Shown here: piece by piece, positions 1-64,000 of the stretch
Layout: each line of letters begins with the position of its first letter
Position numbering within the stretch: position 1 is the stretch's first letter
DNA from: Bradyrhizobium sp. 200
Lineage (GTDB): Bacteria; Pseudomonadota; Alphaproteobacteria; Rhizobiales; Xanthobacteraceae
Direction: 5' to 3'
NCBI RefSeq assembly: GCF_023100945.1
Contig: NZ_CP064689.1
Location: 5,934,001 to 5,998,000 of the forward strand
Length of the DNA: 64,000 bases
Position numbers and translations under genes: made by a program
The notes under the pieces: model-generated
What the model was told of the DNA's origin: nothing
What the model saw: only the letters and a program-made list of their open reading frames with translations
The model's database searches: none

Positions 1-580
1 CAGCGCCGATTTCTGGCGCCGTTTTGCCGCCATCGACAATGTCATCGCCATCAAGATCGCGCCGTTCAACCGCTACCGGACGCTCGATGTGCTGCGCGGG
101 GTGGCGGCTGCCGGCGCGCTCGACCGCGTCGCGCTCTATACCGGCAATGACGATCACATTCTGCTCGACCTCACCCTCCCCTTCGACCTGCGCGACAAGG
201 GCGTCACCACCCGCGCCTACTTCAAGGGCGGCCTGCTCGGGCACTGGTCGGTCTGGACCGCGAGCGCGATCAAGCAGTTCGAGAGGTGCAAGGCGGCACG
301 CGGCAAGGACGCCGTGCCGGCCGATCTCCTGGCGCTCGATGCCCGCGTCACCGATTGCAACAGCGCGTTCTTCGATGTCGCCAATAATTTCCACGGTTGC
401 ATCGCAGGTTGCCATGAAATTCTGCGGCGGCAGGGATTGATGCAGGGCCTCTGGTGCCTCGATCCCACCGAGGGGCTCAGCCCCGGCCAGATGCAACAGA
501 TCGATCGCGTCTGCCGCGAGCACGCCGACCTTTCCGACGACGCCTTCGTGAAAGCGAACTTGCAGAAATGGCTGGCATGA
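1..580 (+). CDS. Dihydrodipicolinate synthase-family protein, C-terminal part
   Basis: The reading frame is open from the left edge and ends in TGA at 578-580, so the N-terminus lies outside the window. About 192 residues are visible. The segment VIAIKIAPFNRYRTLDVLRG resembles the strand of DapA/NAL-type TIM barrels that carries the Schiff-base lysine; this lysine assignment is inferred. The family makes or breaks carbon-carbon bonds next to a carbonyl, with very diverse substrates. The stop overlaps the start of the next gene (ATGA), so the two are probably translationally coupled. That suggests the enzyme acts on what the neighbouring importer brings in. The substrate cannot be told from the sequence. 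Confidence 0.7.
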   Translation, partial: SADFWRRFAAIDNVIAIKIAPFNRYRTLDVLRGVAAAGALDRVALYTGNDDHILLDLTLPFDLRDKGVTTRAYFKGGLLGHWSVWTASAIKQFERCKAARGKDAVPADLLALDARVTDCNSAFFDVANNFHGCIAGCHEILRRQGLMQGLWCLDPTEGLSPGQMQQIDRVCREHADLSDDAFVKANLQKWLA

Positions 581-1353
581 GCGCCGACGAGCCCTTCATC
601 AGCCTGCAGAACGTCCGCAAGGTATATCGTTCCAAGGGCGCGGAATTCCTCGCCGTCTCCGACGTCACCATGGACGTGAAGGAAGGCGAGCTGATTTCGC
701 TGGTCGGCCCGTCCGGCTGCGGCAAGACCACCGTGCTGAAGATCCTGGCCGGGTTGCATGAGGCCGATGGTGGCACCATCAAAATCGGTAATTCGAAAAC
801 ACCATTCGACCCCGCCCGCGATATTGGCATGGTGTTCCAGCAAGCGCTGCTGCTGAAATGGCGAACCATTTTGGACAACGTGCTGCTGCCGGCCGAAATC
901 GTCGGCCTGCCGATGAAAGCTGCAAGGAGCCGCGCCCGCGATCTGCTCAATCTGGTTGGCCTCGCCGGCTACGAGGACAAATATCCGCAGCAATTGTCCG
1001 GCGGCATGCAGCAGCGCACGGCGATTGCGCGCGCGCTCATCCATGACCCAAAGCTGATCCTGATGGACGAGCCATTCGGCGCGCTCGACGCGCTGACCCG
1101 CGAACAGATGAACCTCGAAATGCTGCGGATCTGGCGCGAGAGCGGCAAGACCATCCTGTTCGTGACGCACAGTATTCAGGAAGCCGTCTTCCTCGCCTCG
1201 CATTGCGCCGTGCTGACGGCCGGCCCGGCGCGCATGGCAGAATATTTCCCGATCGAGCTGCCGTTCCCGCGGGACTTGCCGATCAAAACCACCGACGAAT
1301 TCGGCACCTATGCGCGACGGATTTATGCGAGCCTGGGATTGAGTTCGGACTAG
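577..1353 (+). CDS. ABC transporter ATP-binding protein, NitT/TauT (SsuB/TauB) type
   Basis: A complete 258-residue ATPase on the ATGA overlap start. An upstream in-frame ATG at 568 is possible but less favoured. Walker A GPSGCGKT is at residues 44-51, the Q-loop at about 89, signature LSGGMQQR at 140-147, Walker B LILMDEP at 160-166 and the H-loop histidine at 198. Length and the compact C-terminus match the nitrate/sulfonate/taurine importer class. No permease or binding protein follows, so partners must lie to the left or elsewhere. The stop overlaps the stop of the convergent gene at 1350 within CTAG, leaving no terminator space. Confidence 0.9.
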
Positions 1354-1778
1354 TTGAGCGCCCAAAGGTAGGCCAGCGTCGCCGCGATCCCGAGGCCCGT
1401 CCTGACCGCGTGCAGCCCTCCCCACTTCACGATCAGTGCGCGTGAGACGGGGCCGGCATCATTTTCATCGATCGCATTGAGCAAATGGTTGGTGGGCATG
1501 ATGCCCCACAGCGTATAGGGCCAGTTGGCGAGAATGAGCACCGCGCCGACGATCCAGCGCCAGTCCTGGGTCAGCCACGCAGCCAACAGACCAAGCACGC
1601 CCGAAATGACCGCACCACTCGCCTGCATCTTGAGGCCGTGCGCATAGCTCGGTTTCCATTGCTTCAGCAGACTCAAATCGTCGAGGCCGAGACGTGCGGG
1701 CTGCTCGGCGATGTTGATGTAGAACGCGGCGCCGGCAAAGGCCGCGGCGACAATCGTCGCAAGCTGTCCTGCAAACAT
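1350..1778 (-). CDS. DUF1772-type small membrane protein
   Basis: 142 residues with four hydrophobic segments: the N-terminus, about 50-70, about 75-95 and the C-terminus. The pattern resembles the DUF1772/anthrone-oxygenase-like family, including an [16 protein letters not shown] stretch before the last helix. Biochemical function in bacteria is unknown. It follows the ABC operon on the same strand by 52 bases and may be its last gene. The family call comes from overall sequence recognition. Confidence 0.7.
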
Positions 1779-1830
1779 AACTCACTCCGTCACTGCAGGC
1801 GTTCGCTCGAAAACGCTTTATTATCGGCCG

Positions 1831-2934
1831 CTACTCATACGCCACCGGCCCGGTATCGCGATAGGCCCAGCAACTCTCGCGCGGCAGTGAAACCTGGGTC
1901 TCGACTCCCACCTGATGCCGGGCCGCGGTGCCGAGTTCAACCACCTCCAGCCGCCGGCCGAACAGTTCGATGCCGTAGGCCGTCTGCGTGCCCTGATAGC
2001 GGCGGTCGAGGACGCGGGCGGGAAAGATGTTGGCGCCGTTATGCTGGCCGATCGAGATGTTTTCCGGCCGCAGCGCAATGCGCACCTTCTCGTCCGGGCC
2101 GAGCGAGTGCAGCAGCGCCACCTCGCCCCGCCGTCCCTCCCCGAAATCGACCGTGCCGAATTGGCCGTTGCGCGACACCAGCGTGCCGGCAAGCTCGTTG
2201 GTCGCGCCGGTGAAATTGGCGACGAACAGGTCTGCGGGACGGTTATAGATCGCATCCGGCGTATCCATCTGCAGCAATTTGCCGTCGCGCATCACGCCGA
2301 TGCGGTCGCCAAGCACGACGGCTTCGGCCTGGTCATGGGTAACATACAGCGCAGTCATCCCGGTCTGCTTGAGGATCACGCGCAGATCGTCGCGCAGCCG
2401 CAGGCGCAGTTTTGCATCGAGGTTCGACAAGGGCTCGTCGAGCAGCAGCAATTGCGGCCGGTAGACGATGCTGCGCGCCAGCGCCACGCGCTGCATCTGG
2501 CCGCCCGACAATGCCACCACCGGCCGTTCGGCGTATTCCGATAGCCCGACCAGTTCGAGCGCCTCGTCGACCTTGCGGCGGGCGTCGCTGCGGGAAAGTT
2601 TCCGGTGCTTGAGCGGATAGACCACGTTCTGCCGCACCGTCATATGCGGCCATACCGCATAGGACTGAAACACCATGCCGAGATTGCGCAGGCGCGGCGG
2701 CACCAAAACGCCACGTTCGGGTGACGACACAACCTTGCCGGCGATGCTGATTTCACCCGATGTCGGGTGCTCCAGCCCGGCGACGCAGCGCAGTGTCGTG
2801 GTCTTGCCGCAGCCGGAGGGGCCGAGCAGGACCACGATCCCTCCGGCCGGCACGGCAAAACTGACGCCATCGATCGCCGGCCGGCCGATCGCAAACTGCT
2901 TGCGCAGGTCGGTGACTTCGAGGGTTGCCGTCAT
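1831..2934 (-). CDS. ABC transporter ATP-binding protein, PotA/FbpC-like
   Basis: 367 residues. Walker A GPSGCGKT at 38-45, Q-loop about 90, signature LSGGQMQR at 142-149, Walker B LLLLDEP at 162-168, H-loop H200. A C-terminal extension of about 130 residues containing RPENI is typical of TOBE domains in iron(III), spermidine/putrescine and 2-aminoethylphosphonate importers. It is the third gene of an operon with the permease at 4020-5783 and the frameshifted binding protein. Substrate is uncertain: Fe(III), polyamine or phosphonate are the family options. Confidence 0.88.
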   Translation of the reverse strand: MTATLEVTDLRKQFAIGRPAIDGVSFAVPAGGIVVLLGPSGCGKTTTLRCVAGLEHPTSGEISIAGKVVSSPERGVLVPPRLRNLGMVFQSYAVWPHMTVRQNVVYPLKHRKLSRSDARRKVDEALELVGLSEYAERPVVALSGGQMQRVALARSIVYRPQLLLLDEPLSNLDAKLRLRLRDDLRVILKQTGMTALYVTHDQAEAVVLGDRIGVMRDGKLLQMDTPDAIYNRPADLFVANFTGATNELAGTLVSRNGQFGTVDFGEGRRGEVALLHSLGPDEKVRIALRPENISIGQHNGANIFPARVLDRRYQGTQTAYGIELFGRRLEVVELGTAARHQVGVETQVSLPRESCWAYRDTGPVAYE

Positions 2935-2962
2935 CGGTTCGATAATTTCCCGGATGCGACGA

Positions 2963-3996
2963 TCATTGCCCGTACCCGTAGGTCTTGTTCCAATCGGCGA
3001 TCCACGCCGCTTGCAGCTTCACATACTGATCGAACTTGGGGAACCAGACCTTGACCACTTTGGGATCGAAGCCCTCCGGATAGGCGGGCGGCACCTTCAG
3101 TGACGTGAGGTTGCCGAGTTCCTTGATCATGAATGTCTGGCCTTCCTTCGACAGGCACCAGTTCAGAAACAGTTTTGCGGCATTAGGATGCGCGGCGGTC
3201 TTCGGAATGCCGGAGGCATAGGGATTGACCGGCGCGCCTTCCGGCGGAAAGAAGATCTGGATCGGCGCGCCGTCCTTCTGCTTCGGATAGATCGCATTGT
3301 AGAGCAAAGGCCCCATCGCGATTTCGCCGCGCACCAGCGAATCCGACATCGGCGCGCCCGATGGATAGAGCACCGGGCGGGTCGCCGCCTGCTTGGCCCA
3401 ATAATCCTCGCCAAGCACCTGGCGCTCGAACATGATCCGGGTCCAGGTGGTGCCGCCCGACGGACCGATCACCTGCCCGGTTAATTTGATGTATTCGGGC
3501 TTGGTGAGGTCCATCCAGGTCTTCGGCGGGTTCTTCACCAGCTCGGTGTTGTAGGCGATCGACCACACCAGCGTGGCGCGCGGCCAGAGCTGAGGGGCGA
3601 CCTGCGCGTCGGGATTGTAGTCGGCCGCATTCGGCGGCGCGTAATCCTGGAACATGTCCGCCAGCGGCTGCATCAGCGCGCGGTCGGAATGATCGACCCG
3701 TCGGCGATCAACTTTCCGGCTGCGGCTTCGGTCTTCACGCGGGTGATGAGCTGGCCGCCCGGCGCGCGCACCATCTCGATCTTGATTTCAGGGAAACGCT
3801 TGTTGAACGCCTTGATGACCTGCTGCTCGACCTCGGCGAAATTCGCGGTGTAGTACACCAGCTTGCCCTCGGCCTTCGCCGCCGCGATCAATTCGGGCGA
3901 ACCGAACTCCTGTGCCTGCGCCGCCGCGCTCCACGTCAGCGCAAGACCGGCGATGCCGGCGGTTGCGATAAGGTTGGTGAAGATCCTTCCAGTCAT
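2963..3996 (-). pseudogene. ABC extracellular solute-binding protein, family 1, frameshifted
   Basis: Two frames together make one binding protein of about 344 residues. The first, from ATG at 3996, has a signal peptide ending near SAAAQA and the mature N-terminus up to TEAAAGKLIAD, then runs out of frame to TGA at 3673-3675. The second, 2963-3673, carries the rest (MQPLADMFQDYAPP onward). The frame changes near 3690-3700: translating with one extra base gives a smooth continuation reading VDHSDRAL into MQPL. The stop and the ATG of the second part overlap as TGATG, so reinitiation could yield two pieces, but a true lesion or a sequence error is more likely. Permease and ATPase flank it, matching the AfuA/FbpA-type order. 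Confidence 0.8.
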
Positions 3997-4019
3997 AGCC
4001 AATCCTCCCCTTCGTCTTG

Positions 4020-5783
4020 TTATCCGGTTCGGGCGACACTGTCCGGCGCCGCACCGCGCGACAGCCAATTGGCGCCGCCGATGAGAACGCCGAGCAGAAC
4101 CGTCTGCACCAGGCTGAACGCGGCGGTCTTTCCAAGGTTTCCGCCTTCGTAATAGTCGAGCAACAGCACCGACATCACCATGGTGTTGCTGGTGTAGAGG
4201 AACAGCGACGAGCCGAGTTCGCGAATCGCCAGCACGAACAACAGCGTCATCGAGGCGATCACGCCCGGCCGCGCCAGAGGCAGCACGATCGTCCTGATGG
4301 TGCCGAGCACACCCTTGCCGCAGACCCAGGCCGCTTCCTCGAGTTCGCGATGAATCTGCAGGAACGAGGTCGACAACGACTTGACCGTATCCGGCATGAA
4401 GCGCGCGATGAACGCCAGCGCCAGAATCCAGATCGTGCCGTAGAGACCGCCCGGAATGCCGATCCATGCCCAGAGATAGGCGACGCCGACCACGAGGCCG
4501 GGGATCGCGACCGGCAAGGTCGAAATCACGTCGATCCAGCGCCGGCCCGTTACCTGGGTGCGGTGAATGGTATAGCCGATGGCGAAGGCGAGCGCGCCGC
4601 CGACCACGGCGGTGATCATCCCGACCTCGACCGCGTTGTAGATCGAGCGCATGGTCAGCGGATTGTCGAAGATGCTGTAGAAATGCATCAGGGAATACTG
4701 CCTGGCATCAAACAGGCTACTGACGTCGCGGATGAACATGAACTTGCGGAACGCCGCGACGATAAGCGCGAGCAACGGCAGCACCACGACGATCACGAGA
4801 TAGACGATGCCGAGACCGAAGGTGAACCAGCGCCAGCGCCCGAGATCGAGGCTGCGCGGACGGAACGCCTTGCCGGCGACAGTGGTGTAGCTGCGCCCGC
4901 TCAGCACCTTCTGCTGCAGGAACACGAGCAGGCCGGTAACCACCATCAGGATGATCGCGACCGCGGCGGCCGTATTGTAAAGCGGCGGCGACCAGTTGGT
5001 GAGTTTGAATATGTAGGTGGTCAGCACGGCAAGGTTGGTTGGTGCGCCGAGCACCGCCGGAATGCCGTAGATGCCGAGCATGACGATGAACGACAGCAGC
5101 ATGCCCGAGACGATTGCCGGCATGATCAGCGGAAATGTCACCGTGAACAGCGTCGCGAAGGCACTGGCGCCGGAAATCTCGGCAGCCTCCTCCAGGCTCG
5201 GATCCATGTTGCGCAGCGCCGAGGCGGTGAACATGTAGACATAGGGCGCGTAGTAGATGCCGAACACGAACACCAGGCCCCACATCGAATAGAAATCGAC
5301 GCGCCAGTCCAGCCCCACCCATTTGAACATGGTGTTGATCAGGCCGGTCTTCGGCGAGCCCAGAATGGCCCATGCGACACCCGCGACCAGCGGCGGCGCG
5401 AATAACGGCAGGATGCTGGCGGCCGCGATGAATCCCTTGAACGGCGTATTGGTGCGGACGACGATCCAGGAAAACAGCAAGCCGACCGCGACTGCGATCA
5501 GCGTGCCGCCGCCACATGCAATCAACGTATTGGCCAGCGCCTCCGCGACATTCGGATTCGCCAGCACGGTGAGAAAGTTCGTGACCGAGAGCTGACTGAG
5601 CGAGATGCCGTCCACCACCGGATTAGTGTCGGTAAGCGCGCCGAGCAGCAGCATCAGGATAGGGTAGATGACGAGAAAGCCGAGGATCGCGAGCAGGAGC
5701 AAAACCCACAAGCCTGCCCATACGTGCCGCCCCTCACTGGCGCTACGCATGACTTCGCTGCGCCGGCTCACCTGTCCGTTCAA
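4020..5783 (-). CDS. ABC transporter permease with two fused transmembrane halves (AfuB/FbpB-like)
   Basis: About 587 residues with roughly twelve hydrophobic helices in two repeats, each with an EAA-type cytoplasmic loop (LEEAAEISGA in the first half, LEEAAWVCGK in the second). This is the arrangement of iron(III)/aminoethylphosphonate permeases. The start is chosen as TTG at 5783 because a purine-rich GAGGGGAAG lies just upstream. An ATG at 5750 is the alternative, and the longer open frame to 5948 looks like upstream extension. It is the first gene of the operon and diverges from the MFS gene across 247 bases. Confidence 0.87.
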   Translation of the reverse strand: MNGQVSRRSEVMRSASEGRHVWAGLWVLLLLAILGFLVIYPILMLLLGALTDTNPVVDGISLSQLSVTNFLTVLANPNVAEALANTLIACGGGTLIAVAVGLLFSWIVVRTNTPFKGFIAAASILPLFAPPLVAGVAWAILGSPKTGLINTMFKWVGLDWRVDFYSMWGLVFVFGIYYAPYVYMFTASALRNMDPSLEEAAEISGASAFATLFTVTFPLIMPAIVSGMLLSFIVMLGIYGIPAVLGAPTNLAVLTTYIFKLTNWSPPLYNTAAAVAIILMVVTGLLVFLQQKVLSGRSYTTVAGKAFRPRSLDLGRWRWFTFGLGIVYLVIVVVLPLLALIVAAFRKFMFIRDVSSLFDARQYSLMHFYSIFDNPLTMRSIYNAVEVGMITAVVGGALAFAIGYTIHRTQVTGRRWIDVISTLPVAIPGLVVGVAYLWAWIGIPGGLYGTIWILALAFIARFMPDTVKSLSTSFLQIHRELEEAAWVCGKGVLGTIRTIVLPLARPGVIASMTLLFVLAIRELGSSLFLYTSNTMVMSVLLLDYYEGGNLGKTAAFSLVQTVLLGVLIGGANWLSRGAAPDSVARTG

Positions 5784-6030
5784 CGCGCTTCCCCTCGCCG
5801 GTAACCGTCTTTTTATGGAATTGCGGTCGCGGTGCGCGGAAAGCCTAGTCGACTGCGCGGCGGGCGGAAAGGTATCCGAAAGTTGGCGCGCGGATATGGC
5901 GCGGTGCGCTTTTCCCAACGCACAACCGCCCCTTCGCATATGCATCATGCAACGGCGCGCCTGTGGCTCGTGCCGGGTCCGTAGTACACGCCGCTGTGGG
6001 CGCGACCGCCCCGGCGTGGAGCCCTAAAGA

Positions 6031-7422
6031 ATGTCCGCAGATACAACCGCAAAGCCATCAGCCACAACCATGGATGGCCTGCCGCCGGAACTCCGACGCT
6101 GGGCGGTCGCGGCGATCTTTACCGCACTGGCGATGGCCTCGCTGGATACGGCGATCGCCAATGTTGCCCTGCCCGCCATCGCCGCCGATCTCCATGTCAG
6201 CCCCGCCGACGTGGTCTGGGTGGTCAACATCTACCAGATCGCGCTGGTTGCGACGCTGCTGCCGCTCGGTGCACTCGGCGAAATCGTCGGCCATCAGCGG
6301 ATCTATCTCGGTGGCCTGTTGCTGTTCACGCTGGCATCGCTCGGCTGCGCCTTCGCATGGTCGCTGCCCAGCCTGACTGCGGCGCGGGCGCTGCAGGGGT
6401 TAGGCGCCAGTGGCATCATGGCCGTGAACGCGGCGCTGGTCCGTTTCGTCTACCCGACCCACATGCTGGGCCGCGGCTTCGGCCACAACGCGTTGGTGGT
6501 CGGAACGGCGTTCACGTTCGGCCCGACGATTGCTTCCGCGATCCTGGCGATCGGAACATGGCCGTGGCTGTTCGCAATCAACATCCCCTTCGGCGTGATC
6601 GCGATCTGGATCGGATTGAAGACCTTGCCGAAAACGCCGCGCGCGAAGCACGCGTTCGATTTTGCGAGCGCGGCGCTGACCGCAAGCTGCCTCGGGCTCT
6701 TCATCATCGGAATAGGCAGCGCGGCGCATCAGGCGCCTCCTGCCCTGGTTGGGCTGGAGCTTGGCGCTGCATTGGTGCTCGGCTGGATGATGACCCGCAG
6801 AGATGCGAACCATCCCGCGCCGATGCTGCCGATCGATCTGTTTCGACGGCCGATGTTCGCTCTGTCGGCGGCCACGTCGGTCTGTTCATTTGCGGTGCAG
6901 GGACTGGCCTTCGTCTCGCTGCCCTTCTACTTCGAGGACGTGCTGCACCGGTCTCAGGTCGAGACCGGCTTCTTCATGACGCCCTGGCCGCTGGTGGTGG
7001 CAATCATGGCGCCGATCGGGGGCCGGCTCTCCGATCGCTATCCGGTCGGCATCCTCGGCGGTATCGGTCTGGTGCTGCTCGGCATCGGCATGGCGCTGTT
7101 GGCGATGCTGCCGCCGGACCCCGGCATTGCTGACATCGTCTGGCGTACGGTGGTTTGCGGGATAGGCTTCGGTTTCTTTCAAACGCCCAATTTGCGGGCG
7201 CTGATGTCGAGCGCGCCGCCGCACCGCAGCGGGAGCGCGAGCAGCATCGTCGCCACCGCCCGCCTGACCGGGCAAACTCTGGGCGCTGCGCTCGCGGCCC
7301 TGTGCTTTGCTCTCGCCGGCCACGACGGCGCGACGGTAGCGCTGATGCTCGGTGCCGGGTTCGCCGCGCTCGGAAGCCTGATGAGTTTCTTGCGCCTGAC
7401 GGTGAATGCAGAGCGGACATGA
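6031..7422 (+). CDS. MFS transporter, DHA2 (EmrB/QacA) type
   Basis: 463 residues, mostly hydrophobic, consistent with 14 transmembrane segments. LDTAIANVALPAIAADL in the first helix is the typical motif of drug:H+ antiporter family 2, and the segment GALGEIVGHQRIYLGG corresponds to the conserved loop 2-3. It is single-gene, divergent from the iron-type importer. Role as an exporter of a toxic or waste compound is inferred from the family; the substrate is unknown. Confidence 0.87.
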   Translation: MSADTTAKPSATTMDGLPPELRRWAVAAIFTALAMASLDTAIANVALPAIAADLHVSPADVVWVVNIYQIALVATLLPLGALGEIVGHQRIYLGGLLLFTLASLGCAFAWSLPSLTAARALQGLGASGIMAVNAALVRFVYPTHMLGRGFGHNALVVGTAFTFGPTIASAILAIGTWPWLFAINIPFGVIAIWIGLKTLPKTPRAKHAFDFASAALTASCLGLFIIGIGSAAHQAPPALVGLELGAALVLGWMMTRRDANHPAPMLPIDLFRRPMFALSAATSVCSFAVQGLAFVSLPFYFEDVLHRSQVETGFFMTPWPLVVAIMAPIGGRLSDRYPVGILGGIGLVLLGIGMALLAMLPPDPGIADIVWRTVVCGIGFGFFQTPNLRALMSSAPPHRSGSASSIVATARLTGQTLGAALAALCFALAGHDGATVALMLGAGFAALGSLMSFLRLTVNAERT

Positions 7423-7575
7423 CTGGCATGCCGGCACCGCAATGCCCGTAACACCGGCGGATCAAATTTCTTCCGGCTCGTAAACACGCTTTTTCTTGAT
7501 TTGAACTATTCCAAGTTGCAGGCCACGATCCCGCGCGCAGCTCACTCGGTGGATTGAGCTAACAGGGGATAAGCG

Positions 7576-8025
7576 ATGGCAAACCTCACAATCAACGGCA
7601 AATCAATCAGCGTGGACGTCGAGGACGACACACCGCTGCTTTGGGCAATCCGGGAGAATGTCGGGCTGACCGGCACCAAATATGGATGCGGCATCGCACT
7701 ATGCGGCGCCTGCACCGTGCATGTCGACGGGGTCGCGATGCGCTCCTGCGGCATGACGGTCAGCGAAGCGGTCGGCAAGCAGATCACCACGATCGAGGGA
7801 CTCGCCAGCAATGGCGCGCTGCACAAGGTGCAGCAGGCCTGGGTGGCCAACGACGTGCCGCAATGCGGTTATTGCCAGAGCGGCATGATCATGGCGGTCG
7901 CGGCCCTTCTCAAGGAGAAGCCGAAACCGACCGACCAGGACATCGACGAGGCCATTACCAATATCTGCCGATGCGGGACCTTCCAGCAGGTTCGCGAGGC
8001 GATCCACAACGCCGCGAACGCTTGA
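7576..8025 (+). CDS. [2Fe-2S] subunit of a xanthine-oxidase-family molybdenum hydroxylase (IorA-like)
   Basis: 149 residues. Plant-type [2Fe-2S] cysteines at 38, 43, 46 and 58 and a second cluster with cysteines at 97, 100, 131 and 133 are all present. No signal peptide is visible, so it would be folded in the cytoplasm and could be carried by the Tat signal of the large subunit encoded 10 bases downstream. It passes electrons from the molybdenum site to a cytochrome. The pair resembles isoquinoline 1-oxidoreductase and aldehyde oxidases; the substrate is unknown. It heads a run of genes that continues into the sox cluster. Confidence 0.92.
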
Positions 8026-8035
8026 GGGGGATGCC

Positions 8036-10222
8036 ATGAACAAGCACGTCATGCCCAAGCTCAATCGCCGCACCTTCGTGATCGGCACGGCTGCCGCCGG
8101 CGCCGGTCTCGCGATCGGCCTCGATATTCCCTTTGGCGGGCCGACCGTGGTCCGTGCCGCCGACGGCTCCCCCGAGGTCAATGTCTGGGTGGTGATCCGC
8201 CCCGACAATACGACCGTGATTCGCATCGCCCGCTCGGAGATGGGTCAGGGCACGCTCACCGGCCTCGCCCAACTCGTCGCCGAGGAACTCGAATGCGACT
8301 GGTCGAAGGTCGTCACCGAATATCCGACGCCGGGTAAAAGTGTCGCACGCAAGCGCGCCTGGGGCGATTTCTCCACCGGCGGCAGCCGCGGCATTCGCTC
8401 CAGCCAGGACTACGTCCGCAAGGGCGGCGCCACCGCGCGCGTGATGCTGGTGCATGCCGCCGCGAACGAATGGAAAGTGCCGGCCTCGGAATGCACCGCG
8501 GCCAACAGCATCATCACCCACACGCCGTCGGGCAAAACCACGACCTATGGCAAGGTGGTGGAAGCCGCGGCGAAGCTCGAGCCTCCGGCGGACGTCAAGC
8601 TGAAGGATCCCAAGGACTGGAAGATCGCCGGCAAGGGCGTGAAGCGGCTCGACACCGTCGACAAGACAACGGGCGCGATGATCTACGGCGCCGACGTCAA
8701 GCTGCCGGGCATGCTCAACGCTGCGATCAAGGACTGCCCGGTCTTCGGCGGCAAGCTGAAGAGCTATGATGAAGCCAAAGTCATGGGCATGAAGGGCGTC
8801 AAAAAGGTGGTGCGCGTCAGCGACAGCACCGTCGCCGTCGTCGCCGATACCTGGTGGCACGCCAAGACCGCGCTCGATGCGCTGCCGATCGTCTGGGATG
8901 AAGGCGAGAACGCAAAAGTCTCCAGCGAGTCGATCTCAAAGTGGCTGGCTGAAGGTCTCGACAATGCGCAGCCCGCTTATGTCGGCAACCAGAACGGCGA
9001 CGCCAAGGCAGCGATTGCCTCTGCCACCAAGAAGGTCGAGGCGGTCTACAACTATCCCTACCAGAACCACGCCACCATGGAGCCGATGAACGCCACGGCG
9101 CTCTATACATCGGACAAATGCGAGGTTTGGTGCGGCACGCAGAACGGCGAAGCGGCGTTCGCCGCCGCCATGGAAGCGTCGGGGCTGCCGGCTGAAAAAT
9201 GCGAGGTGCACAAGCTCATCCTCGGCGGTGGCTTCGGCCGCCGCGGCATGACCGACTATGTCCGGCAGGCGGTTCTCATCGCCAAGCAGATGCCAGGCAC
9301 GCCGGTCAAGCTGTTGTGGTCGCGCGAAGAGGACATGGCGCAAGGCAAGTTTCATCCGGTCACACAATGCAAAATGACCGGGGCCTTCGATGCCGATAAC
9401 AATCTCACGGCGTTGCACGTCAGATTGTCCGGCCAATCGATCCTGTTCTCGGTGCGACCGGCGGCACTGGTGAACGGTATGGATACGGCCGCGTTCCAGG
9501 GCCTCAGTCCTTCCGGCGACGCGGCGATCGGCTACTCCGTGCCGAATCTGCTGGTCGAGCATTCCATGCGCAACCCGCACGTCCCGCCCGGCTTCTGGCG
9601 CGGCGTCAACGTCAATCAGAATGCGATCTATATGGAATGCTTCATGGATGAACTGGCGCAGTCGGTCGGCCAGGATCCGGTGGAATTCCGTCGCAAGCTG
9701 ATGAGCAAGCATCCAAAGCATCTCGCCGTGCTCAATGCCGTGGCCGACAAGATCGGCTGGGGCAAGCCCGCGCCGCAAGGCGTCTATCGCGGGATTGCGC
9801 AGGTGATGGGCTATGGCAGCTATGTCGCGGGTGCCGCCGAAATCTCCGTCACCGAGGGCAGCAAGATCAAGGTGCATCGCATCGTCGCCTCCACCGATCC
9901 GGGTTACGTCGTCAACCCGGCACAGGTCGAGCGGCAGATCGCAGGCTCCTTTGTCTATGGCCTGTCCGCCTTGTTCTATGGCGGCTGCACGGTGAAGGAC
10001 GGCAAGATCGAGCAGACCAATTTCGACACCTACAACTCGATGCGCATCGCAGAGATGCCGAAGGTGGAATGCGTAATGGTGCCGAGCGGCGGCTTCTGGG
10101 GCGGCGTCGGCGAGCCAACCATCGGCGTCGCCGCGCCCGCGGTGCTCAACGCCTACTTCGCTGCAACCGGCAAACGCATCCGTTCGATCCCGCTGCGGGA
10201 TCAGAACATCACGTTCGCCTGA
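8036..10222 (+). CDS. Molybdopterin-binding large subunit, isoquinoline 1-oxidoreductase/aldehyde dehydrogenase type (IorB-like)
   Basis: 728 residues preceded by GAGGGGG five bases before ATG. The N-terminus carries a twin-arginine signal (NRRTFVIGTAAAGAGLAIGL), so the complex probably works in the periplasm. Motifs such as RSEMGQGTLTGLAQLVAEEL, GGGFGRRG and GFWRGVNVNQNAIYMECFMD are those of the IorB branch of xanthine-oxidase-family enzymes. A separate [2Fe-2S] subunit precedes it and a 98-residue cytochrome c follows, a plausible electron acceptor. The substrate cannot be assigned; N-heterocycles or aldehydes are the family norm. Confidence 0.92.
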   Translation: MNKHVMPKLNRRTFVIGTAAAGAGLAIGLDIPFGGPTVVRAADGSPEVNVWVVIRPDNTTVIRIARSEMGQGTLTGLAQLVAEELECDWSKVVTEYPTPGKSVARKRAWGDFSTGGSRGIRSSQDYVRKGGATARVMLVHAAANEWKVPASECTAANSIITHTPSGKTTTYGKVVEAAAKLEPPADVKLKDPKDWKIAGKGVKRLDTVDKTTGAMIYGADVKLPGMLNAAIKDCPVFGGKLKSYDEAKVMGMKGVKKVVRVSDSTVAVVADTWWHAKTALDALPIVWDEGENAKVSSESISKWLAEGLDNAQPAYVGNQNGDAKAAIASATKKVEAVYNYPYQNHATMEPMNATALYTSDKCEVWCGTQNGEAAFAAAMEASGLPAEKCEVHKLILGGGFGRRGMTDYVRQAVLIAKQMPGTPVKLLWSREEDMAQGKFHPVTQCKMTGAFDADNNLTALHVRLSGQSILFSVRPAALVNGMDTAAFQGLSPSGDAAIGYSVPNLLVEHSMRNPHVPPGFWRGVNVNQNAIYMECFMDELAQSVGQDPVEFRRKLMSKHPKHLAVLNAVADKIGWGKPAPQGVYRGIAQVMGYGSYVAGAAEISVTEGSKIKVHRIVASTDPGYVVNPAQVERQIAGSFVYGLSALFYGGCTVKDGKIEQTNFDTYNSMRIAEMPKVECVMVPSGGFWGGVGEPTIGVAAPAVLNAYFAATGKRIRSIPLRDQNITFA

Positions 10223-10274
10223 CAACGGCCAGCGGCGGCTTCGAGCTGCCGCTCCACCATCGGGAGATCGGCTG

Positions 10275-10571
10275 ATGAAAGCGTTGCGTGTCGCAATCGC
10301 AATGGCAACGGTTGTGGCATGGAGCCTGCCGGCACTGGCGGCTTCCGAGCCCCCGCCGGGCGCAGCATCCTGCTCCGGCTGCCATGCCGCAGGGACGGCG
10401 GCGGCCGGGTCCGTTTCGCGGCTGTACGGCCGCGACGCCGGAGAGATAACGACCGCGATGGCCGGATTTCGCGACGGCTCGCTTCCCGCCACGGTCATGA
10501 ACCGCATCGCCAAGGGCTTCTCCGACGACGAGTTGCGCGCAATTGCGGCGTGGCTCGCGGCACAGAAGTAG
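10275..10571 (+). CDS. Monohaem cytochrome c, SoxE/FccA-like
   Basis: 98 residues: signal peptide ending about residue 23 (LPALAAS), haem site CSGCH at 33-37, and the C-terminal segment TVMNRIAKGFSDDELRAIAA typical of the cytochrome subunit of flavocytochrome c sulfide dehydrogenase. It sits 12 bases before the flavoprotein gene soxF, so it is most likely the electron-accepting partner. It could also serve the molybdenum enzyme just upstream. The likely fifth ligand is the motif histidine, with a methionine in VMNRI as a candidate sixth ligand. Confidence 0.85.
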   Translation: MKALRVAIAMATVVAWSLPALAASEPPPGAASCSGCHAAGTAAAGSVSRLYGRDAGEITTAMAGFRDGSLPATVMNRIAKGFSDDELRAIAAWLAAQK

Positions 10572-10583
10572 GGGGTGGCCGGC

Positions 10584-11876
10584 ATGGATATGAGCCATCA
10601 CATCAGTCGCCGGGAGTTCTTTGGCGCCAGCGCGGTCACCGTGACGGCCTTGACGTTTCCCTCGGCGTTTCCACTGCCGGCTTTCGCGCAATCCGCGCCA
10701 CGTGTCGTCGTGATCGGCGGCGGCTTCGGCGGCGCGAGTTGCGCACGCGCGCTGAAAGCGATCGATCCGAAGCTGCAAGTCACACTGGTCGAGCCGAACA
10801 AGACCTTCGTCGCCTGCCCCTTCAGCAACAACGTCATCGCCGGATTGCGTTCGCTCGAGGCGCAACAATTCGGCTACGACAAGATCGCCGCCAGCGGGGT
10901 GACCGTGGTGGCGCAGGCGGCAACAGCCATCGATGCCGCGGCGCGGACCGTCGGCCTCGCCGACGGCACGTCGCTTTCCTACGACCGGCTGGTGCTGTCT
11001 CCCGGCGTCGATCTGCGCTTCGACGCGCTGCAGGGCTATGACGAGGCCGCTGCGGCGAAGATGCCGCATGCCTGGAAAGCCGGCGAGCAAACGCTGTTGC
11101 TGCGCAAGCAACTCGAGGCCATGGACGATGGCGGCCTGGTGGTGATCGCAGCGCCCGCCAATCCCTTCCGCTGCCCGCCGGGACCTTACGAACGCGCCTG
11201 CCTGATTGCGCATTATCTGAAGACCAAGAAACCGCGCTCGAAGCTGCTCGTCCTCGACGCCAAGGACACCTTTTCCAAGCAGCGCCTGTTCCAGAATGCC
11301 TGGAAGGAGCTCTATCCGGGAATGATAGAATGGGTATCGCTGTCGCAGGGCGGCAAGGTGAACGCCGTAGATCCAGCCACCAACACGCTGATCACCGATT
11401 TCGGCAACCACACCGCCCAAGTGGCTAACGTCATTCCGCCGCAGCGGGCCGGCCGCATCGCCACGATCGCTGGCGCGACCGACAACACCGGCTGGTGCGC
11501 GATCGATCCTGTTACCTTCGAATCCAAATCGGCGCCGAACATCCATGTCATCGGCGATGCCTGTCTCGCCGGCGCCATGCCCAAATCCGCGTTCTCGGCG
11601 AATTCGCAGGCCAAGACGTGCGCGGCCGCGATTGCCACGCTGCTATCGGGCGGATCGCCGGCCACGCCGAAGCTGATCAACACCTGCTACAGTCTGGCGG
11701 CCCCGGACTACGGCATCTCGATCGCCGGCGTCTACCAGCCGAAAAACGGACTGCTGGCCGACGTCGAGGGCGCCGGCGGCGTCAGCCCGGTGGATGTGCC
11801 ACGCGAGTTCCGCGCGCGCGAGGCCGACTACGCGCAATCCTGGTTCGCGACGATTACGGCGGAAGTCTTTGGCTAG
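10584..11876 (+). CDS. soxF: Flavocytochrome c sulfide dehydrogenase flavoprotein (SoxF/FccB)
   Basis: 430 residues from ATG 10584, which has a G-rich Shine-Dalgarno-like stretch 6-10 bases upstream; a GTG at 10575 is an alternative. The N-terminus has a twin-arginine signal (SRREFFG). The FAD-binding VVVIGGGFGGASCARAL follows, then a cysteine in FVACPFSNN and the segment FRCPPGPYERAC that mark FccB/SoxF proteins. The enzyme oxidises sulfide, or related reduced sulfur, in the periplasm and hands electrons to the small cytochrome encoded upstream. Its stop lies within the start of soxX, showing tight coupling in the sox operon. Confidence 0.9.
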   Translation: MDMSHHISRREFFGASAVTVTALTFPSAFPLPAFAQSAPRVVVIGGGFGGASCARALKAIDPKLQVTLVEPNKTFVACPFSNNVIAGLRSLEAQQFGYDKIAASGVTVVAQAATAIDAAARTVGLADGTSLSYDRLVLSPGVDLRFDALQGYDEAAAAKMPHAWKAGEQTLLLRKQLEAMDDGGLVVIAAPANPFRCPPGPYERACLIAHYLKTKKPRSKLLVLDAKDTFSKQRLFQNAWKELYPGMIEWVSLSQGGKVNAVDPATNTLITDFGNHTAQVANVIPPQRAGRIATIAGATDNTGWCAIDPVTFESKSAPNIHVIGDACLAGAMPKSAFSANSQAKTCAAAIATLLSGGSPATPKLINTCYSLAAPDYGISIAGVYQPKNGLLADVEGAGGVSPVDVPREFRAREADYAQSWFATITAEVFG

Positions 11877-12327
11877 ATCCACATATCGCATCTCGGCGCC
11901 GATCCTTGCCGGCGCCCTCTTCGCGCTCCCCGGTTTCGCAGCCGCGGAAGAGCTTGGCAGCTATGCCGTCATCGGCGACGCGATTCCGCAGTCGCTGACG
12001 GGCGCGAGCGGCGATGCGACGCGCGGGCGCGCGCTGGTCATCGAACGTTCCAGCACTTGTATCCTCTGCCACAGCGGCCCATTTCCCGAGCAGAAGTTTC
12101 AGGGCGACCTGGCGCCCGATCTTTCCGGTTCCGGCGGCCGCTGGTCGGAAGGTCAGCTTCGGCTCCGACTGGTGGATGCGTCCCGCCTCAACGCCGCGAC
12201 CATCATGCCGTCCTACTATCGCATGGACGGCCTCAATCGCGTCGGGACGCCGTGGCGCGGCAAGCCGATCCTGTCGGCCGAACAGATCGAGGATATCGTG
12301 GCGTATCTCGGAAGCTTGCGCGAATAG
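11869..12327 (+). CDS. soxX: SoxX, monohaem cytochrome of the SoxAX complex
   Basis: 152 residues from a TTG at 11869 that overlaps the soxF stop by eight bases; GGAAG lies just upstream, and the peptide then begins with a clean signal sequence (to about residue 26). Haem motif CILCH at 64-68 and the downstream ATIMPSYYR with Met113 as probable axial ligand are characteristic of SoxX. With SoxA it attaches reduced sulfur to the SoxY cysteine. The order soxX-soxY-soxZ-soxA is standard for alphaproteobacterial sox operons. Confidence 0.9.
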   Translation: MARSTYRISAPILAGALFALPGFAAAEELGSYAVIGDAIPQSLTGASGDATRGRALVIERSSTCILCHSGPFPEQKFQGDLAPDLSGSGGRWSEGQLRLRLVDASRLNAATIMPSYYRMDGLNRVGTPWRGKPILSAEQIEDIVAYLGSLRE

Positions 12328-12333
12328 GAAGCA

Positions 12334-12816
12334 ATGATGCAGCAACCGCCAAATTCATCACGTCGCCAGTTCCTCGGCCTCGCCGGTGGCGCCGCCGTGC
12401 TCGGCGCGCTCCCCGTCGTGACCGTTCGTCCCGCGGAGGCGACGCCCGCGATGCTTGCATCGGCGATCCAGAATGTCACCGGCGGCGCGGCGGTGCAGAC
12501 CGGTAAGGTCAAGCTCGACATCCCGCCGCTGGTCGAGAACGGCAATACCGTACCGATGACGGTCAGCGTCAACCACCCGATGGCCCCGGAGGATCATGTC
12601 CGGAGCATCCACGTCTTCAACGAAAAGAACCCGCAGCCCAACATCGCCAATTTCCATCTCAGCCCGCATAACGGCCGCGCACAGGTTTCGACCCGCATCC
12701 GTCTCGCCGACAGCCAGAAGATCGTCGCGATCGCAAAGCTCTCGGACGGGTCGTTCTGGTCGGCCAGCGTCGACGTCGTGGTGACGCTGGCGGCCTGCAC
12801 CGAGGAGGTGATCTGA
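12334..12816 (+). CDS. soxY: SoxY, sulfur-carrier subunit with atypical C-terminus
   Basis: 160 residues. Tat-type signal (SSRRQFLGLAGGAAVLGAL) exports SoxYZ as a folded pair. The body (HVFNEKNPQPNIANFHLSP, TRIRLADSQKIVAIAKLSDG) is clearly SoxY. The C-terminus is TLAACTEEVI: the carrier cysteine appears retained at residue 155, but the canonical GGCGG swinging-arm tail is not there and five residues follow the cysteine. The codons for this tail contain the GAGGAGGT Shine-Dalgarno of soxZ, and the soxY stop overlaps the soxZ start by one base. Whether the arm still reaches SoxAX and SoxB sites is open. Confidence 0.88.
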   Translation: MMQQPPNSSRRQFLGLAGGAAVLGALPVVTVRPAEATPAMLASAIQNVTGGAAVQTGKVKLDIPPLVENGNTVPMTVSVNHPMAPEDHVRSIHVFNEKNPQPNIANFHLSPHNGRAQVSTRIRLADSQKIVAIAKLSDGSFWSASVDVVVTLAACTEEVI

Positions 12817-13136
12817 TGGCCTCGGCACTGATCAACGTTCCAGCGAAAGCCAAGCGCGGCGACATTATCGAGATCAAGACGCTGATGTCGCACATCATGG
12901 AAACCGGCTATCGCCATACGGCTGCAGGCGAAGTCGTTCCGCGCAACATCATCACAAGCTTTGCGTGCCGCTTCAACGGCAGCGAGATCTTCCGCACTGA
13001 GCTGTTTCCGGCATTCGCCGCCAACCCCTTCATTACCTTCTTCACCACCGCGACCGAGAGCGGCAAGTTCGAGTTCGAATGGATCGGCGACCAGGGATTT
13101 TCCGAAACCGCGTCCGCCTCGATCACGGTCGAATGA
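12816..13136 (+). CDS. soxZ: SoxZ, partner of the SoxYZ sulfur carrier
   Basis: 106 residues without a signal peptide, as expected because SoxZ is exported with SoxY through Tat. Motifs RGDIIEIKTLMSHIMETGYR and IITSFACRFNG are diagnostic of SoxZ. The start is preceded by a strong GAGGAGGT inside the 3' end of soxY. The stop overlaps the soxA start (ATGA at 13133-13136). Confidence 0.93.
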   Translation: MASALINVPAKAKRGDIIEIKTLMSHIMETGYRHTAAGEVVPRNIITSFACRFNGSEIFRTELFPAFAANPFITFFTTATESGKFEFEWIGDQGFSETASASITVE

Positions 13137-13906
13137 GACTTGCGGGCGCCATAGCCGCTGTGCTGCTGATCGCGAACACTGGTTTCGCTGCCGAAATTTC
13201 GCAAGGCGACCGCCGCTCCGGCTACGACTTCATGAAGCCGGACACCAGGGCGATGCAGGATGAGGATACCGCCAATCCTGGTATGCTCTGGGTGCTCGAT
13301 GGCGAAGGCCTATGGAAGCGCAAGCTAGGTGCCGCCAACAAGGCCTGCGCCGATTGCCATGACGATGCCCGTACCAGCATGAAGGGCGTGGCCGCGCGCT
13401 ATCCCGCCTTCGACAAGGCAACTGGCCGTCCTATCGATCTGGAGCAGCGCATCAATTCGTGCCGCACCAGCCGGCAGCAGGCGACGCAGCTCTCTTTCGA
13501 GAGCCGCGAGTTGCTGGCGCTTACCGCCTTCATCGCAAGGCAGTCGCAAGGCGTTGCGATCGAAACCGGCGCCGATCCACAACTTGCGCCGTTCATCGCC
13601 AGGGGGCGCGAGCTCTACCTGCAGCGGCAGGGACAGCTCAATCTCGGCTGCGCCAATTGCCATGACGATAACTGGGATAAGCGGCTCGCCGGCTCCGCGA
13701 TCACGCAAGCGCATCCTACCGGCTACCCGCTGTACCGGCTGGAATGGCAGTCGCTGGGATCGCTGCAGCGGCGCCTTCGCGCCTGCATCACCGGAATAAG
13801 GGCGCAAGCCTATGACTACGGCGCCCCGGAACTGGTCGAGCTCGAACTTTATCTAATGTCGCGGGCGCGCGGGATGCCGATGGAAGCGCCGGCTGTAAGG
13901 CCTTGA
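13133..13906 (+). CDS. soxA: SoxA, dihaem cytochrome of the SoxAX complex
   Basis: 257 residues from the ATG that overlaps the soxZ stop. Signal peptide to about residue 20. Two haem c sites, CADCH (72-76) and CANCH (173-177), make this a dihaem SoxA. Cys218 in RACITGIRAQ is the conserved catalytic cysteine that ligates the active haem and becomes a persulfide. It ends the sox run: soxB does not follow, and the next gene (fpr) faces the other way 12 bases downstream. Confidence 0.92.
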   Translation: MRLAGAIAAVLLIANTGFAAEISQGDRRSGYDFMKPDTRAMQDEDTANPGMLWVLDGEGLWKRKLGAANKACADCHDDARTSMKGVAARYPAFDKATGRPIDLEQRINSCRTSRQQATQLSFESRELLALTAFIARQSQGVAIETGADPQLAPFIARGRELYLQRQGQLNLGCANCHDDNWDKRLAGSAITQAHPTGYPLYRLEWQSLGSLQRRLRACITGIRAQAYDYGAPELVELELYLMSRARGMPMEAPAVRP

Positions 13907-13918
13907 TAGAGCGAGCGC

Positions 13919-14692
13919 CTACCGCTCCGCGAACGCCTTCTCGACCACGAACTGCGCCGGCTCGCCGTGATTGCCCTCGACAAAGCCCTTGCCGTTGAGC
14001 AGCGTGCGCGTGTCGGCCACCAGCGCCGGGCTGCCGCAGATCATGACGCGGTCATGGGCGGGATCGAGCGAGGCCAGCCCGATATCGGCGAACAGCTTGC
14101 CTGTCTTGATCAGGTCGGTGATGCGGCCGCGGTTGCGGAACGGGTCGCGCGTCACGGTCGGGTAATAGACGAGCTGGTTGCGAATATATTCGCCGATCAA
14201 CTCGTCGTTCGGCAGCTTTTCGGTGATCATCTCGCCATAGGCGAGTTCTTTCACGCGGCGGCAGCCGTGCAGCAGCACCACCTTCTCGAACCGCTCATAG
14301 GTCTCGGGATCCTTGATCACGCTGAGGAAGGGCGCCAGCCCGGTGCCGGTGCCAATCAGGTACAGGTTGCGGCCGTCCTCGAGATTGTCGATGACCAGCG
14401 TGCCGGTCGCCTTGCGGCTGACGATGATCTCGTCCCCCTGCTTCAGGTGCTGGAGGCGCGAGGTCAACGGCCCGTCCGGCACCTTGATCGAGAAGAATTC
14501 GAGCCGGTCCTCGTAATTGGCGCTGGCGACGGAGTAAGCGCGCAGCAAGGGCTTCTCCCCCACCTTCAAGCCGATCATGGTGAACTCGCCGTTGCGGAAA
14601 CGGAACGAGGGATCGCGGGTGGTGGTGAAGCTGAACAGCGTGTCGGTCCAGTGATGGACGCTCAGCACGCTCTCCTGATTGAAATTGCTCAT
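13919..14692 (-). CDS. fpr: Ferredoxin--NADP+ reductase
   Basis: 257 residues, the usual size of bacterial subclass FPRs. FAD-binding RAYSVAS (residues 51-57), NADP-site LIGTGTGLAPFLSVI and the C-terminal FVVEKAFAER are clear. It transfers electrons between NADPH and ferredoxin or flavodoxin. The promoter is shared with the divergent enamidase gene, and two TTCGTATACGAA-type boxes lie 45-70 bases upstream of this start. Because 6-hydroxynicotinate reductase is ferredoxin-dependent in Eubacterium barkeri, a role in feeding Hnr is a reasonable inference, though FPRs also serve oxidative-stress and iron-sulfur metabolism. Confidence 0.9.
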   Translation of the reverse strand: MSNFNQESVLSVHHWTDTLFSFTTTRDPSFRFRNGEFTMIGLKVGEKPLLRAYSVASANYEDRLEFFSIKVPDGPLTSRLQHLKQGDEIIVSRKATGTLVIDNLEDGRNLYLIGTGTGLAPFLSVIKDPETYERFEKVVLLHGCRRVKELAYGEMITEKLPNDELIGEYIRNQLVYYPTVTRDPFRNRGRITDLIKTGKLFADIGLASLDPAHDRVMICGSPALVADTRTLLNGKGFVEGNHGEPAQFVVEKAFAER

Positions 14693-14735
14693 CTTGCCGA
14701 TCCCGTCGCTGGAGGCCGATTGCGATGCTCAAATC

Positions 14736-14764
14736 ATTTGTATACGATCATTCGTATACGAATG
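14736..14764. promoter_or_regulatory. Tandem operator boxes between fpr and enamidase
   Basis: Two copies of a palindrome lie side by side: TTTGTATACGAT at 14737-14748 (imperfect) and TTCGTATACGAA at 14751-14762 (perfect). They form a 14-bp direct repeat. The perfect 12-mer recurs at 31898-31909 before the hnr operon. Size and symmetry suit a dimeric MarR-type repressor; the MarR gene at 23542-23997 is the natural candidate. Confidence 0.7.
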
Positions 14765-14848
14765 AATAATCCTTCTTGATCCCGGCGTCAAGCCGCGGGC
14801 AAGATGGCGTCCTGCGCTCCGAAGGCATTGAACCTAAAAGGAAAAACC

Positions 14849-16048
14849 ATGGCCCACGATGCACCCCAGGCAACCGGCCCGAGCAAGCTGGTGATCCGTA
14901 ATATCGGGCTGCTGCTGTCGGGGGCGCTGGAGAAGCCGATCCTGGACGGCGACACGATCGTGGCCGAGAACGGCAAGATCACCGCCATCGGACGGTTCAA
15001 GGACATCAACACCGAGGGCGCGACCACGGTCGTCGATGCCAACGGCACCACCGTCGCGCCCGGCCTGATCGACAGCCATGTGCATCCCGTCGCCGGCGAC
15101 TGGACGCCGCGGCAGAACCAGACCAACTGGATCGACAGCTACCTGCACGGCGGCGTCACCACCATGATCTCCGCAGGCGAGGTCCACATGCCCGGCCGTC
15201 CCCGCGATGTCGTCGGCTTGAAGGCGATGGCGATCTTCGCGCAGCGCGCGTTCTGGACGCTGCGCCCTGGCGGGGTGAAGGTCCATGCCGGCGCCCCCGT
15301 CATCGAATGCGAGATGGTCGAGGACGATTTCAAGGAATTGGCCGCGGCCGGCGTCAAGCTGCTCGGCGAGGTCGGCTTAGGCGGCGTCAAGGACGGCCCG
15401 ACCGCGCGGAAGATGGTGGGATGGGCGCGCAAGTACGGCATCCAGAGCACGATCCACACCGGCGGGCCGTCGATCCCCGGCTCCGGCCTGATCGACAAGG
15501 ACGTGGTGCTGGAGGCTGACACCGATGTGGTCGGCCACATCAACGGCGGCCATACGGCCCTGCCCGACGACCAGATCCGCTGCATCTGCGAGGGCTGCAA
15601 GCGCGGGCTCGAACTGGTTCACAATGGCAACGAGCGCTCGGCGTTGTTCACGCTGCGCACCGCGCGCGAGATGGGCGATCTGCACCGCGTCATCCTCGGC
15701 ACCGATGCGCCGGCCGGCTCCGGCGTGCAGCCGCTCGGCATTTTGCGCATGGTCTCGATGCTGTCCTCGCTCGGCGACCTGCCCGCCGAACTCGCCTTTT
15801 GCCTGGCGACCGGCAACACCGCGCGCATGCGGGAGCTCGACTGCGGCATCATCGAAGTCGGCCGCTCCGCCGATTTCGTGCTGATGGACAAGGCGCAGCA
15901 TTCGCCCGGCAAGAACATCCTCGAAAGCGTGCAACTCGGCGACCTACCCGGCATCGGCATGACCATCATCGACGGCATCGTCCGTACCCAGCGCAGCCGC
16001 AACACGCCGCCGGCCGGCAAGGTGCCGGAGATTATCAGCGGACATTGA
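14849..16048 (+). CDS. ena: Enamidase-like amidohydrolase (tetrahydro-6-oxonicotinate hydrolysis)
   Basis: 399 residues from the ATG with AAAGGAA just upstream; the open frame extends 15 codons further without support. Metal-binding HxH is in GLIDSHVHP (H77, H79) and the conserved late aspartate in ILGTDAPAGSGVQP (D286). The overall sequence, including the LLSGALEKPILDGDTI opening, resembles Eubacterium barkeri enamidase, which opens 1,4,5,6-tetrahydro-6-oxonicotinate to 2-formylglutarate and ammonia. That assignment is supported by hnr and nicAB in the same window and by the shared operator palindrome. Other imidazolonepropionase/hydantoinase-like activities remain possible. Confidence 0.78.
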   Translation: MAHDAPQATGPSKLVIRNIGLLLSGALEKPILDGDTIVAENGKITAIGRFKDINTEGATTVVDANGTTVAPGLIDSHVHPVAGDWTPRQNQTNWIDSYLHGGVTTMISAGEVHMPGRPRDVVGLKAMAIFAQRAFWTLRPGGVKVHAGAPVIECEMVEDDFKELAAAGVKLLGEVGLGGVKDGPTARKMVGWARKYGIQSTIHTGGPSIPGSGLIDKDVVLEADTDVVGHINGGHTALPDDQIRCICEGCKRGLELVHNGNERSALFTLRTAREMGDLHRVILGTDAPAGSGVQPLGILRMVSMLSSLGDLPAELAFCLATGNTARMRELDCGIIEVGRSADFVLMDKAQHSPGKNILESVQLGDLPGIGMTIIDGIVRTQRSRNTPPAGKVPEIISGH

Positions 16049-16586
16049 TGCCGGCGGCCCAGTGATCGCACCGGGCGCGTGTTCTACCGCATCGGACTGT
16101 CAGCCAAGGCGCCGCATGCCTCCGAGCTCGGGTCGCGGCAGCCGATTCCCGACGGGCGCGAAATCCGCTATCGCGCCAAATGGCCGGGACGGGATTGAGC
16201 CATGCAAGCGCGAGGCGCTGATCCAAAACTGGCCCACCGTTGAGATGGCTTGGCTGAGCAATCCAACTGGCAGGCGCTCGCCAGTGGAACTCAACTCGTC
16301 GTGTTAGTCGCCCGTGTGCACGCAATTGCGAGGATCATGTCCGGCCGGTCGATGTCCGCGGCCAGCTCGTTTGCCCGTATTCAGGCCTGAAGTTCAAATC
16401 CGGAATCTATATGATCTGGATCACACTCATTCTCACGTTCTCATGTTCTCATGGGCTTGTTGCCCGTACCAACCAGCGTGGAACCCGCCCGGCGCTTTGC
16501 CGCGAACAGCCAGTATGGTACCGTACGGGTGCTGGAAAGATTGCTTGCCTTACACTGTGTTAGCAGTTCGGGAGCCAATCCGAGCC
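16049..16586. other. 538-base intergenic region, no gene recognised
   Basis: No reading frame here looks coding. A short stretch at about 16080-16198 reads VFYRIGLSAKAPHASELGSR in one frame and could be a remnant of an old gene, but no family was recognised. At 16430-16451 the hexamer TTCTCA occurs three times at 8-base spacing, upstream of the cyclase gene. Confidence 0.5.
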
Positions 16587-18182
16587 ATGGCCCAGATTCG
16601 TGACATCAAGTCGGGCCGCGTTGGCGAGCCGCAGCGCGGGCCAATGCCGCGCCGCCTTGCGGCCATCGTGGCGGGTGATATCTCCGGTTACAGCCGCCTG
16701 ATGCAGATCGACGAAGAAGGCACGCACACCCGTGTCAAGCGTATCGAGCGCGATCTCATCGAACCCAGCATCGTGGAACATCACGGCAGGCTCGTTAAAA
16801 CCACCGGCGACGGGTTCATTGCGATTTTCGATAGTCCCGTCGAGGCCGTCCGCTGCAGCATCGTGATTCAGCAAAATCTGGTGGGACGCAACGCGGCACT
16901 GCCAAAGCATCATTGGATCGAGTATCGCATTGGCGTCAATCTCGGCGATGTCATCATCGAAACCGACGACGTTTACGGCGACGGCGTCAATATTGCCACT
17001 CGGCTTGAAGGCATAGCCCATCCCGGCGAAGTCTATATCTCCGGCGGCATCTACGAACAGATCAAGCATAAGCTGGTTTGCGGATACGAATCGCTTGGTG
17101 ATCGCCATGTCAAGAACATCACCGATCCGGTGCGGGTCTATCGCGTGCTTTCCGATCCGGCTGCGTTTCTGCAAAACCGGAAGCGGCGCGAAGGCATTCT
17201 GATCTTTTTGCTGAGCCTTGCGGTGCTGATGATTGCTGGCGGCGGTCTCTGGTACATGCTCTTGCAGACCGGCAAGCTGCCAAATCTGGTTTCGGCTCCC
17301 GTTTCACCCCCTGAAGTGCAGAAGGCGCCCGCCGCAAAACAACCAGCGCCGCCCGCCCAGCCCGCGCCGAAGCTGGCCCCGACTCAGCAACAGGCAACAC
17401 CTCAGCCTGAGCCGTCTCCAGCTTCCAAACAGGCCGCGCCGCTACCGCCGTCCGCTTCTCCCGCCGCACCTGCTGGTCAACCAGCCACCCAGGCGGCCGC
17501 GTCGATTCCAGAGCCCGAGATGGTCGCGCTTCGGGGTGGCAGCTTTGCCATGGGCAGCAACGAAGACGCGTCGGAAAAACCGGTCCGCCAGGTAACAGTC
17601 AAGCCGTTTGCGATGGGGAAATTTCCTGTCTCCGTGCGGGAATGGAATGCATGCGCTGCCGCAAAGGCGTGCGGTTTCACGGCGAGCGGAAAGGACGATG
17701 CGCCGGTTGCAAACGTAAGCTGGAGCGACGCCAAGCAATATGTCGCCTGGCTCGCGGAAACCACCCGCAAGCCGTATCGGCTGCCGAGCGAAGCCGAATG
17801 GGAATATGCAGCGCGCGGCGGCACGCAGACCAAATTTTGGTGGGGCGATCAGCTTCAGCCCGGCATGGCCAATTGCAAGAACTGCAGTGACATTCCAGCC
17901 ATCGATCAGCCGGTCAAGGTCGGCAGCCTGAAGCCAAATCCGTTTGGGCTGTTCGATATGGGCGGCGGCGTCGATCAATGGGTCGAAGACTGCTGGCACA
18001 GAAATTATCAAGGCGCTCCGGCGGACGGATCAGCGTGGGTCGAGAATGCCTGTCCCTCGCACGTCATCCGTTCCGGCTCCTGGAGGAAAGACTCAGATTA
18101 TGCCCGGACGTCAAGCCGCGGCAGCTATGACACCAACGTGCGATATCCCACACACGGGTTCCGCGTCGCACTATCCCCCTAA
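16587..18182 (+). CDS. Class III adenylate/guanylate cyclase fused to a formylglycine-generating-enzyme-like domain
   Basis: 531 residues from ATG 16587; the longer open frame upstream has no cyclase homology. Residues 22-190 form a class III cyclase catalytic domain with metal aspartates D31 (VAGDISGYSRLM) and D75 (KTTGDGFIAIF). One transmembrane helix at about 203-226 is followed by a Pro/Ala/Gln-rich linker (about 236-307) and an FGE/SUMF1-type domain from about 311 (MVALRGGSFAMGSNED, ending HGFRVALSP). The topology implies a cytoplasmic cyclase and a periplasmic FGE-like domain, perhaps a sensor. Whether the FGE part is catalytic is unknown. Confidence 0.87.
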   Translation: MAQIRDIKSGRVGEPQRGPMPRRLAAIVAGDISGYSRLMQIDEEGTHTRVKRIERDLIEPSIVEHHGRLVKTTGDGFIAIFDSPVEAVRCSIVIQQNLVGRNAALPKHHWIEYRIGVNLGDVIIETDDVYGDGVNIATRLEGIAHPGEVYISGGIYEQIKHKLVCGYESLGDRHVKNITDPVRVYRVLSDPAAFLQNRKRREGILIFLLSLAVLMIAGGGLWYMLLQTGKLPNLVSAPVSPPEVQKAPAAKQPAPPAQPAPKLAPTQQQATPQPEPSPASKQAAPLPPSASPAAPAGQPATQAAASIPEPEMVALRGGSFAMGSNEDASEKPVRQVTVKPFAMGKFPVSVREWNACAAAKACGFTASGKDDAPVANVSWSDAKQYVAWLAETTRKPYRLPSEAEWEYAARGGTQTKFWWGDQLQPGMANCKNCSDIPAIDQPVKVGSLKPNPFGLFDMGGGVDQWVEDCWHRNYQGAPADGSAWVENACPSHVIRSGSWRKDSDYARTSSRGSYDTNVRYPTHGFRVALSP

Positions 18183-18203
18183 GGAGCGTCGAAGAGGACG
18201 GCC

Positions 18204-18629
18204 ATGAAATTCATGCAGTGGATCGCTCTGTCAGCAGCGCTCACTTGCCTGCCGTTCGCCGCCTACGCTCAAGGAAAGCCCGCGGCGAAGGATGCCCTTC
18301 TCTATTTCGTGTGGCCGCAGAACGGCGCCGTCATAAAAGGCGGATTTTGGTGCCGCTTTGGTCTGCGCAACATGGGCGTCACGCACGCCGGCGACAATTA
18401 CCCGAACAGCGGTCATCATCACCTTCTAATCAATGTGAACGAGCCGCTCAATCCGAACGAACCGATCCCGCAAGACAAGTCACATCTTCATTTTGGGGCG
18501 GGTCAGACCGAAGCCCGGATCGAACTTCCACCCGGCAAGTACACGCTTCAACTCGTGCTGGGCGATGCCGAACACTTCCCGCACAATCCTCCAGTGGTCT
18601 CGCAGAAAATTACCATCACGGTCAGATAG
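18204..18629 (+). CDS. DUF4399-type secreted protein
   Basis: 141 residues with a signal peptide ending AAYAQG (about residue 23). The HAGDNYPNSGHHHLLIN segment, rich in histidine, and HLHFGAGQTEARIELPPGKY are typical of DUF4399, a small periplasmic family of unknown function that may bind metal. It starts 21 bases after the cyclase/FGE gene and is probably co-transcribed, so it may be a ligand-binding or processing partner of that protein. Confidence 0.75.
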   Translation: MKFMQWIALSAALTCLPFAAYAQGKPAAKDALLYFVWPQNGAVIKGGFWCRFGLRNMGVTHAGDNYPNSGHHHLLINVNEPLNPNEPIPQDKSHLHFGAGQTEARIELPPGKYTLQLVLGDAEHFPHNPPVVSQKITITVR

Positions 18630-18666
18630 CGGAACTCTCCGCCGACTTGAATCCTTGCGCTTCGAA

Positions 18667-19524
18667 TTACCGGTTTTGCGTGATCGGCTGATTGGTGGTC
18701 CAGTCGAAGGTGCCTTGATCTCGCTCGTCGACAGCGCGCTTCCAGCCCATCTCCTCCGAACGCCGCTTGAAGTTCAACCCCTCCGGTGAATGCCGGGTGA
18801 TGCCGTCGAAGATGGTCGCGATCATCTGCGTACCCATCAGACCCATATTGTAGAGCGCTTGGTTGACCATCAGCTTCTGCATCATGAGCTGGTTCTGCGG
18901 CACGGTCGCCATCCGGCGCGCGAGCGCATCGACCTCCTCGTCGAGCTTCTCGGCCGGAACGGCTTTCAGCACGAGGCCGAGTGCGGCAGCCTCAATGCCG
19001 GTGATCTTGTCGCCGGTGAACAGCATGCGCTTGGCCTTTTCGGCGCCGAGCCGATAGACCCACATCGCCGTGGTCGGACAGCCCCAGACCCGAACTGGCG
19101 GATAGCCGATGCGCGCATCTTCGGCCATGACGATCATGTCGGAGCACAGCGCGATATCGGAGCCGCCGGCCACCGCAAAACCGTGCACCTTGCAGATCAC
19201 GGGTCGCTTCGAACGAAACAGGCTCATGAACTTGTTGGTGTTGTCGGACATCGCAGCGTAATCCTTCATCGGATCCCACGGCATTTCCTGGGTGCAGCGG
19301 TTGTCCCTGTCGCCGGAGGCATAGGCGGTCAGGTCGTATCCGGCGCAGAAGGCCCGGCCGGCGCCGGCCAGCACGATCACATGCGCGCCCGGATCATTGT
19401 CGGCGCGCGCGACCGCATCCGCCAGCGCGCCCGGCAGTTCGTCGTCGATCGCATTCATGACTTCCGGCCGGTTCAGCGTGATGCGCGCGATGCGCCCGTC
19501 GCGCTCGTAGAGGACTTTGGCCAT
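18667..19524 (-). CDS. Enoyl-CoA hydratase/isomerase (crotonase) family protein
   Basis: 285 residues. Crotonase oxyanion-hole segments AGAGRAFCAGYDL and KVHGFAVAGGSDIAL are present. The DARIGYPPVRVWGCPTTAMW stretch has no obvious glutamate at one of the usual catalytic sites, so hydratase activity is not certain. It follows a second crotonase (23 bases) and a TetR gene on the same strand, forming a three-gene operon. Substrate unknown; role in acyl-CoA degradation inferred. Confidence 0.87.
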   Translation of the reverse strand: MAKVLYERDGRIARITLNRPEVMNAIDDELPGALADAVARADNDPGAHVIVLAGAGRAFCAGYDLTAYASGDRDNRCTQEMPWDPMKDYAAMSDNTNKFMSLFRSKRPVICKVHGFAVAGGSDIALCSDMIVMAEDARIGYPPVRVWGCPTTAMWVYRLGAEKAKRMLFTGDKITGIEAAALGLVLKAVPAEKLDEEVDALARRMATVPQNQLMMQKLMVNQALYNMGLMGTQMIATIFDGITRHSPEGLNFKRRSEEMGWKRAVDERDQGTFDWTTNQPITQNR

Positions 19525-19547
19525 GAACGGCCTCCCTGGAAAAGAGA

Positions 19548-20360
19548 TCAGATCTTCGCGAAATCGCCGTGGCGGCCCTTGCCGGCGGCAAAGCGCGCAG
19601 CGCCACTGGCGCCTTCCTTGAAGATGGCCTCAACGCCGTTGGACCATTCCTGTCGCAAGGCTTCGCGGACCGGCAAGCCATACGTTTCGACCACCGAGCG
19701 CCGATCGGCTCGCACGGCCGCTTGCGGAAACCGTGCGATCTCGCGCGCCATCGCCTCGGCCGCGGCACGCGCGCCGCCGGGCTCGACCACCTGTTCGCAC
19801 ATGCCGATGCGCAATGCTTCCCCGGCCGGGACCTTGCGGCCTGTCAGGATGATTTCGATCGCGCGTCCCTGCCCGACCAGTCGCGCCAGACGCACGCTGC
19901 CGCCATCCAGCAGCGGGATGCCCCAGCGTCGACAATAAACGCCGAAATAAGCACTCTCGGCCATCACGCGGATGTCGCACCACAGGGCAAGCTCCATGCC
20001 GCCGGCCACGGCCGGTCCTTCTACGGCGGCAATCACCGGCTTTGATAATTCCAGCCGCGTCGGTCCGAGCGGACCGCGCGGCGCGGCGTTGGCGCCGGTC
20101 GGGAACGCCAGGCCATCGACGACGTGGCGTTGGAAGGCATCGCGATCGCCGAGCGTGCTGGCAAATTTGAGATCCCAGCCGGCGCAGAACGCGCCGCCCT
20201 CGCCCCACAGCACGGCAACGCTTGCGGAATCGTCGGCGTCGAATTCCTTAAAAGCCTCCGCCAGCGCGTCGGCACTGTCCGGATCCATCGCGTTGCGCGC
20301 TTCGGCAAACCGGCTGTGGATGACGGTCCACACTGCGCCCTGTTTTTCGATCCGGACCAT
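19548..20360 (-). CDS. Enoyl-CoA hydratase (crotonase) family protein
   Basis: 270 residues from ATG 20360, which has GGGAG upstream; an upstream open extension to 20426 overlaps the TetR gene and is disregarded. Motifs WGEGGAFCAGWDLKF and AVEGPAVAGGMELAL form the CoA oxyanion hole. It differs clearly from the other crotonase downstream, so this is not a recent duplication. The TetR gene precedes it by 13 bases, and expression is likely set by the operator at 21035-21053. Confidence 0.87.
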   Translation of the reverse strand: MVRIEKQGAVWTVIHSRFAEARNAMDPDSADALAEAFKEFDADDSASVAVLWGEGGAFCAGWDLKFASTLGDRDAFQRHVVDGLAFPTGANAAPRGPLGPTRLELSKPVIAAVEGPAVAGGMELALWCDIRVMAESAYFGVYCRRWGIPLLDGGSVRLARLVGQGRAIEIILTGRKVPAGEALRIGMCEQVVEPGGARAAAEAMAREIARFPQAAVRADRRSVVETYGLPVREALRQEWSNGVEAIFKEGASGAARFAAGKGRHGDFAKI

Positions 20361-20373
20361 TTCGCTTACTCCC

Positions 20374-21036
20374 TTACTGTTTTGATTTACGTGCGGCCTT
20401 CGCGTTCTTCGACCCCGTCGGGCCAAGGCATTGCGCCAGCATCATGCGAAGCAGCGTCTGCGCGCCGGTTTGCAGAAAATCCAGCCGGCCAGCGATCTGC
20501 AGCACGAGAGCCCCGATCATCTGGCTGGTGAGCAGCGCCACCCACGGCCGAACCTCTGAAGGCTTGAGGCCGCGCACCTCAGTCAGCGGCACCGCGATGC
20601 GTTCCAGCACCTTCCATAGCGCCTGGTTGAGTTCCTCGTCCGACGGCTTGCCGACGCCCAGCCGCTTGAGACCGCGGAATGCATAGAGGCCCAGATTTAT
20701 TTCGAAGCGGTGATCGAGGTAGTAGCTCAGGAAGGCGCCGCAGGCCGCCTCGACCCGGGCCTCCGGCGTCCGCGCGGCAGCCACTGCTTTGGCAACGTAG
20801 GCATCGAGCGCCGCCAGCGACTGTTTTAGCAGCTCGGCATAGATCGCCTCCTTGCTGTCGAACAACGGATAGATCGCGCCCGTCGTGCAGCCGGCGCGCA
20901 CCGCGATGCCGCGCATGGTGGCGCCTTCCAGACCCTGTTCGGCGAATTCGTCGCGCGCAGCGCGGAGCAGAAGCTCGCGCTTCGCGCCCTTCACGACGTC
21001 CGACCAATCCTTTGCGGCGGCTGCGGGCTTGACCAT
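20374..21036 (-). CDS. TetR-family transcriptional regulator
   Basis: 220 residues. The N-terminal helix-turn-helix (RDEFAEQGLEGATMRGIAVR, then GCTTGAIYPLFDSKEAIYAE) is the TetR pattern. The ligand domain follows. A perfect 9-1-9 palindrome overlaps its own start codon, so autorepression is likely. It is co-directional with two crotonase genes, which suggests the ligand is an acyl-CoA or a related acid; that is inference. SBP56 diverges from it across about 420 bases. Confidence 0.88.
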   Translation of the reverse strand: MVKPAAAAKDWSDVVKGAKRELLLRAARDEFAEQGLEGATMRGIAVRAGCTTGAIYPLFDSKEAIYAELLKQSLAALDAYVAKAVAAARTPEARVEAACGAFLSYYLDHRFEINLGLYAFRGLKRLGVGKPSDEELNQALWKVLERIAVPLTEVRGLKPSEVRPWVALLTSQMIGALVLQIAGRLDFLQTGAQTLLRMMLAQCLGPTGSKNAKAARKSKQ

Positions 21037-21053
21037 GATAACAGTGTTATCAT
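21035..21053. promoter_or_regulatory. Perfect 19-bp palindromic operator at the TetR gene start
   Basis: The sequence ATGATAACAGTGTTATCAT is a perfect inverted repeat of nine bases around a central G. It begins within the ATG of the TetR gene (complement of 21034-21036). Length and symmetry match TetR-family operators, and its position would block expression of TetR and the two crotonases. Confidence 0.75.
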
Positions 21054-21458
21054 TTCATTCTATCTGAAGTCAATGGTAACAAGAGTTTTTGGATGCCGGT
21101 CGATCCGCCGGAGCCCTCTGCAAACGCGGTGAAATTCGCGTTGCGCGATCGGCCGCGCCTGACGCGCAATGGTGTGAAATCGAAGGCCCCGATCGCCGAC
21201 GAACGGGACGCAAGGTGGCCGGCAAGCAAGACGATGGGGTCGCTCAAGCCCGACGTCTCTTCTCCGCTGCCGGGCACTGTGACAACCGGTGTCACCATCG
21301 TTATTTCCGCCTGATCGCATTGCGGTGTATGGTCGATGGGCAAATCCCGGCCGGCGGCACTTCGCGAGAGGAACTCAACGCGCCGGGTGATTTCTTGCTG
21401 CTGCATATGCCGCTGAGCCGTGTTGCTTGTACATCGAGGCAAACAGGGAGGCAGTACG
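21054..21458. other. Intergenic region between TetR and SBP56 genes
   Basis: About 400 bases in which no convincing gene was found; open frames on both strands lack family features. It must hold the promoters of the divergent TetR operon and of the SBP56 gene. No terminator or second palindrome was seen. Confidence 0.5.
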
Positions 21459-22859
21459 ATGAATATTCGGCCCGATCCCACGTTTCACGCTTCGCCAAAG
21501 CTTGCCATGGAAGCTCCGCCGGAGAGCTTCGCCTACACCGTGCTGCTCAGCCCGGACTTTTCAAAACCGGATGCACTTGCGGTCATCGACGTCAATCCGA
21601 ACTCCCAGACCTACGGCCAGGTCGTTCACACGGTGACGATGCCGAACAAGGGCGACGAGTTTCACCATTTCGGATGGAACGCCTGCTCTTCGTCACTATC
21701 GCCGCTCACTGGACACGCCTTCCTCGAACGCCGCTATCTCATCATCCCCGGCATGCGGTCATCCCGCATCTACATCGTCGATACCAAGCCGGACCCCACC
21801 AAGGCGGCGATACACAAGATCATCGAGCCTGAGGAAATCTTCAGGAAGACGGGGTATTCGCGGCCGCACACGGTTCATTGCGGACCGGAAGGCATTTACG
21901 TCTCTACGCTCGGCGGCGGCGGCAAGAACGGTACCGATGGACCGCCCGGCGTCTTCATCATGGATTGCGAGACATTCGAGGTGCTCGGACGGTGGGAGCT
22001 CGATCGCGGTCCACAGACGCTGCACTATGATTTCTGGTGGAACCTGCCGCGCGATTATATGGTGACGAGCGAGTGGGCATTGCCGCCACAGTTCGAGAAC
22101 GGCATCGTTCCGGAGGATCTCCTCTCCAACAAATATGGCCACCGGATTCATTTCTGGGATCTGCGGGCCCGGCGCAATGTCCAGACCATCGATCTCGGCG
22201 CCAACCACCAGATGGCGCTGGAAGTGCGGCCCGCACACGATCCCGTTCGCGAATACGGCTTCCTCGGCGTCGTGGTCGATACCACCAACCTCGAAGGCTC
22301 GATCTGGACCTGGTGGCGCGAGGGCGGCAAGTTTCACATCGAGAAGACGGCGACGATCCCGCCCGAGCCCGCGCCAAAGGAGCAGCTCCCGCCGCTTCTG
22401 CAGGGGTTTGGCGCCGTACCGCCGCTGGTATCGGACATTGACCTGTCGATGGACGACAAATTCCTCTACGTCGCCTGCTGGGGCACCGGCGAGATGCGTC
22501 AATACGATGTCAGAGACCCGCGAAAGCCGAAGCTTGCCGGTTCGGTGCACATCGGCGGCATCGCGCGCCGCACGCCGCATCCGAACGGCAAGGCTTTTGG
22601 AGGCGGTCCGCAGATGGTCGAGATCAGCCGCGACGGCAAGCGGGTGTACTGGACCAACTCGCTCTACTCGACGTGGGACAACCAGTTCTATCCCGATGGC
22701 GTGCCGGGCGCCATGGTGATGGCCAATGCGAAGCCGGACGGCGGCCTCGAACTGGCAAAGGACTATTGGGTCAGTTTCCCCGATGGATACCGGTCGCATC
22801 AAGTCCGGCTCGACGGCGGTGACTGTTCGACGGATTCATTCTGCTATCCGTCGGTTTGA
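21459..22859 (+). CDS. Selenium-binding protein 56 family / methanethiol oxidase-like
   Basis: 466 residues from the ATG preceded by GGGAGG; the frame extends 13 codons upstream without support. Family hallmarks: HHFGWNACSSS, HTVHCGPEGIYVSTLG, SDIDLSMDDKFLYVACWGTG and the metal-type histidines in RPHTVHCG and SHQVRLDGGD. Members include human SELENBP1 and bacterial MtoX, a copper enzyme that turns methanethiol into formaldehyde, hydrogen sulfide and hydrogen peroxide. No signal peptide is seen here, whereas some MtoX proteins are periplasmic. Nearby sox genes could use the sulfide. Confidence 0.85.
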   Translation: MNIRPDPTFHASPKLAMEAPPESFAYTVLLSPDFSKPDALAVIDVNPNSQTYGQVVHTVTMPNKGDEFHHFGWNACSSSLSPLTGHAFLERRYLIIPGMRSSRIYIVDTKPDPTKAAIHKIIEPEEIFRKTGYSRPHTVHCGPEGIYVSTLGGGGKNGTDGPPGVFIMDCETFEVLGRWELDRGPQTLHYDFWWNLPRDYMVTSEWALPPQFENGIVPEDLLSNKYGHRIHFWDLRARRNVQTIDLGANHQMALEVRPAHDPVREYGFLGVVVDTTNLEGSIWTWWREGGKFHIEKTATIPPEPAPKEQLPPLLQGFGAVPPLVSDIDLSMDDKFLYVACWGTGEMRQYDVRDPRKPKLAGSVHIGGIARRTPHPNGKAFGGGPQMVEISRDGKRVYWTNSLYSTWDNQFYPDGVPGAMVMANAKPDGGLELAKDYWVSFPDGYRSHQVRLDGGDCSTDSFCYPSV

Positions 22860-23527
22860 ATTTGAGCGCAGCCGACTGGACACCCGCCTGGCTCTGGCTG
22901 GCTGTGATCGCGAGCGGCCTCTATCACGGCGTCAACCCGGGCATGGGGTGGCCGCTCGCCGTTTCCGCTGGATTGATGGAGAAGAGCCCGCGCGCCCTGG
23001 TGACCGCGCTTTGGCCACTCACGGCGGGGCACCTGCTCGCGATGCTTCTCGTGATCCTTCCCTTCGCGCTGCTGGTTGCCGTCGTCGAATGGCAGCGCAC
23101 GATACAGATCGGCGCCAGCCTCCTCGTCATCGCCTTCGGTCTTTATCGATTGGCCAACCGGCGTCACCCAAGGGCGCTGGCGCGGATTTCACCGCCGCAA
23201 TTGGGGCTATGGTCGTTCGCCGTCGCCCTCGCCCATGGCGCCGCATTGATGCTGGTGCCGATCTATCTCGGGCTCTGCCGGGAAGCCGTACCCGACAGGG
23301 GTCACGAGGCCGCCGGCACGCTCATCAACGCCAATCTTGGCATGGCCGTGCTGGTTGCCGCCGCCCACGCCGCCGCGATGGTCGCCGCCGGCGGATGCTG
23401 CGCGTGGCTCGCCTACCGCTATCTCGGTCCCAAATTCATATCGCAGAGCTGGTTCAATCTGGATACGACCTGGGCCGTCAGCCTCATTCTGGTGGGCGCT
23501 ATCGCGCTGGTGCTGAACCTGAGCTGA
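22856..23527 (+). CDS. Integral membrane protein of unknown function
   Basis: 223 residues with about six hydrophobic helices. It starts with TTG at 22856, overlapping the SBP56 stop in TTGA, so translation is probably coupled. A GLYHGVNPGMGWPLAV motif in the first helix, HLLAM in the second and an AHGAALMLVPIYLG segment carry histidines within membrane helices, which recalls metal-permease-like families such as HupE/RcnA, but no family was firmly recognised. A role in delivering a metal to the SBP56 protein is a guess based on position. Confidence 0.7.
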   Translation: MNLSAADWTPAWLWLAVIASGLYHGVNPGMGWPLAVSAGLMEKSPRALVTALWPLTAGHLLAMLLVILPFALLVAVVEWQRTIQIGASLLVIAFGLYRLANRRHPRALARISPPQLGLWSFAVALAHGAALMLVPIYLGLCREAVPDRGHEAAGTLINANLGMAVLVAAAHAAAMVAAGGCCAWLAYRYLGPKFISQSWFNLDTTWAVSLILVGAIALVLNLS

Positions 23528-23541
23528 CGCGGCAGCCGCCT

Positions 23542-23997
23542 TCAGCGCAATTTGCTCAACAGCTCCATCAGGGTTTCGCGCTCCTTCGCATCGAGCGGTG
23601 CCAGCGTCTCTCTCGTTATCGCGAGCGCGTTCGGCGCGGCCTTCTCGGCGAGCTGCTGGCCGGCGCGGGTCAGGCTGACCAAGAGCCGGCGGCCGTCCTC
23701 GGGGTCCGGGCTGGTCTCGGTAAGTCCGCGCGCGGTGAGGCGGTCGATCACGCCCTTGATGGTCGCGACATCCATCGCCGTCAGCCGCCCGAGCAGGTTC
23801 TGCGAGCACGGCCCGGTCTCGGCGAGCTTTGAGACGGCCGCCCATTGCGTCGGCGTCAGGTTGATGCCGATTTCGCGGGCGAAGATGGTGGCGTGACGCT
23901 GCCAGACCTGACGCAGGATGAAGCCGATCTGCTCATCGAGGATGTAGGACGGCCGTGCAGGCTTGACTGCTCGTTTCGGCGAAACGCTCCTCCCCAT
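23542..23997 (-). CDS. MarR-family transcriptional regulator
   Basis: 151 residues. The winged-helix region reads LTPTQWAAVSKLAETGPCSQ, then MDVATIKGVIDRLTARGLTE and SPDPEDGRRLLVSLTRAGQQ, the MarR signature. It is the last gene on the strand that carries hnr and the livFGHM-type transporter, 27 bases after livF. In Pseudomonas the nicotinate repressor NicR is also a MarR protein responding to 6-hydroxynicotinate, so this gene is the best candidate for binding TTCGTATACGAA. That link is inferred. Confidence 0.88.
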   Translation of the reverse strand: MGRSVSPKRAVKPARPSYILDEQIGFILRQVWQRHATIFAREIGINLTPTQWAAVSKLAETGPCSQNLLGRLTAMDVATIKGVIDRLTARGLTETSPDPEDGRRLLVSLTRAGQQLAEKAAPNALAITRETLAPLDAKERETLMELLSKLR

Positions 23998-24024
23998 TTT
24001 TCCCGCCCCTTCCCTTGCGCCCGG

Positions 24025-24729
24025 CTACAGCGACAGATGCGCGTCCCGGATATCCGGCCGCGCGTCGAGTTCGGCCATCGTGCCACCAAAACAGATCTTG
24101 CCACGTTCGATGATGTAGGCGCGGTCGGAGATCAGCCGCGCGAAATGCAAATTCTGCTCGGAGACCACGATGCTGACGCCTTCTCTCTTCATCGCGAGGA
24201 TGGCTTCGACCATCTGTTCGACGATTTTTGGCGACAGCCCTTCCGAGGGTTCGTCGAGCAGTACGAGCGATGGATTCCCCATCAGCGTCCGCGCGATCGT
24301 CAACATCTGTTGTTCGCCGCCGCTCATCCGCCCGCCCGGGCGGTTTCGCATTTCGCCGAGGTTGGGAAACAGCGTGAACAGTTTTTCCCGCGTCCACTGC
24401 GGCGCGTTGGGCCGTTTCGGCTGGCGGCCGACTTCGAGATTTTCCTCGACTGTCAGGTCCGTGAAAATGCGCCGCTCCTCCGGCACGTAACCAAGCCCGC
24501 CGCGCACGATCGCATGCGTCGGTTCGCGCGAGACGTCCTTGCCTTCGAACACAATCCGTCCCGAGCGGTTCTCGACCAGGCCGACGATGGAACGGAAGGT
24601 GGTCGATTTGCCGGCGCCGTTGCGGCCGAGCAGCGCCACCACCTCGCCCTCGCCGACTTCCAGCGCGATATCGAACAGGATATGCGCCGGGCCATAAAAA
24701 CTGTTGAGATCGGCGACCTGCAGCTTCAT
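24025..24729 (-). CDS. livF: Branched-chain amino acid-type ABC transporter ATPase LivF
   Basis: 234 residues with Walker A LLGRNGAGKSTT, signature MSGGEQQMLTIA, Walker B LVLLDEPSEGLSPKIVE and Q-loop GYVPEERRIF. These match LivF, one of two ATPases in HAAT importers. The start overlaps livG by four bases (ATGA). The system follows hnr and its companions, so its cargo is probably nicotinate or a related N-heterocycle rather than an amino acid (inference). Confidence 0.93.
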   Translation of the reverse strand: MKLQVADLNSFYGPAHILFDIALEVGEGEVVALLGRNGAGKSTTFRSIVGLVENRSGRIVFEGKDVSREPTHAIVRGGLGYVPEERRIFTDLTVEENLEVGRQPKRPNAPQWTREKLFTLFPNLGEMRNRPGGRMSGGEQQMLTIARTLMGNPSLVLLDEPSEGLSPKIVEQMVEAILAMKREGVSIVVSEQNLHFARLISDRAYIIERGKICFGGTMAELDARPDIRDAHLSL

Positions 24730-25517
24730 GCGCCGGCTCCCTCGCGGTGGCGCGCGTCATAGACCAGGCCTTCGCCGAGATAGATGGCGCGCACCTGCGG
24801 ATTGCCGCGGACTTCCTCGGGCGAGCCCTCGGCGATCAGGCTGCCGCGGTTAAGCACCAGGATGCGATCGGCATGTTCGAACACCACGTCCATGTCGTGC
24901 TCGGTGAAGAGCACGCCGATCGATTGCTCGCGTGCGATGCGCGCGGTCAGCCGCATCAATTCGATCCGCTCGCGCGGCGCCATGCCGGCGGTCGGTTCGT
25001 CCATCAGCAACAGTTTCGGCTGGTTGGCGAGCGCGATCGCAAGCTCCAGCCGTTTGAGGTCACCGTAAGCAAGCTCGCCGCAGGGCCGCCCGGCATAGGC
25101 GCCCATGCCGACGAGATCGAGCAGCCGGCCGGCTTCGTCGCGCGCGTAACTTGCGGTCGAGCCCCAGAGATTGAACAATTGCCTGCCGTAGGACACCAGC
25201 GCGACCTGCACGTTCTCGCGCACGGTCATGGTCGGAAACGTCGCCGTGATCTGGAACGTGCGCCCGACGCCGAGCCGCCAGATCGCGCGCGGCTTCCGGC
25301 CCACCGTGTCCTCCCCAAGCAGATTAATGCGGCCGCTGTCCGGTATGTTTTGGCCATTGAGCATGTCGAAACAGGTGCTCTTGCCCGCGCCGTTGGGCCC
25401 GATCAGCGCCAGAATTTCGCCCGCGCGCAGTTCGAACGACACGCTGCGCACGGCGTGTACGCCGCCATAGGATTTGCTGAGATTTTGAACCGACAGCAAT
25501 ATGGGGACCATGCTCAT
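24726..25517 (-). CDS. livG: Branched-chain amino acid-type ABC transporter ATPase LivG
   Basis: 263 residues. Walker A LIGPNGAGKSTCFDML, the LivG-specific GRTFQITATFPTMTV Q-loop region, Walker B LLLMDEPTAGMAPRERIEL and H-loop TEHDMDVVF. It overlaps both neighbours by four bases, showing translational coupling in livHM-livG-livF. Confidence 0.93.
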   Translation of the reverse strand: MSMVPILLSVQNLSKSYGGVHAVRSVSFELRAGEILALIGPNGAGKSTCFDMLNGQNIPDSGRINLLGEDTVGRKPRAIWRLGVGRTFQITATFPTMTVRENVQVALVSYGRQLFNLWGSTASYARDEAGRLLDLVGMGAYAGRPCGELAYGDLKRLELAIALANQPKLLLMDEPTAGMAPRERIELMRLTARIAREQSIGVLFTEHDMDVVFEHADRILVLNRGSLIAEGSPEEVRGNPQVRAIYLGEGLVYDARHREGAGA

Positions 25518-27400
25518 TCGGCAACCTCGACCCGGGAGGTGGCAAGCGCGGATTTTTTCTCAGGGGATCGCCGGCGATTCCTGATCGTCTCCAGCGTGCC
25601 GACGATGCCCTTCGGGAACGCCACCACCATCAGCACGATGAAGCCGCCCAACACCAGTTTCGAAAGATCGGTCTGGCTAACCAGCCAGATGTTGGCCGCC
25701 TTGAACACGATGGCGCCGATGACCGCACCGGAAACCGTCTCGACGCCGCCGAGCAGCACCATGACCAGCGCATCGACCGACAGCGAGATGCCGAGGCTGT
25801 CGGGGAAGACGCTGCCTTTCAGATAGGCGAACAAGGCGCCGCCGATCCCTGCGACCGTGCCCGATATGACGAAGGCCGTCCATTGCACGCGCTTACCGTT
25901 GATGCCGATCGCCTCGCTGCGCAGCGGCGAGTCCCGCGTCGCGCGCAGTGCAAAGCCGAACGGCGAGAACACGATCACCCGCAATACCGTGACCGCGAGC
26001 GCGGCGATCGCAAGCGACAGCCAGTAAAAACTGGCCGGGCCCGCGGCCCACTTGTCCGGCCAGACGCTCAAAATGCCGTTGTCACCGCCGGTGACAGCTA
26101 CCCACTGGAACGCGATCGACCAGACGATCTGCGCAAAGGCCAGCGTCAGCATTGCGAAATAGACGCCGGACAGTTGCACGGCGAAGAAGCCAAACACCGC
26201 CGCACCCATCAGACCCAACAATGGGCCGAGCAGCAGCGAAACGATCATCGGCAGTCCCGCTGCCTTGGCGAGAAACGCGACGCCATAGGCGCCAAGCCCG
26301 AAATAAGCGGCATGGCCGAACGAGGCGAGCCCGCCGACCGACATCAGGAAATGCAGGCTGGCGGCAAAGATCACGAAGATCGCGATCTCGGAGCCGACCG
26401 TGAGCGCGTAATTGCCTGCGAACAGCGGCAGCATGGCGGCTGCGACCAGCGCGCCCATCGACATCAGCCGCTCGCCCGAGGTGAGCGGCCGCCATGGATT
26501 AACGGTCAGGCCCGGCGTGCGACGCGCGGCAGCCTCCGGCTTGCCGAACAGGCCCCACGGCCGCACGATCAGCACGACCGCCATCACGAGAAACACCAGG
26601 ATGATGGAGATCTTCGGGAAAATGAGAATGCCAAAGGCGTTGAGCTCGGAGACGAGCACGGCGGCAACGAAAGCGCCGATGATGCTGCCGAGGCCGCCGA
26701 TCACCACCACGACGAACACTTCGACGATGATGCGAAGGTCCAGTGCGTGATGCACGGCGTCACGCGGGATCTGCAGCGCGCCGCCGAGGGCGGCGAGAAA
26801 GACGCCGAGCGCGAATACGCTGGTGAACAGCCATTTCTGATTGACGCCGAGCGCCGCCACCATGTCGCGGTCCTGCGTCGCCGCGCGCACCAGCACGCCC
26901 CAGCGCGTGCGCTGGAACAACAGCCAGAGCCCGCCGAGCACGACCGGACTGAGCGCGATCAGGAACAGATCGTAACTCGGGATATTCTGGCCGAAGAAAT
27001 CGACGGCGCCCCTGAAGCCCGGCGCGCGGCGGCCGAGCAGATCGTCGGGGCCCCAGATCAGCACGACGATATCCTGGACCATCAGGGTCAGGCCGAAGGT
27101 TGCGAGCAACTGGAACAGTTCCGGCGCATGATAGATCCGTCGCAGCAGCACCATCTCGACCAGCACGCCGACGGCAGCGACCACCAGCGCCGCAACGACG
27201 ATGCCGCCCCAGAAGCCGAGCGCGCCGGAGAAGCGCTCGGTCAGCGTGAATGCGACATAGGCGCCCAGCATGTAGAAGGCGCCATGGGCAAAATTCACGA
27301 TCCGCGTCACGCCGAAGATGATCGACAGCCCCGACGCGACCAGAAACAGCGACGCCGCGCTGGCAAGACCGGTCAGGAACTGAACGAAGTAAAAGGCCAT
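25514..27400 (-). CDS. Fused LivH-LivM permease of a branched-chain-type ABC transporter
   Basis: 628 residues from ATG 27400 (a TTG at 27421 is the alternative). The first half (about 1-285, with IIFGVTRIVNFAHGAFYMLG and VVIGGLGSIIGAFVAA) is LivH-like. The second (about 310-628, with LHFLMSVGGLASFGHAAYFG and VMVLLGGVETVSGAVIGA) is LivM-like. Such single-chain fusions are common in Rhizobiales. It lies 252 bases after the binding protein, a gap filled by repeats, so the operon may have a second promoter or attenuate there. Confidence 0.92.
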   Translation of the reverse strand: MAFYFVQFLTGLASAASLFLVASGLSIIFGVTRIVNFAHGAFYMLGAYVAFTLTERFSGALGFWGGIVVAALVVAAVGVLVEMVLLRRIYHAPELFQLLATFGLTLMVQDIVVLIWGPDDLLGRRAPGFRGAVDFFGQNIPSYDLFLIALSPVVLGGLWLLFQRTRWGVLVRAATQDRDMVAALGVNQKWLFTSVFALGVFLAALGGALQIPRDAVHHALDLRIIVEVFVVVVIGGLGSIIGAFVAAVLVSELNAFGILIFPKISIILVFLVMAVVLIVRPWGLFGKPEAAARRTPGLTVNPWRPLTSGERLMSMGALVAAAMLPLFAGNYALTVGSEIAIFVIFAASLHFLMSVGGLASFGHAAYFGLGAYGVAFLAKAAGLPMIVSLLLGPLLGLMGAAVFGFFAVQLSGVYFAMLTLAFAQIVWSIAFQWVAVTGGDNGILSVWPDKWAAGPASFYWLSLAIAALAVTVLRVIVFSPFGFALRATRDSPLRSEAIGINGKRVQWTAFVISGTVAGIGGALFAYLKGSVFPDSLGISLSVDALVMVLLGGVETVSGAVIGAIVFKAANIWLVSQTDLSKLVLGGFIVLMVVAFPKGIVGTLETIRNRRRSPEKKSALATSRVEVAE

Positions 27401-27436
27401 TGGCGGTCCGGGTTGGTGCAATCGTCAGAGCGGGCC

Positions 27437-27655
27437 TTCATCCTTCGAGACGGCGCTTCGCGCCTCCTCAGGATGAGGTCTGGTAGTCCCTCATGGTGAG
27501 GAGCGCGGCATCGCCGCGCGTCTCGAACCATGAGGCCTCGATAGCGGTGAGCGACTGTCTCTGCGAGTTCGATTCGTGAAGACAGCCCCTCACCCCGACC
27601 CTCTAAGAGCGAGCTTCGCTCGTCTCGACCCCGCAAGAGCGGGGCGACAGGCTCA
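27437..27655. repeat. Intergenic repeat elements between binding-protein and permease genes
   Basis: Two hairpin-rich blocks: 27437-27540, containing CATCCTTCGAGACGGCGC and mirror arms CTCCTCAGGATGAGG, and 27581-27655, containing GAGCGAGCTTCGCTCG and CCCGCAAGAGCGGGG. The compositions match palindromic repeats scattered between genes in Bradyrhizobium. They may stabilise or terminate the upstream message within the operon. Confidence 0.65.
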
Positions 27656-28855
27656 CTCCTTCGGACGCAGCTTTCCAACCTCGGCATCGCTCGGCAGATA
27701 ATCGGCGCCCTTGCGATAGACGGAATCCACCATCACGCCCTTGCCGTCCCTCAGCGCGGTCTTGCCGACATAGGCCCCGAGCGTCGACTGGTGATCGATC
27801 TTGCGGAACGTGATCTCGCCGAACGGCGACGGCATCGACAGGCCTTCGGTCGCCGCGATCAGCTTCTCCGGATCGGTCGAATTGGCTTTGGCAAGGATCG
27901 CTGCTGCGGCCTTGATGGTCTGGTAGCCGACGATCGAGCCGAGGCGCGGATAGTCGTTGAACTTGGCCTGATAGGCTTTCAGGAATTTGTCATGGTCCGG
28001 CGTCTTGATGTCGTACCAGGGATAGCCCGTGACGATCCAGCCCTCGGGCGTCTCGTCCTTCAGCGGATCGAGATATTCCGGCTCGCCGGTGAGGAAGGAT
28101 ACCACTGAGCGTCCCTTGAACAGGCCTCGCGTATTGCCCTCGCGCACGAGCTTGACTAGGTCGGCACCGAAGGTGACGTTGAGGATCGCTTCGGGATTGG
28201 CGGCGGCAACGGCCTGCACCACCGGACCGGCGTCGATCTTGCCCTGCGGCGGCCACTGCTCGTCGACCCACTGGATGTCCGGACGCTTCTCCGACATCAG
28301 CTTCTTGAACACCGCAACCGCCGACTGGCCGTATTCATAGTTCGGCGCGATCGTTGCCCAGCGCTTGGCCGGCAGTTTTGCAGCCTCTTCCACCAGCATC
28401 GCCGCCTGCATGTAGTTGGAGGGGCGCAGGCGGAATGTGTAGCGGTTGCCCTTAGACCAGGTGATGGCGTCGGTCAAAGGCTCCGCCGCCAGGAAGAAGA
28501 CCTTCTTCTGGTTGGCGAAGTCGGAGACAGCCAGACCGATGTTGGACAGGAACGTACCCGCCAGCATCGCCACGTTCTCGCTCGACACCAGTTCGTTGGC
28601 CGCGGTCTGCGCGTCCGCCGGCTTGCCGCCGTCATCCTTGGAGATGACGACGAGCTTCTTGCCGTTGATACCGCCCGCGGCGTTGACTTCCTCGACTGCA
28701 AGCTGCCAGCCCTTGCGGTAGGGCTCGGTGAAGGCGGGCAACAGCGAATAGCTGTTGATTTCCCCGATCTTGATCTCGCTTTGCGCCATCGCCGAACCGG
28801 CCATGCCGACAACCGCGACCGCCAATCCCGCTCCCAGCAAATGTCTCCGTCGCAT
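27653..28855 (-). CDS. Branched-chain amino acid-type ABC substrate-binding protein
   Basis: 400 residues from ATG 28855, placed after GGAGG; a longer start at 28867 lies before that ribosome site and is rejected. Signal peptide MRRRHLLGAGLAVAVVGMAG to about residue 25. The mature part begins EIKIGEINSYS and carries the periplasmic-binding-protein type 1 fold typical of LivJ/AmiC (GGINGKKLVVISKDDGGKPA). Position directly after DUF1185 and hnr genes suggests the ligand is nicotinate or an analogue. Confidence 0.9.
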   Translation of the reverse strand: MRRRHLLGAGLAVAVVGMAGSAMAQSEIKIGEINSYSLLPAFTEPYRKGWQLAVEEVNAAGGINGKKLVVISKDDGGKPADAQTAANELVSSENVAMLAGTFLSNIGLAVSDFANQKKVFFLAAEPLTDAITWSKGNRYTFRLRPSNYMQAAMLVEEAAKLPAKRWATIAPNYEYGQSAVAVFKKLMSEKRPDIQWVDEQWPPQGKIDAGPVVQAVAAANPEAILNVTFGADLVKLVREGNTRGLFKGRSVVSFLTGEPEYLDPLKDETPEGWIVTGYPWYDIKTPDHDKFLKAYQAKFNDYPRLGSIVGYQTIKAAAAILAKANSTDPEKLIAATEGLSMPSPFGEITFRKIDHQSTLGAYVGKTALRDGKGVMVDSVYRKGADYLPSDAEVGKLRPKE

Positions 28856-28878
28856 CCCTACCTCCAATGTTAAAGCAA

Positions 28879-29463
28879 CTATCGCAAACCGTCTTCGCCT
28901 TTGACTTCCGAAACCGTCAGTCCCCCGACGCGCGGCAATGGCCTGCCGCTGTCGGTAACCGCAACTGCCACCATGATTTCGTTGGCACGCGGCGCATCAT
29001 TGATCTGCACTTCCATGCCATCGAAATGGCTGCGCACGAAGGCTGCGTCCTTGTGGCCGAGCGGAATGTCGAGCGTCGTCCCCGGGCCACTACGCTTCTT
29101 CGACGACGGGATCAGTGCCGCGCCCTTGGTCAGCACTTTCCGCACCGGTGCCCCCATCTTTGGATGCAGGATCGCTGCCGCGTGTTCGAGTTCGCCGTTT
29201 TCGCCGACGGCTGCGGCCTTGCCGTAGCTGTGCGCCTTGGCGCCATCGATGCCAAGCGCCGCCACCGCTCTTTTCGAAAGCAGATCGCCGAGCTCCTCGC
29301 CGATTTCGATCAAAGGTGAAAGATCCTCGACGTACCGGCCTGCAAAGGGATTCTCGATCACGGCTATTGCCGCAGCCCGCCGCGTCGGCGGCGCAACCTT
29401 TTGCCCCATCTCGAGATGAGTCTCCTCAACCACGGTGACGATCTTGCGAATGATCGCGCTCAT
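28879..29463 (-). CDS. DUF1185 (amino acid synthesis family) protein
   Basis: 194 residues with the conserved opening IRKIVTVVEETHLEMGQ and segments IENPFAGRYVEDLSPLI and AHSYGKAAAVGENGELEHAA. These define DUF1185, often labelled amino acid synthesis protein, with no proven reaction. It sits between UPF0280 and the ABC binding protein in the hnr operon (18 and 23 base gaps), so a step or an accessory role in N-heterocycle breakdown is likely. Confidence 0.82.
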   Translation of the reverse strand: MSAIIRKIVTVVEETHLEMGQKVAPPTRRAAAIAVIENPFAGRYVEDLSPLIEIGEELGDLLSKRAVAALGIDGAKAHSYGKAAAVGENGELEHAAAILHPKMGAPVRKVLTKGAALIPSSKKRSGPGTTLDIPLGHKDAAFVRSHFDGMEVQINDAPRANEIMVAVAVTDSGRPLPRVGGLTVSEVKGEDGLR

Positions 29464-29481
29464 TGTCAGCCTCGCTCCCGA

Positions 29482-30390
29482 TCAAGCATGCGCCGTCCTT
29501 TCCAGTGCGCTTCCATGAAACACCGGTGGCGCGCCGGCCCTGATCCCTGTTGCACCCACCACGGCCGTCTCGCCTAGTAGACGCAAGGCCGCACCTTCGA
29601 TCAATCCCGCCGCAAGCAATTGCTGTGCCCGGTTCACCCCTGCCCTCAGCGCGCTGTCGATCTCGCTCTCTCCGAGTGCGCCGACATCACGGGTGACAAG
29701 GCGCGTCCCGAGGTCGCTGTCCGGCTGCAACTCGTTCGCCGGACAACGGATGATGGCGGGATGGCCGGGCAGATCGACGGCATTGGCGATGATGGTAGCC
29801 GCGGCATCGGCCTGCGACGCCGTTTTCGCCAGCACGGTGACGGCATCGGCGATCCCCAGCGAAAAACTGCGGCCGTGCCGCCCGCTGGTCGCGATGCCCC
29901 GCGCCGGATCGTCAGCGTCAATATTGATGGTTTGCATCACGCCATAATGGTCCGGACGATCCATCAGCCCGACGGTAAACTGTTCGCCACCGGTCAAATG
30001 TAACGCGATATCGCCACCATTATTGACGTAAGCCCGGTCGAGCCGCGCCGCGCGCAACATCGCACCAAGGATTTCGTCCGCGACGCTACCGGCCACTGCT
30101 GCCATCGGCGTGATGAAGGCAGCCGCTGCAAACGGCGCGACAGCCGCATGCATGCGGCGCGCGACGGCACCTTTCAGCGGGCATCGAACCGGATCGGCGG
30201 CCCTTCGCAGTTCAACCAGCTCCGCGCAGAGTTCATCGAGCAGACCGGTAAAGCGCCGCGCCGCCGCCTCGTAAGCGGCCCGCACGTCTCCTTCCCTGCC
30301 CTTCGCTTCAATGACCAGATCGATCGGACCGTCCTGCAAATGCAGCCGCTTGCCGTCCGGAAGAAGCGCGATTTGCGGCAGCCGTTTCAT
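29482..30390 (-). CDS. UPF0280 (ApbE-like fold) protein
   Basis: 302 residues. The ATG at 30390 overlaps the hnr stop as ATGA; the longer open frame to 30759 lies inside hnr and is discarded. Motifs PMAAVAGSVADEILGAM, RAYVNNGGDIALHL and ATSGRHGRSFSLGIADAVTV are UPF0280 features and echo ApbE flavin transferases (NxGGD-like, SGxxxR, HIID-like regions). Function is unproven. Its strict coupling to hnr suggests a role in making or flavinylating the reductase. Confidence 0.82.
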   Translation of the reverse strand: MKRLPQIALLPDGKRLHLQDGPIDLVIEAKGREGDVRAAYEAAARRFTGLLDELCAELVELRRAADPVRCPLKGAVARRMHAAVAPFAAAAFITPMAAVAGSVADEILGAMLRAARLDRAYVNNGGDIALHLTGGEQFTVGLMDRPDHYGVMQTINIDADDPARGIATSGRHGRSFSLGIADAVTVLAKTASQADAAATIIANAVDLPGHPAIIRCPANELQPDSDLGTRLVTRDVGALGESEIDSALRAGVNRAQQLLAAGLIEGAALRLLGETAVVGATGIRAGAPPVFHGSALERTAHA

Positions 30391-31835
30391 GCGCGACGTC
30401 CCGGGATGTAAGGCATCGGGCGGGTTTCGGTGTTGTCCCGCAACGACGCCAGCGGACGGACATGGTCCATGTGGCCGCCGAGCGCGGCATAATCGGAAAG
30501 CCGCAGCGTGAACTCGATCGGCGCCACCAGTGCCGGCGTCGGCACATAGCCGAACGCGCCGGCCGGCATCTGCGTGACGTCGACCATGAAGGTGATGCCG
30601 CCGCCGGGCCAGACATAAACAGGTGCGCCACCGCTGGTGACCCGCGTCAGCGCGTCCTTGACCGAGCGCGTCAGCCGCACTGGATTGTCGGTGACGCCGG
30701 CGCGCAGCGAGCCGCCGGCACCGCCCATGAACAGAACCGTGCACAGCGCAGGCTCGCAATTCTCCTGGATGCGCTCGACCGAAAACCTGAGACCGGGCGG
30801 CATTTGCTTTTCGACGGGCCGCAGCGCCTCGTCGAGTTCGTAATAGGCGGCGTGCTCGCCAGTGGTCGAAACCATCAGCATGGTCAGACCGGGCCGCGCC
30901 TCCTTCGGATTGAACGGCCCCAGCACGGACAGCGGATCGGAAATATTGGTGCCGCCCCAGCCGGTGCCGGGATCGGCGACCTGGAAGTAACGGCCCGGCG
31001 TCGAACGCCGTCCTTTCATCTTGATCCCGGTATCGGGAATATCGAGCAGCTTGCCGGCCTGATGCTCGCTGAGAACGCCGGTGATGTGGTCGTCAACCAC
31101 GACGACCTCATCGACCTTGCCGTGCCACTGCTTGGCAAACATGCCGATGGTCGCCGAACCGCAGCCCACCCGCATGCGCTCTTCGGCGACGCCATTGACG
31201 ATCGGCGGGTGGCCTGCCTGCACCACGACGGTAGCGCCGCCGTCGATCGTCAGTTCCACCGGCTTGCAGTTGGAGAGGTCCATCAGCGCATCGCAGGTGA
31301 TGCGGCCCTCTTTCTTGGAGCCGCCGGTCAGATGATGCACGCCGCCGAGCGACAGCATCTGCGAGCCGTATTCGCTGGTCGTCACGTGGCCGATCGCCTC
31401 GCCTTCCGCACGGACGGTTGCCGTCTCCGGACCCAGATAGCGGTCGGTGTCGATCTTCACCTTGACGCCGCAATAGCTGAAAATGCCCTCGGTCACGACG
31501 GTGACCATGTCGACGCCGTCGACTTCCGACGACACGATGAAGGGCGCGGGCTTGTAGTCGGGATAGGTCGTGCCGGCGCCGATGGCCGTGACGAATACGC
31601 TCGGCTCGCGGACGATCTTGCCGTCCCAGTCGCCGCCGCCGGCCTGGAACGGCACCAGCCGTCCGCCATGCGATACCGTCTGCTCCAGCACGATATGCGG
31701 ATCGACGCGGACCAGTTCGCCATTGTGATTGGCATAACGATCGCATGCGCCGGCCGCGCCCGGCTTGATGTAGCACATCACCGGGCAGGCATCGCAGCGG
31801 ATCTTGTCGCCACCGGCGACGGTCGCATCGGTCAT
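30387..31835 (-). CDS. hnr: 6-hydroxynicotinate reductase-like iron-sulfur protein
   Basis: 482 residues from ATG 31835 (a TTG at 31841 is possible). The N-terminus has a four-cysteine motif, C14, C17, C21 and C31 (RCDACPVMCYIKPGAAGACD), suited to a [4Fe-4S] cluster. The remainder is glycine-rich with AGHPPIVNGVAEERMRVGCG and matches the Hnr family. Hnr of Eubacterium barkeri reduces 6-hydroxynicotinate to 1,4,5,6-tetrahydro-6-oxonicotinate with reduced ferredoxin. Context supports it: nicAB makes the substrate, enamidase uses the product, and TTCGTATACGAA lies 63-74 bases upstream. It is the first gene of the operon. Confidence 0.82.
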   Translation of the reverse strand: MTDATVAGGDKIRCDACPVMCYIKPGAAGACDRYANHNGELVRVDPHIVLEQTVSHGGRLVPFQAGGGDWDGKIVREPSVFVTAIGAGTTYPDYKPAPFIVSSEVDGVDMVTVVTEGIFSYCGVKVKIDTDRYLGPETATVRAEGEAIGHVTTSEYGSQMLSLGGVHHLTGGSKKEGRITCDALMDLSNCKPVELTIDGGATVVVQAGHPPIVNGVAEERMRVGCGSATIGMFAKQWHGKVDEVVVVDDHITGVLSEHQAGKLLDIPDTGIKMKGRRSTPGRYFQVADPGTGWGGTNISDPLSVLGPFNPKEARPGLTMLMVSTTGEHAAYYELDEALRPVEKQMPPGLRFSVERIQENCEPALCTVLFMGGAGGSLRAGVTDNPVRLTRSVKDALTRVTSGGAPVYVWPGGGITFMVDVTQMPAGAFGYVPTPALVAPIEFTLRLSDYAALGGHMDHVRPLASLRDNTETRPMPYIPGRRA

Positions 31836-31897
31836 GAACAAGCCTGCAGTCGAGAAGGCGCCGATCGGAGCCGCTTTCTCGCAGCCCGGTCATTTTG

Positions 31898-31909
31898 TTC
31901 GTATACGAA
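31898..31909. promoter_or_regulatory. Palindromic operator upstream of hnr
   Basis: TTCGTATACGAA, a perfect 12-bp palindrome identical to the box at 14751-14762 near enamidase and fpr. It lies in the divergent hnr/nicA promoter region. Confidence 0.72.
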
Positions 31910-32049
31910 TGATGTTGCGCGCGGACTTGAACGCTGTCAAGCGGGCCCGGAAGCCAAAAACCTCGCTTGCCGCATAATAACTCATTTGCCTCGCATCTCT
32001 GTTCATAAAGCGGGCAACGCGCTGCAGCGCGGGATGGCGCGCTTGCACG

Positions 32050-32061
32050 TTTGTACACAAA
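32050..32061. promoter_or_regulatory. Related palindrome upstream of nicA
   Basis: TTTGTACACAAA: two arms TTTGT and ACAAA around AC. It shares the TTyGTnnACrAA layout with the boxes at 31898 and 14751 and lies 60-71 bases before the nicA start. It may be a weaker site for the same repressor. Confidence 0.5.
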
Positions 32062-32120
32062 CGGTATCTTTCCCGAGCGCTCAGCAGAAAGTTTGCAACG
32101 CAGCGAGGGCTTGAGGGAGC

Positions 32121-32591
32121 ATGACGCGCCTGACCGTCAACGGCAAGACTCACGATGTCGACGCCGCGCCCGACACTGCATTGCTCTATGTCCTGCGCAA
32201 CGACCTCGCTTTGAACGGGCCGAAATATGGTTGCGGGCTCGGCGAATGCGGCGCCTGCGCGGTGCTGATCGACGGCGTCGCCGCGCGCTCCTGCGTGATC
32301 CCGATCGAGGGCTGCACCGGCCGCGACATCGTGACGCTCGAAGGCCTGGGCACGCGCGAGCATCCCGATCCCGTGCAGCAGGCCTTCATTAGCGAACAGG
32401 CCGCGCAGTGCGGCTACTGCCTCAACGGCATGATCATCGCGACCAAGGCGCTGTTGTTGCGTTCCTCTCACCCGTCGGATGACGAGGTGCTGGAAGCGCT
32501 GCGACATCATCTCTGCCGCTGCGGCGCGCATATCGAGATCATGCGCGCGGCAATGCGCGCTGCAAGCCGTGCCGTTGAGGCACAGGCGTGA
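32121..32591 (+). CDS. nicA: Nicotinate dehydrogenase small [2Fe-2S] subunit (NicA-like)
   Basis: 156 residues, close to the 157 of Pseudomonas putida NicA. Cysteines at 38, 43, 46 and 58 and at 97, 100, 132 and 134 bind two [2Fe-2S] clusters. With NicB it hydroxylates nicotinate to 6-hydroxynicotinate, passing electrons to cytochrome c rather than NAD. Its stop overlaps the start of the nicB gene. The divergent hnr gene acts on its product. Confidence 0.85.
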   Translation: MTRLTVNGKTHDVDAAPDTALLYVLRNDLALNGPKYGCGLGECGACAVLIDGVAARSCVIPIEGCTGRDIVTLEGLGTREHPDPVQQAFISEQAAQCGYCLNGMIIATKALLLRSSHPSDDEVLEALRHHLCRCGAHIEIMRAAMRAASRAVEAQA

Positions 32592-35500
32592 TGACGGTTC
32601 CCGGCACGACCGAGGATCGCAACCTGCCGCGAGGCACGCTGTCTGTCGTTCGTCCCGCCTCCCCCGTCGAGGCCGTCAAGTTCGAAACCTACATCAGGAT
32701 CACCGCGGACGGATCGGTCTCCGCCTATAACGGCCATGTCGACCTCGGCACCGGCATCCGCACCGCGCTCGGGCAGATCGTTGCCGAAGAGCTGGACGTT
32801 TCCTTTGCGCGCGTCGTCGTCGTGCTTGGCGATACATCGCTCGTCCCCAATCAGGGCGCGACGATTGCAAGCGAAACGATCCAGATCACCGCCGTGCCGT
32901 TGCGCAAGGCTGCAGCGCAGGCGCGGCAGTTCCTGATCGCTCGCGCCGCGGAGCGACTGGAAATTCCGATCGAGGATCTCGTCGTTGAAGACGGTTTGAT
33001 CCGCGGCAAGGATAATCGCAGCATCAGCTTTGGCGAACTGATCTCGGGCGAGACCGTCCAGCTTGAACTGGCCGATGATGTTCCCGTGAAGTCCGCCGAT
33101 GCCTACACCATCGTCGGACAATCGGTGCCGCGCGTCGATCTGCCGGCGAAGGCGACCGGCGAACTGGTGTACGTCCACGACATGCGCGTGCCGGGCATGC
33201 TGCACGGTCGCGTCGTCCGTCCGCCCTATGCCGGCGTCGATGTCGGCGATTTCATCGGCAACAGCCTGATCGCGGTGGACGAAGCCTCGGTGCGCGATAT
33301 CCCCGGTCTCGTCGCCGTCGTCAGGATCGGCGACTTCGTCGGCGTCGTCGCCGAGCGCGAGGAGAATGCCATCAAGGCCGCGGCGCAGCTCAAGGTTTCT
33401 TGGAAGCCGGTGCCGACGCTGCCCGACCTGAAGGACATCGAAACCGCGCTGCGCGCCAATCCGTCGACGCCGCGAACGCTGATCGACAAGGGTAATGTCG
33501 ATGCGGCGATTGCCGGCGCCGCCAAGCCAATGCGGCGAACCTATGTCTGGCCCTACCAGATGCACGCCTCGATCGGCCCGTCTTGCGCGGTTGCCGATTA
33601 TCAGGAGGATCTGACGCGGGTCTGGTCCGGCACGCAGAATCCGCATCATCTGCGGACCGAGCTGGCGCGGCTGATCCATCGCCGCGAAGCCGAGATCGAG
33701 GTGATCCGGATGGAGGCCGCCGGTTGCTACGGCCGCAATTGCGCCGATGATGTATCTGCCGACGCGGTGCTGCTGTCGCGCGCTGTCGGCCGGCCGGTTC
33801 GCGTGCAGTTGACGCGTGAGCAGGAGCATGCGTGGGAACCAAAGGGCACCGCGCAGTTGATGGATGTCAACGGCGGATTGAATGCCGACGGCAGCGTCGC
33901 CGGTTATGATTTTGCCACACGCTATCCATCGAACGGCGCGCCGACGCTGGCGTTGCTGCTGACCGGCGCCATCCCGCACACGCCCGCGATCTTCGAGATG
34001 GGCGACCGCACCGCGATCCCGCCCTACGATTACGAGAATCTGCGCGTGGTGGCCAACGACATGCCGCCGATCGTGCGCGCCTCCTGGCTCCGCGGTGTCT
34101 CGGCGCTGCCGAACACGTTCGCGCATGAGTCCTGGATCGACGAATGTGCTTATGAAGCCGGCGTCGACCCGATCGAATATCGCCTGCGCTATCTGAAGGA
34201 CTCGCGCGCGGTCGATCTCGTCAATGCGGTGGCCGAACGTGCGGGCTGGAAGCCGCGGCCAGTTCGCGAGGACAAGGAGACGGAAGGCGACATCGTGCGT
34301 GGGCGCGGCTTTGCCTACGCGCTCTATGTACACAGCAAGTTTCCCGGCTATGGCGCCGCATGGTCGGCATGGATTGCCGACGTCGCGGTCAACAAGGCGA
34401 CCGGCGATGTCAGCGTGACGCGCGTCGTCGCCGGGCAGGATTCCGGCCTGATGATCAATCCGGACGGCGTGCGCCACCAGATCCACGGCAACGTCATCCA
34501 GTCGACCAGCCGCGCGCTGATGGAGGAAGTATCGTTCGACCGTACGTCAGTGACGGCGCGCGAATGGGGCGCCTACCCCATCATCAAATTCCCCGAGGTG
34601 CCTGAGATCGACGTGCTAATGTTGCCGCGACAGGACCAGCCGCCGCTCGGCGTCGGCGAGTCCGCCTCCGTCCCCAGCGCCGCGGCCATCGCCAACGCCA
34701 TCTTTGACGCGACCGGTGTGCGCTTTCGCGAATTGCCGTTCACACCGGAACGTATCCTGCGGGGGCTGCGCGGCGAGGAGCCCCCTGCGCCGGAAGCGCT
34801 GCCGCCGCCAGCCGCGCCGCGGCCCGATCAGAACAGATGGCAGAATCCGTTCGCCGCTCGCCGCGGCGTGTTCGCGACAGCCGCAGCCCTGTGTGCCGCC
34901 GCGATAGGCATCGGTGCTGCCGTGCTGCCGTGGCGTGCGATTGCGCCGATCACGCGGCCTGATGCGTCGGTCTATTCGGCCGCGACCATCGCGCGCGGCC
35001 AGCAACTGGCCGCGCTCGGCGACTGCGCGGTCTGCCACACCACGGCGAACGGTATCCTCAACGCGGGCGGGCGTCCGCTGCCGACGCCATTCGGTACGAT
35101 ATACGCGACCAACATTACGCCCGATGTCGAAACCGGAATCGGCGCGTGGTCCTATCCCGCCTTCGAGCGCGCGATGCGCGAGGGCATTCATCGCGACGGC
35201 CGGCATCTCTATCCGGCATTTCCCTACACGCATTTTGCCAGGACCACAGACGCCGACATGCAGGCGCTCTATGCCTATCTGATGGCGCAGCCGGCGGTGC
35301 ACGCGGAGACGCCCCAGAATGCGCTGGCGTTTCCATTCAACGTTCGCCCGCTGATGGCAGGATGGAACGCGCTGTTCCACAAGCCGGCGGTTTTCCAGGC
35401 CGATCCAACGAAATCCGAGACATGGAATCGCGGCGCCTATCTGGTGGAAAGCCTCGGCCATTGCAGCGCCTGCCATTCGCCGCGCAACGCGCTCGGCGCG

Positions 35501-36142
35501 GAAAAGGCGAACGCCTATCTCGCCGGCGGTTTTGCGGAAGGCTGGGAAGCGCCGGCGCTGACGTCGCTGTCGCAGGCCCCGATCCCGTGGAGCGAGGACG
35601 AGCTTTACGCTTACTTACGAACCGGCGAGTCGCGCTTGCACGGCGTTGCCGCCGGGCCGATGGCGCCCGTCGTGAAGGAGCTCGCAGCGTTGCCGGATTC
35701 CGACATCCGCGCCATGGCGGTCTATCTCGCTTCGTTCAACGAGACCTCCATGGATCGCGCGGCGCAGGACGCGCTCGCCGCGAGACTGGAGTCCTCGACC
35801 GGCACGCGCGCGTCGGCCGCATCCAGCGCCGGCGCCCGTATCTACCAGGGCGCCTGCGCGGTATGCCACGAGGTCGGCGGCGCGCCGCTGTTCGGCAGCC
35901 GCCCTTCGCTGGCGCTGAACAGCAATCTGCACAGCACTGCACCTGACAATCTGATCCAGGTCATCCTGCACGGCATCGCAAAGCCGGCGACAACCGACCT
36001 CGGCTATATGCCGGCCTTCAAGGACAGCCTGACCGATAGCCAGATCGCGGAACTGGCCACCTATCTCCGCCGGCAATTTGCCCCGGACAAGCCGGCCTGG
36101 ACCGATGTCCAGGCTGCGATTAGCCGTATCCGGCAGGAATAG
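32588..36142 (+). CDS. nicB: Nicotinate dehydrogenase large subunit: molybdopterin domain fused to tri-haem cytochrome c (NicB-like)
   Basis: 1184 residues, matching the size and layout of P. putida NicB. Residues about 30-740 are the molybdopterin part (YNGHVDLGTGIRTALGQIVA, GVGESASVPSAAAIANAIFD). A hydrophobic helix at about 757-780 anchors the C-terminal cytochrome, with haem sites CAVCH (813-817), CSACH (959-963) and CAVCH (1090-1094). Start is GTG 32588 (GTGA overlap) or ATG 32591. Electrons from hydroxylation would pass to the respiratory chain. The alternative is an isoquinoline- or aldehyde-type enzyme, but hnr next door favours nicotinate. Confidence 0.85.
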   Translation: MMTVPGTTEDRNLPRGTLSVVRPASPVEAVKFETYIRITADGSVSAYNGHVDLGTGIRTALGQIVAEELDVSFARVVVVLGDTSLVPNQGATIASETIQITAVPLRKAAAQARQFLIARAAERLEIPIEDLVVEDGLIRGKDNRSISFGELISGETVQLELADDVPVKSADAYTIVGQSVPRVDLPAKATGELVYVHDMRVPGMLHGRVVRPPYAGVDVGDFIGNSLIAVDEASVRDIPGLVAVVRIGDFVGVVAEREENAIKAAAQLKVSWKPVPTLPDLKDIETALRANPSTPRTLIDKGNVDAAIAGAAKPMRRTYVWPYQMHASIGPSCAVADYQEDLTRVWSGTQNPHHLRTELARLIHRREAEIEVIRMEAAGCYGRNCADDVSADAVLLSRAVGRPVRVQLTREQEHAWEPKGTAQLMDVNGGLNADGSVAGYDFATRYPSNGAPTLALLLTGAIPHTPAIFEMGDRTAIPPYDYENLRVVANDMPPIVRASWLRGVSALPNTFAHESWIDECAYEAGVDPIEYRLRYLKDSRAVDLVNAVAERAGWKPRPVREDKETEGDIVRGRGFAYALYVHSKFPGYGAAWSAWIADVAVNKATGDVSVTRVVAGQDSGLMINPDGVRHQIHGNVIQSTSRALMEEVSFDRTSVTAREWGAYPIIKFPEVPEIDVLMLPRQDQPPLGVGESASVPSAAAIANAIFDATGVRFRELPFTPERILRGLRGEEPPAPEALPPPAAPRPDQNRWQNPFAARRGVFATAAALCAAAIGIGAAVLPWRAIAPITRPDASVYSAATIARGQQLAALGDCAVCHTTANGILNAGGRPLPTPFGTIYATNITPDVETGIGAWSYPAFERAMREGIHRDGRHLYPAFPYTHFARTTDADMQALYAYLMAQPAVHAETPQNALAFPFNVRPLMAGWNALFHKPAVFQADPTKSETWNRGAYLVESLGHCSACHSPRNALGAEKANAYLAGGFAEGWEAPALTSLSQAPIPWSEDELYAYLRTGESRLHGVAAGPMAPVVKELAALPDSDIRAMAVYLASFNETSMDRAAQDALAARLESSTGTRASAASSAGARIYQGACAVCHEVGGAPLFGSRPSLALNSNLHSTAPDNLIQVILHGIAKPATTDLGYMPAFKDSLTDSQIAELATYLRRQFAPDKPAWTDVQAAISRIRQE

Positions 36143-36211
36143 CGCGCTGAGCTGCCATGTTCCTGCCAAAACCCACTGGTTGGGCGGCCCGCGGCACGGT
36201 AGAGTTCCATC

Positions 36212-37516
36212 ATGGCAGTTACCGACATTGCATCCCGAACCTATAACCACGGCTGGCGGCTCGACCCGATCGTGCGCAGCCTGCTCGATACCGATTTTTA
36301 CAAGCTGCTGATGCTGCAGATGATCCGCGAATTCTATCCGGATCAGCGCGTCACCTTTTCGGTCATCAACCGCACCAAGCATGTTCGCCTTGCCGAGATC
36401 ATCGACGAGGGTGAGCTGCGCGCGCAGCTCGACCATGCCCGCACCATCCGCTTCACCAAGAAGGAGCTGATCTGGCTCGCGGGTAATACGTTCTATGGCA
36501 AGACCCAGATGTTCTCGCCGGACTTCATCCACTGGCTCGCCAATTTCCGCCTGCCCGAATACGAGCTCAACAAGGTCGATGGCCAGTATGAGCTGCACTT
36601 CCACGGGCCGTGGACCCACACCACGATGTGGGAAATCCCGGCGCTCGCGATCATGAACGAGCTGCGCTCGCGCCAGGCGACGAACGGACAGGGCCGCTTC
36701 GTGCTCGATGTGCTCTATGCCCGCGCCAAGGCGAAGCTGTGGTCCAAGGTCGAGCGCCTGCGCAAGCTCGAAGGCTTGCGCCTTTCCGACTTCGGTACCC
36801 GCCGTCGCCATGGCCATCTGTGGCAGCGCTGGTGCGTCGAGGCGGTCAAGGAAGGGCTCGGGCCTTCGTTCACCGGCACCTCGAACGTGCTGCTCGCGAT
36901 GGACAACGATCTCGAAGCGATCGGCACCAACGCGCATGAATTGCCGATGGTCGCCGCGGCGCTTGCGGATTCCGACGAGGAGTTGCGCTGGGCGCCCTAT
37001 CGCATTCTCGACCAGTGGCGGCATACCTATGGCGGCAACCTTCTGATTGCGCTGCCCGACGCGTTCGGCACCAAGCCGTTCCTGCGCGACGCGCCGGATT
37101 GGGTCGCCGACTGGACCGGCTTTCGCCCGGACAGCGCGCCGCCGATCGCGGCCGGCGAGGACATCATCAAATGGTGGAAGCAGAAGGGCCGCGATCCCCG
37201 GGAGAAGCTGCTGGTGTTCTCCGACGGCATGGATGTCGACTCGATCGAGGAGACCTATCGTCATTTCGCCGGGCGCGTGCGCATCTCGTTCGGCTGGGGC
37301 ACCAACCTCACCAATGATTTCGTCGGCTGCGCGCCGGATGGATCCGCCGATCTCGATCCGATCTCGCTGGTCTGCAAGGTGACGTCGGTCGATGGACGGC
37401 CCGCGGTCAAGCTGTCCGACAATCCGGAGAAGGCCACCGGCAGCCAGTCCGAGATCGAACGCTATTTGCGCGTGTTCGGCAATGCCGGACGCGTTCGCAC
37501 TGCCGTGCACGTCTGA
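36212..37516 (+). CDS. pncB: Nicotinate phosphoribosyltransferase
   Basis: 434 residues, the length of proteobacterial Pnc[14 protein letters not shown] near the N-terminus, [20 protein letters not shown] and the following NAHELPM, and [11 protein letters not shown] are family signatures. It joins nicotinate to PRPP for NAD salvage in the cytoplasm. It begins 69 bases after nicB on the same strand, so salvage and catabolism of nicotinate may be expressed together or balanced here. Confidence 0.93.
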
Positions 37517-37559
37517 ACTATAAATCCTTCCCGCCACCCTTTGATCTGACGAGCCCCGC

Positions 37560-38855
37560 ATGCCCGCACCCAAGCCGCCTGCTTTCGAGACCCTGAGCCT
37601 GCACGCGGGCCAGCGCCCGGATCCCGCGACCGGCGCCCGCGCCGTTCCGATCTACCAGACCACGTCCTACGTGTTCCAGGATTCCGACCACGCCGCGGCG
37701 CTGTTCAATCTGGAACGCGCCGGCCACATCTACACGCGCATCTCCAACCCTACGACGGCGGTACTCGAAGAGCGCCTCGCTGCGCTCGAAGCCGGCGTCG
37801 GGGCGATCTGCACCGCGAGCGGCATGGCCGCACTGCATCTGGCGATCGCGACGCTGCTCAATGCCGGCGACCACATCGTCGCCTCCTCCTCGCTCTATGG
37901 CGGCACCATCAACCTCTTGGCCCACACGCTGCCGCGCTTCGGCATCACGACCACCTTCGTCAAGCCGCGCGCACTCGATGAATTCCGCGCCGCGATCAAG
38001 CCGAACACGCGGCTCGTGATCGGCGAGACCATCGGCAACCCCGGGCTCGAGGTGCTGGATATTCCGGCGGTCGCGCAGATCGCGCATGACGCCAAGATTC
38101 CGCTGTTGATCGACAACACCTTCGCTACGCCGTTCCTCAGCCGCCCGATCGAGCTCGGCGCCGATATCGTGATGAACTCCGCGACCAAATGGATCGGCGG
38201 CCACGGCATTGCGATCGGCGGCGTCATTGTCGATGGCGGCCGCTTCGACTGGCACGCCTCCGGCAAATTCCCCCAGCTCACCGAGCCCTATGCCGGCTAT
38301 CACGGCATCGTCTTCGACGAGCAGTTCGGCCAGGCCGCCTTCATCATGCGCGCACGCACGGAAGGTTTGCGCGACTTCGGTGCGTGTCTCTCGCCGACCA
38401 ATGCGTTCCAACTGCTGCAGGGCGTCGAGACGCTGGGCGTGCGCATGGAGCGCCACATGAGCAACACGCTCGCAGTGCTCGAGACGCTCACCGCCAACAG
38501 GGCCGTCGACTGGGTGTTGCATCCGGCGCTGGAGAATCATCCCGACCATCAGCTCGCCAAGACACTGTTGCCGCGGGGCGCGGGGTCGATCGTCTCTTTC
38601 GGGATCAAGGGCGGACGGGCGGCGGGCAAGAAATTTATCGAATCGTTGCGGATGATCAGCCATCTCGCCAATGTCGGCGACGCCAAGACGCTCGTCATTC
38701 ATCCGGCCAGCACCACGCATCAGCAGATGGACGCCGACCAGCTCAAGGCCGCAGGCGTCGGCGAGGAGCTGGTGCGGCTGTCGGTCGGCATCGAAACCGT
38801 CACCGATATCGTTGACGATCTCGGCCAGGCGCTTCGCGCATCGCAGAGGGTTTGA
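37560..38855 (+). CDS. metY: O-acetylhomoserine aminocarboxypropyltransferase (sulfhydrylase)
   Basis: 431 residues, a fold-type I PLP enzyme of the Cys/Met family. The PLP lysine is K210 in [31 protein letters not shown] and [20 protein letters not shown] are typical of MetY rather than MetB or CGL. It makes homocysteine from O-acetylhomoserine and sulfide. The alpha/beta hydrolase follows by three bases, so they are one transcript. The sulfide-producing genes in the left half are a loose thematic link. Confidence 0.9.
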
Positions 38856-38858
38856 ACC

Positions 38859-39638
38859 ATGCAGCTCTCCGTCAATGGTGCTGATGTCTTCGTTGCCACC
38901 GGCGGCCGGCCGTTCGATCCGTCGCTGCCCGCGGTGGTGATGCTGCACGGCGCGGGTTTTGATCATTCGACCTGGGCGCTGCACAGCCGCTGGTTTGCGC
39001 ATCACGGCTATTCCGTACTGGCGCCCGACTTGCCCGGCCATGGCCGTTCTTCCGGCAAGCTGTTGCCGACCATCGCCGACATGGCGGACTGGACCGCCGC
39101 GCTGCTCGACGCCGCCCGCGCGCCAAAGGCCAAGCTCGTCGGCCACTCGATGGGTTCGCTGATTGCGCTGGAGACCTCCGCGCGACACCCCGACAAGGTC
39201 TCCGGCCTCAGCCTGATCGGCACCGCCGCCGCGATGACAGTCGGCCCCGATCTGCTCAAGGCGGCGGAGGCCAACAATCCCGATGCCATCGACATGGTCT
39301 CGATCTGGGGCCTCGGCTTCAAGGCCGAACTCGGCGGCAGCCTCGCGCCGGGCCTGTGGATGCATCAGGGTGCGCAACGCGTGCTGCAGCAGACGCGGCC
39401 GGGCGTGCTGTATAATGACCTCAACGCCTGCAACTCCTATCAGAATGCGCTCGCGGCCGCCGCGCAGGTCAAGGTGCCCGCGACCTTCATCCTCGGCGAG
39501 CGCGACATGATGACGCCCGCGAAGGCCGGCAAGACTCTCGCGGCAGCGACGCCGAATTCGCGTACCGTCGTGGTTCCGGGCGCCGGCCACATGATCATGG
39601 CCGAAGCGCCCGACGAGTTGCTGGCGGCGTTGCGGTAG
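38859..39638 (+). CDS. Alpha/beta hydrolase
   Basis: 259 residues. Nucleophile S97 in VGHSMGS, oxyanion region MLHGAGFDHSTWALHSRW, aspartate in LGERDMMTPA and histidine in VPGAGHMIMAEAP complete the catalytic triad. The substrate is unknown. It starts three bases after metY and is probably co-expressed; a role in sulfur-amino-acid metabolism is conceivable but not shown. Confidence 0.87.
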   Translation: MQLSVNGADVFVATGGRPFDPSLPAVVMLHGAGFDHSTWALHSRWFAHHGYSVLAPDLPGHGRSSGKLLPTIADMADWTAALLDAARAPKAKLVGHSMGSLIALETSARHPDKVSGLSLIGTAAAMTVGPDLLKAAEANNPDAIDMVSIWGLGFKAELGGSLAPGLWMHQGAQRVLQQTRPGVLYNDLNACNSYQNALAAAAQVKVPATFILGERDMMTPAKAGKTLAAATPNSRTVVVPGAGHMIMAEAPDELLAALR

Positions 39639-39659
39639 TAGCAATCGAATCCGTTTCTT

Positions 39660-39786
39660 CCCTTCTCCCCTTGTGGGAGAAGGTGGCGCGAAGCGCCGGA
39701 TGAGGGGTCTGCATCCGCGGAGAGAACCCCTCACCCGTCGCCGAACTTCGTTCGGCGCCACCCTCTCCCACAAGGGGAGAGGGGAA
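39660..39786. repeat. Long inverted repeat between convergent genes
   Basis: Two arms, CCTTCTCCCCTTGTGGGAGA on the left and the mirror CTCTCCCACAAGGGGAGAGG on the right, with inner complementary pairs around GGCGCGAAGCGCC and GGATGAGGGG/CCCCTCACCC. The hairpin lies between the convergent hydrolase and HtrA-like genes and may terminate both. It resembles dispersed rhizobial intergenic repeats. Confidence 0.75.
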
Positions 39787-39807
39787 GCAGGCGAACCGAT
39801 GTAGCCC

Positions 39808-40833
39808 CTAGTTCCTTGCCACCTGCTTCCGCTCCACCGGATGAATATCGATCGCGCGCAGGCGGCCCAACCGCAACACGTCCATCGCGAGCGTGCGGCC
39901 GATCCGGTCCCGGTCGAGGGCGCGGATCAGGTCGTCGACGCCGTTGATCTCGATGCCGTCGAGTTTGATCACGACATCGCCGGGCAGCAAGCCCGCCTTC
40001 GCCGCCGGGCTGTCCGGCTCGATCTGCGCCAGCAGCGCGCCCATCTTGTTGTCGACGCCGGCAACCACCGCATGCCGCCGCGGGATCGGCGCGGTCTGGC
40101 CGGCGACGCCGATATAGGCGCGACGGACATAGCCGTGGCGGATGATTTCCGACAGTACGAATTGCGCGGTGTTGCTGGCGACCGCAAAGCAGATGCCCTG
40201 CGCGCCATTGATGATGGCGGTGTTGATGCCGATCACTTCCGCCGCCGACGACACCAGCGGCCCGCCGGAATTGCCGGGGTTGAGCGCAGCATCTGTCTGG
40301 ATCACGTCCTCGATCGTCCGTCCACTCACCGAGCGGATCGAGCGGCCGAGCGCAGATACCACGCCGGCCGTCACCGTCGATTCGAAGCCCAAGGGGTTGC
40401 CGATCGCGACCACGAGCTGGCCGCGGCGCAGGCTCTTGGAATTGCCGAGCGACGCGTAGCGCAGATCGCGCGCGCCATCGGCCCGCAGCAGCGCGAGGTC
40501 GGTGTCGGGATCGACGCCGAGCACATGGGCGTCGGTAACGAACCCTTCGGTGTCGCGCAGCCTGATCTCTTTTGACGATCCGACCACATGGCTGTTGGTC
40601 AGCACGAGACCGTCGGGCGAAATGACGATGCCGGAACCAAGACCGCCGCGCTCACGCGCGCTGCGCACTTTCGGTCCGGTTTCGACGCGGACCACCGCGG
40701 GGCCGACACGTTCGGTCACGTCGATCACGGCATTGGAATAGGCATCGAGCAAAACCCGGTCATTGTCCCGGGCAGGCTCGGCCGTTCGCGATGACAGCCT
40801 GTCATCGGCGATATCTGAGGTAAAATCCAACAT
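39808..40833 (-). CDS. Trypsin-like serine protease with PDZ domain (HtrA/DegP-like)
   Basis: 341 residues from ATG 40833 with AAGGAA upstream; the open frame above it is not supported. Catalytic triad H82 (LTNSHVV), D112 (PDTDLALL) and S189 (NPGNSGGPL). One PDZ domain occupies about 245-330 (KAGLLPGDVVIKLDGIEING). No signal peptide or transmembrane helix is visible at the N-terminus, unlike DegP, so a cytoplasmic location is suggested unless an upstream start is used. Target proteins are unknown. Confidence 0.87.
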   Translation of the reverse strand: MLDFTSDIADDRLSSRTAEPARDNDRVLLDAYSNAVIDVTERVGPAVVRVETGPKVRSARERGGLGSGIVISPDGLVLTNSHVVGSSKEIRLRDTEGFVTDAHVLGVDPDTDLALLRADGARDLRYASLGNSKSLRRGQLVVAIGNPLGFESTVTAGVVSALGRSIRSVSGRTIEDVIQTDAALNPGNSGGPLVSSAAEVIGINTAIINGAQGICFAVASNTAQFVLSEIIRHGYVRRAYIGVAGQTAPIPRRHAVVAGVDNKMGALLAQIEPDSPAAKAGLLPGDVVIKLDGIEINGVDDLIRALDRDRIGRTLAMDVLRLGRLRAIDIHPVERKQVARN

Positions 40834-40913
40834 GGCGAGATTCCTTCGGCCTTTCAAATGGTGGCCGGGAACCGCATTCGCAAGATGCCCGCAACGAGCG
40901 CGGGGCTGGCCTG

Positions 40914-41378
40914 CTAGGGCGCCCGCCTGAGAGTCCCCGACCGTGCCTTGACAGGATCGAGCAGCGCCCAGTCGCCCTCCTCCAACACATAGCCCTTGGG
41001 GAACGGGGCGCGCAGCTCGAGCCCTAGCGACCGCAGCACGCGGTCGTCGCGGTAGTAGCATTGCAGGACGACGCGGACGAGCGTCGCCGCCGCCGCACCG
41101 CCCGTGGCGCGGAACTCGTTCGCAACGCCATCGCGTTTGGTCGTATCGAGTTCGGCCAGCGGCTTGCCTGCGAGACGCGCGAGATGATCGAGCGCCTGCG
41201 CGACCAGCGGCGTGTCGCGGCCGAGCGTCGCCAGCATGTCGGCCTGGACGGCCGGATCGTCCGCGCCGGGCACCTTGTACTCGTCGCTGGCGGGAATGAT
41301 CATCGCGGCGACGGTGCGGAGATCGTCGCGCTGGGCTGGGGTCAGTTCATTTGCTGCGGACATATTTATTGCGTGCAT
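40914..41378 (-). CDS. Gluconate 2-dehydrogenase subunit 3-like protein
   Basis: 154 residues from ATG 41378, seven bases after the GMC oxidoreductase stop. TPAQRDDLRTVAAMIIPASD and CYYRDDRVLRSLGLELRAPF are features of the small third subunit of membrane-type GMC dehydrogenases. That subunit often carries the export signal, but none is visible here, so the complex may be cytoplasmic. It presumably stabilises the flavoprotein encoded upstream. Confidence 0.78.
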   Translation of the reverse strand: MHAINMSAANELTPAQRDDLRTVAAMIIPASDEYKVPGADDPAVQADMLATLGRDTPLVAQALDHLARLAGKPLAELDTTKRDGVANEFRATGGAAAATLVRVVLQCYYRDDRVLRSLGLELRAPFPKGYVLEEGDWALLDPVKARSGTLRRAP

Positions 41379-41385
41379 GGCGCTC

Positions 41386-42987
41386 TCAGTCGAAGAGGTT
41401 GGCAAGGCGTTGCTTCATTTGGTCGGCGACGTAGAGCGCGATCGCCTGGATGGTCGAGGTCGGGTTCACGCCGCCTGAGGTCACGAACACGCTGCCGTCG
41501 ACAATGAAGAGGTTCTTCACATCGTGCGAGCGGCCCCATTCGTTGACCACGGAGCGCGCCGGATCGGTACCCATCCGCGCGGTGCCGAGCAGATGCCAGC
41601 CGCCCCACGGAATCGGATCATTGATGCAGATATCGGTGGCGCCGGCGGCTTCGAGAATCTCGCGGCCGCGCGCCAGTCCGTGCTCCATCATCTTCCGGCT
41701 ATTCGCGCTGATCGTGTAGTCGATCTTCGGCGCGGGGATGCCGTGGCCGTCCTTCAGCATGGGATCGAGCGTGACGCGGTTATGCTCCTCGGGCAGGTCC
41801 TCGCAGATCGCGGAGACCGCAAGCCGATGGCCGTTGAGCTTGCGGAACACGCGGTGATGATCCGCGCCCCACGGCAAAATGCCCTTCTGCTCGCTCGCCA
41901 CCGCTTCGAAGACGGGCCCTGCGCCACGGCCGAACTGGATGCCGTAGCCGCGGACGAATCCGCGCGAGAGATCGGTGTCGTAAAACTCCTTGCTCCAGAG
42001 GCAGGTCGGCGGCGCGCGGTTGCTGTCGGTCGGCTCCTTCACAAAACCGTAGATCTGCGCATAGGGATGGAACATCAGGTTCTTGCCGACCAGGCCGGAT
42101 GAATTGGCCAACCCGTTCGGGAAGCGGCCGGAGACCGAATTCAACAGCAGCCGCGGCGTGCCGACGCCATTGCAGGCGATGATGACGACCTCGGCCGGCT
42201 GGAACTGCTCGGCGCCGTCCTTGTCGTAGTAGACGACGCCCGAGGCCATGCCGTGCTCGTTGGTCAGGATCTCGCGCACGCGGCAATGGGTCTTGAGCTC
42301 GACGCCGGCGCGGATCGCGTGCGGCCAATAGGTGATGTCGGTCGAGGCCTTTGCGCCCTGCGCGCAGGCCGGCGTGCAATGGCCGAGATTGATGCAGCGC
42401 GCCCGGCCCTCGTAATCCATCGTCGCAACGGTCGTGTCCGACGGCCACCAGTGCCAGCCGAGCTTGTTCATGGCCTTGCCAATCAGCGGGCCGGAAAGCC
42501 CGAGCGGCTGTGGCGGCATCGGCGGGTGTGTCAGCGGCGACAGCGGATCGCCCGACAGGCCCGAGACGCCCATCATCCGGTCGTTCTCTTCGAAGAACGG
42601 GGTCAGTGCATCGTAATCGATCGGCCAGTCGTCAGCGACGCCATCGAGCGTCTTCACTTTGAAGTCAGATGGGTGAAGCCGCGGCCAGTGCGCGGTGTAC
42701 ATCACGGTCGAGCCGCCGACGCCGTTGAAGTTCACGACCTTGATCGGCGAGTTGTCGTCGTTAACAGGATAGTCCTCGGGCCGGCCGCGGATGTTCGGGC
42801 TGGTCGACCACTCGCCGTAGAATTTCGCCTCCCAGTCACGCCCCGTGCTCGGATATTCCGACGATTTCATCCAGCCGCCCTGGTCGAGGCAGAGAATGTG
42901 CATCTTGGTTTCGGCCAGGCTCCACGCCACCGCCGCGCCGGATGCGCCGGCGCCGATGATCAGGACGTCAACGGGATCGTGCTTCAT
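41386..42987 (-). CDS. GMC-family FAD-dependent oxidoreductase
   Basis: 533 residues. FAD-binding VLIIGAGASGAAVAWSLAE at the N-terminus, VNFNGVGGSTVMYTAHWPRL, and the C-terminal GWHLLGTARMGTDP with VNPTSTIQAIALYVAD are GMC motifs; the histidine in GWHLLGT is a candidate catalytic base. Together with the subunit-3-like protein it resembles gluconate or sorbose/2-keto-sugar dehydrogenases; the alcohol substrate is unknown. No cytochrome gene follows. Confidence 0.9.
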   Translation of the reverse strand: MKHDPVDVLIIGAGASGAAVAWSLAETKMHILCLDQGGWMKSSEYPSTGRDWEAKFYGEWSTSPNIRGRPEDYPVNDDNSPIKVVNFNGVGGSTVMYTAHWPRLHPSDFKVKTLDGVADDWPIDYDALTPFFEENDRMMGVSGLSGDPLSPLTHPPMPPQPLGLSGPLIGKAMNKLGWHWWPSDTTVATMDYEGRARCINLGHCTPACAQGAKASTDITYWPHAIRAGVELKTHCRVREILTNEHGMASGVVYYDKDGAEQFQPAEVVIIACNGVGTPRLLLNSVSGRFPNGLANSSGLVGKNLMFHPYAQIYGFVKEPTDSNRAPPTCLWSKEFYDTDLSRGFVRGYGIQFGRGAGPVFEAVASEQKGILPWGADHHRVFRKLNGHRLAVSAICEDLPEEHNRVTLDPMLKDGHGIPAPKIDYTISANSRKMMEHGLARGREILEAAGATDICINDPIPWGGWHLLGTARMGTDPARSVVNEWGRSHDVKNLFIVDGSVFVTSGGVNPTSTIQAIALYVADQMKQRLANLFD

Positions 42988-43323
42988 TCTTGTTCCTTGT
43001 TAGTCCGTCATTGCGAGGAGCGTAGCGACGAAGCAATCCATTCTTTCCTTCGCGCGGCAAAAGATGGATTGCTTCGTTGCGCTCGCAATGAGGGGGGATA
43101 GCTTGCGGATACCGCAGGGAAAGCTCGAGTGGGGCGGTGATCTGAAACCTCTTGGCAATGCTCCCTCCCCGCCTGCCGTCGCCACTTGTCGGGCGCTCCT
43201 GAACCCTGACGATACGGGCAGATGCAGTCGTGAGTAAAGCCGAGCGGGGCCGGCTGACGGCAAAGCTGCAACCCTGCCACGCGTCCATGCGGGGTTTGTC
43301 CACCGGCCCGAGAGCGGATAGCC
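42988..43323. other. Divergent intergenic region with one repeat element
   Basis: 336 bases between the GMC gene and the monooxygenase gene. 43006-43092 is a repeat of the family described at 45655-45740. The remainder shows no gene and should contain two promoters. Confidence 0.55.
43006..43092. repeat. Palindromic intergenic repeat (TCATTGCGAG family)
   Basis: Imperfect inverted repeat beginning CGTCATTGCGAGGAGCG and ending GCTCGCAATGAG, with inner arms GAAGCAATCCAT and ATGGATTGCTTC. Three more copies lie at 45655, 50737 and 54542. Confidence 0.85.
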
Positions 43324-44964
43324 TTGAGGCAATCCTTGGGACCAACCATAACCGCGGGAGCGACGCCAATTCCGGATTTCGACGCCATCATCATCGGCGC
43401 GGGCATGTCGGGCCTGTACCAGCTCTACCGGCTGCGCGAACAGGGTTTTCGCGTTCGGGTGTTCGAGGCCGGGACAGACGTCGGCGGCACCTGGTACTGG
43501 AACCGCTATCCCGGCGCGCGCTTCGATTCGGAGAGCTATTCCTACGGCTACTCGTTCTCCAGGGAGCTGCTGCAGGAATGGGAGTGGTCGGAGCATTTCG
43601 CCGGCCAGCCGGAGACGCTGCGCTACCTCAATTACGTCGCCGACAAGTTCGACCTGCGCCGCGATATCCAGTTTCGCAGCCGTGTGACGGCGGCGGTTTA
43701 CGAGGAAGGCGCGCGAAGCTGGAGCATCACGCTGGAGGACGGCAGCCGCTTCAGCGCGCGCTTCCTCATCACGGCGATCGGGCCATTGTCGACACCGACG
43801 CTGCCGCGGATCGAAGGACGCGACGATTTCAAGGGCGCGTCGTTTCACACCGCGCGATGGCCGAAGGAGCCGGTGGATTTCCAGGGCAAGCGCGTCGCCG
43901 TGATCGGCACCGGCGCGACCGGCGTGCAGACCATCCAGACCATCGCCGGCCAAGTCGGCCATCTCACCGTGTTTCAGCGCACGCCGAACTGGTGTGCGCC
44001 GCTGCACAACGGCAAGATCGACGCTGAGACGCAAAAGAAGATCAAGGCCGGTTATCCCGAAATATTCGCCCGGTGCCAGGAAACGTTTGCCTGCTTCCTG
44101 CACACGCCGGACCCGCGCGGCGCGTTCGAAGTGTCCGACGAGGAACGCGAGGCAAACTACGAAAGGCTCTACGGCGAGCGCGGCTTCGGCATCTGGCAGG
44201 GCAATTTCCGCGATATACTGATCGACCGCAAGGCGAACGCCACGATCTCCGATTTCGTGGCGCGCAAGATCCGGCAGCGGGTGAAGAACCAGGCGGTGGC
44301 GGAAAAGCTGATCCCAAGGAATCACGGCTTTGGCACCCGCCGGCTGCCGCTCGAGACCTTCTATTACGAGGTCTACAACCAGGACAATGTCGAGCTGGTC
44401 GACATCAACGAAACGCCGATCGAGCGGATCACGCCTGCGGGCATCAAGACCAGCGACCGGGAGTACGCGTTCGACATCATCATCTATGCCACCGGCTTCG
44501 ACGCCATCACCGGCAGCTTCGACAAGATCGATTTTCGCGGCGCGGGCGGGGTGCGGCTCAGGGACAAGTGGAAGAGCGGGCCGGAGACCTATCTCGGCAT
44601 CATGGTCCATGAATTCCCGAACATGCTGATGCTGATGGGGCCGCACACTGCGCTCGGCAATATCCCGCGCAGCATCGAATACAGCGTCGACTGGGTGACC
44701 GGGCTTGTTCGGTTTGCGATGGAAAAGGGACTGACGCGGCTGGAGGCGACGCCGGAGGGCGTGAAATCCTGGACCGATCACGTCAAGGCGCTTGGCGAGG
44801 GACTGCTGTCCAACGAGGTCAATTCCTGGATGACCGGCATCAATTCCAACGTCGAGGGCAAGCAGAGGCGCATCGTCGCGCGCTACAGCGGCAGCGCGCC
44901 GGCGTATCGCGCAAGGTGCGATGAGGTAGCGGCGAAGGGGTATGAGGAGTTGCGGCTGGGGTAG
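43324..44964 (+). CDS. Flavin-containing Baeyer-Villiger-type monooxygenase
   Basis: 546 residues from a TTG at 43324 with GAGAGCGG upstream. N-terminal FAD fold IIIGAGMSGLYQLYRLREQG, the Baeyer-Villiger fingerprint FKGASFHTARWP, NADPH fold VAVIGTGATGVQTIQTIAG, and ATGFDAITGSF near the C-terminus are all present. Such enzymes insert oxygen into cyclic or linear ketones using NADPH. The gene stands alone and the substrate is unknown. Similar enzymes accept cyclohexanone or steroids. Confidence 0.88.
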   Translation: MRQSLGPTITAGATPIPDFDAIIIGAGMSGLYQLYRLREQGFRVRVFEAGTDVGGTWYWNRYPGARFDSESYSYGYSFSRELLQEWEWSEHFAGQPETLRYLNYVADKFDLRRDIQFRSRVTAAVYEEGARSWSITLEDGSRFSARFLITAIGPLSTPTLPRIEGRDDFKGASFHTARWPKEPVDFQGKRVAVIGTGATGVQTIQTIAGQVGHLTVFQRTPNWCAPLHNGKIDAETQKKIKAGYPEIFARCQETFACFLHTPDPRGAFEVSDEEREANYERLYGERGFGIWQGNFRDILIDRKANATISDFVARKIRQRVKNQAVAEKLIPRNHGFGTRRLPLETFYYEVYNQDNVELVDINETPIERITPAGIKTSDREYAFDIIIYATGFDAITGSFDKIDFRGAGGVRLRDKWKSGPETYLGIMVHEFPNMLMLMGPHTALGNIPRSIEYSVDWVTGLVRFAMEKGLTRLEATPEGVKSWTDHVKALGEGLLSNEVNSWMTGINSNVEGKQRRIVARYSGSAPAYRARCDEVAAKGYEELRLG

Positions 44965-44970
44965 CATCAC

Positions 44971-45097
44971 CGTCGTCCCTGCGAACGCAGGGACCCATAC
45001 TCCGCGGCTTTTGTTATTGAAAAAGACAAGATAACGACGACCTCACAAGACAATTGCGGCCGGTGGTTATGGGTCCCTGCGTTCGCAGGGACGACGG
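44971..45097. repeat. Inverted repeat (CGTCGTCCCTGCGAACG family)
   Basis: Outer arms CGTCGTCCCTGCGAACGCAG and CTGCGTTCGCAGGGACGACG are exact complements; the interior is AT-richer. A relative with a similar plan lies at 57811-57912. Confidence 0.8.
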
Positions 45098-45654
45098 AAG
45101 AGCTTTCGGATTCAATCTTCAAAGAGCTGACGCACCTTCGCGATCTCGCGGCGCATTGCGCCCGAGGTTTGCATCTTCGTTTGGCCCTCTGAACATAGAG
45201 GGCGCAGGGAAGACCGGGTGCTTGCTGCACCCGCGGTCTCGCGTGCGATTTGCGCAAACAAAACTGCACACGAGCATACAGGGCAGCGGGAACACTCCGG
45301 CCTTCCCTGCGCAATGGCTTTACGGCTTACTTCGTGCTCTTCCCGGAGAACGGCTCTTTTGCCTCCGTCATCGGCGGGACACTTCCTGCCAACTTAACGC
45401 CAGCACCGCGGCGCCCGAACCACACGACTTCGCCGTACGCGTCCGGCGCGTACGTCTATCGCGCCCTCTGCGTCCATCGCATCTCACCGCGCGTTCGTGA
45501 CGATGGCCAACGCCCCTCATCTGCGGTGAGACAGGCGGAGTCATGCCGCTGATTTGGGTGACAAGTTAAGCGAAATATTTTTGCAAACGGGGCTGGACAG
45601 GTTTTAGTGATTTGCCCGACAAGTGGTTTTTGTCGCACCCTACCGGCTCCGCAT

Positions 45655-45740
45655 CGTCATTGCGAGCGTAAGCGAAGCAATCCATAGCGCCGCCCGCGAA
45701 GAGATGGATTGCTTCGTCGCTTACGCTCCTCGCAATGACG
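45655..45740. repeat. Palindromic intergenic repeat (TCATTGCGAG family)
   Basis: CGTCATTGCGAGCGTAAGCG and its mirror CGCTTACGCTCCTCGCAATG, with arms GAAGCAATCCAT and ATGGATTGCTTC inside. It sits just before the 3' end of the carboxylase gene, between two convergent genes. Confidence 0.85.
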
Positions 45741-45748
45741 GAGAGAAG

Positions 45749-48700
45749 CTACCACGCATCGATGCACGGCCGCTTCTTTGTCGTGCGCGCTTCCGGCTTC
45801 GGCACTGAGCGCAGGCCCGACATGATCCATTGCCGCGTATCGGCGGGATCGATCACCTCGTCGATCTCCAGCACGGATGCGATCGAGACCGCCTTGCCGT
45901 TGGCGTAGAGCTCGTCGACCTTGGCCTGATAGTATTCCTCGCGCTCCACCGGATCCTCGATCGCTTCCATCTCCTTGCGGAAGCCGAGCCGCACATAGCC
46001 TTCCAGCCCCATGCCGCCGAATTCGCCAGTCGGCCAGGCCACCGTGAAGAAGGAGGCGTGGAAGCCGCCACCGATCATGGATTGCGCCCCGAGGCCATAG
46101 CCCTTGCGCAGGACGATGCCGAACAGCGGCACGGTGAGGCTCGCACCGGTCACGAACATCCGCGCGACATGGCGCACGATCGCAGTCTTTTCCGCTTCGG
46201 GACCGACCATGAAGCCCGGCGTATCGCACAGCGACAGTATCGGAATGTCGAAGGCATCGCAGAGCTGCATGAAGCGCGCGGCCTTGTCGCCGGCCGGCGC
46301 ATCGATCGCGCCGCCGAGATGTCTTGGATTGTTGGCGATCAGGCCGAACGGTTTGCCTTCGATGCGGATGAAGGCGGTGATCATCCCAACGCCGAAATCC
46401 CGGCGGATTTCGAGCACCGAGTCTTCGTCGGCCAGGAGTTCGATGACATTGCGAATGTCGTAGACCCGCAGGCGGTTTTCCGGGATCGCCCGCCGCAACA
46501 AGCGTTGGTCCGACGCCTTCCAGTCGGCAACCGCGCCCTGGAAGTACGACAGATATTTTTGCGCGGCAGCCGTCGCCTCCGCCTCGTCCTCGACCAGGAT
46601 GTCGATCACGCCATTCGGCGACTGGAACGACACCGGCCCGACTTCGGCCGGATGGTAGACGCCGAGGCCGCCACCCTCGATCATCGCGGGGCCGCCCATG
46701 CCGATCGAGGCGTTCTTCGTGGCAATGATGACATCGCAGCAGCCGAGCATCGCGGCGTTGCCGGCGAAGCAATAGCCGGAGACGACGCCGATGACGGGCA
46801 CGAGGCCGGAGAGTTTTGCGAACTGCACGAAGGACGGCCCGTCGAGGCCGGTCATGCCCAATCGATCGGTATCGCCGGGGCGGCCGCCGCCGCCCTCGGC
46901 ATAGAACACCAGCGGCATCCGCCATTGCTCGGCAAGGCCCAGCATGCGGTCGATTTTCTTGTGGTTCATGTGGCCCTGGGTGCCGGCCAGCACGGTGTAG
47001 TCGTAGGCGATCACCATGCAGCGGGCGGCGTCCGCGCCGAATTTTTCCGCGTTCACGGTGGCGACGCCGGAGATCAAGCCGTCGGCCGGGGTGTTGCGGA
47101 TGAGGTCGTCGACCGCACGACGGCGGCGCTGGGCCGCGATGGCGAGCGAGCCGTATTCGACGAAGGAACCTTCATCGACGAGCTGCGCGATGTTCTCGCG
47201 CGCGGTGCGCTGGTTGGTCTTGCGCCGCCGCTCGACCGAGGCCGGGCGGTTTTCATCGAGCGTGATGGCGTGGCGCTCGATCAGCTCGGCCAGATCGGGG
47301 CGGATATGATCGAGATCGAAATCCTCCTCCTCGGTCACATCATGGGCGTCGATCTCGGCCGGCTCCAGATAAAGGATCGCCTCGTCCTGCATCAGCGTCA
47401 TGCCGGCCTCAGCCACCACCTTCATCACCCGGCCACCATGCGGCGCGGTTACCAGATGCTCCATCTTCATGGATTCGAGCACGGCGATCTGCTGGCCGGG
47501 ACGGACGAGGTCCCCTTCGCTGACGTTGACCGCCACGATCGTGCCTTGCAGCGGTGCGGGAACGGCCTCTGAGCCTGCCGGTCCGGGTCCGCTGACCGAA
47601 GCTTCCGTCATGGGTGGGCCATCGTCGGCCGCGACGCCGGATTCGATCAGCGCCGTCTCGGCGGTCGCCTTGGCTTCGCCGACCAGATCGGCGACATGGG
47701 CCTCGATGAAGGCGGTGCTGACGCGGTTCTCGGCAAAATCCGGATGCGCCAGAATTGCCGCGAGGAAGGGGATGTTGGTGGCGACGCCGCCGACCCGGAA
47801 CTCACGGAGCGTGCGCGAGGCCTTGTGCACGACGTCGGTCCAGTTGCCGCCGGGCGAATGCACGATGACCTTGGCGAGCAGCGAGTCGAAGGCGGTGCTG
47901 GTGCGGTAGCCGGAGTAACCAAACGTATCGACGCGAACGCCGGGGCCGGACGGCAGGTCGAACACCGCCAGCGTCCCGCCGGTCGGCTTGGTGGCGCCGG
48001 TTTCGTCCATCACCTCCATGTTGACGCGGAGCTGCATCGCATAGCCGCGCGGCCGGGGGATATAGCCCTGGGCGAGACCGAGCGAGCCGAGCGTCGCGCC
48101 GGCCGCCACCGCAAGCTGCGACTGCACGAGATCGAGGCCGAGCACCTGCTCGGTGACGGTATGCTCGACCTGCAGCCGCGGATTGGCCTCGATAAAGGCA
48201 AAGGCCTTGTCGCTGGTCCTGGCGTCGTTATCGACAAGGAATTCGAAGGTGCCGAGATTGTCGTAGTTGGCGGCGGCGGCCAGATCCTTGGCGGCGTCGA
48301 TGATGCGCGCCCGCAGGGCGTCGTTCAGGGACGGGCTCGGTGCGATCTCGATGAGCTTCTGGTTGCGGCGCTGGATGGTGCATTCGCGCTCCCAGAGATG
48401 GCTGATCGCGCCGTAATGGTCGCAGATGATCTGCACCTCGATGTGGCGGGCGTTCTGGATCAGGCGCTCGACATAGACGCCGTCGCTGCCGAAGGCGGCC
48501 ATGGCCTCGGACTGGCAGCGCGCATAGGCCTCCTCCAGCTTGGTGGCGTCGTCGACGATGCGCATGCCACGGCCGCCGCCGCCTGCTATGGCCTTGATCA
48601 TGATGGCGCCGCCGGGACTTAAGGATTCCAGGAAGGCCCTCGCCTCTTCCAGGCTGGTCGGCCCGCTGGTGCCCTCGATGATGGGCACGCCGCATTTTTT

Positions 48701-49069
48701 TGCCAGCGCCTTGGCCTGCGCCTTGTCGCCGAACAGGTCGAGCGCCTCCGGCGACGGCCCGACAAAGACGATATTTTCCTCGATGCAGCGCCGGGCGAAC
48801 GTGGCGTTCTCGCTGAGGAAGCCATAGCCCGGATGCACCGCCTCGCATCCGGTCTCCTTGGCGGCCGAAATCACGGCCTCGATGTCGAGATAGGCCCGCG
48901 CGCCGCGGCCGGGGATTTCATGGGCGGCGTCGGCAGCGCGGACATGCAGCGATTGCGCATCGTCGGCGGAATGGATCGCGACGGTGGCAAGGCCGGCGTC
49001 GCCGGCTGCGCGCGCGATCCGGATGGCGATCTCGCCGCGGTTGGCGATCAGCAGCTTGTGGAAGGACAT
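45749..49069 (-). CDS. Single-chain biotin-dependent acyl-CoA carboxylase (biotin carboxylase, BCCP and carboxyltransferase)
   Basis: 1106 residues from ATG 49069; a longer open frame upstream is not supported. Domains in order: biotin carboxylase (about 1-450: LLIANRGEIAIRIARAAG, HPGYGFLSENA, KAIAGGGGRGMRI), biotinyl domain with biotin lysine K535 in VLESMKMEHLV, then a carboxyltransferase of the propionyl/methylcrotonyl type to the C-terminus (DTPGFMVGPEAEKTA, RKGYGLGAQSM). It makes a carboxylated acyl-CoA using ATP and bicarbonate. The acyl substrate cannot be read from the sequence. Its promoter region contains an IclR-like palindrome. Confidence 0.9.
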   Translation of the reverse strand: MSFHKLLIANRGEIAIRIARAAGDAGLATVAIHSADDAQSLHVRAADAAHEIPGRGARAYLDIEAVISAAKETGCEAVHPGYGFLSENATFARRCIEENIVFVGPSPEALDLFGDKAQAKALAKKCGVPIIEGTSGPTSLEEARAFLESLSPGGAIMIKAIAGGGGRGMRIVDDATKLEEAYARCQSEAMAAFGSDGVYVERLIQNARHIEVQIICDHYGAISHLWERECTIQRRNQKLIEIAPSPSLNDALRARIIDAAKDLAAAANYDNLGTFEFLVDNDARTSDKAFAFIEANPRLQVEHTVTEQVLGLDLVQSQLAVAAGATLGSLGLAQGYIPRPRGYAMQLRVNMEVMDETGATKPTGGTLAVFDLPSGPGVRVDTFGYSGYRTSTAFDSLLAKVIVHSPGGNWTDVVHKASRTLREFRVGGVATNIPFLAAILAHPDFAENRVSTAFIEAHVADLVGEAKATAETALIESGVAADDGPPMTEASVSGPGPAGSEAVPAPLQGTIVAVNVSEGDLVRPGQQIAVLESMKMEHLVTAPHGGRVMKVVAEAGMTLMQDEAILYLEPAEIDAHDVTEEEDFDLDHIRPDLAELIERHAITLDENRPASVERRRKTNQRTARENIAQLVDEGSFVEYGSLAIAAQRRRRAVDDLIRNTPADGLISGVATVNAEKFGADAARCMVIAYDYTVLAGTQGHMNHKKIDRMLGLAEQWRMPLVFYAEGGGGRPGDTDRLGMTGLDGPSFVQFAKLSGLVPVIGVVSGYCFAGNAAMLGCCDVIIATKNASIGMGGPAMIEGGGLGVYHPAEVGPVSFQSPNGVIDILVEDEAEATAAAQKYLSYFQGAVADWKASDQRLLRRAIPENRLRVYDIRNVIELLADEDSVLEIRRDFGVGMITAFIRIEGKPFGLIANNPRHLGGAIDAPAGDKAARFMQLCDAFDIPILSLCDTPGFMVGPEAEKTAIVRHVARMFVTGASLTVPLFGIVLRKGYGLGAQSMIGGGFHASFFTVAWPTGEFGGMGLEGYVRLGFRKEMEAIEDPVEREEYYQAKVDELYANGKAVSIASVLEIDEVIDPADTRQWIMSGLRSVPKPEARTTKKRPCIDAW

Positions 49070-49222
49070 CGACGTTTCCGTTCCCGCACCGGCGCGAAAT
49101 GAACGGGTAACCGGCTCACCTCGCGCCCCGCGTGCTTTCCCCATTGCACCGAACGGCTGCACGATACGGCCGCCGGCTCGTTTCTCGTTGCTGAACATGA
49201 AACCTTTGCCGGGATTCTGTGC

Positions 49223-49243
49223 AAGTGGAATTTCGTTCCACTT
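49223..49243. promoter_or_regulatory. IclR-like palindrome upstream of the carboxylase gene
   Basis: Perfect 8-base arms AAGTGGAA and TTCCACTT around TTTCG. The core TGGAATTTCGTTCCA (49226-49240) fits the TGGAAnnnnnTTCCA pattern of IclR-type operators. It lies 157 bases upstream of the carboxylase start and after the stop of the amidohydrolase gene. Confidence 0.5.
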
Positions 49244-49280
49244 CACGGAATTCCCACAACAGGATGAGACGCTTAGTGCG

Positions 49281-50723
49281 TTACCGGCAATCGAGTTGCG
49301 CTTCGAACCAGCCCTGCAGCGATGCCGACAGCGGCGGCCAGGCGCGCTGAAAGCCGGAGAGCTTGCCTGCGTTGGCGCGGTAAATCCCGCGCAATTCCCC
49401 GTCGATCCCTGGAAGATCGACGCCGGTGCAGCGGCCTTCGCTGACGATCTTCCGGCCATCCACAACCACATCGCGCAGCAGCGACGCATTGCCGCGCGCG
49501 AACAGGAGATCGATGGGGTCGACCGGCATGATCTGGTCCCGGTCAAGACGATCGAGATCGATGGTGACGAAATCGGCCGGCGCGCCGGCTGTGAGCGCGC
49601 CGGTTCCGGGCGCACCCGTCGCCCTGCGGCCATTGGCGATGGCAAGGCCAAGGAATTCGGAAGTCGTCCAGGTGCGCTGGAAGCCGAGGCCGCCGTGCAT
49701 CATCTGCACCAGCCGCATCTCGCGCAGCACGTCGTCGTCCTCGTCGAGCGCCAGCCCGTCGACACCGACGGCGATGGCGCAGCCGCATTTGTGCGCGGCG
49801 GCGATCGGCGCGAGGCCGGAGCGCAGATGAAGGTTGGAGCTGAAATTGGTGACGATGCGCGCGCCCGAAGCCGCGATCATCTCGATTTCGTCGGGGCGGG
49901 CGTGGATGCAATGCGCCAGCGTCAGCCGTTCCGACAGGAAGCCGATGTCGCTGAGGTAGCGGACGATGCCATCAGGAAAATGCCGGTCCGCCCAGGCGCG
50001 CTGATAGATGGTCTCCAAGAGATGCATGTGGATGCGGCGGCCGGTTTGCGCGGAGTTCTCCGCCACCGCCTCCAGCAGCGGCTTTGAGCACCATTGGACG
50101 CCCGCCGGACCAAGCTGCACGTCCACCTTCGGCCCCGCGATGGCCGAGGCAATTGCATCGGTGAGTTCGATATAGGCTTTCGGCGACATCGGCGCACGGA
50201 CGAACATCTGCTCGATCGTGCTGCGATCGTCTTGGGAGAGGCTGGAGAGAACCGGTTCCTCATCGCCATACACCACCGGATTCTGGTCGCGGACGGCCAA
50301 CGCAAAAGCGATGCGGATGCCGACGTCGGACGCCGCGCGCGCAATCGCGCCGGCCTCTTCCACCAGCGGCATCGCGCCGCTCGGGCGGGTGTAATGGATC
50401 ATCATCGCCGCGCAGCCGGCGCGCGCCGAACGTGCCAGGGCAGAGGCTGCGGTCAGATAGGGAGCGACCGGCGTGCCCAGCGCGGAACGGAATATCCAGC
50501 TTTCCAGGGGCATGCCGAGCGCGCCGAACGATGACGCGGTCGGGCGCGCATGGTCGTGGGCATTGACGAAGGCGGGAAGCACAAGGGAGCGCGGGCTTGC
50601 GGCGGGAGGCGCGGTCTCGGAGATATCGGTGATGACACCGTTGTCGTGCCGCAACACGACGTTTTCCAGTAGACCGCGGTCAGCGCCGGAGAACAGGCTG
50701 TATGCGGGAATATCTGTAGCCAT
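49281..50723 (-). CDS. Amidohydrolase/deaminase-family protein
   Basis: 480 residues. Metal-site HxH in FVNAHDHARP (H56, H58), histidines in IHMHLLET and LAHCIHARPDE, and the late aspartate in VGVDGLALDEDDD are all conserved, so an active metallohydrolase is likely. It resembles the cytosine/8-oxoguanine/SAH deaminase branch (amidohydrolase cluster with chlorohydrolases). It follows the NMT1-type ABC importer on the same strand across a repeat and probably acts on the imported compound. Confidence 0.82.
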   Translation of the reverse strand: MATDIPAYSLFSGADRGLLENVVLRHDNGVITDISETAPPAASPRSLVLPAFVNAHDHARPTASSFGALGMPLESWIFRSALGTPVAPYLTAASALARSARAGCAAMMIHYTRPSGAMPLVEEAGAIARAASDVGIRIAFALAVRDQNPVVYGDEEPVLSSLSQDDRSTIEQMFVRAPMSPKAYIELTDAIASAIAGPKVDVQLGPAGVQWCSKPLLEAVAENSAQTGRRIHMHLLETIYQRAWADRHFPDGIVRYLSDIGFLSERLTLAHCIHARPDEIEMIAASGARIVTNFSSNLHLRSGLAPIAAAHKCGCAIAVGVDGLALDEDDDVLREMRLVQMMHGGLGFQRTWTTSEFLGLAIANGRRATGAPGTGALTAGAPADFVTIDLDRLDRDQIMPVDPIDLLFARGNASLLRDVVVDGRKIVSEGRCTGVDLPGIDGELRGIYRANAGKLSGFQRAWPPLSASLQGWFEAQLDCR

Positions 50724-50736
50724 GATACGCCCTCTC

Positions 50737-50847
50737 CGTCATTGCCTGCGACAAACGCGAAGCGTTTGCGCAAGGGAGCGAAGCGACGAAGCAATCCATC
50801 TTCCCTGTGCAGATACATGGATTGCTTCGCTTCGCTCGCAATGACGG
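50737..50847. repeat. Palindromic intergenic repeat (TCATTGCGAG family)
   Basis: CCGTCATTGCCTGCGACAAA at one end and GCTCGCAATGACGG at the other, with the GAAGCAATCCAT/ATGGATTGCTTC inner arms. It separates the ABC binding protein from the amidohydrolase gene inside what is otherwise an operon. Confidence 0.82.
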
Positions 50848-50853
50848 ATAAAC

Positions 50854-51882
50854 TCAATTCGCAGTATACACCAGTTCCCGCTCCGCGCGCGGCGGCAAAA
50901 ACTCGCGCGAAAAGATCTCCGCGGGCGTCGGCGCGCGGGCGAGCTGGTAGCCTTCGACGATGATGCCGATGGCGCGGGCCATGCGGTCGTCCTTGACGTC
51001 GCCGACGCCGATTTCCTTCATCTCCGGCGAGACGATCAGCTTGTCGAAGGAATATTGCAGGCGGCGCTTTTCGACTTCGACATTGATCAGATTGTCGTAA
51101 TTGACAGCGGCCTTCATCCCGGCATTCTGGTCCTTGGCGATCGCGATCATGCCCTTGTTGACGGCGCGGACGAGACCGGCGACGGCCTTCGGATTGGAGG
51201 CCAAGAGCTTGCGCGAGACCATCACGCCGTTGGAATAGAGATCGAGCCCGTAATCGCCGAACTGGAACCATTTATAGTCCCTGTCGGGATCCTGGCGGTT
51301 CAGCACGAGATTGAAGTAGCTCGTGATGTTGAACACCAGCGCGGCGTCGATATCGCCCTTGATCAGCATCGGCTCCTGCAGGTTCGGCGCCATGTTGGAG
51401 ATCTTGATCTTCTCGCCCTCGAGCTTGTTCTTTTGTGCAAACACCGGCAGCAGCCGCGTGGTCGGCGTGCCCTGCGCGCCGCCGAGCGTATGGCCCTCGA
51501 AGTCCTTGATGGTGTTGATGCCGCTGGTCTTCTTGGTGACGATCGCAAACGGCGGCTGGTTCCAGATCATGTAGACCATGACCGGGGCGTCCTGCGGCTT
51601 GGTCGAGGCGTTCTGGATGATGGCGTTGACGTCGCCGAAGCCGGCATCATAAGCGCCGGACATGATGCGCGTCACGGTCGCGCCGGAGCCCTCGCCCTGG
51701 TCGATCACGACATTGAGGCCTTCCGCTTTGAAGTAGCCGTGGTCCTTGGCATAGAAGAACGCGGCGTCGGAGCCTTGCGTCTTCCAGCCGAGCGTAAACT
51801 TGATCGTCGTTTCCTGGGCACTTGCAGTGCCGGCGAACAAGACAGCTCCCAACAGCGCGGCGCTTACTCTGGCTAACATCAT
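50854..51882 (-). CDS. ABC substrate-binding protein, NMT1/THI5 (NitT/TauT) type
   Basis: 342 residues. Signal peptide ending about residue 22 (VLFAGTASAQ). The mature part begins TTIKFTLGWKTQGSDAAFFY and includes EGLNVVIDQGEGSGATV, the pattern of THI5/NMT1-type binding proteins for pyrimidines, riboflavin-like or aromatic compounds. GAGGAGACC precedes the start. Permease and ATPase genes lie upstream in the same operon. Confidence 0.9.
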   Translation of the reverse strand: MMLARVSAALLGAVLFAGTASAQETTIKFTLGWKTQGSDAAFFYAKDHGYFKAEGLNVVIDQGEGSGATVTRIMSGAYDAGFGDVNAIIQNASTKPQDAPVMVYMIWNQPPFAIVTKKTSGINTIKDFEGHTLGGAQGTPTTRLLPVFAQKNKLEGEKIKISNMAPNLQEPMLIKGDIDAALVFNITSYFNLVLNRQDPDRDYKWFQFGDYGLDLYSNGVMVSRKLLASNPKAVAGLVRAVNKGMIAIAKDQNAGMKAAVNYDNLINVEVEKRRLQYSFDKLIVSPEMKEIGVGDVKDDRMARAIGIIVEGYQLARAPTPAEIFSREFLPPRAERELVYTAN

Positions 51883-51925
51883 GGTCTCCTCGATAAGAGT
51901 TGGATGGCGTTGGCGAAAACTTCCT

Positions 51926-52702
51926 TCATGTCGCGATGACGTCGTTCTTGCGGGTAGCCCAACCCGTGACGCGCCCCTCGATAGCTGAGAAGATCACGTA
52001 GAGCGCGACGCCGAGGCCGGCGAGCACGAACAGGCCGGCGAACACCAGCGGCACGTTGAAATTCGAGGACGCGGTCATCATGACGTTGCCGATGCCGCGG
52101 TTCGAGGCGACGGTCTCCGAAAGCACCGCGCCGACAAAGGCGTAGGAGACCGCAACCTTCAGCGAGGCAAAGAAGAACGGCATGGTGCGCGGCAGCCCGA
52201 CATTCCAGAGAATGTCGAGCTTGCTGGCGCCGAGCGCCTTCAGCACGTCCTCGAGCTCGGGTTCGGTGGTTGCGAGGCCCGTGGCGATGTTGACCACGAT
52301 CGGAAAGAAGCAGATCGAGAGCGCGGTCAGCACCGCCGGCACCGAGCCGGAGCCGAACCACAGCACGAAGATCGGTACGACCGCGACTTTCGGAATCGAG
52401 GAGAAGCCGACCAGCAGCGGATAGGCGGTATCATAGGCGGTCTTCGAGACGCCAATGACGGCGCCGAGCACGACGCCGAGGCCGACGCCGAGCACGAAGC
52501 CGATCATCGTCGTCGCCAGCGTCTGCAGGATGTGCGGCAACAGAATCGGGAATTTCTCAAACAACGTGACGAACACCTGGGACGGGCGCGGCAGCACCAG
52601 GTCGGACATCCCGGTCATCAGGCAAAACAATTCCCAGGCCACGAAGAACAGGACGATCAGTGCTGCCGACCAGGCCTTCTGGCGATAATCGAGATCGGGC
52701 AT
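51926..52702 (-). CDS. ABC transporter permease, NitT/TauT type
   Basis: 258 residues from ATG 52702, one base after the ATPase stop; a longer start inside the ATPase gene is rejected. Five to six transmembrane helices and the EAA-type loop LEDVLKALGASKLDILWNVG are as in SsuC/TauC. It forms the channel of the importer with the binding protein downstream. Confidence 0.9.
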   Translation of the reverse strand: MPDLDYRQKAWSAALIVLFFVAWELFCLMTGMSDLVLPRPSQVFVTLFEKFPILLPHILQTLATTMIGFVLGVGLGVVLGAVIGVSKTAYDTAYPLLVGFSSIPKVAVVPIFVLWFGSGSVPAVLTALSICFFPIVVNIATGLATTEPELEDVLKALGASKLDILWNVGLPRTMPFFFASLKVAVSYAFVGAVLSETVASNRGIGNVMMTASSNFNVPLVFAGLFVLAGLGVALYVIFSAIEGRVTGWATRKNDVIAT

Positions 52703-52703
52703 A

Positions 52704-53585
52704 TCAAGCCGCTCCCTGTGTTGCCGAAGCCTCTCTTGACGCCGTTCGGGCATCCTCGATGAACGCGCGCAGTTTTTGATTGAGCGCCACGAAATCCGGC
52801 TCGAAGGTCATCGCGACGGTGCGCGGGCGGGCAAAGGCGACGCGGCTGTCGTCGAGGATGCGGCCGGGCCGCGCGCTCATCACGCAGATGCGGCTGCCGA
52901 GGAACGCGGCCTCGCGCAGATCGTGCGTCACCAGCAGCACGGTCGGCTTGTGGGCGATCCAGAGATTCTGCAGGATCGACCACAGTTCTTCCCGCGTGAA
53001 CTGGTCGAGCGCGCCGAACGGCTCGTCGAGCAGCAGCATGCGCGGCTCGTGGATCAGCGCGCGGCACAGATTGGCGCGCTGAAGCATGCCGCCGGAGAGC
53101 TGCCAGGGGTAGCGGCTGCCAAAGCCCTTGAGGCCGACCTGCTCCAGAAGCGCATTGGCCTTGTCGCGGAATTGCGTCTTGCGCAGTTTACGAAACTGCG
53201 AGCGGAACGGTTCGACGATCTTGAGCGGCAGCATGATGTTCCGCTCGATCGTCATCCAGGGCAGCATGGTCGGATTCTGGAACGCCATGCCGACCCGCAA
53301 GGCGCGCGCTGCCACTTCCCGGCCGCCGACGATCACGACGCCGGTGGATGGCTGCACCAGCCCGCTTACCAGCCGCAGGATGGTGGACTTGCCACATCCG
53401 GACGGCCCGACGAGGGCGACGAACTCGCCATCGGCGATCCGCAAGCTCGTCGTGGCAAGGGCCGGCACCGCGCGGTCGCCGCGGCCGAAGGTGACCGAGG
53501 CCTCGGAGAGCTCGATCGCGATCGGCGCGGCGGAAGCCGGAACCGGCGATCCCTGGAATTCGGAATGTGGTTGCATGCGCATCAT
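52704..53585 (-). CDS. ABC transporter ATP-binding protein, NitT/TauT type
   Basis: About 293 residues. Walker [15 protein letters not shown], signature LSGGMLQRANLCRAL, Walker [15 protein letters not shown] and H-loop VTHDLREAAFLG. Start is uncertain: ATGs at 53585, 53582 and 53576, or a TTG at 53603, are in frame and none has a clear ribosome site. A TGCATGCA box at 53595-53602 lies just before the ATG, pointing to control by the divergent GntR gene. It is the first gene of the importer operon. Confidence 0.9.
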   Translation of the reverse strand: MMRMQPHSEFQGSPVPASAAPIAIELSEASVTFGRGDRAVPALATTSLRIADGEFVALVGPSGCGKSTILRLVSGLVQPSTGVVIVGGREVAARALRVGMAFQNPTMLPWMTIERNIMLPLKIVEPFRSQFRKLRKTQFRDKANALLEQVGLKGFGSRYPWQLSGGMLQRANLCRALIHEPRMLLLDEPFGALDQFTREELWSILQNLWIAHKPTVLLVTHDLREAAFLGSRICVMSARPGRILDDSRVAFARPRTVAMTFEPDFVALNQKLRAFIEDARTASREASATQGAA

Positions 53586-53594
53586 GGCTGGAAG

Positions 53595-53602
53595 TGCATG
53601 CA
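53595..53602. promoter_or_regulatory. TGCATGCA box before the ABC importer operon
   Basis: An 8-bp palindrome shared with 53698-53705 and 55100-55107. It lies within ten bases of the ATPase start at 53585, in the divergent GntR promoter region. Confidence 0.5.
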
Positions 53603-53693
53603 AGCCGGATGCCAGTAAAACTTGCCTTGGAAATCAAGCGTATCGCGAATGCGCGCCGAAACCGGCGGATTCCTTTTGTGCAATCCGGCCCTC

Positions 53694-53735
53694 AAACTGC
53701 ATGCAATTGAGGCGCTCAATTCGTGCACAATTGTG
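53694..53735. promoter_or_regulatory. Putative GntR operator region
   Basis: AAACTGCATGCAATTGAGG at 53694-53712, then CGTGCACAATTGTG at 53722-53735. The first 12 bases recur exactly at 55096-55107. It is 42-83 bases upstream of the GntR start. Confidence 0.6.
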
Positions 53736-53776
53736 ATAAAGAGCGCCATCCGAAGCACAGTTTTGAGGATTCGCCG

Positions 53777-54535
53777 ATGGCGCCCCGCGCCGCCAGCAAG
53801 ACCGCCGAATCATCCGACAAGGTCGGCGTGATCTGCCGCGCGCTCCGCCGCGCCATCATCGAGCAGGCGCTGGAGCCCGGCGCAAAACTGCCTGAGGATT
53901 CGCTTGGAGAGAGGTTCGGCGTCAGCCGCACCATCGCCCGCCATGCGCTGGGACAACTCGCCGCGGAGGGCCTGGTCGAGCTTCGTCGCAACCGGATTGC
54001 TGTGGTGGCGACGCCGAGCTGGCAGGAGGCGCGCGACGCCTTCGATATCAGGATCGAGCTCGAGCGCCTCGTGGTGCGCCAGCTCGCCGGCAAGCTGACG
54101 AAAAGCCAGATCACCGAGCTGAATGCCCATGTCGACGCTGAGGACCGCGCGCGCGACGGAACGGACGCGGTGTCGATCCGGCTTGCGACGGAGTTTCACA
54201 TCCTGCTCGCCAACATGACGAACAGCCCGATCCTGGTGCGCTACGTCAGCGAGGTCGCCTACCGCTGCTGCCTGACGCTGTCGCTGTACAGCCGTCCGCA
54301 TTCGTCGGAATGCGCGATCAACGAGCATCGCGCGATCATCGCAGCGCTCGTCAAGGGCGACGAAGCCAAGGTGATGAGCCTGATGCACAGTCATCTGGAC
54401 TCGGTAGCCAACCGCGCGCTGGTAGCCCCTGCGCCGCAGCGTGGCCGGGATCTGCTGGATATTCTGGCGCCCTATGCCGAGGAAGGCAACGGTGGGCGCG
54501 TGGTGAAGATGCCGAAGGTGGTGCGGGCGAGGTAG
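53777..54535 (+). CDS. GntR-family transcriptional regulator with FCD domain
   Basis: 252 residues from ATG 53777 after GAGG; an upstream GTG at 53723 overlaps the operator and is less likely. N-terminal winged helix (LPEDSLGERFGVSRTIARHA, LAAEGLVELRRNRIAVV) and a C-terminal FCD ligand domain with histidines in ATEFHILLANM and SLMHSHLDSV. It is divergent from the ABC importer. Repeated TGCATGCA boxes in its own and neighbouring promoters suggest a local repressor of this catabolic unit. Confidence 0.88.
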   Translation: MAPRAASKTAESSDKVGVICRALRRAIIEQALEPGAKLPEDSLGERFGVSRTIARHALGQLAAEGLVELRRNRIAVVATPSWQEARDAFDIRIELERLVVRQLAGKLTKSQITELNAHVDAEDRARDGTDAVSIRLATEFHILLANMTNSPILVRYVSEVAYRCCLTLSLYSRPHSSECAINEHRAIIAALVKGDEAKVMSLMHSHLDSVANRALVAPAPQRGRDLLDILAPYAEEGNGGRVVKMPKVVRAR

Positions 54536-54541
54536 TTTCCT

Positions 54542-54626
54542 CGTCATTGCGAGCGCAGCGAAGCAATCCATCTCTCCACGCATGCGGAGAGATGGATTGC
54601 TTCGTCGCTACGCTCCTCGCAATGAC
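54542..54626. repeat. Palindromic intergenic repeat (TCATTGCGAG family)
   Basis: CGTCATTGCGAGCGCAGCG at one end and CGCTACGCTCCTCGCAATGA at the other, with GAAGCAATCCATCTCTCC and GGAGAGATGGATTGCTTC as perfect inner arms. It lies between the convergent GntR and NTF2-like genes. Confidence 0.88.
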
Positions 54627-54635
54627 AAGAAAACC

Positions 54636-55055
54636 CTACGCCTCGATCCCCCGCTGCACCAGAATGCGCTCGGCGCTGTCGTTCCAGACGTCCATCTTCA
54701 CGATCTGGCCGCCTTTGACCACGAAGCGGTCGACATAGCGGTTGCCTTCGAACGGCGTGCCGTCGATCCATTCGCCGTAGAGCGTGCCGATGCTGTAGAC
54801 CACGGTCTCGTCGGCGCCCGGGCAAACGTCGAAGCGGTCCATCTGCTTCTTGACCCAGCGATAGCGCCGCGCGTTGAAGCTGGTCGGTCCGCGCGGATGA
54901 TCGAACTCCCGTCCGCCGGTGAAGGTGATGATCGTGCCGGGCTTCATGTAGGCAGCGGCCGCCTCCGGGTCCGGGATCATCGACGCGGTGAGATAGGCCT
55001 CGACCACCTCGGCGTCGGACATTCCCTTACGTCCAGCTTTGGCGGCAACGGACAT
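54636..55055 (-). CDS. NTF2/SnoaL-like protein
   Basis: 139 residues. The cone-like NTF2 fold is suggested by MSDAEVVEAYLTASMIPDPE, a middle GTIITFTGGREFDHPRG segment and YVDRFVVKGGQIVKMDVWND at the C-terminus. Such proteins often are small isomerases or ligand-binding domains; the exact function is unknown. Its promoter contains the TGCATGCA box shared with the GntR region. Confidence 0.75.
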   Translation of the reverse strand: MSVAAKAGRKGMSDAEVVEAYLTASMIPDPEAAAAYMKPGTIITFTGGREFDHPRGPTSFNARRYRWVKKQMDRFDVCPGADETVVYSIGTLYGEWIDGTPFEGNRYVDRFVVKGGQIVKMDVWNDSAERILVQRGIEA

Positions 55056-55095
55056 GGCGGGTTCTCCTGATGGACAATACTACAATCGGACGACC

Positions 55096-55145
55096 AAACT
55101 GCATGCACATATTTTAAACAATTGAGCCTCGAAACTGCACACAAT
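55096..55145. promoter_or_regulatory. Two GntR-type boxes between NTF2-like and amidohydrolase genes
   Basis: AAACTGCATGCA at 55096-55107 and AAACTGCACACA at 55132-55143, 36 bases apart. The first is identical to the box at 53694. The pair lies 40-90 bases from the NTF2-like start and 65-115 bases from the amidohydrolase start. Confidence 0.58.
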
Positions 55146-55209
55146 CTGGAGCTGCTTGGCGCGCGCGCTTCCGCTAGGTTCGGGGGCCCGCTCCAGCCTG
55201 CTCGGATCC

Positions 55210-56451
55210 ATGAACGCGAAAACGGCCTTCGACCTCATCTTCCGCAACGCCAGGACACGGTCTGCCGCCACGACAGTCGATATCGGCGTCAGCGGCGGGC
55301 GGATTGCCGCCATCGCGCCGCGGCTTGAATGCGAAGCCGCCGAGATCGAGGTCGGCGGCAAACTCACTCTGCCCGGCTTCGTCGACACGCACATCCACCT
55401 CGACAAGGCCTGCCTGCTCGGCCGTTGCGGGCACGACCATGGCAGCGTCGGCGAGGCCATCGCCGCGGTCGCAGCGATGAAGCGCGATTTCACGGTGGAA
55501 GATATCTATGCGCGCGGGGCGCGGGTGATCGAGCGCGCGATCGTGCACGGCACCACGCGTATGCGCACCCATGTGGAGATCGATCCGCGCATAGGCTTGC
55601 GCGGCTTCGAGGCGGTCAAGGCGCTGAAGCGCGACTATGCCTGGGCGATCGACCTCTCGATCTGCGTATTTCCGCAGGAAGGCCTGACCAACGATCCCGG
55701 CGCCGAGGAACTGCTGATCGCGGCCCTGCGCGACGGTGGCGAAGCGATCGGCGGCTGTCCCTACATGGACGCCGACCCGAATGCGCATCTCGAAAGAGTT
55801 TTCGATCTCGCGCAGGAATTCGATGTCGATATCGATCTGCATCTCGACTTCGATCTCGATCCGTCCTGGTGGCATCTCGAAGAGGTCTGCCGGCAGACTG
55901 AGCGGCGCAATTACCAGGGCCGCGTCGCGATCGGCCATGCCACAAAATTGTCGGCGCTGCCGCCGGACCGGCTGAAGGCAGCCGCCGCGCGGCTGGCCAA
56001 ATCCGGCGTCGCCGTCACCGTGCTGCCCGCGACCGATCTCTATCTCATGGGCCGCGACGCCACGCACAATGCGCCGCGCGGGCTGACGGTGGCGCACAAG
56101 CTCGTCGAAAACGGCGTCTTGTGTTCGGTCGCGACCAACAACGTGCTCAATCCGTTCACGCCGTTCGGCGACGCCTCGCTGCTGCGGATGGCGAATTTCT
56201 ACGCCAATGTCGCGCATGCCGGCGTCAGCGAATTCGACGCCTGCCTCAACCTCGTCACCGAACTGCCGGCGCGGCTGATGAACCTGCGGGATTACGGTAT
56301 CGCGCCGGGCAACCCGGCCGATCTGATCATCCTCGACACCGATAGCGGCCCGAACGCGATTGCGGAACTGCCCGACATGCTGATGGGATTCAAGAACGGG
56401 CGGCAGGTGTTCGAGCGACGGAAGCCGAAATTGTTTCCTCCGCAAAGTTAG
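55210..56451 (+). CDS. Cytosine-deaminase-like amidohydrolase
   Basis: 413 residues from ATG 55210. HxH in GFVDTHIHLDKACLLG (H61, H63) and the CodA-like segments RMRTHVEID, SICVFPQEGLTNDPGA and RVAIGHATKLSAL are present. Where E. coli CodA has GHDDVFDPW, this protein reads ATNNVLNPF, so the catalytic aspartate position is asparagine (N310). The region equal to CodA HCDEIDDE reads HLDFDLDPS. The family is clear, but deaminase activity is doubtful and a different amide or a non-metal role is possible. Confidence 0.82.
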   Translation: MNAKTAFDLIFRNARTRSAATTVDIGVSGGRIAAIAPRLECEAAEIEVGGKLTLPGFVDTHIHLDKACLLGRCGHDHGSVGEAIAAVAAMKRDFTVEDIYARGARVIERAIVHGTTRMRTHVEIDPRIGLRGFEAVKALKRDYAWAIDLSICVFPQEGLTNDPGAEELLIAALRDGGEAIGGCPYMDADPNAHLERVFDLAQEFDVDIDLHLDFDLDPSWWHLEEVCRQTERRNYQGRVAIGHATKLSALPPDRLKAAAARLAKSGVAVTVLPATDLYLMGRDATHNAPRGLTVAHKLVENGVLCSVATNNVLNPFTPFGDASLLRMANFYANVAHAGVSEFDACLNLVTELPARLMNLRDYGIAPGNPADLIILDTDSGPNAIAELPDMLMGFKNGRQVFERRKPKLFPPQS

Positions 56452-56582
56452 CCATTCCAGAAAGTCGCCATGCGCAAGCCTGACCCGGCCATGACGAAGG
56501 GCACGCCCTCTCGCGATTGACGGCCCCGTTAAACGTTGTTGTTATCAGTCAACGCAAGAACAACAACGCCGGGCAGGAAATC

Positions 56583-57797
56583 ATGAAAAAAGCCACCACC
56601 ATAAGAAGCGTCGAAACGCTCGCCTGCGACGCCGGCTGGCGGAACTACCACTTCGTCAAGATCATGACCGAGGACGGCATCGTCGGATGGAGTGAGTATG
56701 ACGAGGGTTTTGGCGCGCCTGGCGTGACCACGGCGATCGAGCGGCTTGGCGCGCGCGTGGTCGGCAAGAATGCCTGTCAGCATGAGCGGATTTATGCGGA
56801 ACTGTTTGCGGCAACGCGGCCGGCCGCGGGCGGCGTGGTGGCGCTGGCGCTCGGCGCCATCGAGAACGCGCTGCTCGACGTCAAGGCGAAGGCGCTGGGC
56901 GTGCCCTGCTACGAACTGCTCGGCGGCAAGATCCGCGACCGCATCCGGGTCTACTGGTCGCATTGCGCGACCTGGCGCATCAACCATCCCGACTGGTTCA
57001 AGCCGGCGATTACCGATCTCGACGGCGTGAAAGGAATCGGGCGCGAGGTGCGCGAAAAAGGCTTTACGGCGATGAAGACCAACATCTTCGTCTACACCGA
57101 CGGCAAGCCGCAGGGCTGGCGGCCCGGCTTCGGCTCGCCGTTCGAGCCGGAGATCAATGTCGACCGCAAGGTGCTGCGAAACCTCTGCATGCATCTGGAA
57201 GCGATCCGCGACGGCGCCGGGCCCGATGTCGACCTGTTGCTGGATCTCAACTTCAACGCCAAGACGGAAGGCTATCTGAAGATACTCCGTGCGATAAAGG
57301 ACATGGACATGTTCTGGGTGGAGATCGACACCTTCAATCCGCAGGCGCTGGGCTACATCCGCCGCCAGAGCCCGCACCCGGTTTCGTCCTGCGAGACGCT
57401 GCTAGGCCTGCGCGAATTCCTGCCCTACTTCAACGAACAGGCGATGGATGTCGCGATCATCGACACGCCCTGGAACGGGGTGTGGCAATCGATGAAGATC
57501 GCCGCCGCCGCCGAGCATTTCGAAGTCAACGTCGCCCCGCATAACTTCTACGGCCACCTCTGCACCATGCAGAACGCGCATTTCTCCGCAGCCGTGCCGA
57601 ATTTGCGCATCATGGAAACCGACATCGATCGCCTGGCGTGGGACCATGAGCTGTTCACCCACGTGCCCGAGATCGTCGACGGCCATCTGGTGATGCCGGA
57701 CCGCCCCGGCTGGGGCACCGAGCCTAACGAGGAAGGCCTGCGTGCCCATCCGCCGAAGAGCAAGGGCGGGCTGTTGAATTACGGGCAGAAGAAGTAG
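56583..57797 (+). CDS. Enolase-superfamily (mandelate racemase/muconate lactonizing) enzyme
   Basis: 404 residues from ATG 56583 after CAGGAAA; the frame extends upstream without support. The capping domain is followed by KTN in GFTAMKTNIFVYTDG, acidic residues in LLLDLNFN and FWVEID, SCETLLGLREFL, and a histidine segment NVAPHNFYGHLC. These suit Mg-dependent proton abstraction from a carboxylate. Substrate unknown, perhaps an acid produced by the adjacent amidohydrolase. Confidence 0.87.
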   Translation: MKKATTIRSVETLACDAGWRNYHFVKIMTEDGIVGWSEYDEGFGAPGVTTAIERLGARVVGKNACQHERIYAELFAATRPAAGGVVALALGAIENALLDVKAKALGVPCYELLGGKIRDRIRVYWSHCATWRINHPDWFKPAITDLDGVKGIGREVREKGFTAMKTNIFVYTDGKPQGWRPGFGSPFEPEINVDRKVLRNLCMHLEAIRDGAGPDVDLLLDLNFNAKTEGYLKILRAIKDMDMFWVEIDTFNPQALGYIRRQSPHPVSSCETLLGLREFLPYFNEQAMDVAIIDTPWNGVWQSMKIAAAAEHFEVNVAPHNFYGHLCTMQNAHFSAAVPNLRIMETDIDRLAWDHELFTHVPEIVDGHLVMPDRPGWGTEPNEEGLRAHPPKSKGGLLNYGQKK

Positions 57798-57810
57798 GCG
57801 GAGCCGCATG

Positions 57811-57912
57811 CCGTCATACCCCGCGTAGGCGGGGTATCCAGTACGCCGCGGCTTATCCGTCTTATCACCGACGTCTCGGCGTACTGGATCCCCCGCCTTC
57901 GCGGGCGATGAC
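57811..57912. repeat. Inverted repeat between convergent genes
   Basis: CCGTCATACCCCGCGTAGGC and GGTATCCAGTACGCCG on one side face CGGCGTACTGGATC and GCCTTCGCGGGCGATGAC on the other. The plan matches the element at 44971-45097. It may terminate both neighbouring genes. Confidence 0.78.
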
Positions 57913-57947
57913 AGCGCTGGTTGTTGGTGGAGTTCACCAAGCCTCGC

Positions 57948-59177
57948 TCAATTATCATTCGGCCTCGTCACAAACGCGCTTTCGATCACGTCGCCGATCG
58001 GCTGCCAGGAATTGCCGTCGAACTGCACCAGCCGCATCTGCTTGATCGGGTGGAAGTCGGCCGGGCTGGTGTTGATCGCAATTCCCGGAAGCACGATTGC
58101 GCTCTGGAAATTCCGCAAGGACGCCGCCTGCCGCATGATGTTCTCGCGCGACAGGTCGTCGCCGCATTGGGCCAGTACCCTGGCCATGGTTTCCGCCGCC
58201 GCGTAGCCAAAGATGGCGTAGCTATCCTCCTTGTCGCCATCAGGATAATACTTGTCCATGAAGGCCAGCCACTCCTTGATGGCAGCATCTTCCTTCCAGG
58301 TGGTGTCGCTGGCGTCCTTCAGGAACGAAGTGGAGATCACGCCGACGGCATTCTGAAGCCCCGCCGGCCGCAGCGCGTTGGCGATCGAAGCTGCCGCATT
58401 GACCAGCAACAGCACGGGATGCCAGTCCAGTTCGGCCGCTCTGCGGATGGCACGCGCCGAGATCGGCGGCGCGCAATTGAGCACGAGCACGTCAGCCCCG
58501 GAGTTCTTGAGGATGTCAACCTGGGCATCGATTGACATGTCCGCGTCGATGGCGATGTCTGCGACGATCATGTTGGCGGTAATGCCGAGCCCCTCCTGCA
58601 ATCCCCGGAACAGATCGCGGCCGAACTGATCGTTCTGCCACAGCACGGCGATCTTCTTGCTGGGATAGGCGGCCTGGATGTAATTGGCGTAGATCCGGCC
58701 CTCGGAACGAAATGTCGGCTGCCAGCCCATCGTCCACGGAAATCGTTTCGGGTGCGCCCACTCCTCATCGCCGGAGGCGACAAAGAGCTGGGGGATACTT
58801 CTCTCGTTAAGATAGCTTCGCGTCGCCAGATTGCTCGGCGTGCCGAACGACCCGAACATCAGGTGCACACGCTCCTGCTCGACCAGTTCGCTTGTGTGCT
58901 CGACCGCCGTTTTTGGGTTTGAGCTGTCGTCGCGGGAGATGAACCTGATCTTGCGCCCATTGATGCCGCCGCGCTCATTGATCATGTCGAAATAGGCGGC
59001 TTCAGCCCTGCCGATCGAAGCGAACGCGGCCAACGGCCCGGTATACGGCATGATGTTGCCGATGCGGATTTCGGTATCCGTTACGCCAGCGGAGCGCGTT
59101 GGCTGCGGGGCGGCGAGTATCGATGCCAAGAGCAATGCGAAGAAGGCTGGTGACAGCCATTTTATTCTTGTTTTCAT
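57948..59177 (-). CDS. Branched-chain amino acid-type ABC substrate-binding protein
   Basis: 409 residues from ATG 59177; a longer start is unsupported. Signal peptide MKTRIKWLSPAFFALLLASI to about residue 30. GVTDTEIRIGNIMPYTGPLA and ERGGINGRKIRFISRDDSSN match the LivJ class. No permease or ATPase gene adjoins it, so it is an orphan that may use another transporter, or be the last gene of one whose rest was lost. Ligand unknown. Confidence 0.88.
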   Translation of the reverse strand: MKTRIKWLSPAFFALLLASILAAPQPTRSAGVTDTEIRIGNIMPYTGPLAAFASIGRAEAAYFDMINERGGINGRKIRFISRDDSSNPKTAVEHTSELVEQERVHLMFGSFGTPSNLATRSYLNERSIPQLFVASGDEEWAHPKRFPWTMGWQPTFRSEGRIYANYIQAAYPSKKIAVLWQNDQFGRDLFRGLQEGLGITANMIVADIAIDADMSIDAQVDILKNSGADVLVLNCAPPISARAIRRAAELDWHPVLLLVNAAASIANALRPAGLQNAVGVISTSFLKDASDTTWKEDAAIKEWLAFMDKYYPDGDKEDSYAIFGYAAAETMARVLAQCGDDLSRENIMRQAASLRNFQSAIVLPGIAINTSPADFHPIKQMRLVQFDGNSWQPIGDVIESAFVTRPNDN

Positions 59178-59443
59178 CAACGCGGCCTCGAACGCGAGCT
59201 GTTCAGCAGCTCGTGACGGCACCCAGCGATGACGATGATAGCGCGGGAGATCAGGTTGTTAAAATGAAATGTTGGCTCATCCGGGCTACGGGCGCCGCAG
59301 TAGCGCACGCCGCCAGTCTTCATAAAATGAAGCGTTGCGATTTCGGTGTCTTTGATGTCCGATATATCCTCAACCGCGGCGCGGGCCCGGACATCGCTGG
59401 ATCCGAGTTCCGTCCTAGCTGTGTGCGGCAAGGAGGTCGAGGC

Positions 59444-59788
59444 ATGAGGATAACGATCGTAGCTTTGGGAGCGGCCCTGGCCCTGTGTAACCTCGGCACG
59501 TTTAGTGCCGAGGCGCAGGCACAGACGGCCCAAGTCGTTCGTGAACCACGAGCAAGGCCCATCATCAGGGTGCCCATCGTAACGCCAACTCCCCATTGGG
59601 ATTACAATATTGTTCCACGATATCGTTATCGCCCTGAGGACGACCGGGTCGATCCATGCGGCGGGCCCGTGGTGCCGGTGATACGCTATGGACCTCAAGA
59701 GGAAACGGTTCCGTTGTGGCTGGCGAACGAATTGGGTCTTGGCCGCATACATGGTCGAGATTGGCCGTGTAGAGGCCGCAACCGGTAA
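59444..59788 (+). CDS. Small secreted protein of unknown function
   Basis: 114 residues from an ATG with the strong ribosome site AAGGAGGT. A signal peptide to about residue 26 (FSAEAQA) precedes a mature chain rich in proline and arginine with RPIIRVPIVTPTPHWDYN and two cysteines (RVDPCGGP, DWPCRGRN) that could pair. No family was recognised. It stands between divergent and convergent unrelated genes. Confidence 0.68.
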   Translation: MRITIVALGAALALCNLGTFSAEAQAQTAQVVREPRARPIIRVPIVTPTPHWDYNIVPRYRYRPEDDRVDPCGGPVVPVIRYGPQEETVPLWLANELGLGRIHGRDWPCRGRNR

Positions 59789-59814
59789 TGCACCGATTGA
59801 GGAGCGACCAAAGA

Positions 59815-59847
59815 ATCCCGGATGTCGCTTCGCTCATCCGGGCTACA
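59815..59847. repeat. Short palindromic repeat
   Basis: CCCGGATGTCGCTTCGCTCATCCGGG forms a stem of GGATG-like arms; similar CATCCGGGCTAC text occurs at 59278-59290. It lies before the convergent hyuA gene and could act as a terminator. Confidence 0.6.
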
Positions 59848-59851
59848 GGCA

Positions 59852-61897
59852 TCAGCGCAGCGAAATATCCAGCCAGCCCAACGCATTGACCGTGACGCGG
59901 TCGCCGGTGTCGACGAGCACGGTCGTGGTCTCGGCTTCGATGATTGCAGGGCCCGTCAAAGTGTGCCTGGGCCGCAGATCATCGAGCGCGTAGACCGGAA
60001 CTTCGCGCCAGCCGCCGAAGAAGGCTTGCCGTTTGCTGCGTGGCGAGCAGGCGCTGGATGATGCGGCTTCGCGTGCGCCCTCGTCTTGGCGCTGGACTTC
60101 GCCCACCGCCGCGACGCGGGCGTTAACGAACACGACCTCCTGGCCACGCGAGGCGTAGGTGTATAATTCCTCGTGCCTGACATGAAAGCGGTCCTCGATC
60201 TTCTCGACGAGATCGGCGGCGCTCCAGTCGAGGCCGTCGAGCGAGACGTCGATCTCAAAGATCTGTTCGCCGTAACGCATCTCCGCGGAGCGCTCGATTG
60301 AAATCTTTCCGTTGAACCATGAGCGCAGCCGGCCAGCGGCCTGCTGCTCCAGCCCGGCAAAGAGTTCGCGCACTTCATCGGCGGTGATGCGCGCGCCGGC
60401 GCCGTAATGCGTGCGGCTGACTTCGTAGCGGAGATCGCTGGTCAGCATGCCCCAGGCAGAGAGAACAGACGCCACCGTCGGTACAATGATGCGCTTGATT
60501 TCGAGCTCGCGTGCTACTTCCGCCGCGTGCAGACCAGCGGCGCCGCCGAAACTCAGAAGCGCAAATTTCCGCGGATCGACCCCACGGCGCAGCGTCATCA
60601 GGCGGATGCCATCGGCCATGTTGAGATTGATCATGCGGTAGATGCCGGCGGCGGCCTCGACGCGCGACAGCTCCATCGCCTTGGCGATGCGGTCGACGGC
60701 GGCCTCCGAGGCGGCGCGGTTGAGTGGGCGTTTTCCGCCCATGAAGGCGGTGGCATCGAGATAGCCGAGCACGACATTGGCGTCCGTGACGGTCGCTGCC
60801 TGGCCGCCATTGCCGTAGCAGGCCGGGCCCGGCACCGAGCCCGCGCTTTCCGGCCCTACCCGCAGCGTGCGGCTGGCATCGACGCTGGCGATCGAGCCCC
60901 CGCCTGCGGCGATGCTCGCAATATCGAGGCTGCGCAGCGCGATGCGCTGGCCAGCCAGCATGCCGTCGGCGGACAGCGAGGCCTGCCCGCCTGCTATCAG
61001 CGAGATGTCGGTCGAGGTGCCGCCCATATCGAACGGCACGAGATCGGGAATGCCGACCAGATCAGAACAGCGCCGCCCGCCCGACATGCCGCCCGCGGGG
61101 CCTGACAGCACGGTGCCTGCGGCAAGCCGCGAGGCTTCCTCGACCGGAGCCATGCCGCCATGCGACAGCACGACGAAGAGGCTGCCCTTGAAGCCCGCCT
61201 CGGTAAGCCGCGCTTCGAGATTGGTCAAATAGCGCCGCACGATCGGCTCGACATAGGCGTTCACGATCGTGGTCGAGACGCGCTCATATTCCTTGATCTG
61301 CGGCAGCACGTCGCCGGAGCGCGAGATGCTGATATCAGGCAGCGCCTGCGTCAGCCGCTCGACGGCTGCGAGTTCATGCACGGGATTGAGATAGGAATGC
61401 AGGAAACACACCGCGACCGAGGTGGCGCCTGATTGCCTGATCCCGACAATCGCGTCGTCGAGCGATTTCGCATCGAGCGGAACCAGGATCTCGCCATTGG
61501 CCCTTAGGCGTTCCCTGACGCCGAAACGAAATTCGCGCGGCACCAAAGGCTCCGGCGGTGGCGAGCGCAGATCGTAGCGATCGGGTTTGAGGCCCTCGCG
61601 CATTTCGATGATATCGCGATGGCCTTCGGTGGTGAGCAGCGCGACCTTTGCGCCCTTGCGCTCCAGCAGCGCGTTGGTCGCAACCGTGGTGCCGTGAACC
61701 AGCCGGTCGGTCGCCGCGAGCATTTCCGCGCGCGACACGTTCAGCCGCCGCGCCAGTTCTTCCAGACCCGCCATTACGCCGAGCGACTGATCCGCAGGGG
61801 TCGATGGCGATTTTGCGAATACGGTGCGACCGCTCTCGTCCGTCGCTACGAGATCGGTGTAGGTCCCACCGACGTCAACGCCGATCCTGAACATCAT
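59852..61897 (-). CDS. hyuA: Hydantoinase A/5-oxoprolinase-family subunit
   Basis: 681 residues. ATP-binding GVDVGGTYTDLVATDESGR at the N-terminus, ATDRLVHGTTVATNALLERK, GPAGGMSGGRRCSDLVGIPD and FDMGGTSTDISLIAGG are HyuA/acetone carboxylase-beta motifs. With HyuB it hydrolyses cyclic amides such as hydantoins or 5-oxoproline using ATP. The start overlaps the hyuB stop by four bases (ATGA). The exact substrate is unknown. Confidence 0.9.
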   Translation of the reverse strand: MMFRIGVDVGGTYTDLVATDESGRTVFAKSPSTPADQSLGVMAGLEELARRLNVSRAEMLAATDRLVHGTTVATNALLERKGAKVALLTTEGHRDIIEMREGLKPDRYDLRSPPPEPLVPREFRFGVRERLRANGEILVPLDAKSLDDAIVGIRQSGATSVAVCFLHSYLNPVHELAAVERLTQALPDISISRSGDVLPQIKEYERVSTTIVNAYVEPIVRRYLTNLEARLTEAGFKGSLFVVLSHGGMAPVEEASRLAAGTVLSGPAGGMSGGRRCSDLVGIPDLVPFDMGGTSTDISLIAGGQASLSADGMLAGQRIALRSLDIASIAAGGGSIASVDASRTLRVGPESAGSVPGPACYGNGGQAATVTDANVVLGYLDATAFMGGKRPLNRAASEAAVDRIAKAMELSRVEAAAGIYRMINLNMADGIRLMTLRRGVDPRKFALLSFGGAAGLHAAEVARELEIKRIIVPTVASVLSAWGMLTSDLRYEVSRTHYGAGARITADEVRELFAGLEQQAAGRLRSWFNGKISIERSAEMRYGEQIFEIDVSLDGLDWSAADLVEKIEDRFHVRHEELYTYASRGQEVVFVNARVAAVGEVQRQDEGAREAASSSACSPRSKRQAFFGGWREVPVYALDDLRPRHTLTGPAIIEAETTTVLVDTGDRVTVNALGWLDISLR

Positions 61898-63561
61898 GAG
61901 GACGCCCGCTCCGCCGCGACATCAGTCAGGCCCTGCTCGCGGTCGCGCCGGCGCGCCTCCGCCGATCGCTTGGCAGGCGGTCCCCAGCCGCCTCCGCCGG
62001 AGGAGCGTATCTCGAGGCAATCGCCGGGACGAAGCTCGATGCCGACTTCCTTGGTGCGCAGCACGCGCGGCTCGCGGCCTTCGGACAGCAGGCGATAATA
62101 GTGCGGCTTGCCGTCCTCGCCGCCGAGCATGCCGCAGGGACCGTGGCGCGCGCCATCGCCCGCGGTGTTGCCTTTTGCGATCTTCTCGGTCTCCAGCACC
62201 AGATCGAGGGACACGCCGAGGCCGCCGCGGTGCTGGCCGTCGCCGCCGGAGCCCGGACGAAATTCATGTGTACGGAAATGCAGGGGAAAGCGCACCTCGG
62301 CGACCTCCAGGCTACCGAACTTCAGCCCGCCGACCGAATGCCATTCGCCGATCGACGACCAGCCGTCCCCACCCGACGACGCGCCGCCGCCGGGGCGCGC
62401 CTGGAACAGGTGCCAGATGAAATTCTTTCCCGTGCGCGGGTCCTCACCCTGGATTGCGATCCGGAAACGGCGGCTCCAGCCCGCCATCGCGCGCTCCGGG
62501 CACGACGCCGACAGTGCCTTCACGATGGCTTCGACGATTTCATTGGAGGGATGGCTGGTGCACAGCGTCACCGGCCGGCCCGGATCGGCCCATACCACCG
62601 TGCCCTGTTTCGCAATCACCTTCAGCGGCCGCAGCGCGCCGGTGTTTTTTGGGATTTCGGCGTCGATCAGATAGGCAAAGGCCATCGCGACCGCGGCCTG
62701 CATGTTGGCGTGCGAGGAATTCACAAAGCTGGTGGATTGCGGATCGGAGTCTGAAAGGTCGATCTCGACGTCGCTGCCCTTCTTGGTGACTTTCGCGGCG
62801 ATGCGGATATCGGTGCGGCCATGGCCGTCATCGTCGAGAAACGCTTCGCCGTAAAACACGCCGTCCTTCCAGGTCGAGACGACAGCCCTCGTCTGCTGCT
62901 CCGTCGCGTCGAGGATCGCCTCGACGGCCGCCTCGACGACAGGCGCGCCGAACTCGGCAAACAATCGCGACAGCCGCCGCTCGCCGAGATGCGCTGCGCC
63001 GAGCATGGCTGCGAGGTCGCCGCGGAATTCGCGGGGATTGCGGATGTTCAGCGCCAGCAGATCGAGCAGGTCGTCACGGAGCTTGCCGGCCTCATAGAGC
63101 TTGATCGGCGGTACGCGCAGCCCTTCCTGATAGATCTCGGTGGCGGCGGGGTTATAGGCGCCATGGGTGGCGCCGCCGATGTCGCTCTGATGCGCACGCA
63201 CGATGGTCCAGAGCAGCCGCTTGTCGCCTGTGAAGACCGGAACGAACGCGGTGAGATCGGGAAGATGGCTGCCGCCGTAGTAGGGATCGTTGAGCAGGAT
63301 GACGTCGCCTTGTTGCACGTCCTTGAACCGCTGCTCGACCGCGAGCGTCGCCCATGGCAGCGCGCCGACATGAACGGGAAGATGATCGGCCTGCGCGATC
63401 AGGCGGGCGCCGGTGTCGCAGATCGCCAGCGAAAAATCGCGGCTGGAATTGAGGATCTGCGAATAGGAGGTGCGAAGCATGGCTTCGCCCATCTCTTTCA
63501 CGATCGAACTGAGCCGGTGCTGGACGACGGAGCGCGTGATGGGGTCGATCTTGGCGGACAT
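61894..63561 (-). CDS. hyuB: Hydantoinase B/5-oxoprolinase-family subunit
   Basis: 555 residues from ATG 63561. VQHRLSSIVKEMGEAMLRTS, LNDPYYGGSHLPDLTAFVPV, and GGGGWGPPAKRSAEARRRD at the C-terminus are HyuB hallmarks. The gene is preceded by an aminotransferase on the same strand (19 bases), an arrangement that suggests a small amino-group and cyclic-amide catabolic unit. Confidence 0.9.
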   Translation of the reverse strand: MSAKIDPITRSVVQHRLSSIVKEMGEAMLRTSYSQILNSSRDFSLAICDTGARLIAQADHLPVHVGALPWATLAVEQRFKDVQQGDVILLNDPYYGGSHLPDLTAFVPVFTGDKRLLWTIVRAHQSDIGGATHGAYNPAATEIYQEGLRVPPIKLYEAGKLRDDLLDLLALNIRNPREFRGDLAAMLGAAHLGERRLSRLFAEFGAPVVEAAVEAILDATEQQTRAVVSTWKDGVFYGEAFLDDDGHGRTDIRIAAKVTKKGSDVEIDLSDSDPQSTSFVNSSHANMQAAVAMAFAYLIDAEIPKNTGALRPLKVIAKQGTVVWADPGRPVTLCTSHPSNEIVEAIVKALSASCPERAMAGWSRRFRIAIQGEDPRTGKNFIWHLFQARPGGGASSGGDGWSSIGEWHSVGGLKFGSLEVAEVRFPLHFRTHEFRPGSGGDGQHRGGLGVSLDLVLETEKIAKGNTAGDGARHGPCGMLGGEDGKPHYYRLLSEGREPRVLRTKEVGIELRPGDCLEIRSSGGGGWGPPAKRSAEARRRDREQGLTDVAAERASS

Positions 63562-63580
63562 TGAACCCGTTCTTGTTATG

Positions 63581-64000
63581 TCAGAGCGTGCCTGCGACTT
63601 CCTCGAGCGCACCCGACGCCGCATCGATGATCGCATGTATATCGGCATCCGTCATCGGGGTCGACAACGCCATCAACCCGTTGCCCGCGGCCAGCACGCC
63701 GCGATTGAGAAATGCGCGATTGAAAGCCGCCTGACGCCGCGCTTCCTCCTCGTTCAGGTAAGCCGAGCGATAATCGCGGATCGGCCGGTCGGCGAAGTGG
63801 ATCTTGAGCAGAGAACCCAAGCCTACCGTGCCCCCGGGCACGCCGTGACGGCGAAACGCTTCGTCAATGCCGGAGCGAACCGCCGCGCCCATCGCATCCA
63901 GCCGCGCAAAGGTCGCGTCGTCGAGCAGCTCCATGGCGGCGATCCCTGCCCGCATCGTCACCGGATTGGCGGAGAACGTGCCGCCATGCGGCAGCGCCGG
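63581..64000 (-). CDS. Class III aminotransferase (glutamate-1-semialdehyde aminotransferase-like), C-terminal part
   Basis: About 139 residues are visible; the frame runs off the right edge. HGGTFSANPVTMRAGIAAME is the conserved region of HemL-type class III aminotransferases, and the C-terminus (LAAGNGLMALSTPMTDADIH) fits too. The PLP lysine lies outside the window. HemL itself is unlikely; linkage to hyuBA favours a catabolic aminomutase or transaminase. Confidence 0.8.
   Translation of the reverse strand, partial: PALPHGGTFSANPVTMRAGIAAMELLDDATFARLDAMGAAVRSGIDEAFRRHGVPGGTVGLGSLLKIHFADRPIRDYRSAYLNEEEARRQAAFNRAFLNRGVLAAGNGLMALSTPMTDADIHAIIDAASGALEEVAGTL

Follow-up and report, generated by a model that had tools for sequence, protein, structure and literature searches.

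It is proposed that the short palindromes in front of the nicotinate genes in the window, the 64,000-nucleotide stretch of Bradyrhizobium sp. 200 DNA analysed here, are the operators of a MarR-family repressor encoded at 23542-23997, which very probably controls these genes together and would be released from them by 6-hydroxynicotinate. The evidence computed for this proposal comprises the rarity of the palindromes, their conservation, their place relative to a TTGAC box and the co-occurrence of marR, hnr and the operator. The predicted regulon within the window includes nicAB, the hnr-importer-marR operon, the enamidase gene and, probably, fpr.

The window holds a nicotinate hydroxylase, hnr, an enamidase and an ABC transporter together, as is typical of a reductive (hnr-type) cluster, the names of hnr and enamidase being drawn from sources other than family models. 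The hnr gene (30387..31841, reverse strand) is taken to encode 6-hydroxynicotinate reductase on the basis of the earlier note and the published cluster, and no model matched it in the family-model search. On the same strand lie a UPF0280-type gene (29482..30759, PRK04334), whose listed ORF overlaps hnr so that its true start should be further in, a gene for an AA_synth family protein of unassigned role (28879..29463, PF06684), and, between hnr and marR, the genes of an ABC importer (24025..28867) consisting of a substrate-binding protein, a fused permease and two ATPases. The marR gene (23542..23997, reverse strand) is presumably co-transcribed with hnr; in all 69 relatives compared, livF and marR share a strand and are separated by 12-152 bp. 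Its product, the proposed repressor, carries the winged-helix domain of the MarR family (Pfam MarR PF01047, 37.1 bits, cut-off 24.6). On the forward strand, nicA (32121..32591) encodes the 2Fe-2S subunit of a molybdenum hydroxylase and nicB (32588..36142) the molybdopterin and cytochrome c subunit. The enamidase-like amidohydrolase gene (14804..16048, forward strand, start codon uncertain) matches Pfam Amidohydro_1 and Amidohydro_3. Divergent from it is fpr (13919..14692, reverse strand), encoding a ferredoxin-NADP reductase-like protein whose best NCBIfam match, PRK10926, reaches 158 bits, below the cut-off of 390; it is a probable regulon member, and the operator adjoins its promoter-like sequence. 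The hnr enzyme uses reduced ferredoxin, and fpr could be its electron supply. The gene content agrees with the Bradyrhizobiaceae nicotinate cluster as described in the accessible text of PMC3511419. This fits the gene names of the earlier note, but family models give only amidohydrolase for the enamidase and nothing for hnr.

The exact 12-mer TTCGTATACGAA occurs at 14751-14762 and 31898-31909, with a degenerate partner, TTTGTATACGAT, at 14737-14748 and a further form, TTTGTACACAAA, at 32050-32061 upstream of nicA; the earlier note had located all three sequences correctly. Combining the sites gives an operator roughly 18 bp long, TCrTTyGTryACrAAyGA, centred on GTryAC, in which the invariance of GT and AC is partly imposed by the site-collecting pattern that fixed them. 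A matrix trained on 109 distinct sites from near relatives ranks the putative fpr/enamidase operator between the two divergent genes (14748..14765), the perfect 18-bp palindrome TCATTCGTATACGAATGA, as the best site of the window with a score of 32.6, and its upstream partner with the TTTGTATACGAT core (14734..14751), 14 bp from the main site, as the third best with 22.6. The candidate hnr-operon operator with the TTCGTATACGAA core (31895..31912) scores 31.2 and that of nicA with the TTTGTACACAAA core (32047..32064) scores 20.5.

The 12-mer, the rarity of which the earlier note had made a check on its proposal, is not common: the whole genome of 9,494,728 bases (9.49 Mb) contains 2 exact copies, both inside the window. 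TTyGTATACrAA occurs twice in the genome versus 0 times for the reversed control, and TTyGTryACrAA six times versus two; three of these six are the nicotinate sites, and the other three, with the core GTGCAC, are located in ORFs and were dropped as further targets. Within the window, four matches with at most two mismatches were found versus 0.69 expected, a number reached by 1 of 100 shuffles, the fourth of them (17079-17090) being within an ORF. Genome-wide, neither the two-mismatch matches (140 versus 161 in the control) nor TTnGTryACnAA (9 versus 8) exceeded the control, so only close matches are meaningful, and the loose genomic matches to TTnGTryACnAA were rejected as additional targets. 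These counts speak against the looser form put forward in the earlier note.

That two-mismatch forms are no commoner than the control could be taken to mean that a short palindrome is simply present twice by chance. This explanation has next to no probability and is ruled out by genus-wide counts and by matrix scans across the class, which were run against two controls, and the fixed spacing of the site from TTGAC and its class-level conservation likewise stand against it. Among 117 congeneric genomes, 137 exact copies were counted in 104 genomes, whereas the reversed control had 10. Positions are known for 75 of the exact sites, in 59 genomes only: 57 lie 17-120 bp upstream of an hnr match, 3 before enamidase and 8 before a nicotinamidase gene, while no nicotinate gene was found near the other 7. 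All 11 genomes that have hnr and lack an exact copy carry a form with one or two mismatches near hnr, as does one genome (G065) whose exact copy is elsewhere.

Conservation was followed locus by locus in the best 80 of 397 confirmed loci of near relatives, mostly from Bradyrhizobium and Afipia. In 71 of these 80 the exact site falls in the 300 bp ahead of hnr, as the earlier note had anticipated for a true operator; seven others have one mismatch, one has two, and the remaining locus (L060) begins inside hnr. Of the 76 loci with nicA at most 1.2 kb across from hnr, 67 carry a palindrome of the same type on the nicA side, taking the forms TTTGTATACAAA (34 loci), TTTGTGTACAAA (24), TTTGTACACAAA (8) and TTCGTATACGAA (1) on the strand reading towards hnr, and the other nine have none; what had been entered as "perhaps nicA" can thus be entered as nicA. 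The enamidase side, for which conservation had also been predicted, is conserved in a laxer form: palindromes mostly 1-3 bases off the 12-mer occupy the enamidase-fpr interval in 25 of 25 loci, 17 having two of them spaced 14 bp apart and 8 a single site, and five more loci with enamidase and no fpr in range each have one site with one or two mismatches.

The placement of the operators relative to promoter-like boxes suits a repressor site at hnr, nicA and fpr. At hnr, 77 of 98 loci have the start of a TTGAC box 31 bp ahead of the operator, and in 96 of them this distance is 27-32 bp. In the window this promoter reads TTGACA, 17 bp, CAACAT, 2 bp and then the operator, which, with the -35 and -10 boxes read by eye, should cover the transcription start. 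The nicA operator is found between TTGCAC and TATCTT, and at fpr the order is TTGACG, 17 bp and TATTCA, leading directly into the operator. From these positions we infer repression by MarR, which could act as an activator instead.

The earlier note had guessed that the marR gene at the end of the hnr operon encodes the regulator, and this link is now backed by the co-occurrence of marR, hnr and the site and by an operator directly before marR in a distant relative. A MarR orthologue more than 80% identical is found in the same 115 of the 117 congeneric genomes that have hnr; of the two genomes without hnr, one (G041) has no MarR match and the other (G015) a match at 50%, and the exact site is absent from both. 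At the class level, the matrix was applied to 20 hnr stretches drawn from the 30 best of the 66 genomes outside the genus that gave a match. Sixteen contain a site scoring at least 15, whereas 200 palindromic matrices with permuted columns averaged 0.82 stretches of this sort and gave five at most. The sites appeared in the wider stretches and were not found directly upstream of hnr, because other genes precede hnr there. The operator is present in 13 of 13 class stretches with the cluster MarR versus 3 of 7 without it (Fisher p 0.007), the three being L150, L164 and L166; a wider table of 36 stretches gives p 0.00015 and carries less weight, as some of its loci had served in training the matrix. 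A scan of 3.4-kb stretches around distant MarR genes, from 20 of the 37 genomes beyond the genus that gave a match, found a site in six at a shuffle p of 0.01 (the floor for 100 shuffles) and a weak one in a seventh (L292, p 0.03); the other 13 short stretches have none at p 0.05. In L312, from a genome of another family in the same order (G979), the highest-scoring site, TCGTTCGTATACGAACGA, stops 9 bp short of a likely marR start codon, which is internal to a longer listed ORF, and a second site lies upstream of hnr, 4 kb away. Of the computed links between MarR and the operator, this arrangement is the most direct. A palindrome near the regulator's own gene or operon, at which binding is predicted, is characteristic of the MarR family and is seen both at the hnr operon and in L312.

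An operator in three class stretches without the MarR gene, together with MarR binding that is itself predicted, would be consistent with binding by another regulator, such as the product of the TetR-type gene at 20374-21036 or a factor whose gene lies elsewhere, marR being a bystander in the operon. We regard this as improbable, given that the presence or absence of marR matches that of hnr in all 117 genomes (115 with both, two lacking hnr and the MarR orthologue) and that the best L312 operator is just upstream of marR itself. The TetR-type gene was rejected as the regulator since, of 69 relatives with marR, only 6 carry it close to hnr.

Our comparison of the MarR protein with solved structures points to 6-hydroxynicotinate as its likely inducer. 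The closest PDB relative, 2nnn, is listed solely as a probable regulator, and the nearest with a known ligand is BpsR of Bordetella (E 4e-24; PDB 6pco and 6pcp), which, according to the accessible text of PMC6837509, represses nicotinic acid metabolism genes, is released by 6-hydroxynicotinic acid and contacts this ligand through Tyr15, His23, Arg26 and His32. These residues align with Tyr18, Phe26, Arg29 and His35, so that three of the four contacts of a BpsR-type pocket are kept, with Phe in place of His23. All 101 cluster MarRs examined share Tyr18 and Arg29 and 97 have His35, from which we infer the ligand; the residue aligned with His23 is Phe in 94 of the 101, Tyr in four and His in three. 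The change at this position would favour a MarR that binds the operator but responds to a different inducer, namely nicotinate, tetrahydro-6-oxonicotinate or a later acid; with the other three contacts so widely kept, this seems a doubtful though real possibility, which is compatible with the operator claim and whose likelihood overlaps with that of the main explanation. With 6-hydroxynicotinate as the inducer, the pocket would be a naturally altered 6-hydroxynicotinate site, comparable with that of BpsR.

The available evidence supports a further case of an established type, MarR-dependent regulation of a nicotinate pathway. BpsR resembles the present protein in its MarR fold, in sequence and in three of four ligand contacts. 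The nic pathway controlled by BpsR is oxidative and is not of the hnr/enamidase type. BpsR further differs in having His23 where Phe is found here and, as the accessible text states, in also repressing biofilm and other genes (PMC6837509), and that text yielded no BpsR operator sequence. The earlier note had drawn a parallel to NicR of Pseudomonas putida, which the accessible texts indeed describe as a MarR-type repressor of nic genes (PMC6837509, PMC10269826); however, the nearest solved relative with a known ligand is BpsR, and NicR is said to be without the 6-hydroxynicotinate residues of BpsR (PMC6837509), of which the MarR here keeps three of four. Neither the sequence nor the operator of NicR was found in the accessible parts of the literature searched. 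NadQ, a predicted alphaproteobacterial regulator, likewise has a comparative-genomics regulon around the same vitamin, but one for NAD synthesis instead of nicotinate breakdown, and the accessible text does not mention "NicR" (PMC5343134). The accessible text of PMC3511419, on the nicotinate cluster of Bradyrhizobiaceae and Azorhizobium, names no regulator, operator or regulon, and no description of this operator or regulon was found in the accessible parts of the literature searched, in which subscription journals are thinly covered and which included PMC6837509, PMC10269826, PMC5343134, PMC9304392 and PMC3511419.

We propose that, when nicotinate is lacking, a MarR dimer occupies TCrTTyGTryACrAAyGA over the hnr start, within the nicA promoter and between the promoters from which enamidase and fpr diverge, and would there block RNA polymerase. 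When nicotinate enters the cell, basal NicAB would produce 6-hydroxynicotinate, which may bind the dimer much as in BpsR and release it from the DNA, leading to joint expression of nicAB, the hnr-importer-marR operon, enamidase and fpr. Because marR ends an operon that it would repress, it would adjust its own level.

The operator can also serve to find more genes, and it pointed to a nicotinamidase gene outside the cluster and the window (PRK11609, 186.9 bits, cut-off 174), which judging by its upstream sites would often be a regulon member and a new addition. Among 49 nicotinamidase loci, a set that includes two paralogues at 59%, leans to relatives of the query and was gathered with a query picked for having a site, 13 have the exact 12-mer and 28 have TTnGTryACnAA. 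All 28 of these sites start 57-62 bp before the match, and across the 183,730 bases of the nicotinamidase loci only one other core of this form occurs, 29 in total; the nicotinamidase gene of the studied genome has a degenerate site only, TTCGTACACACG at -61.

With these results the reductive (hnr/enamidase) nicotinate route gains a candidate regulator together with an operator and a list of genes. If the proposal is true, the genes for the breakdown of vitamin B3 (nicotinate) in this soil bacterium and in related strains would be turned on jointly whenever the vitamin is available. On balance we lean towards a broader picture, in which MarR and its 18-bp operator would form the reductive nicotinate regulon across much of Alphaproteobacteria, extended in parts of Bradyrhizobium to a nicotinamidase with an export-like N-terminus; the nicotinate phosphoribosyltransferase gene after nicB may join it, and one repressor would then decide between the salvage and the eating of vitamin B3.

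In the window, the enamidase gene (14804-16048, + strand) is separated from marR, the gene of the MarR-family regulator (23542-23997, - strand), by about 7.5 kb (16049-23541), and in 31 relatives in which both genes are whole the end-to-end distance is only 13-2037 bp; the 17-kb split of the nicotinate genes therefore reflects an insertion or rearrangement. The intervening ORFs include one for a protein in which a guanylate/adenylate cyclase domain is combined with an FGE-sulfatase domain (16314-18182) and one resembling methanethiol oxidase (21420-22859), although its score of 104 bits falls short of the 650-bit cut-off.

The predicted operator of hnr in other genera of the family is TCATTAGTACACATATGA or near it (L246-L248, L250, L251, L254-L256, L258-L260), and lies 27-28 bp downstream of TTGAC in the cases shown, versus 31 bp. 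One genome of the genus carries a second hnr copy (G031:C1:6220249-6221625) with 77% identity to that of the window.

Outside the window, the gene for a nicotinamidase whose export-like N-terminus contains RR (L136 5061-5783 and relatives) is preceded by the predicted operator in 28 of 49 loci examined, always 57-62 bp ahead of the match; the 49 loci lean towards relatives of a query picked for having the site and include two paralogues at 59%. In the own genome (G000:C1:9453371-9454078) this operator is degenerate. A SnoaL-like gene adjoins the exact 12-mer within a longer palindrome in two other genomes (L131 and L134, both about 5001), and is possibly a further member of the predicted regulon.

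A nicotinate phosphoribosyltransferase gene of NAD salvage (36212-37516) follows nicB on the same strand after 70 bp, and a homologue is close to hnr in 55 of the 69 relatives having marR; thus, nicotinate salvage and breakdown may share a common promoter.
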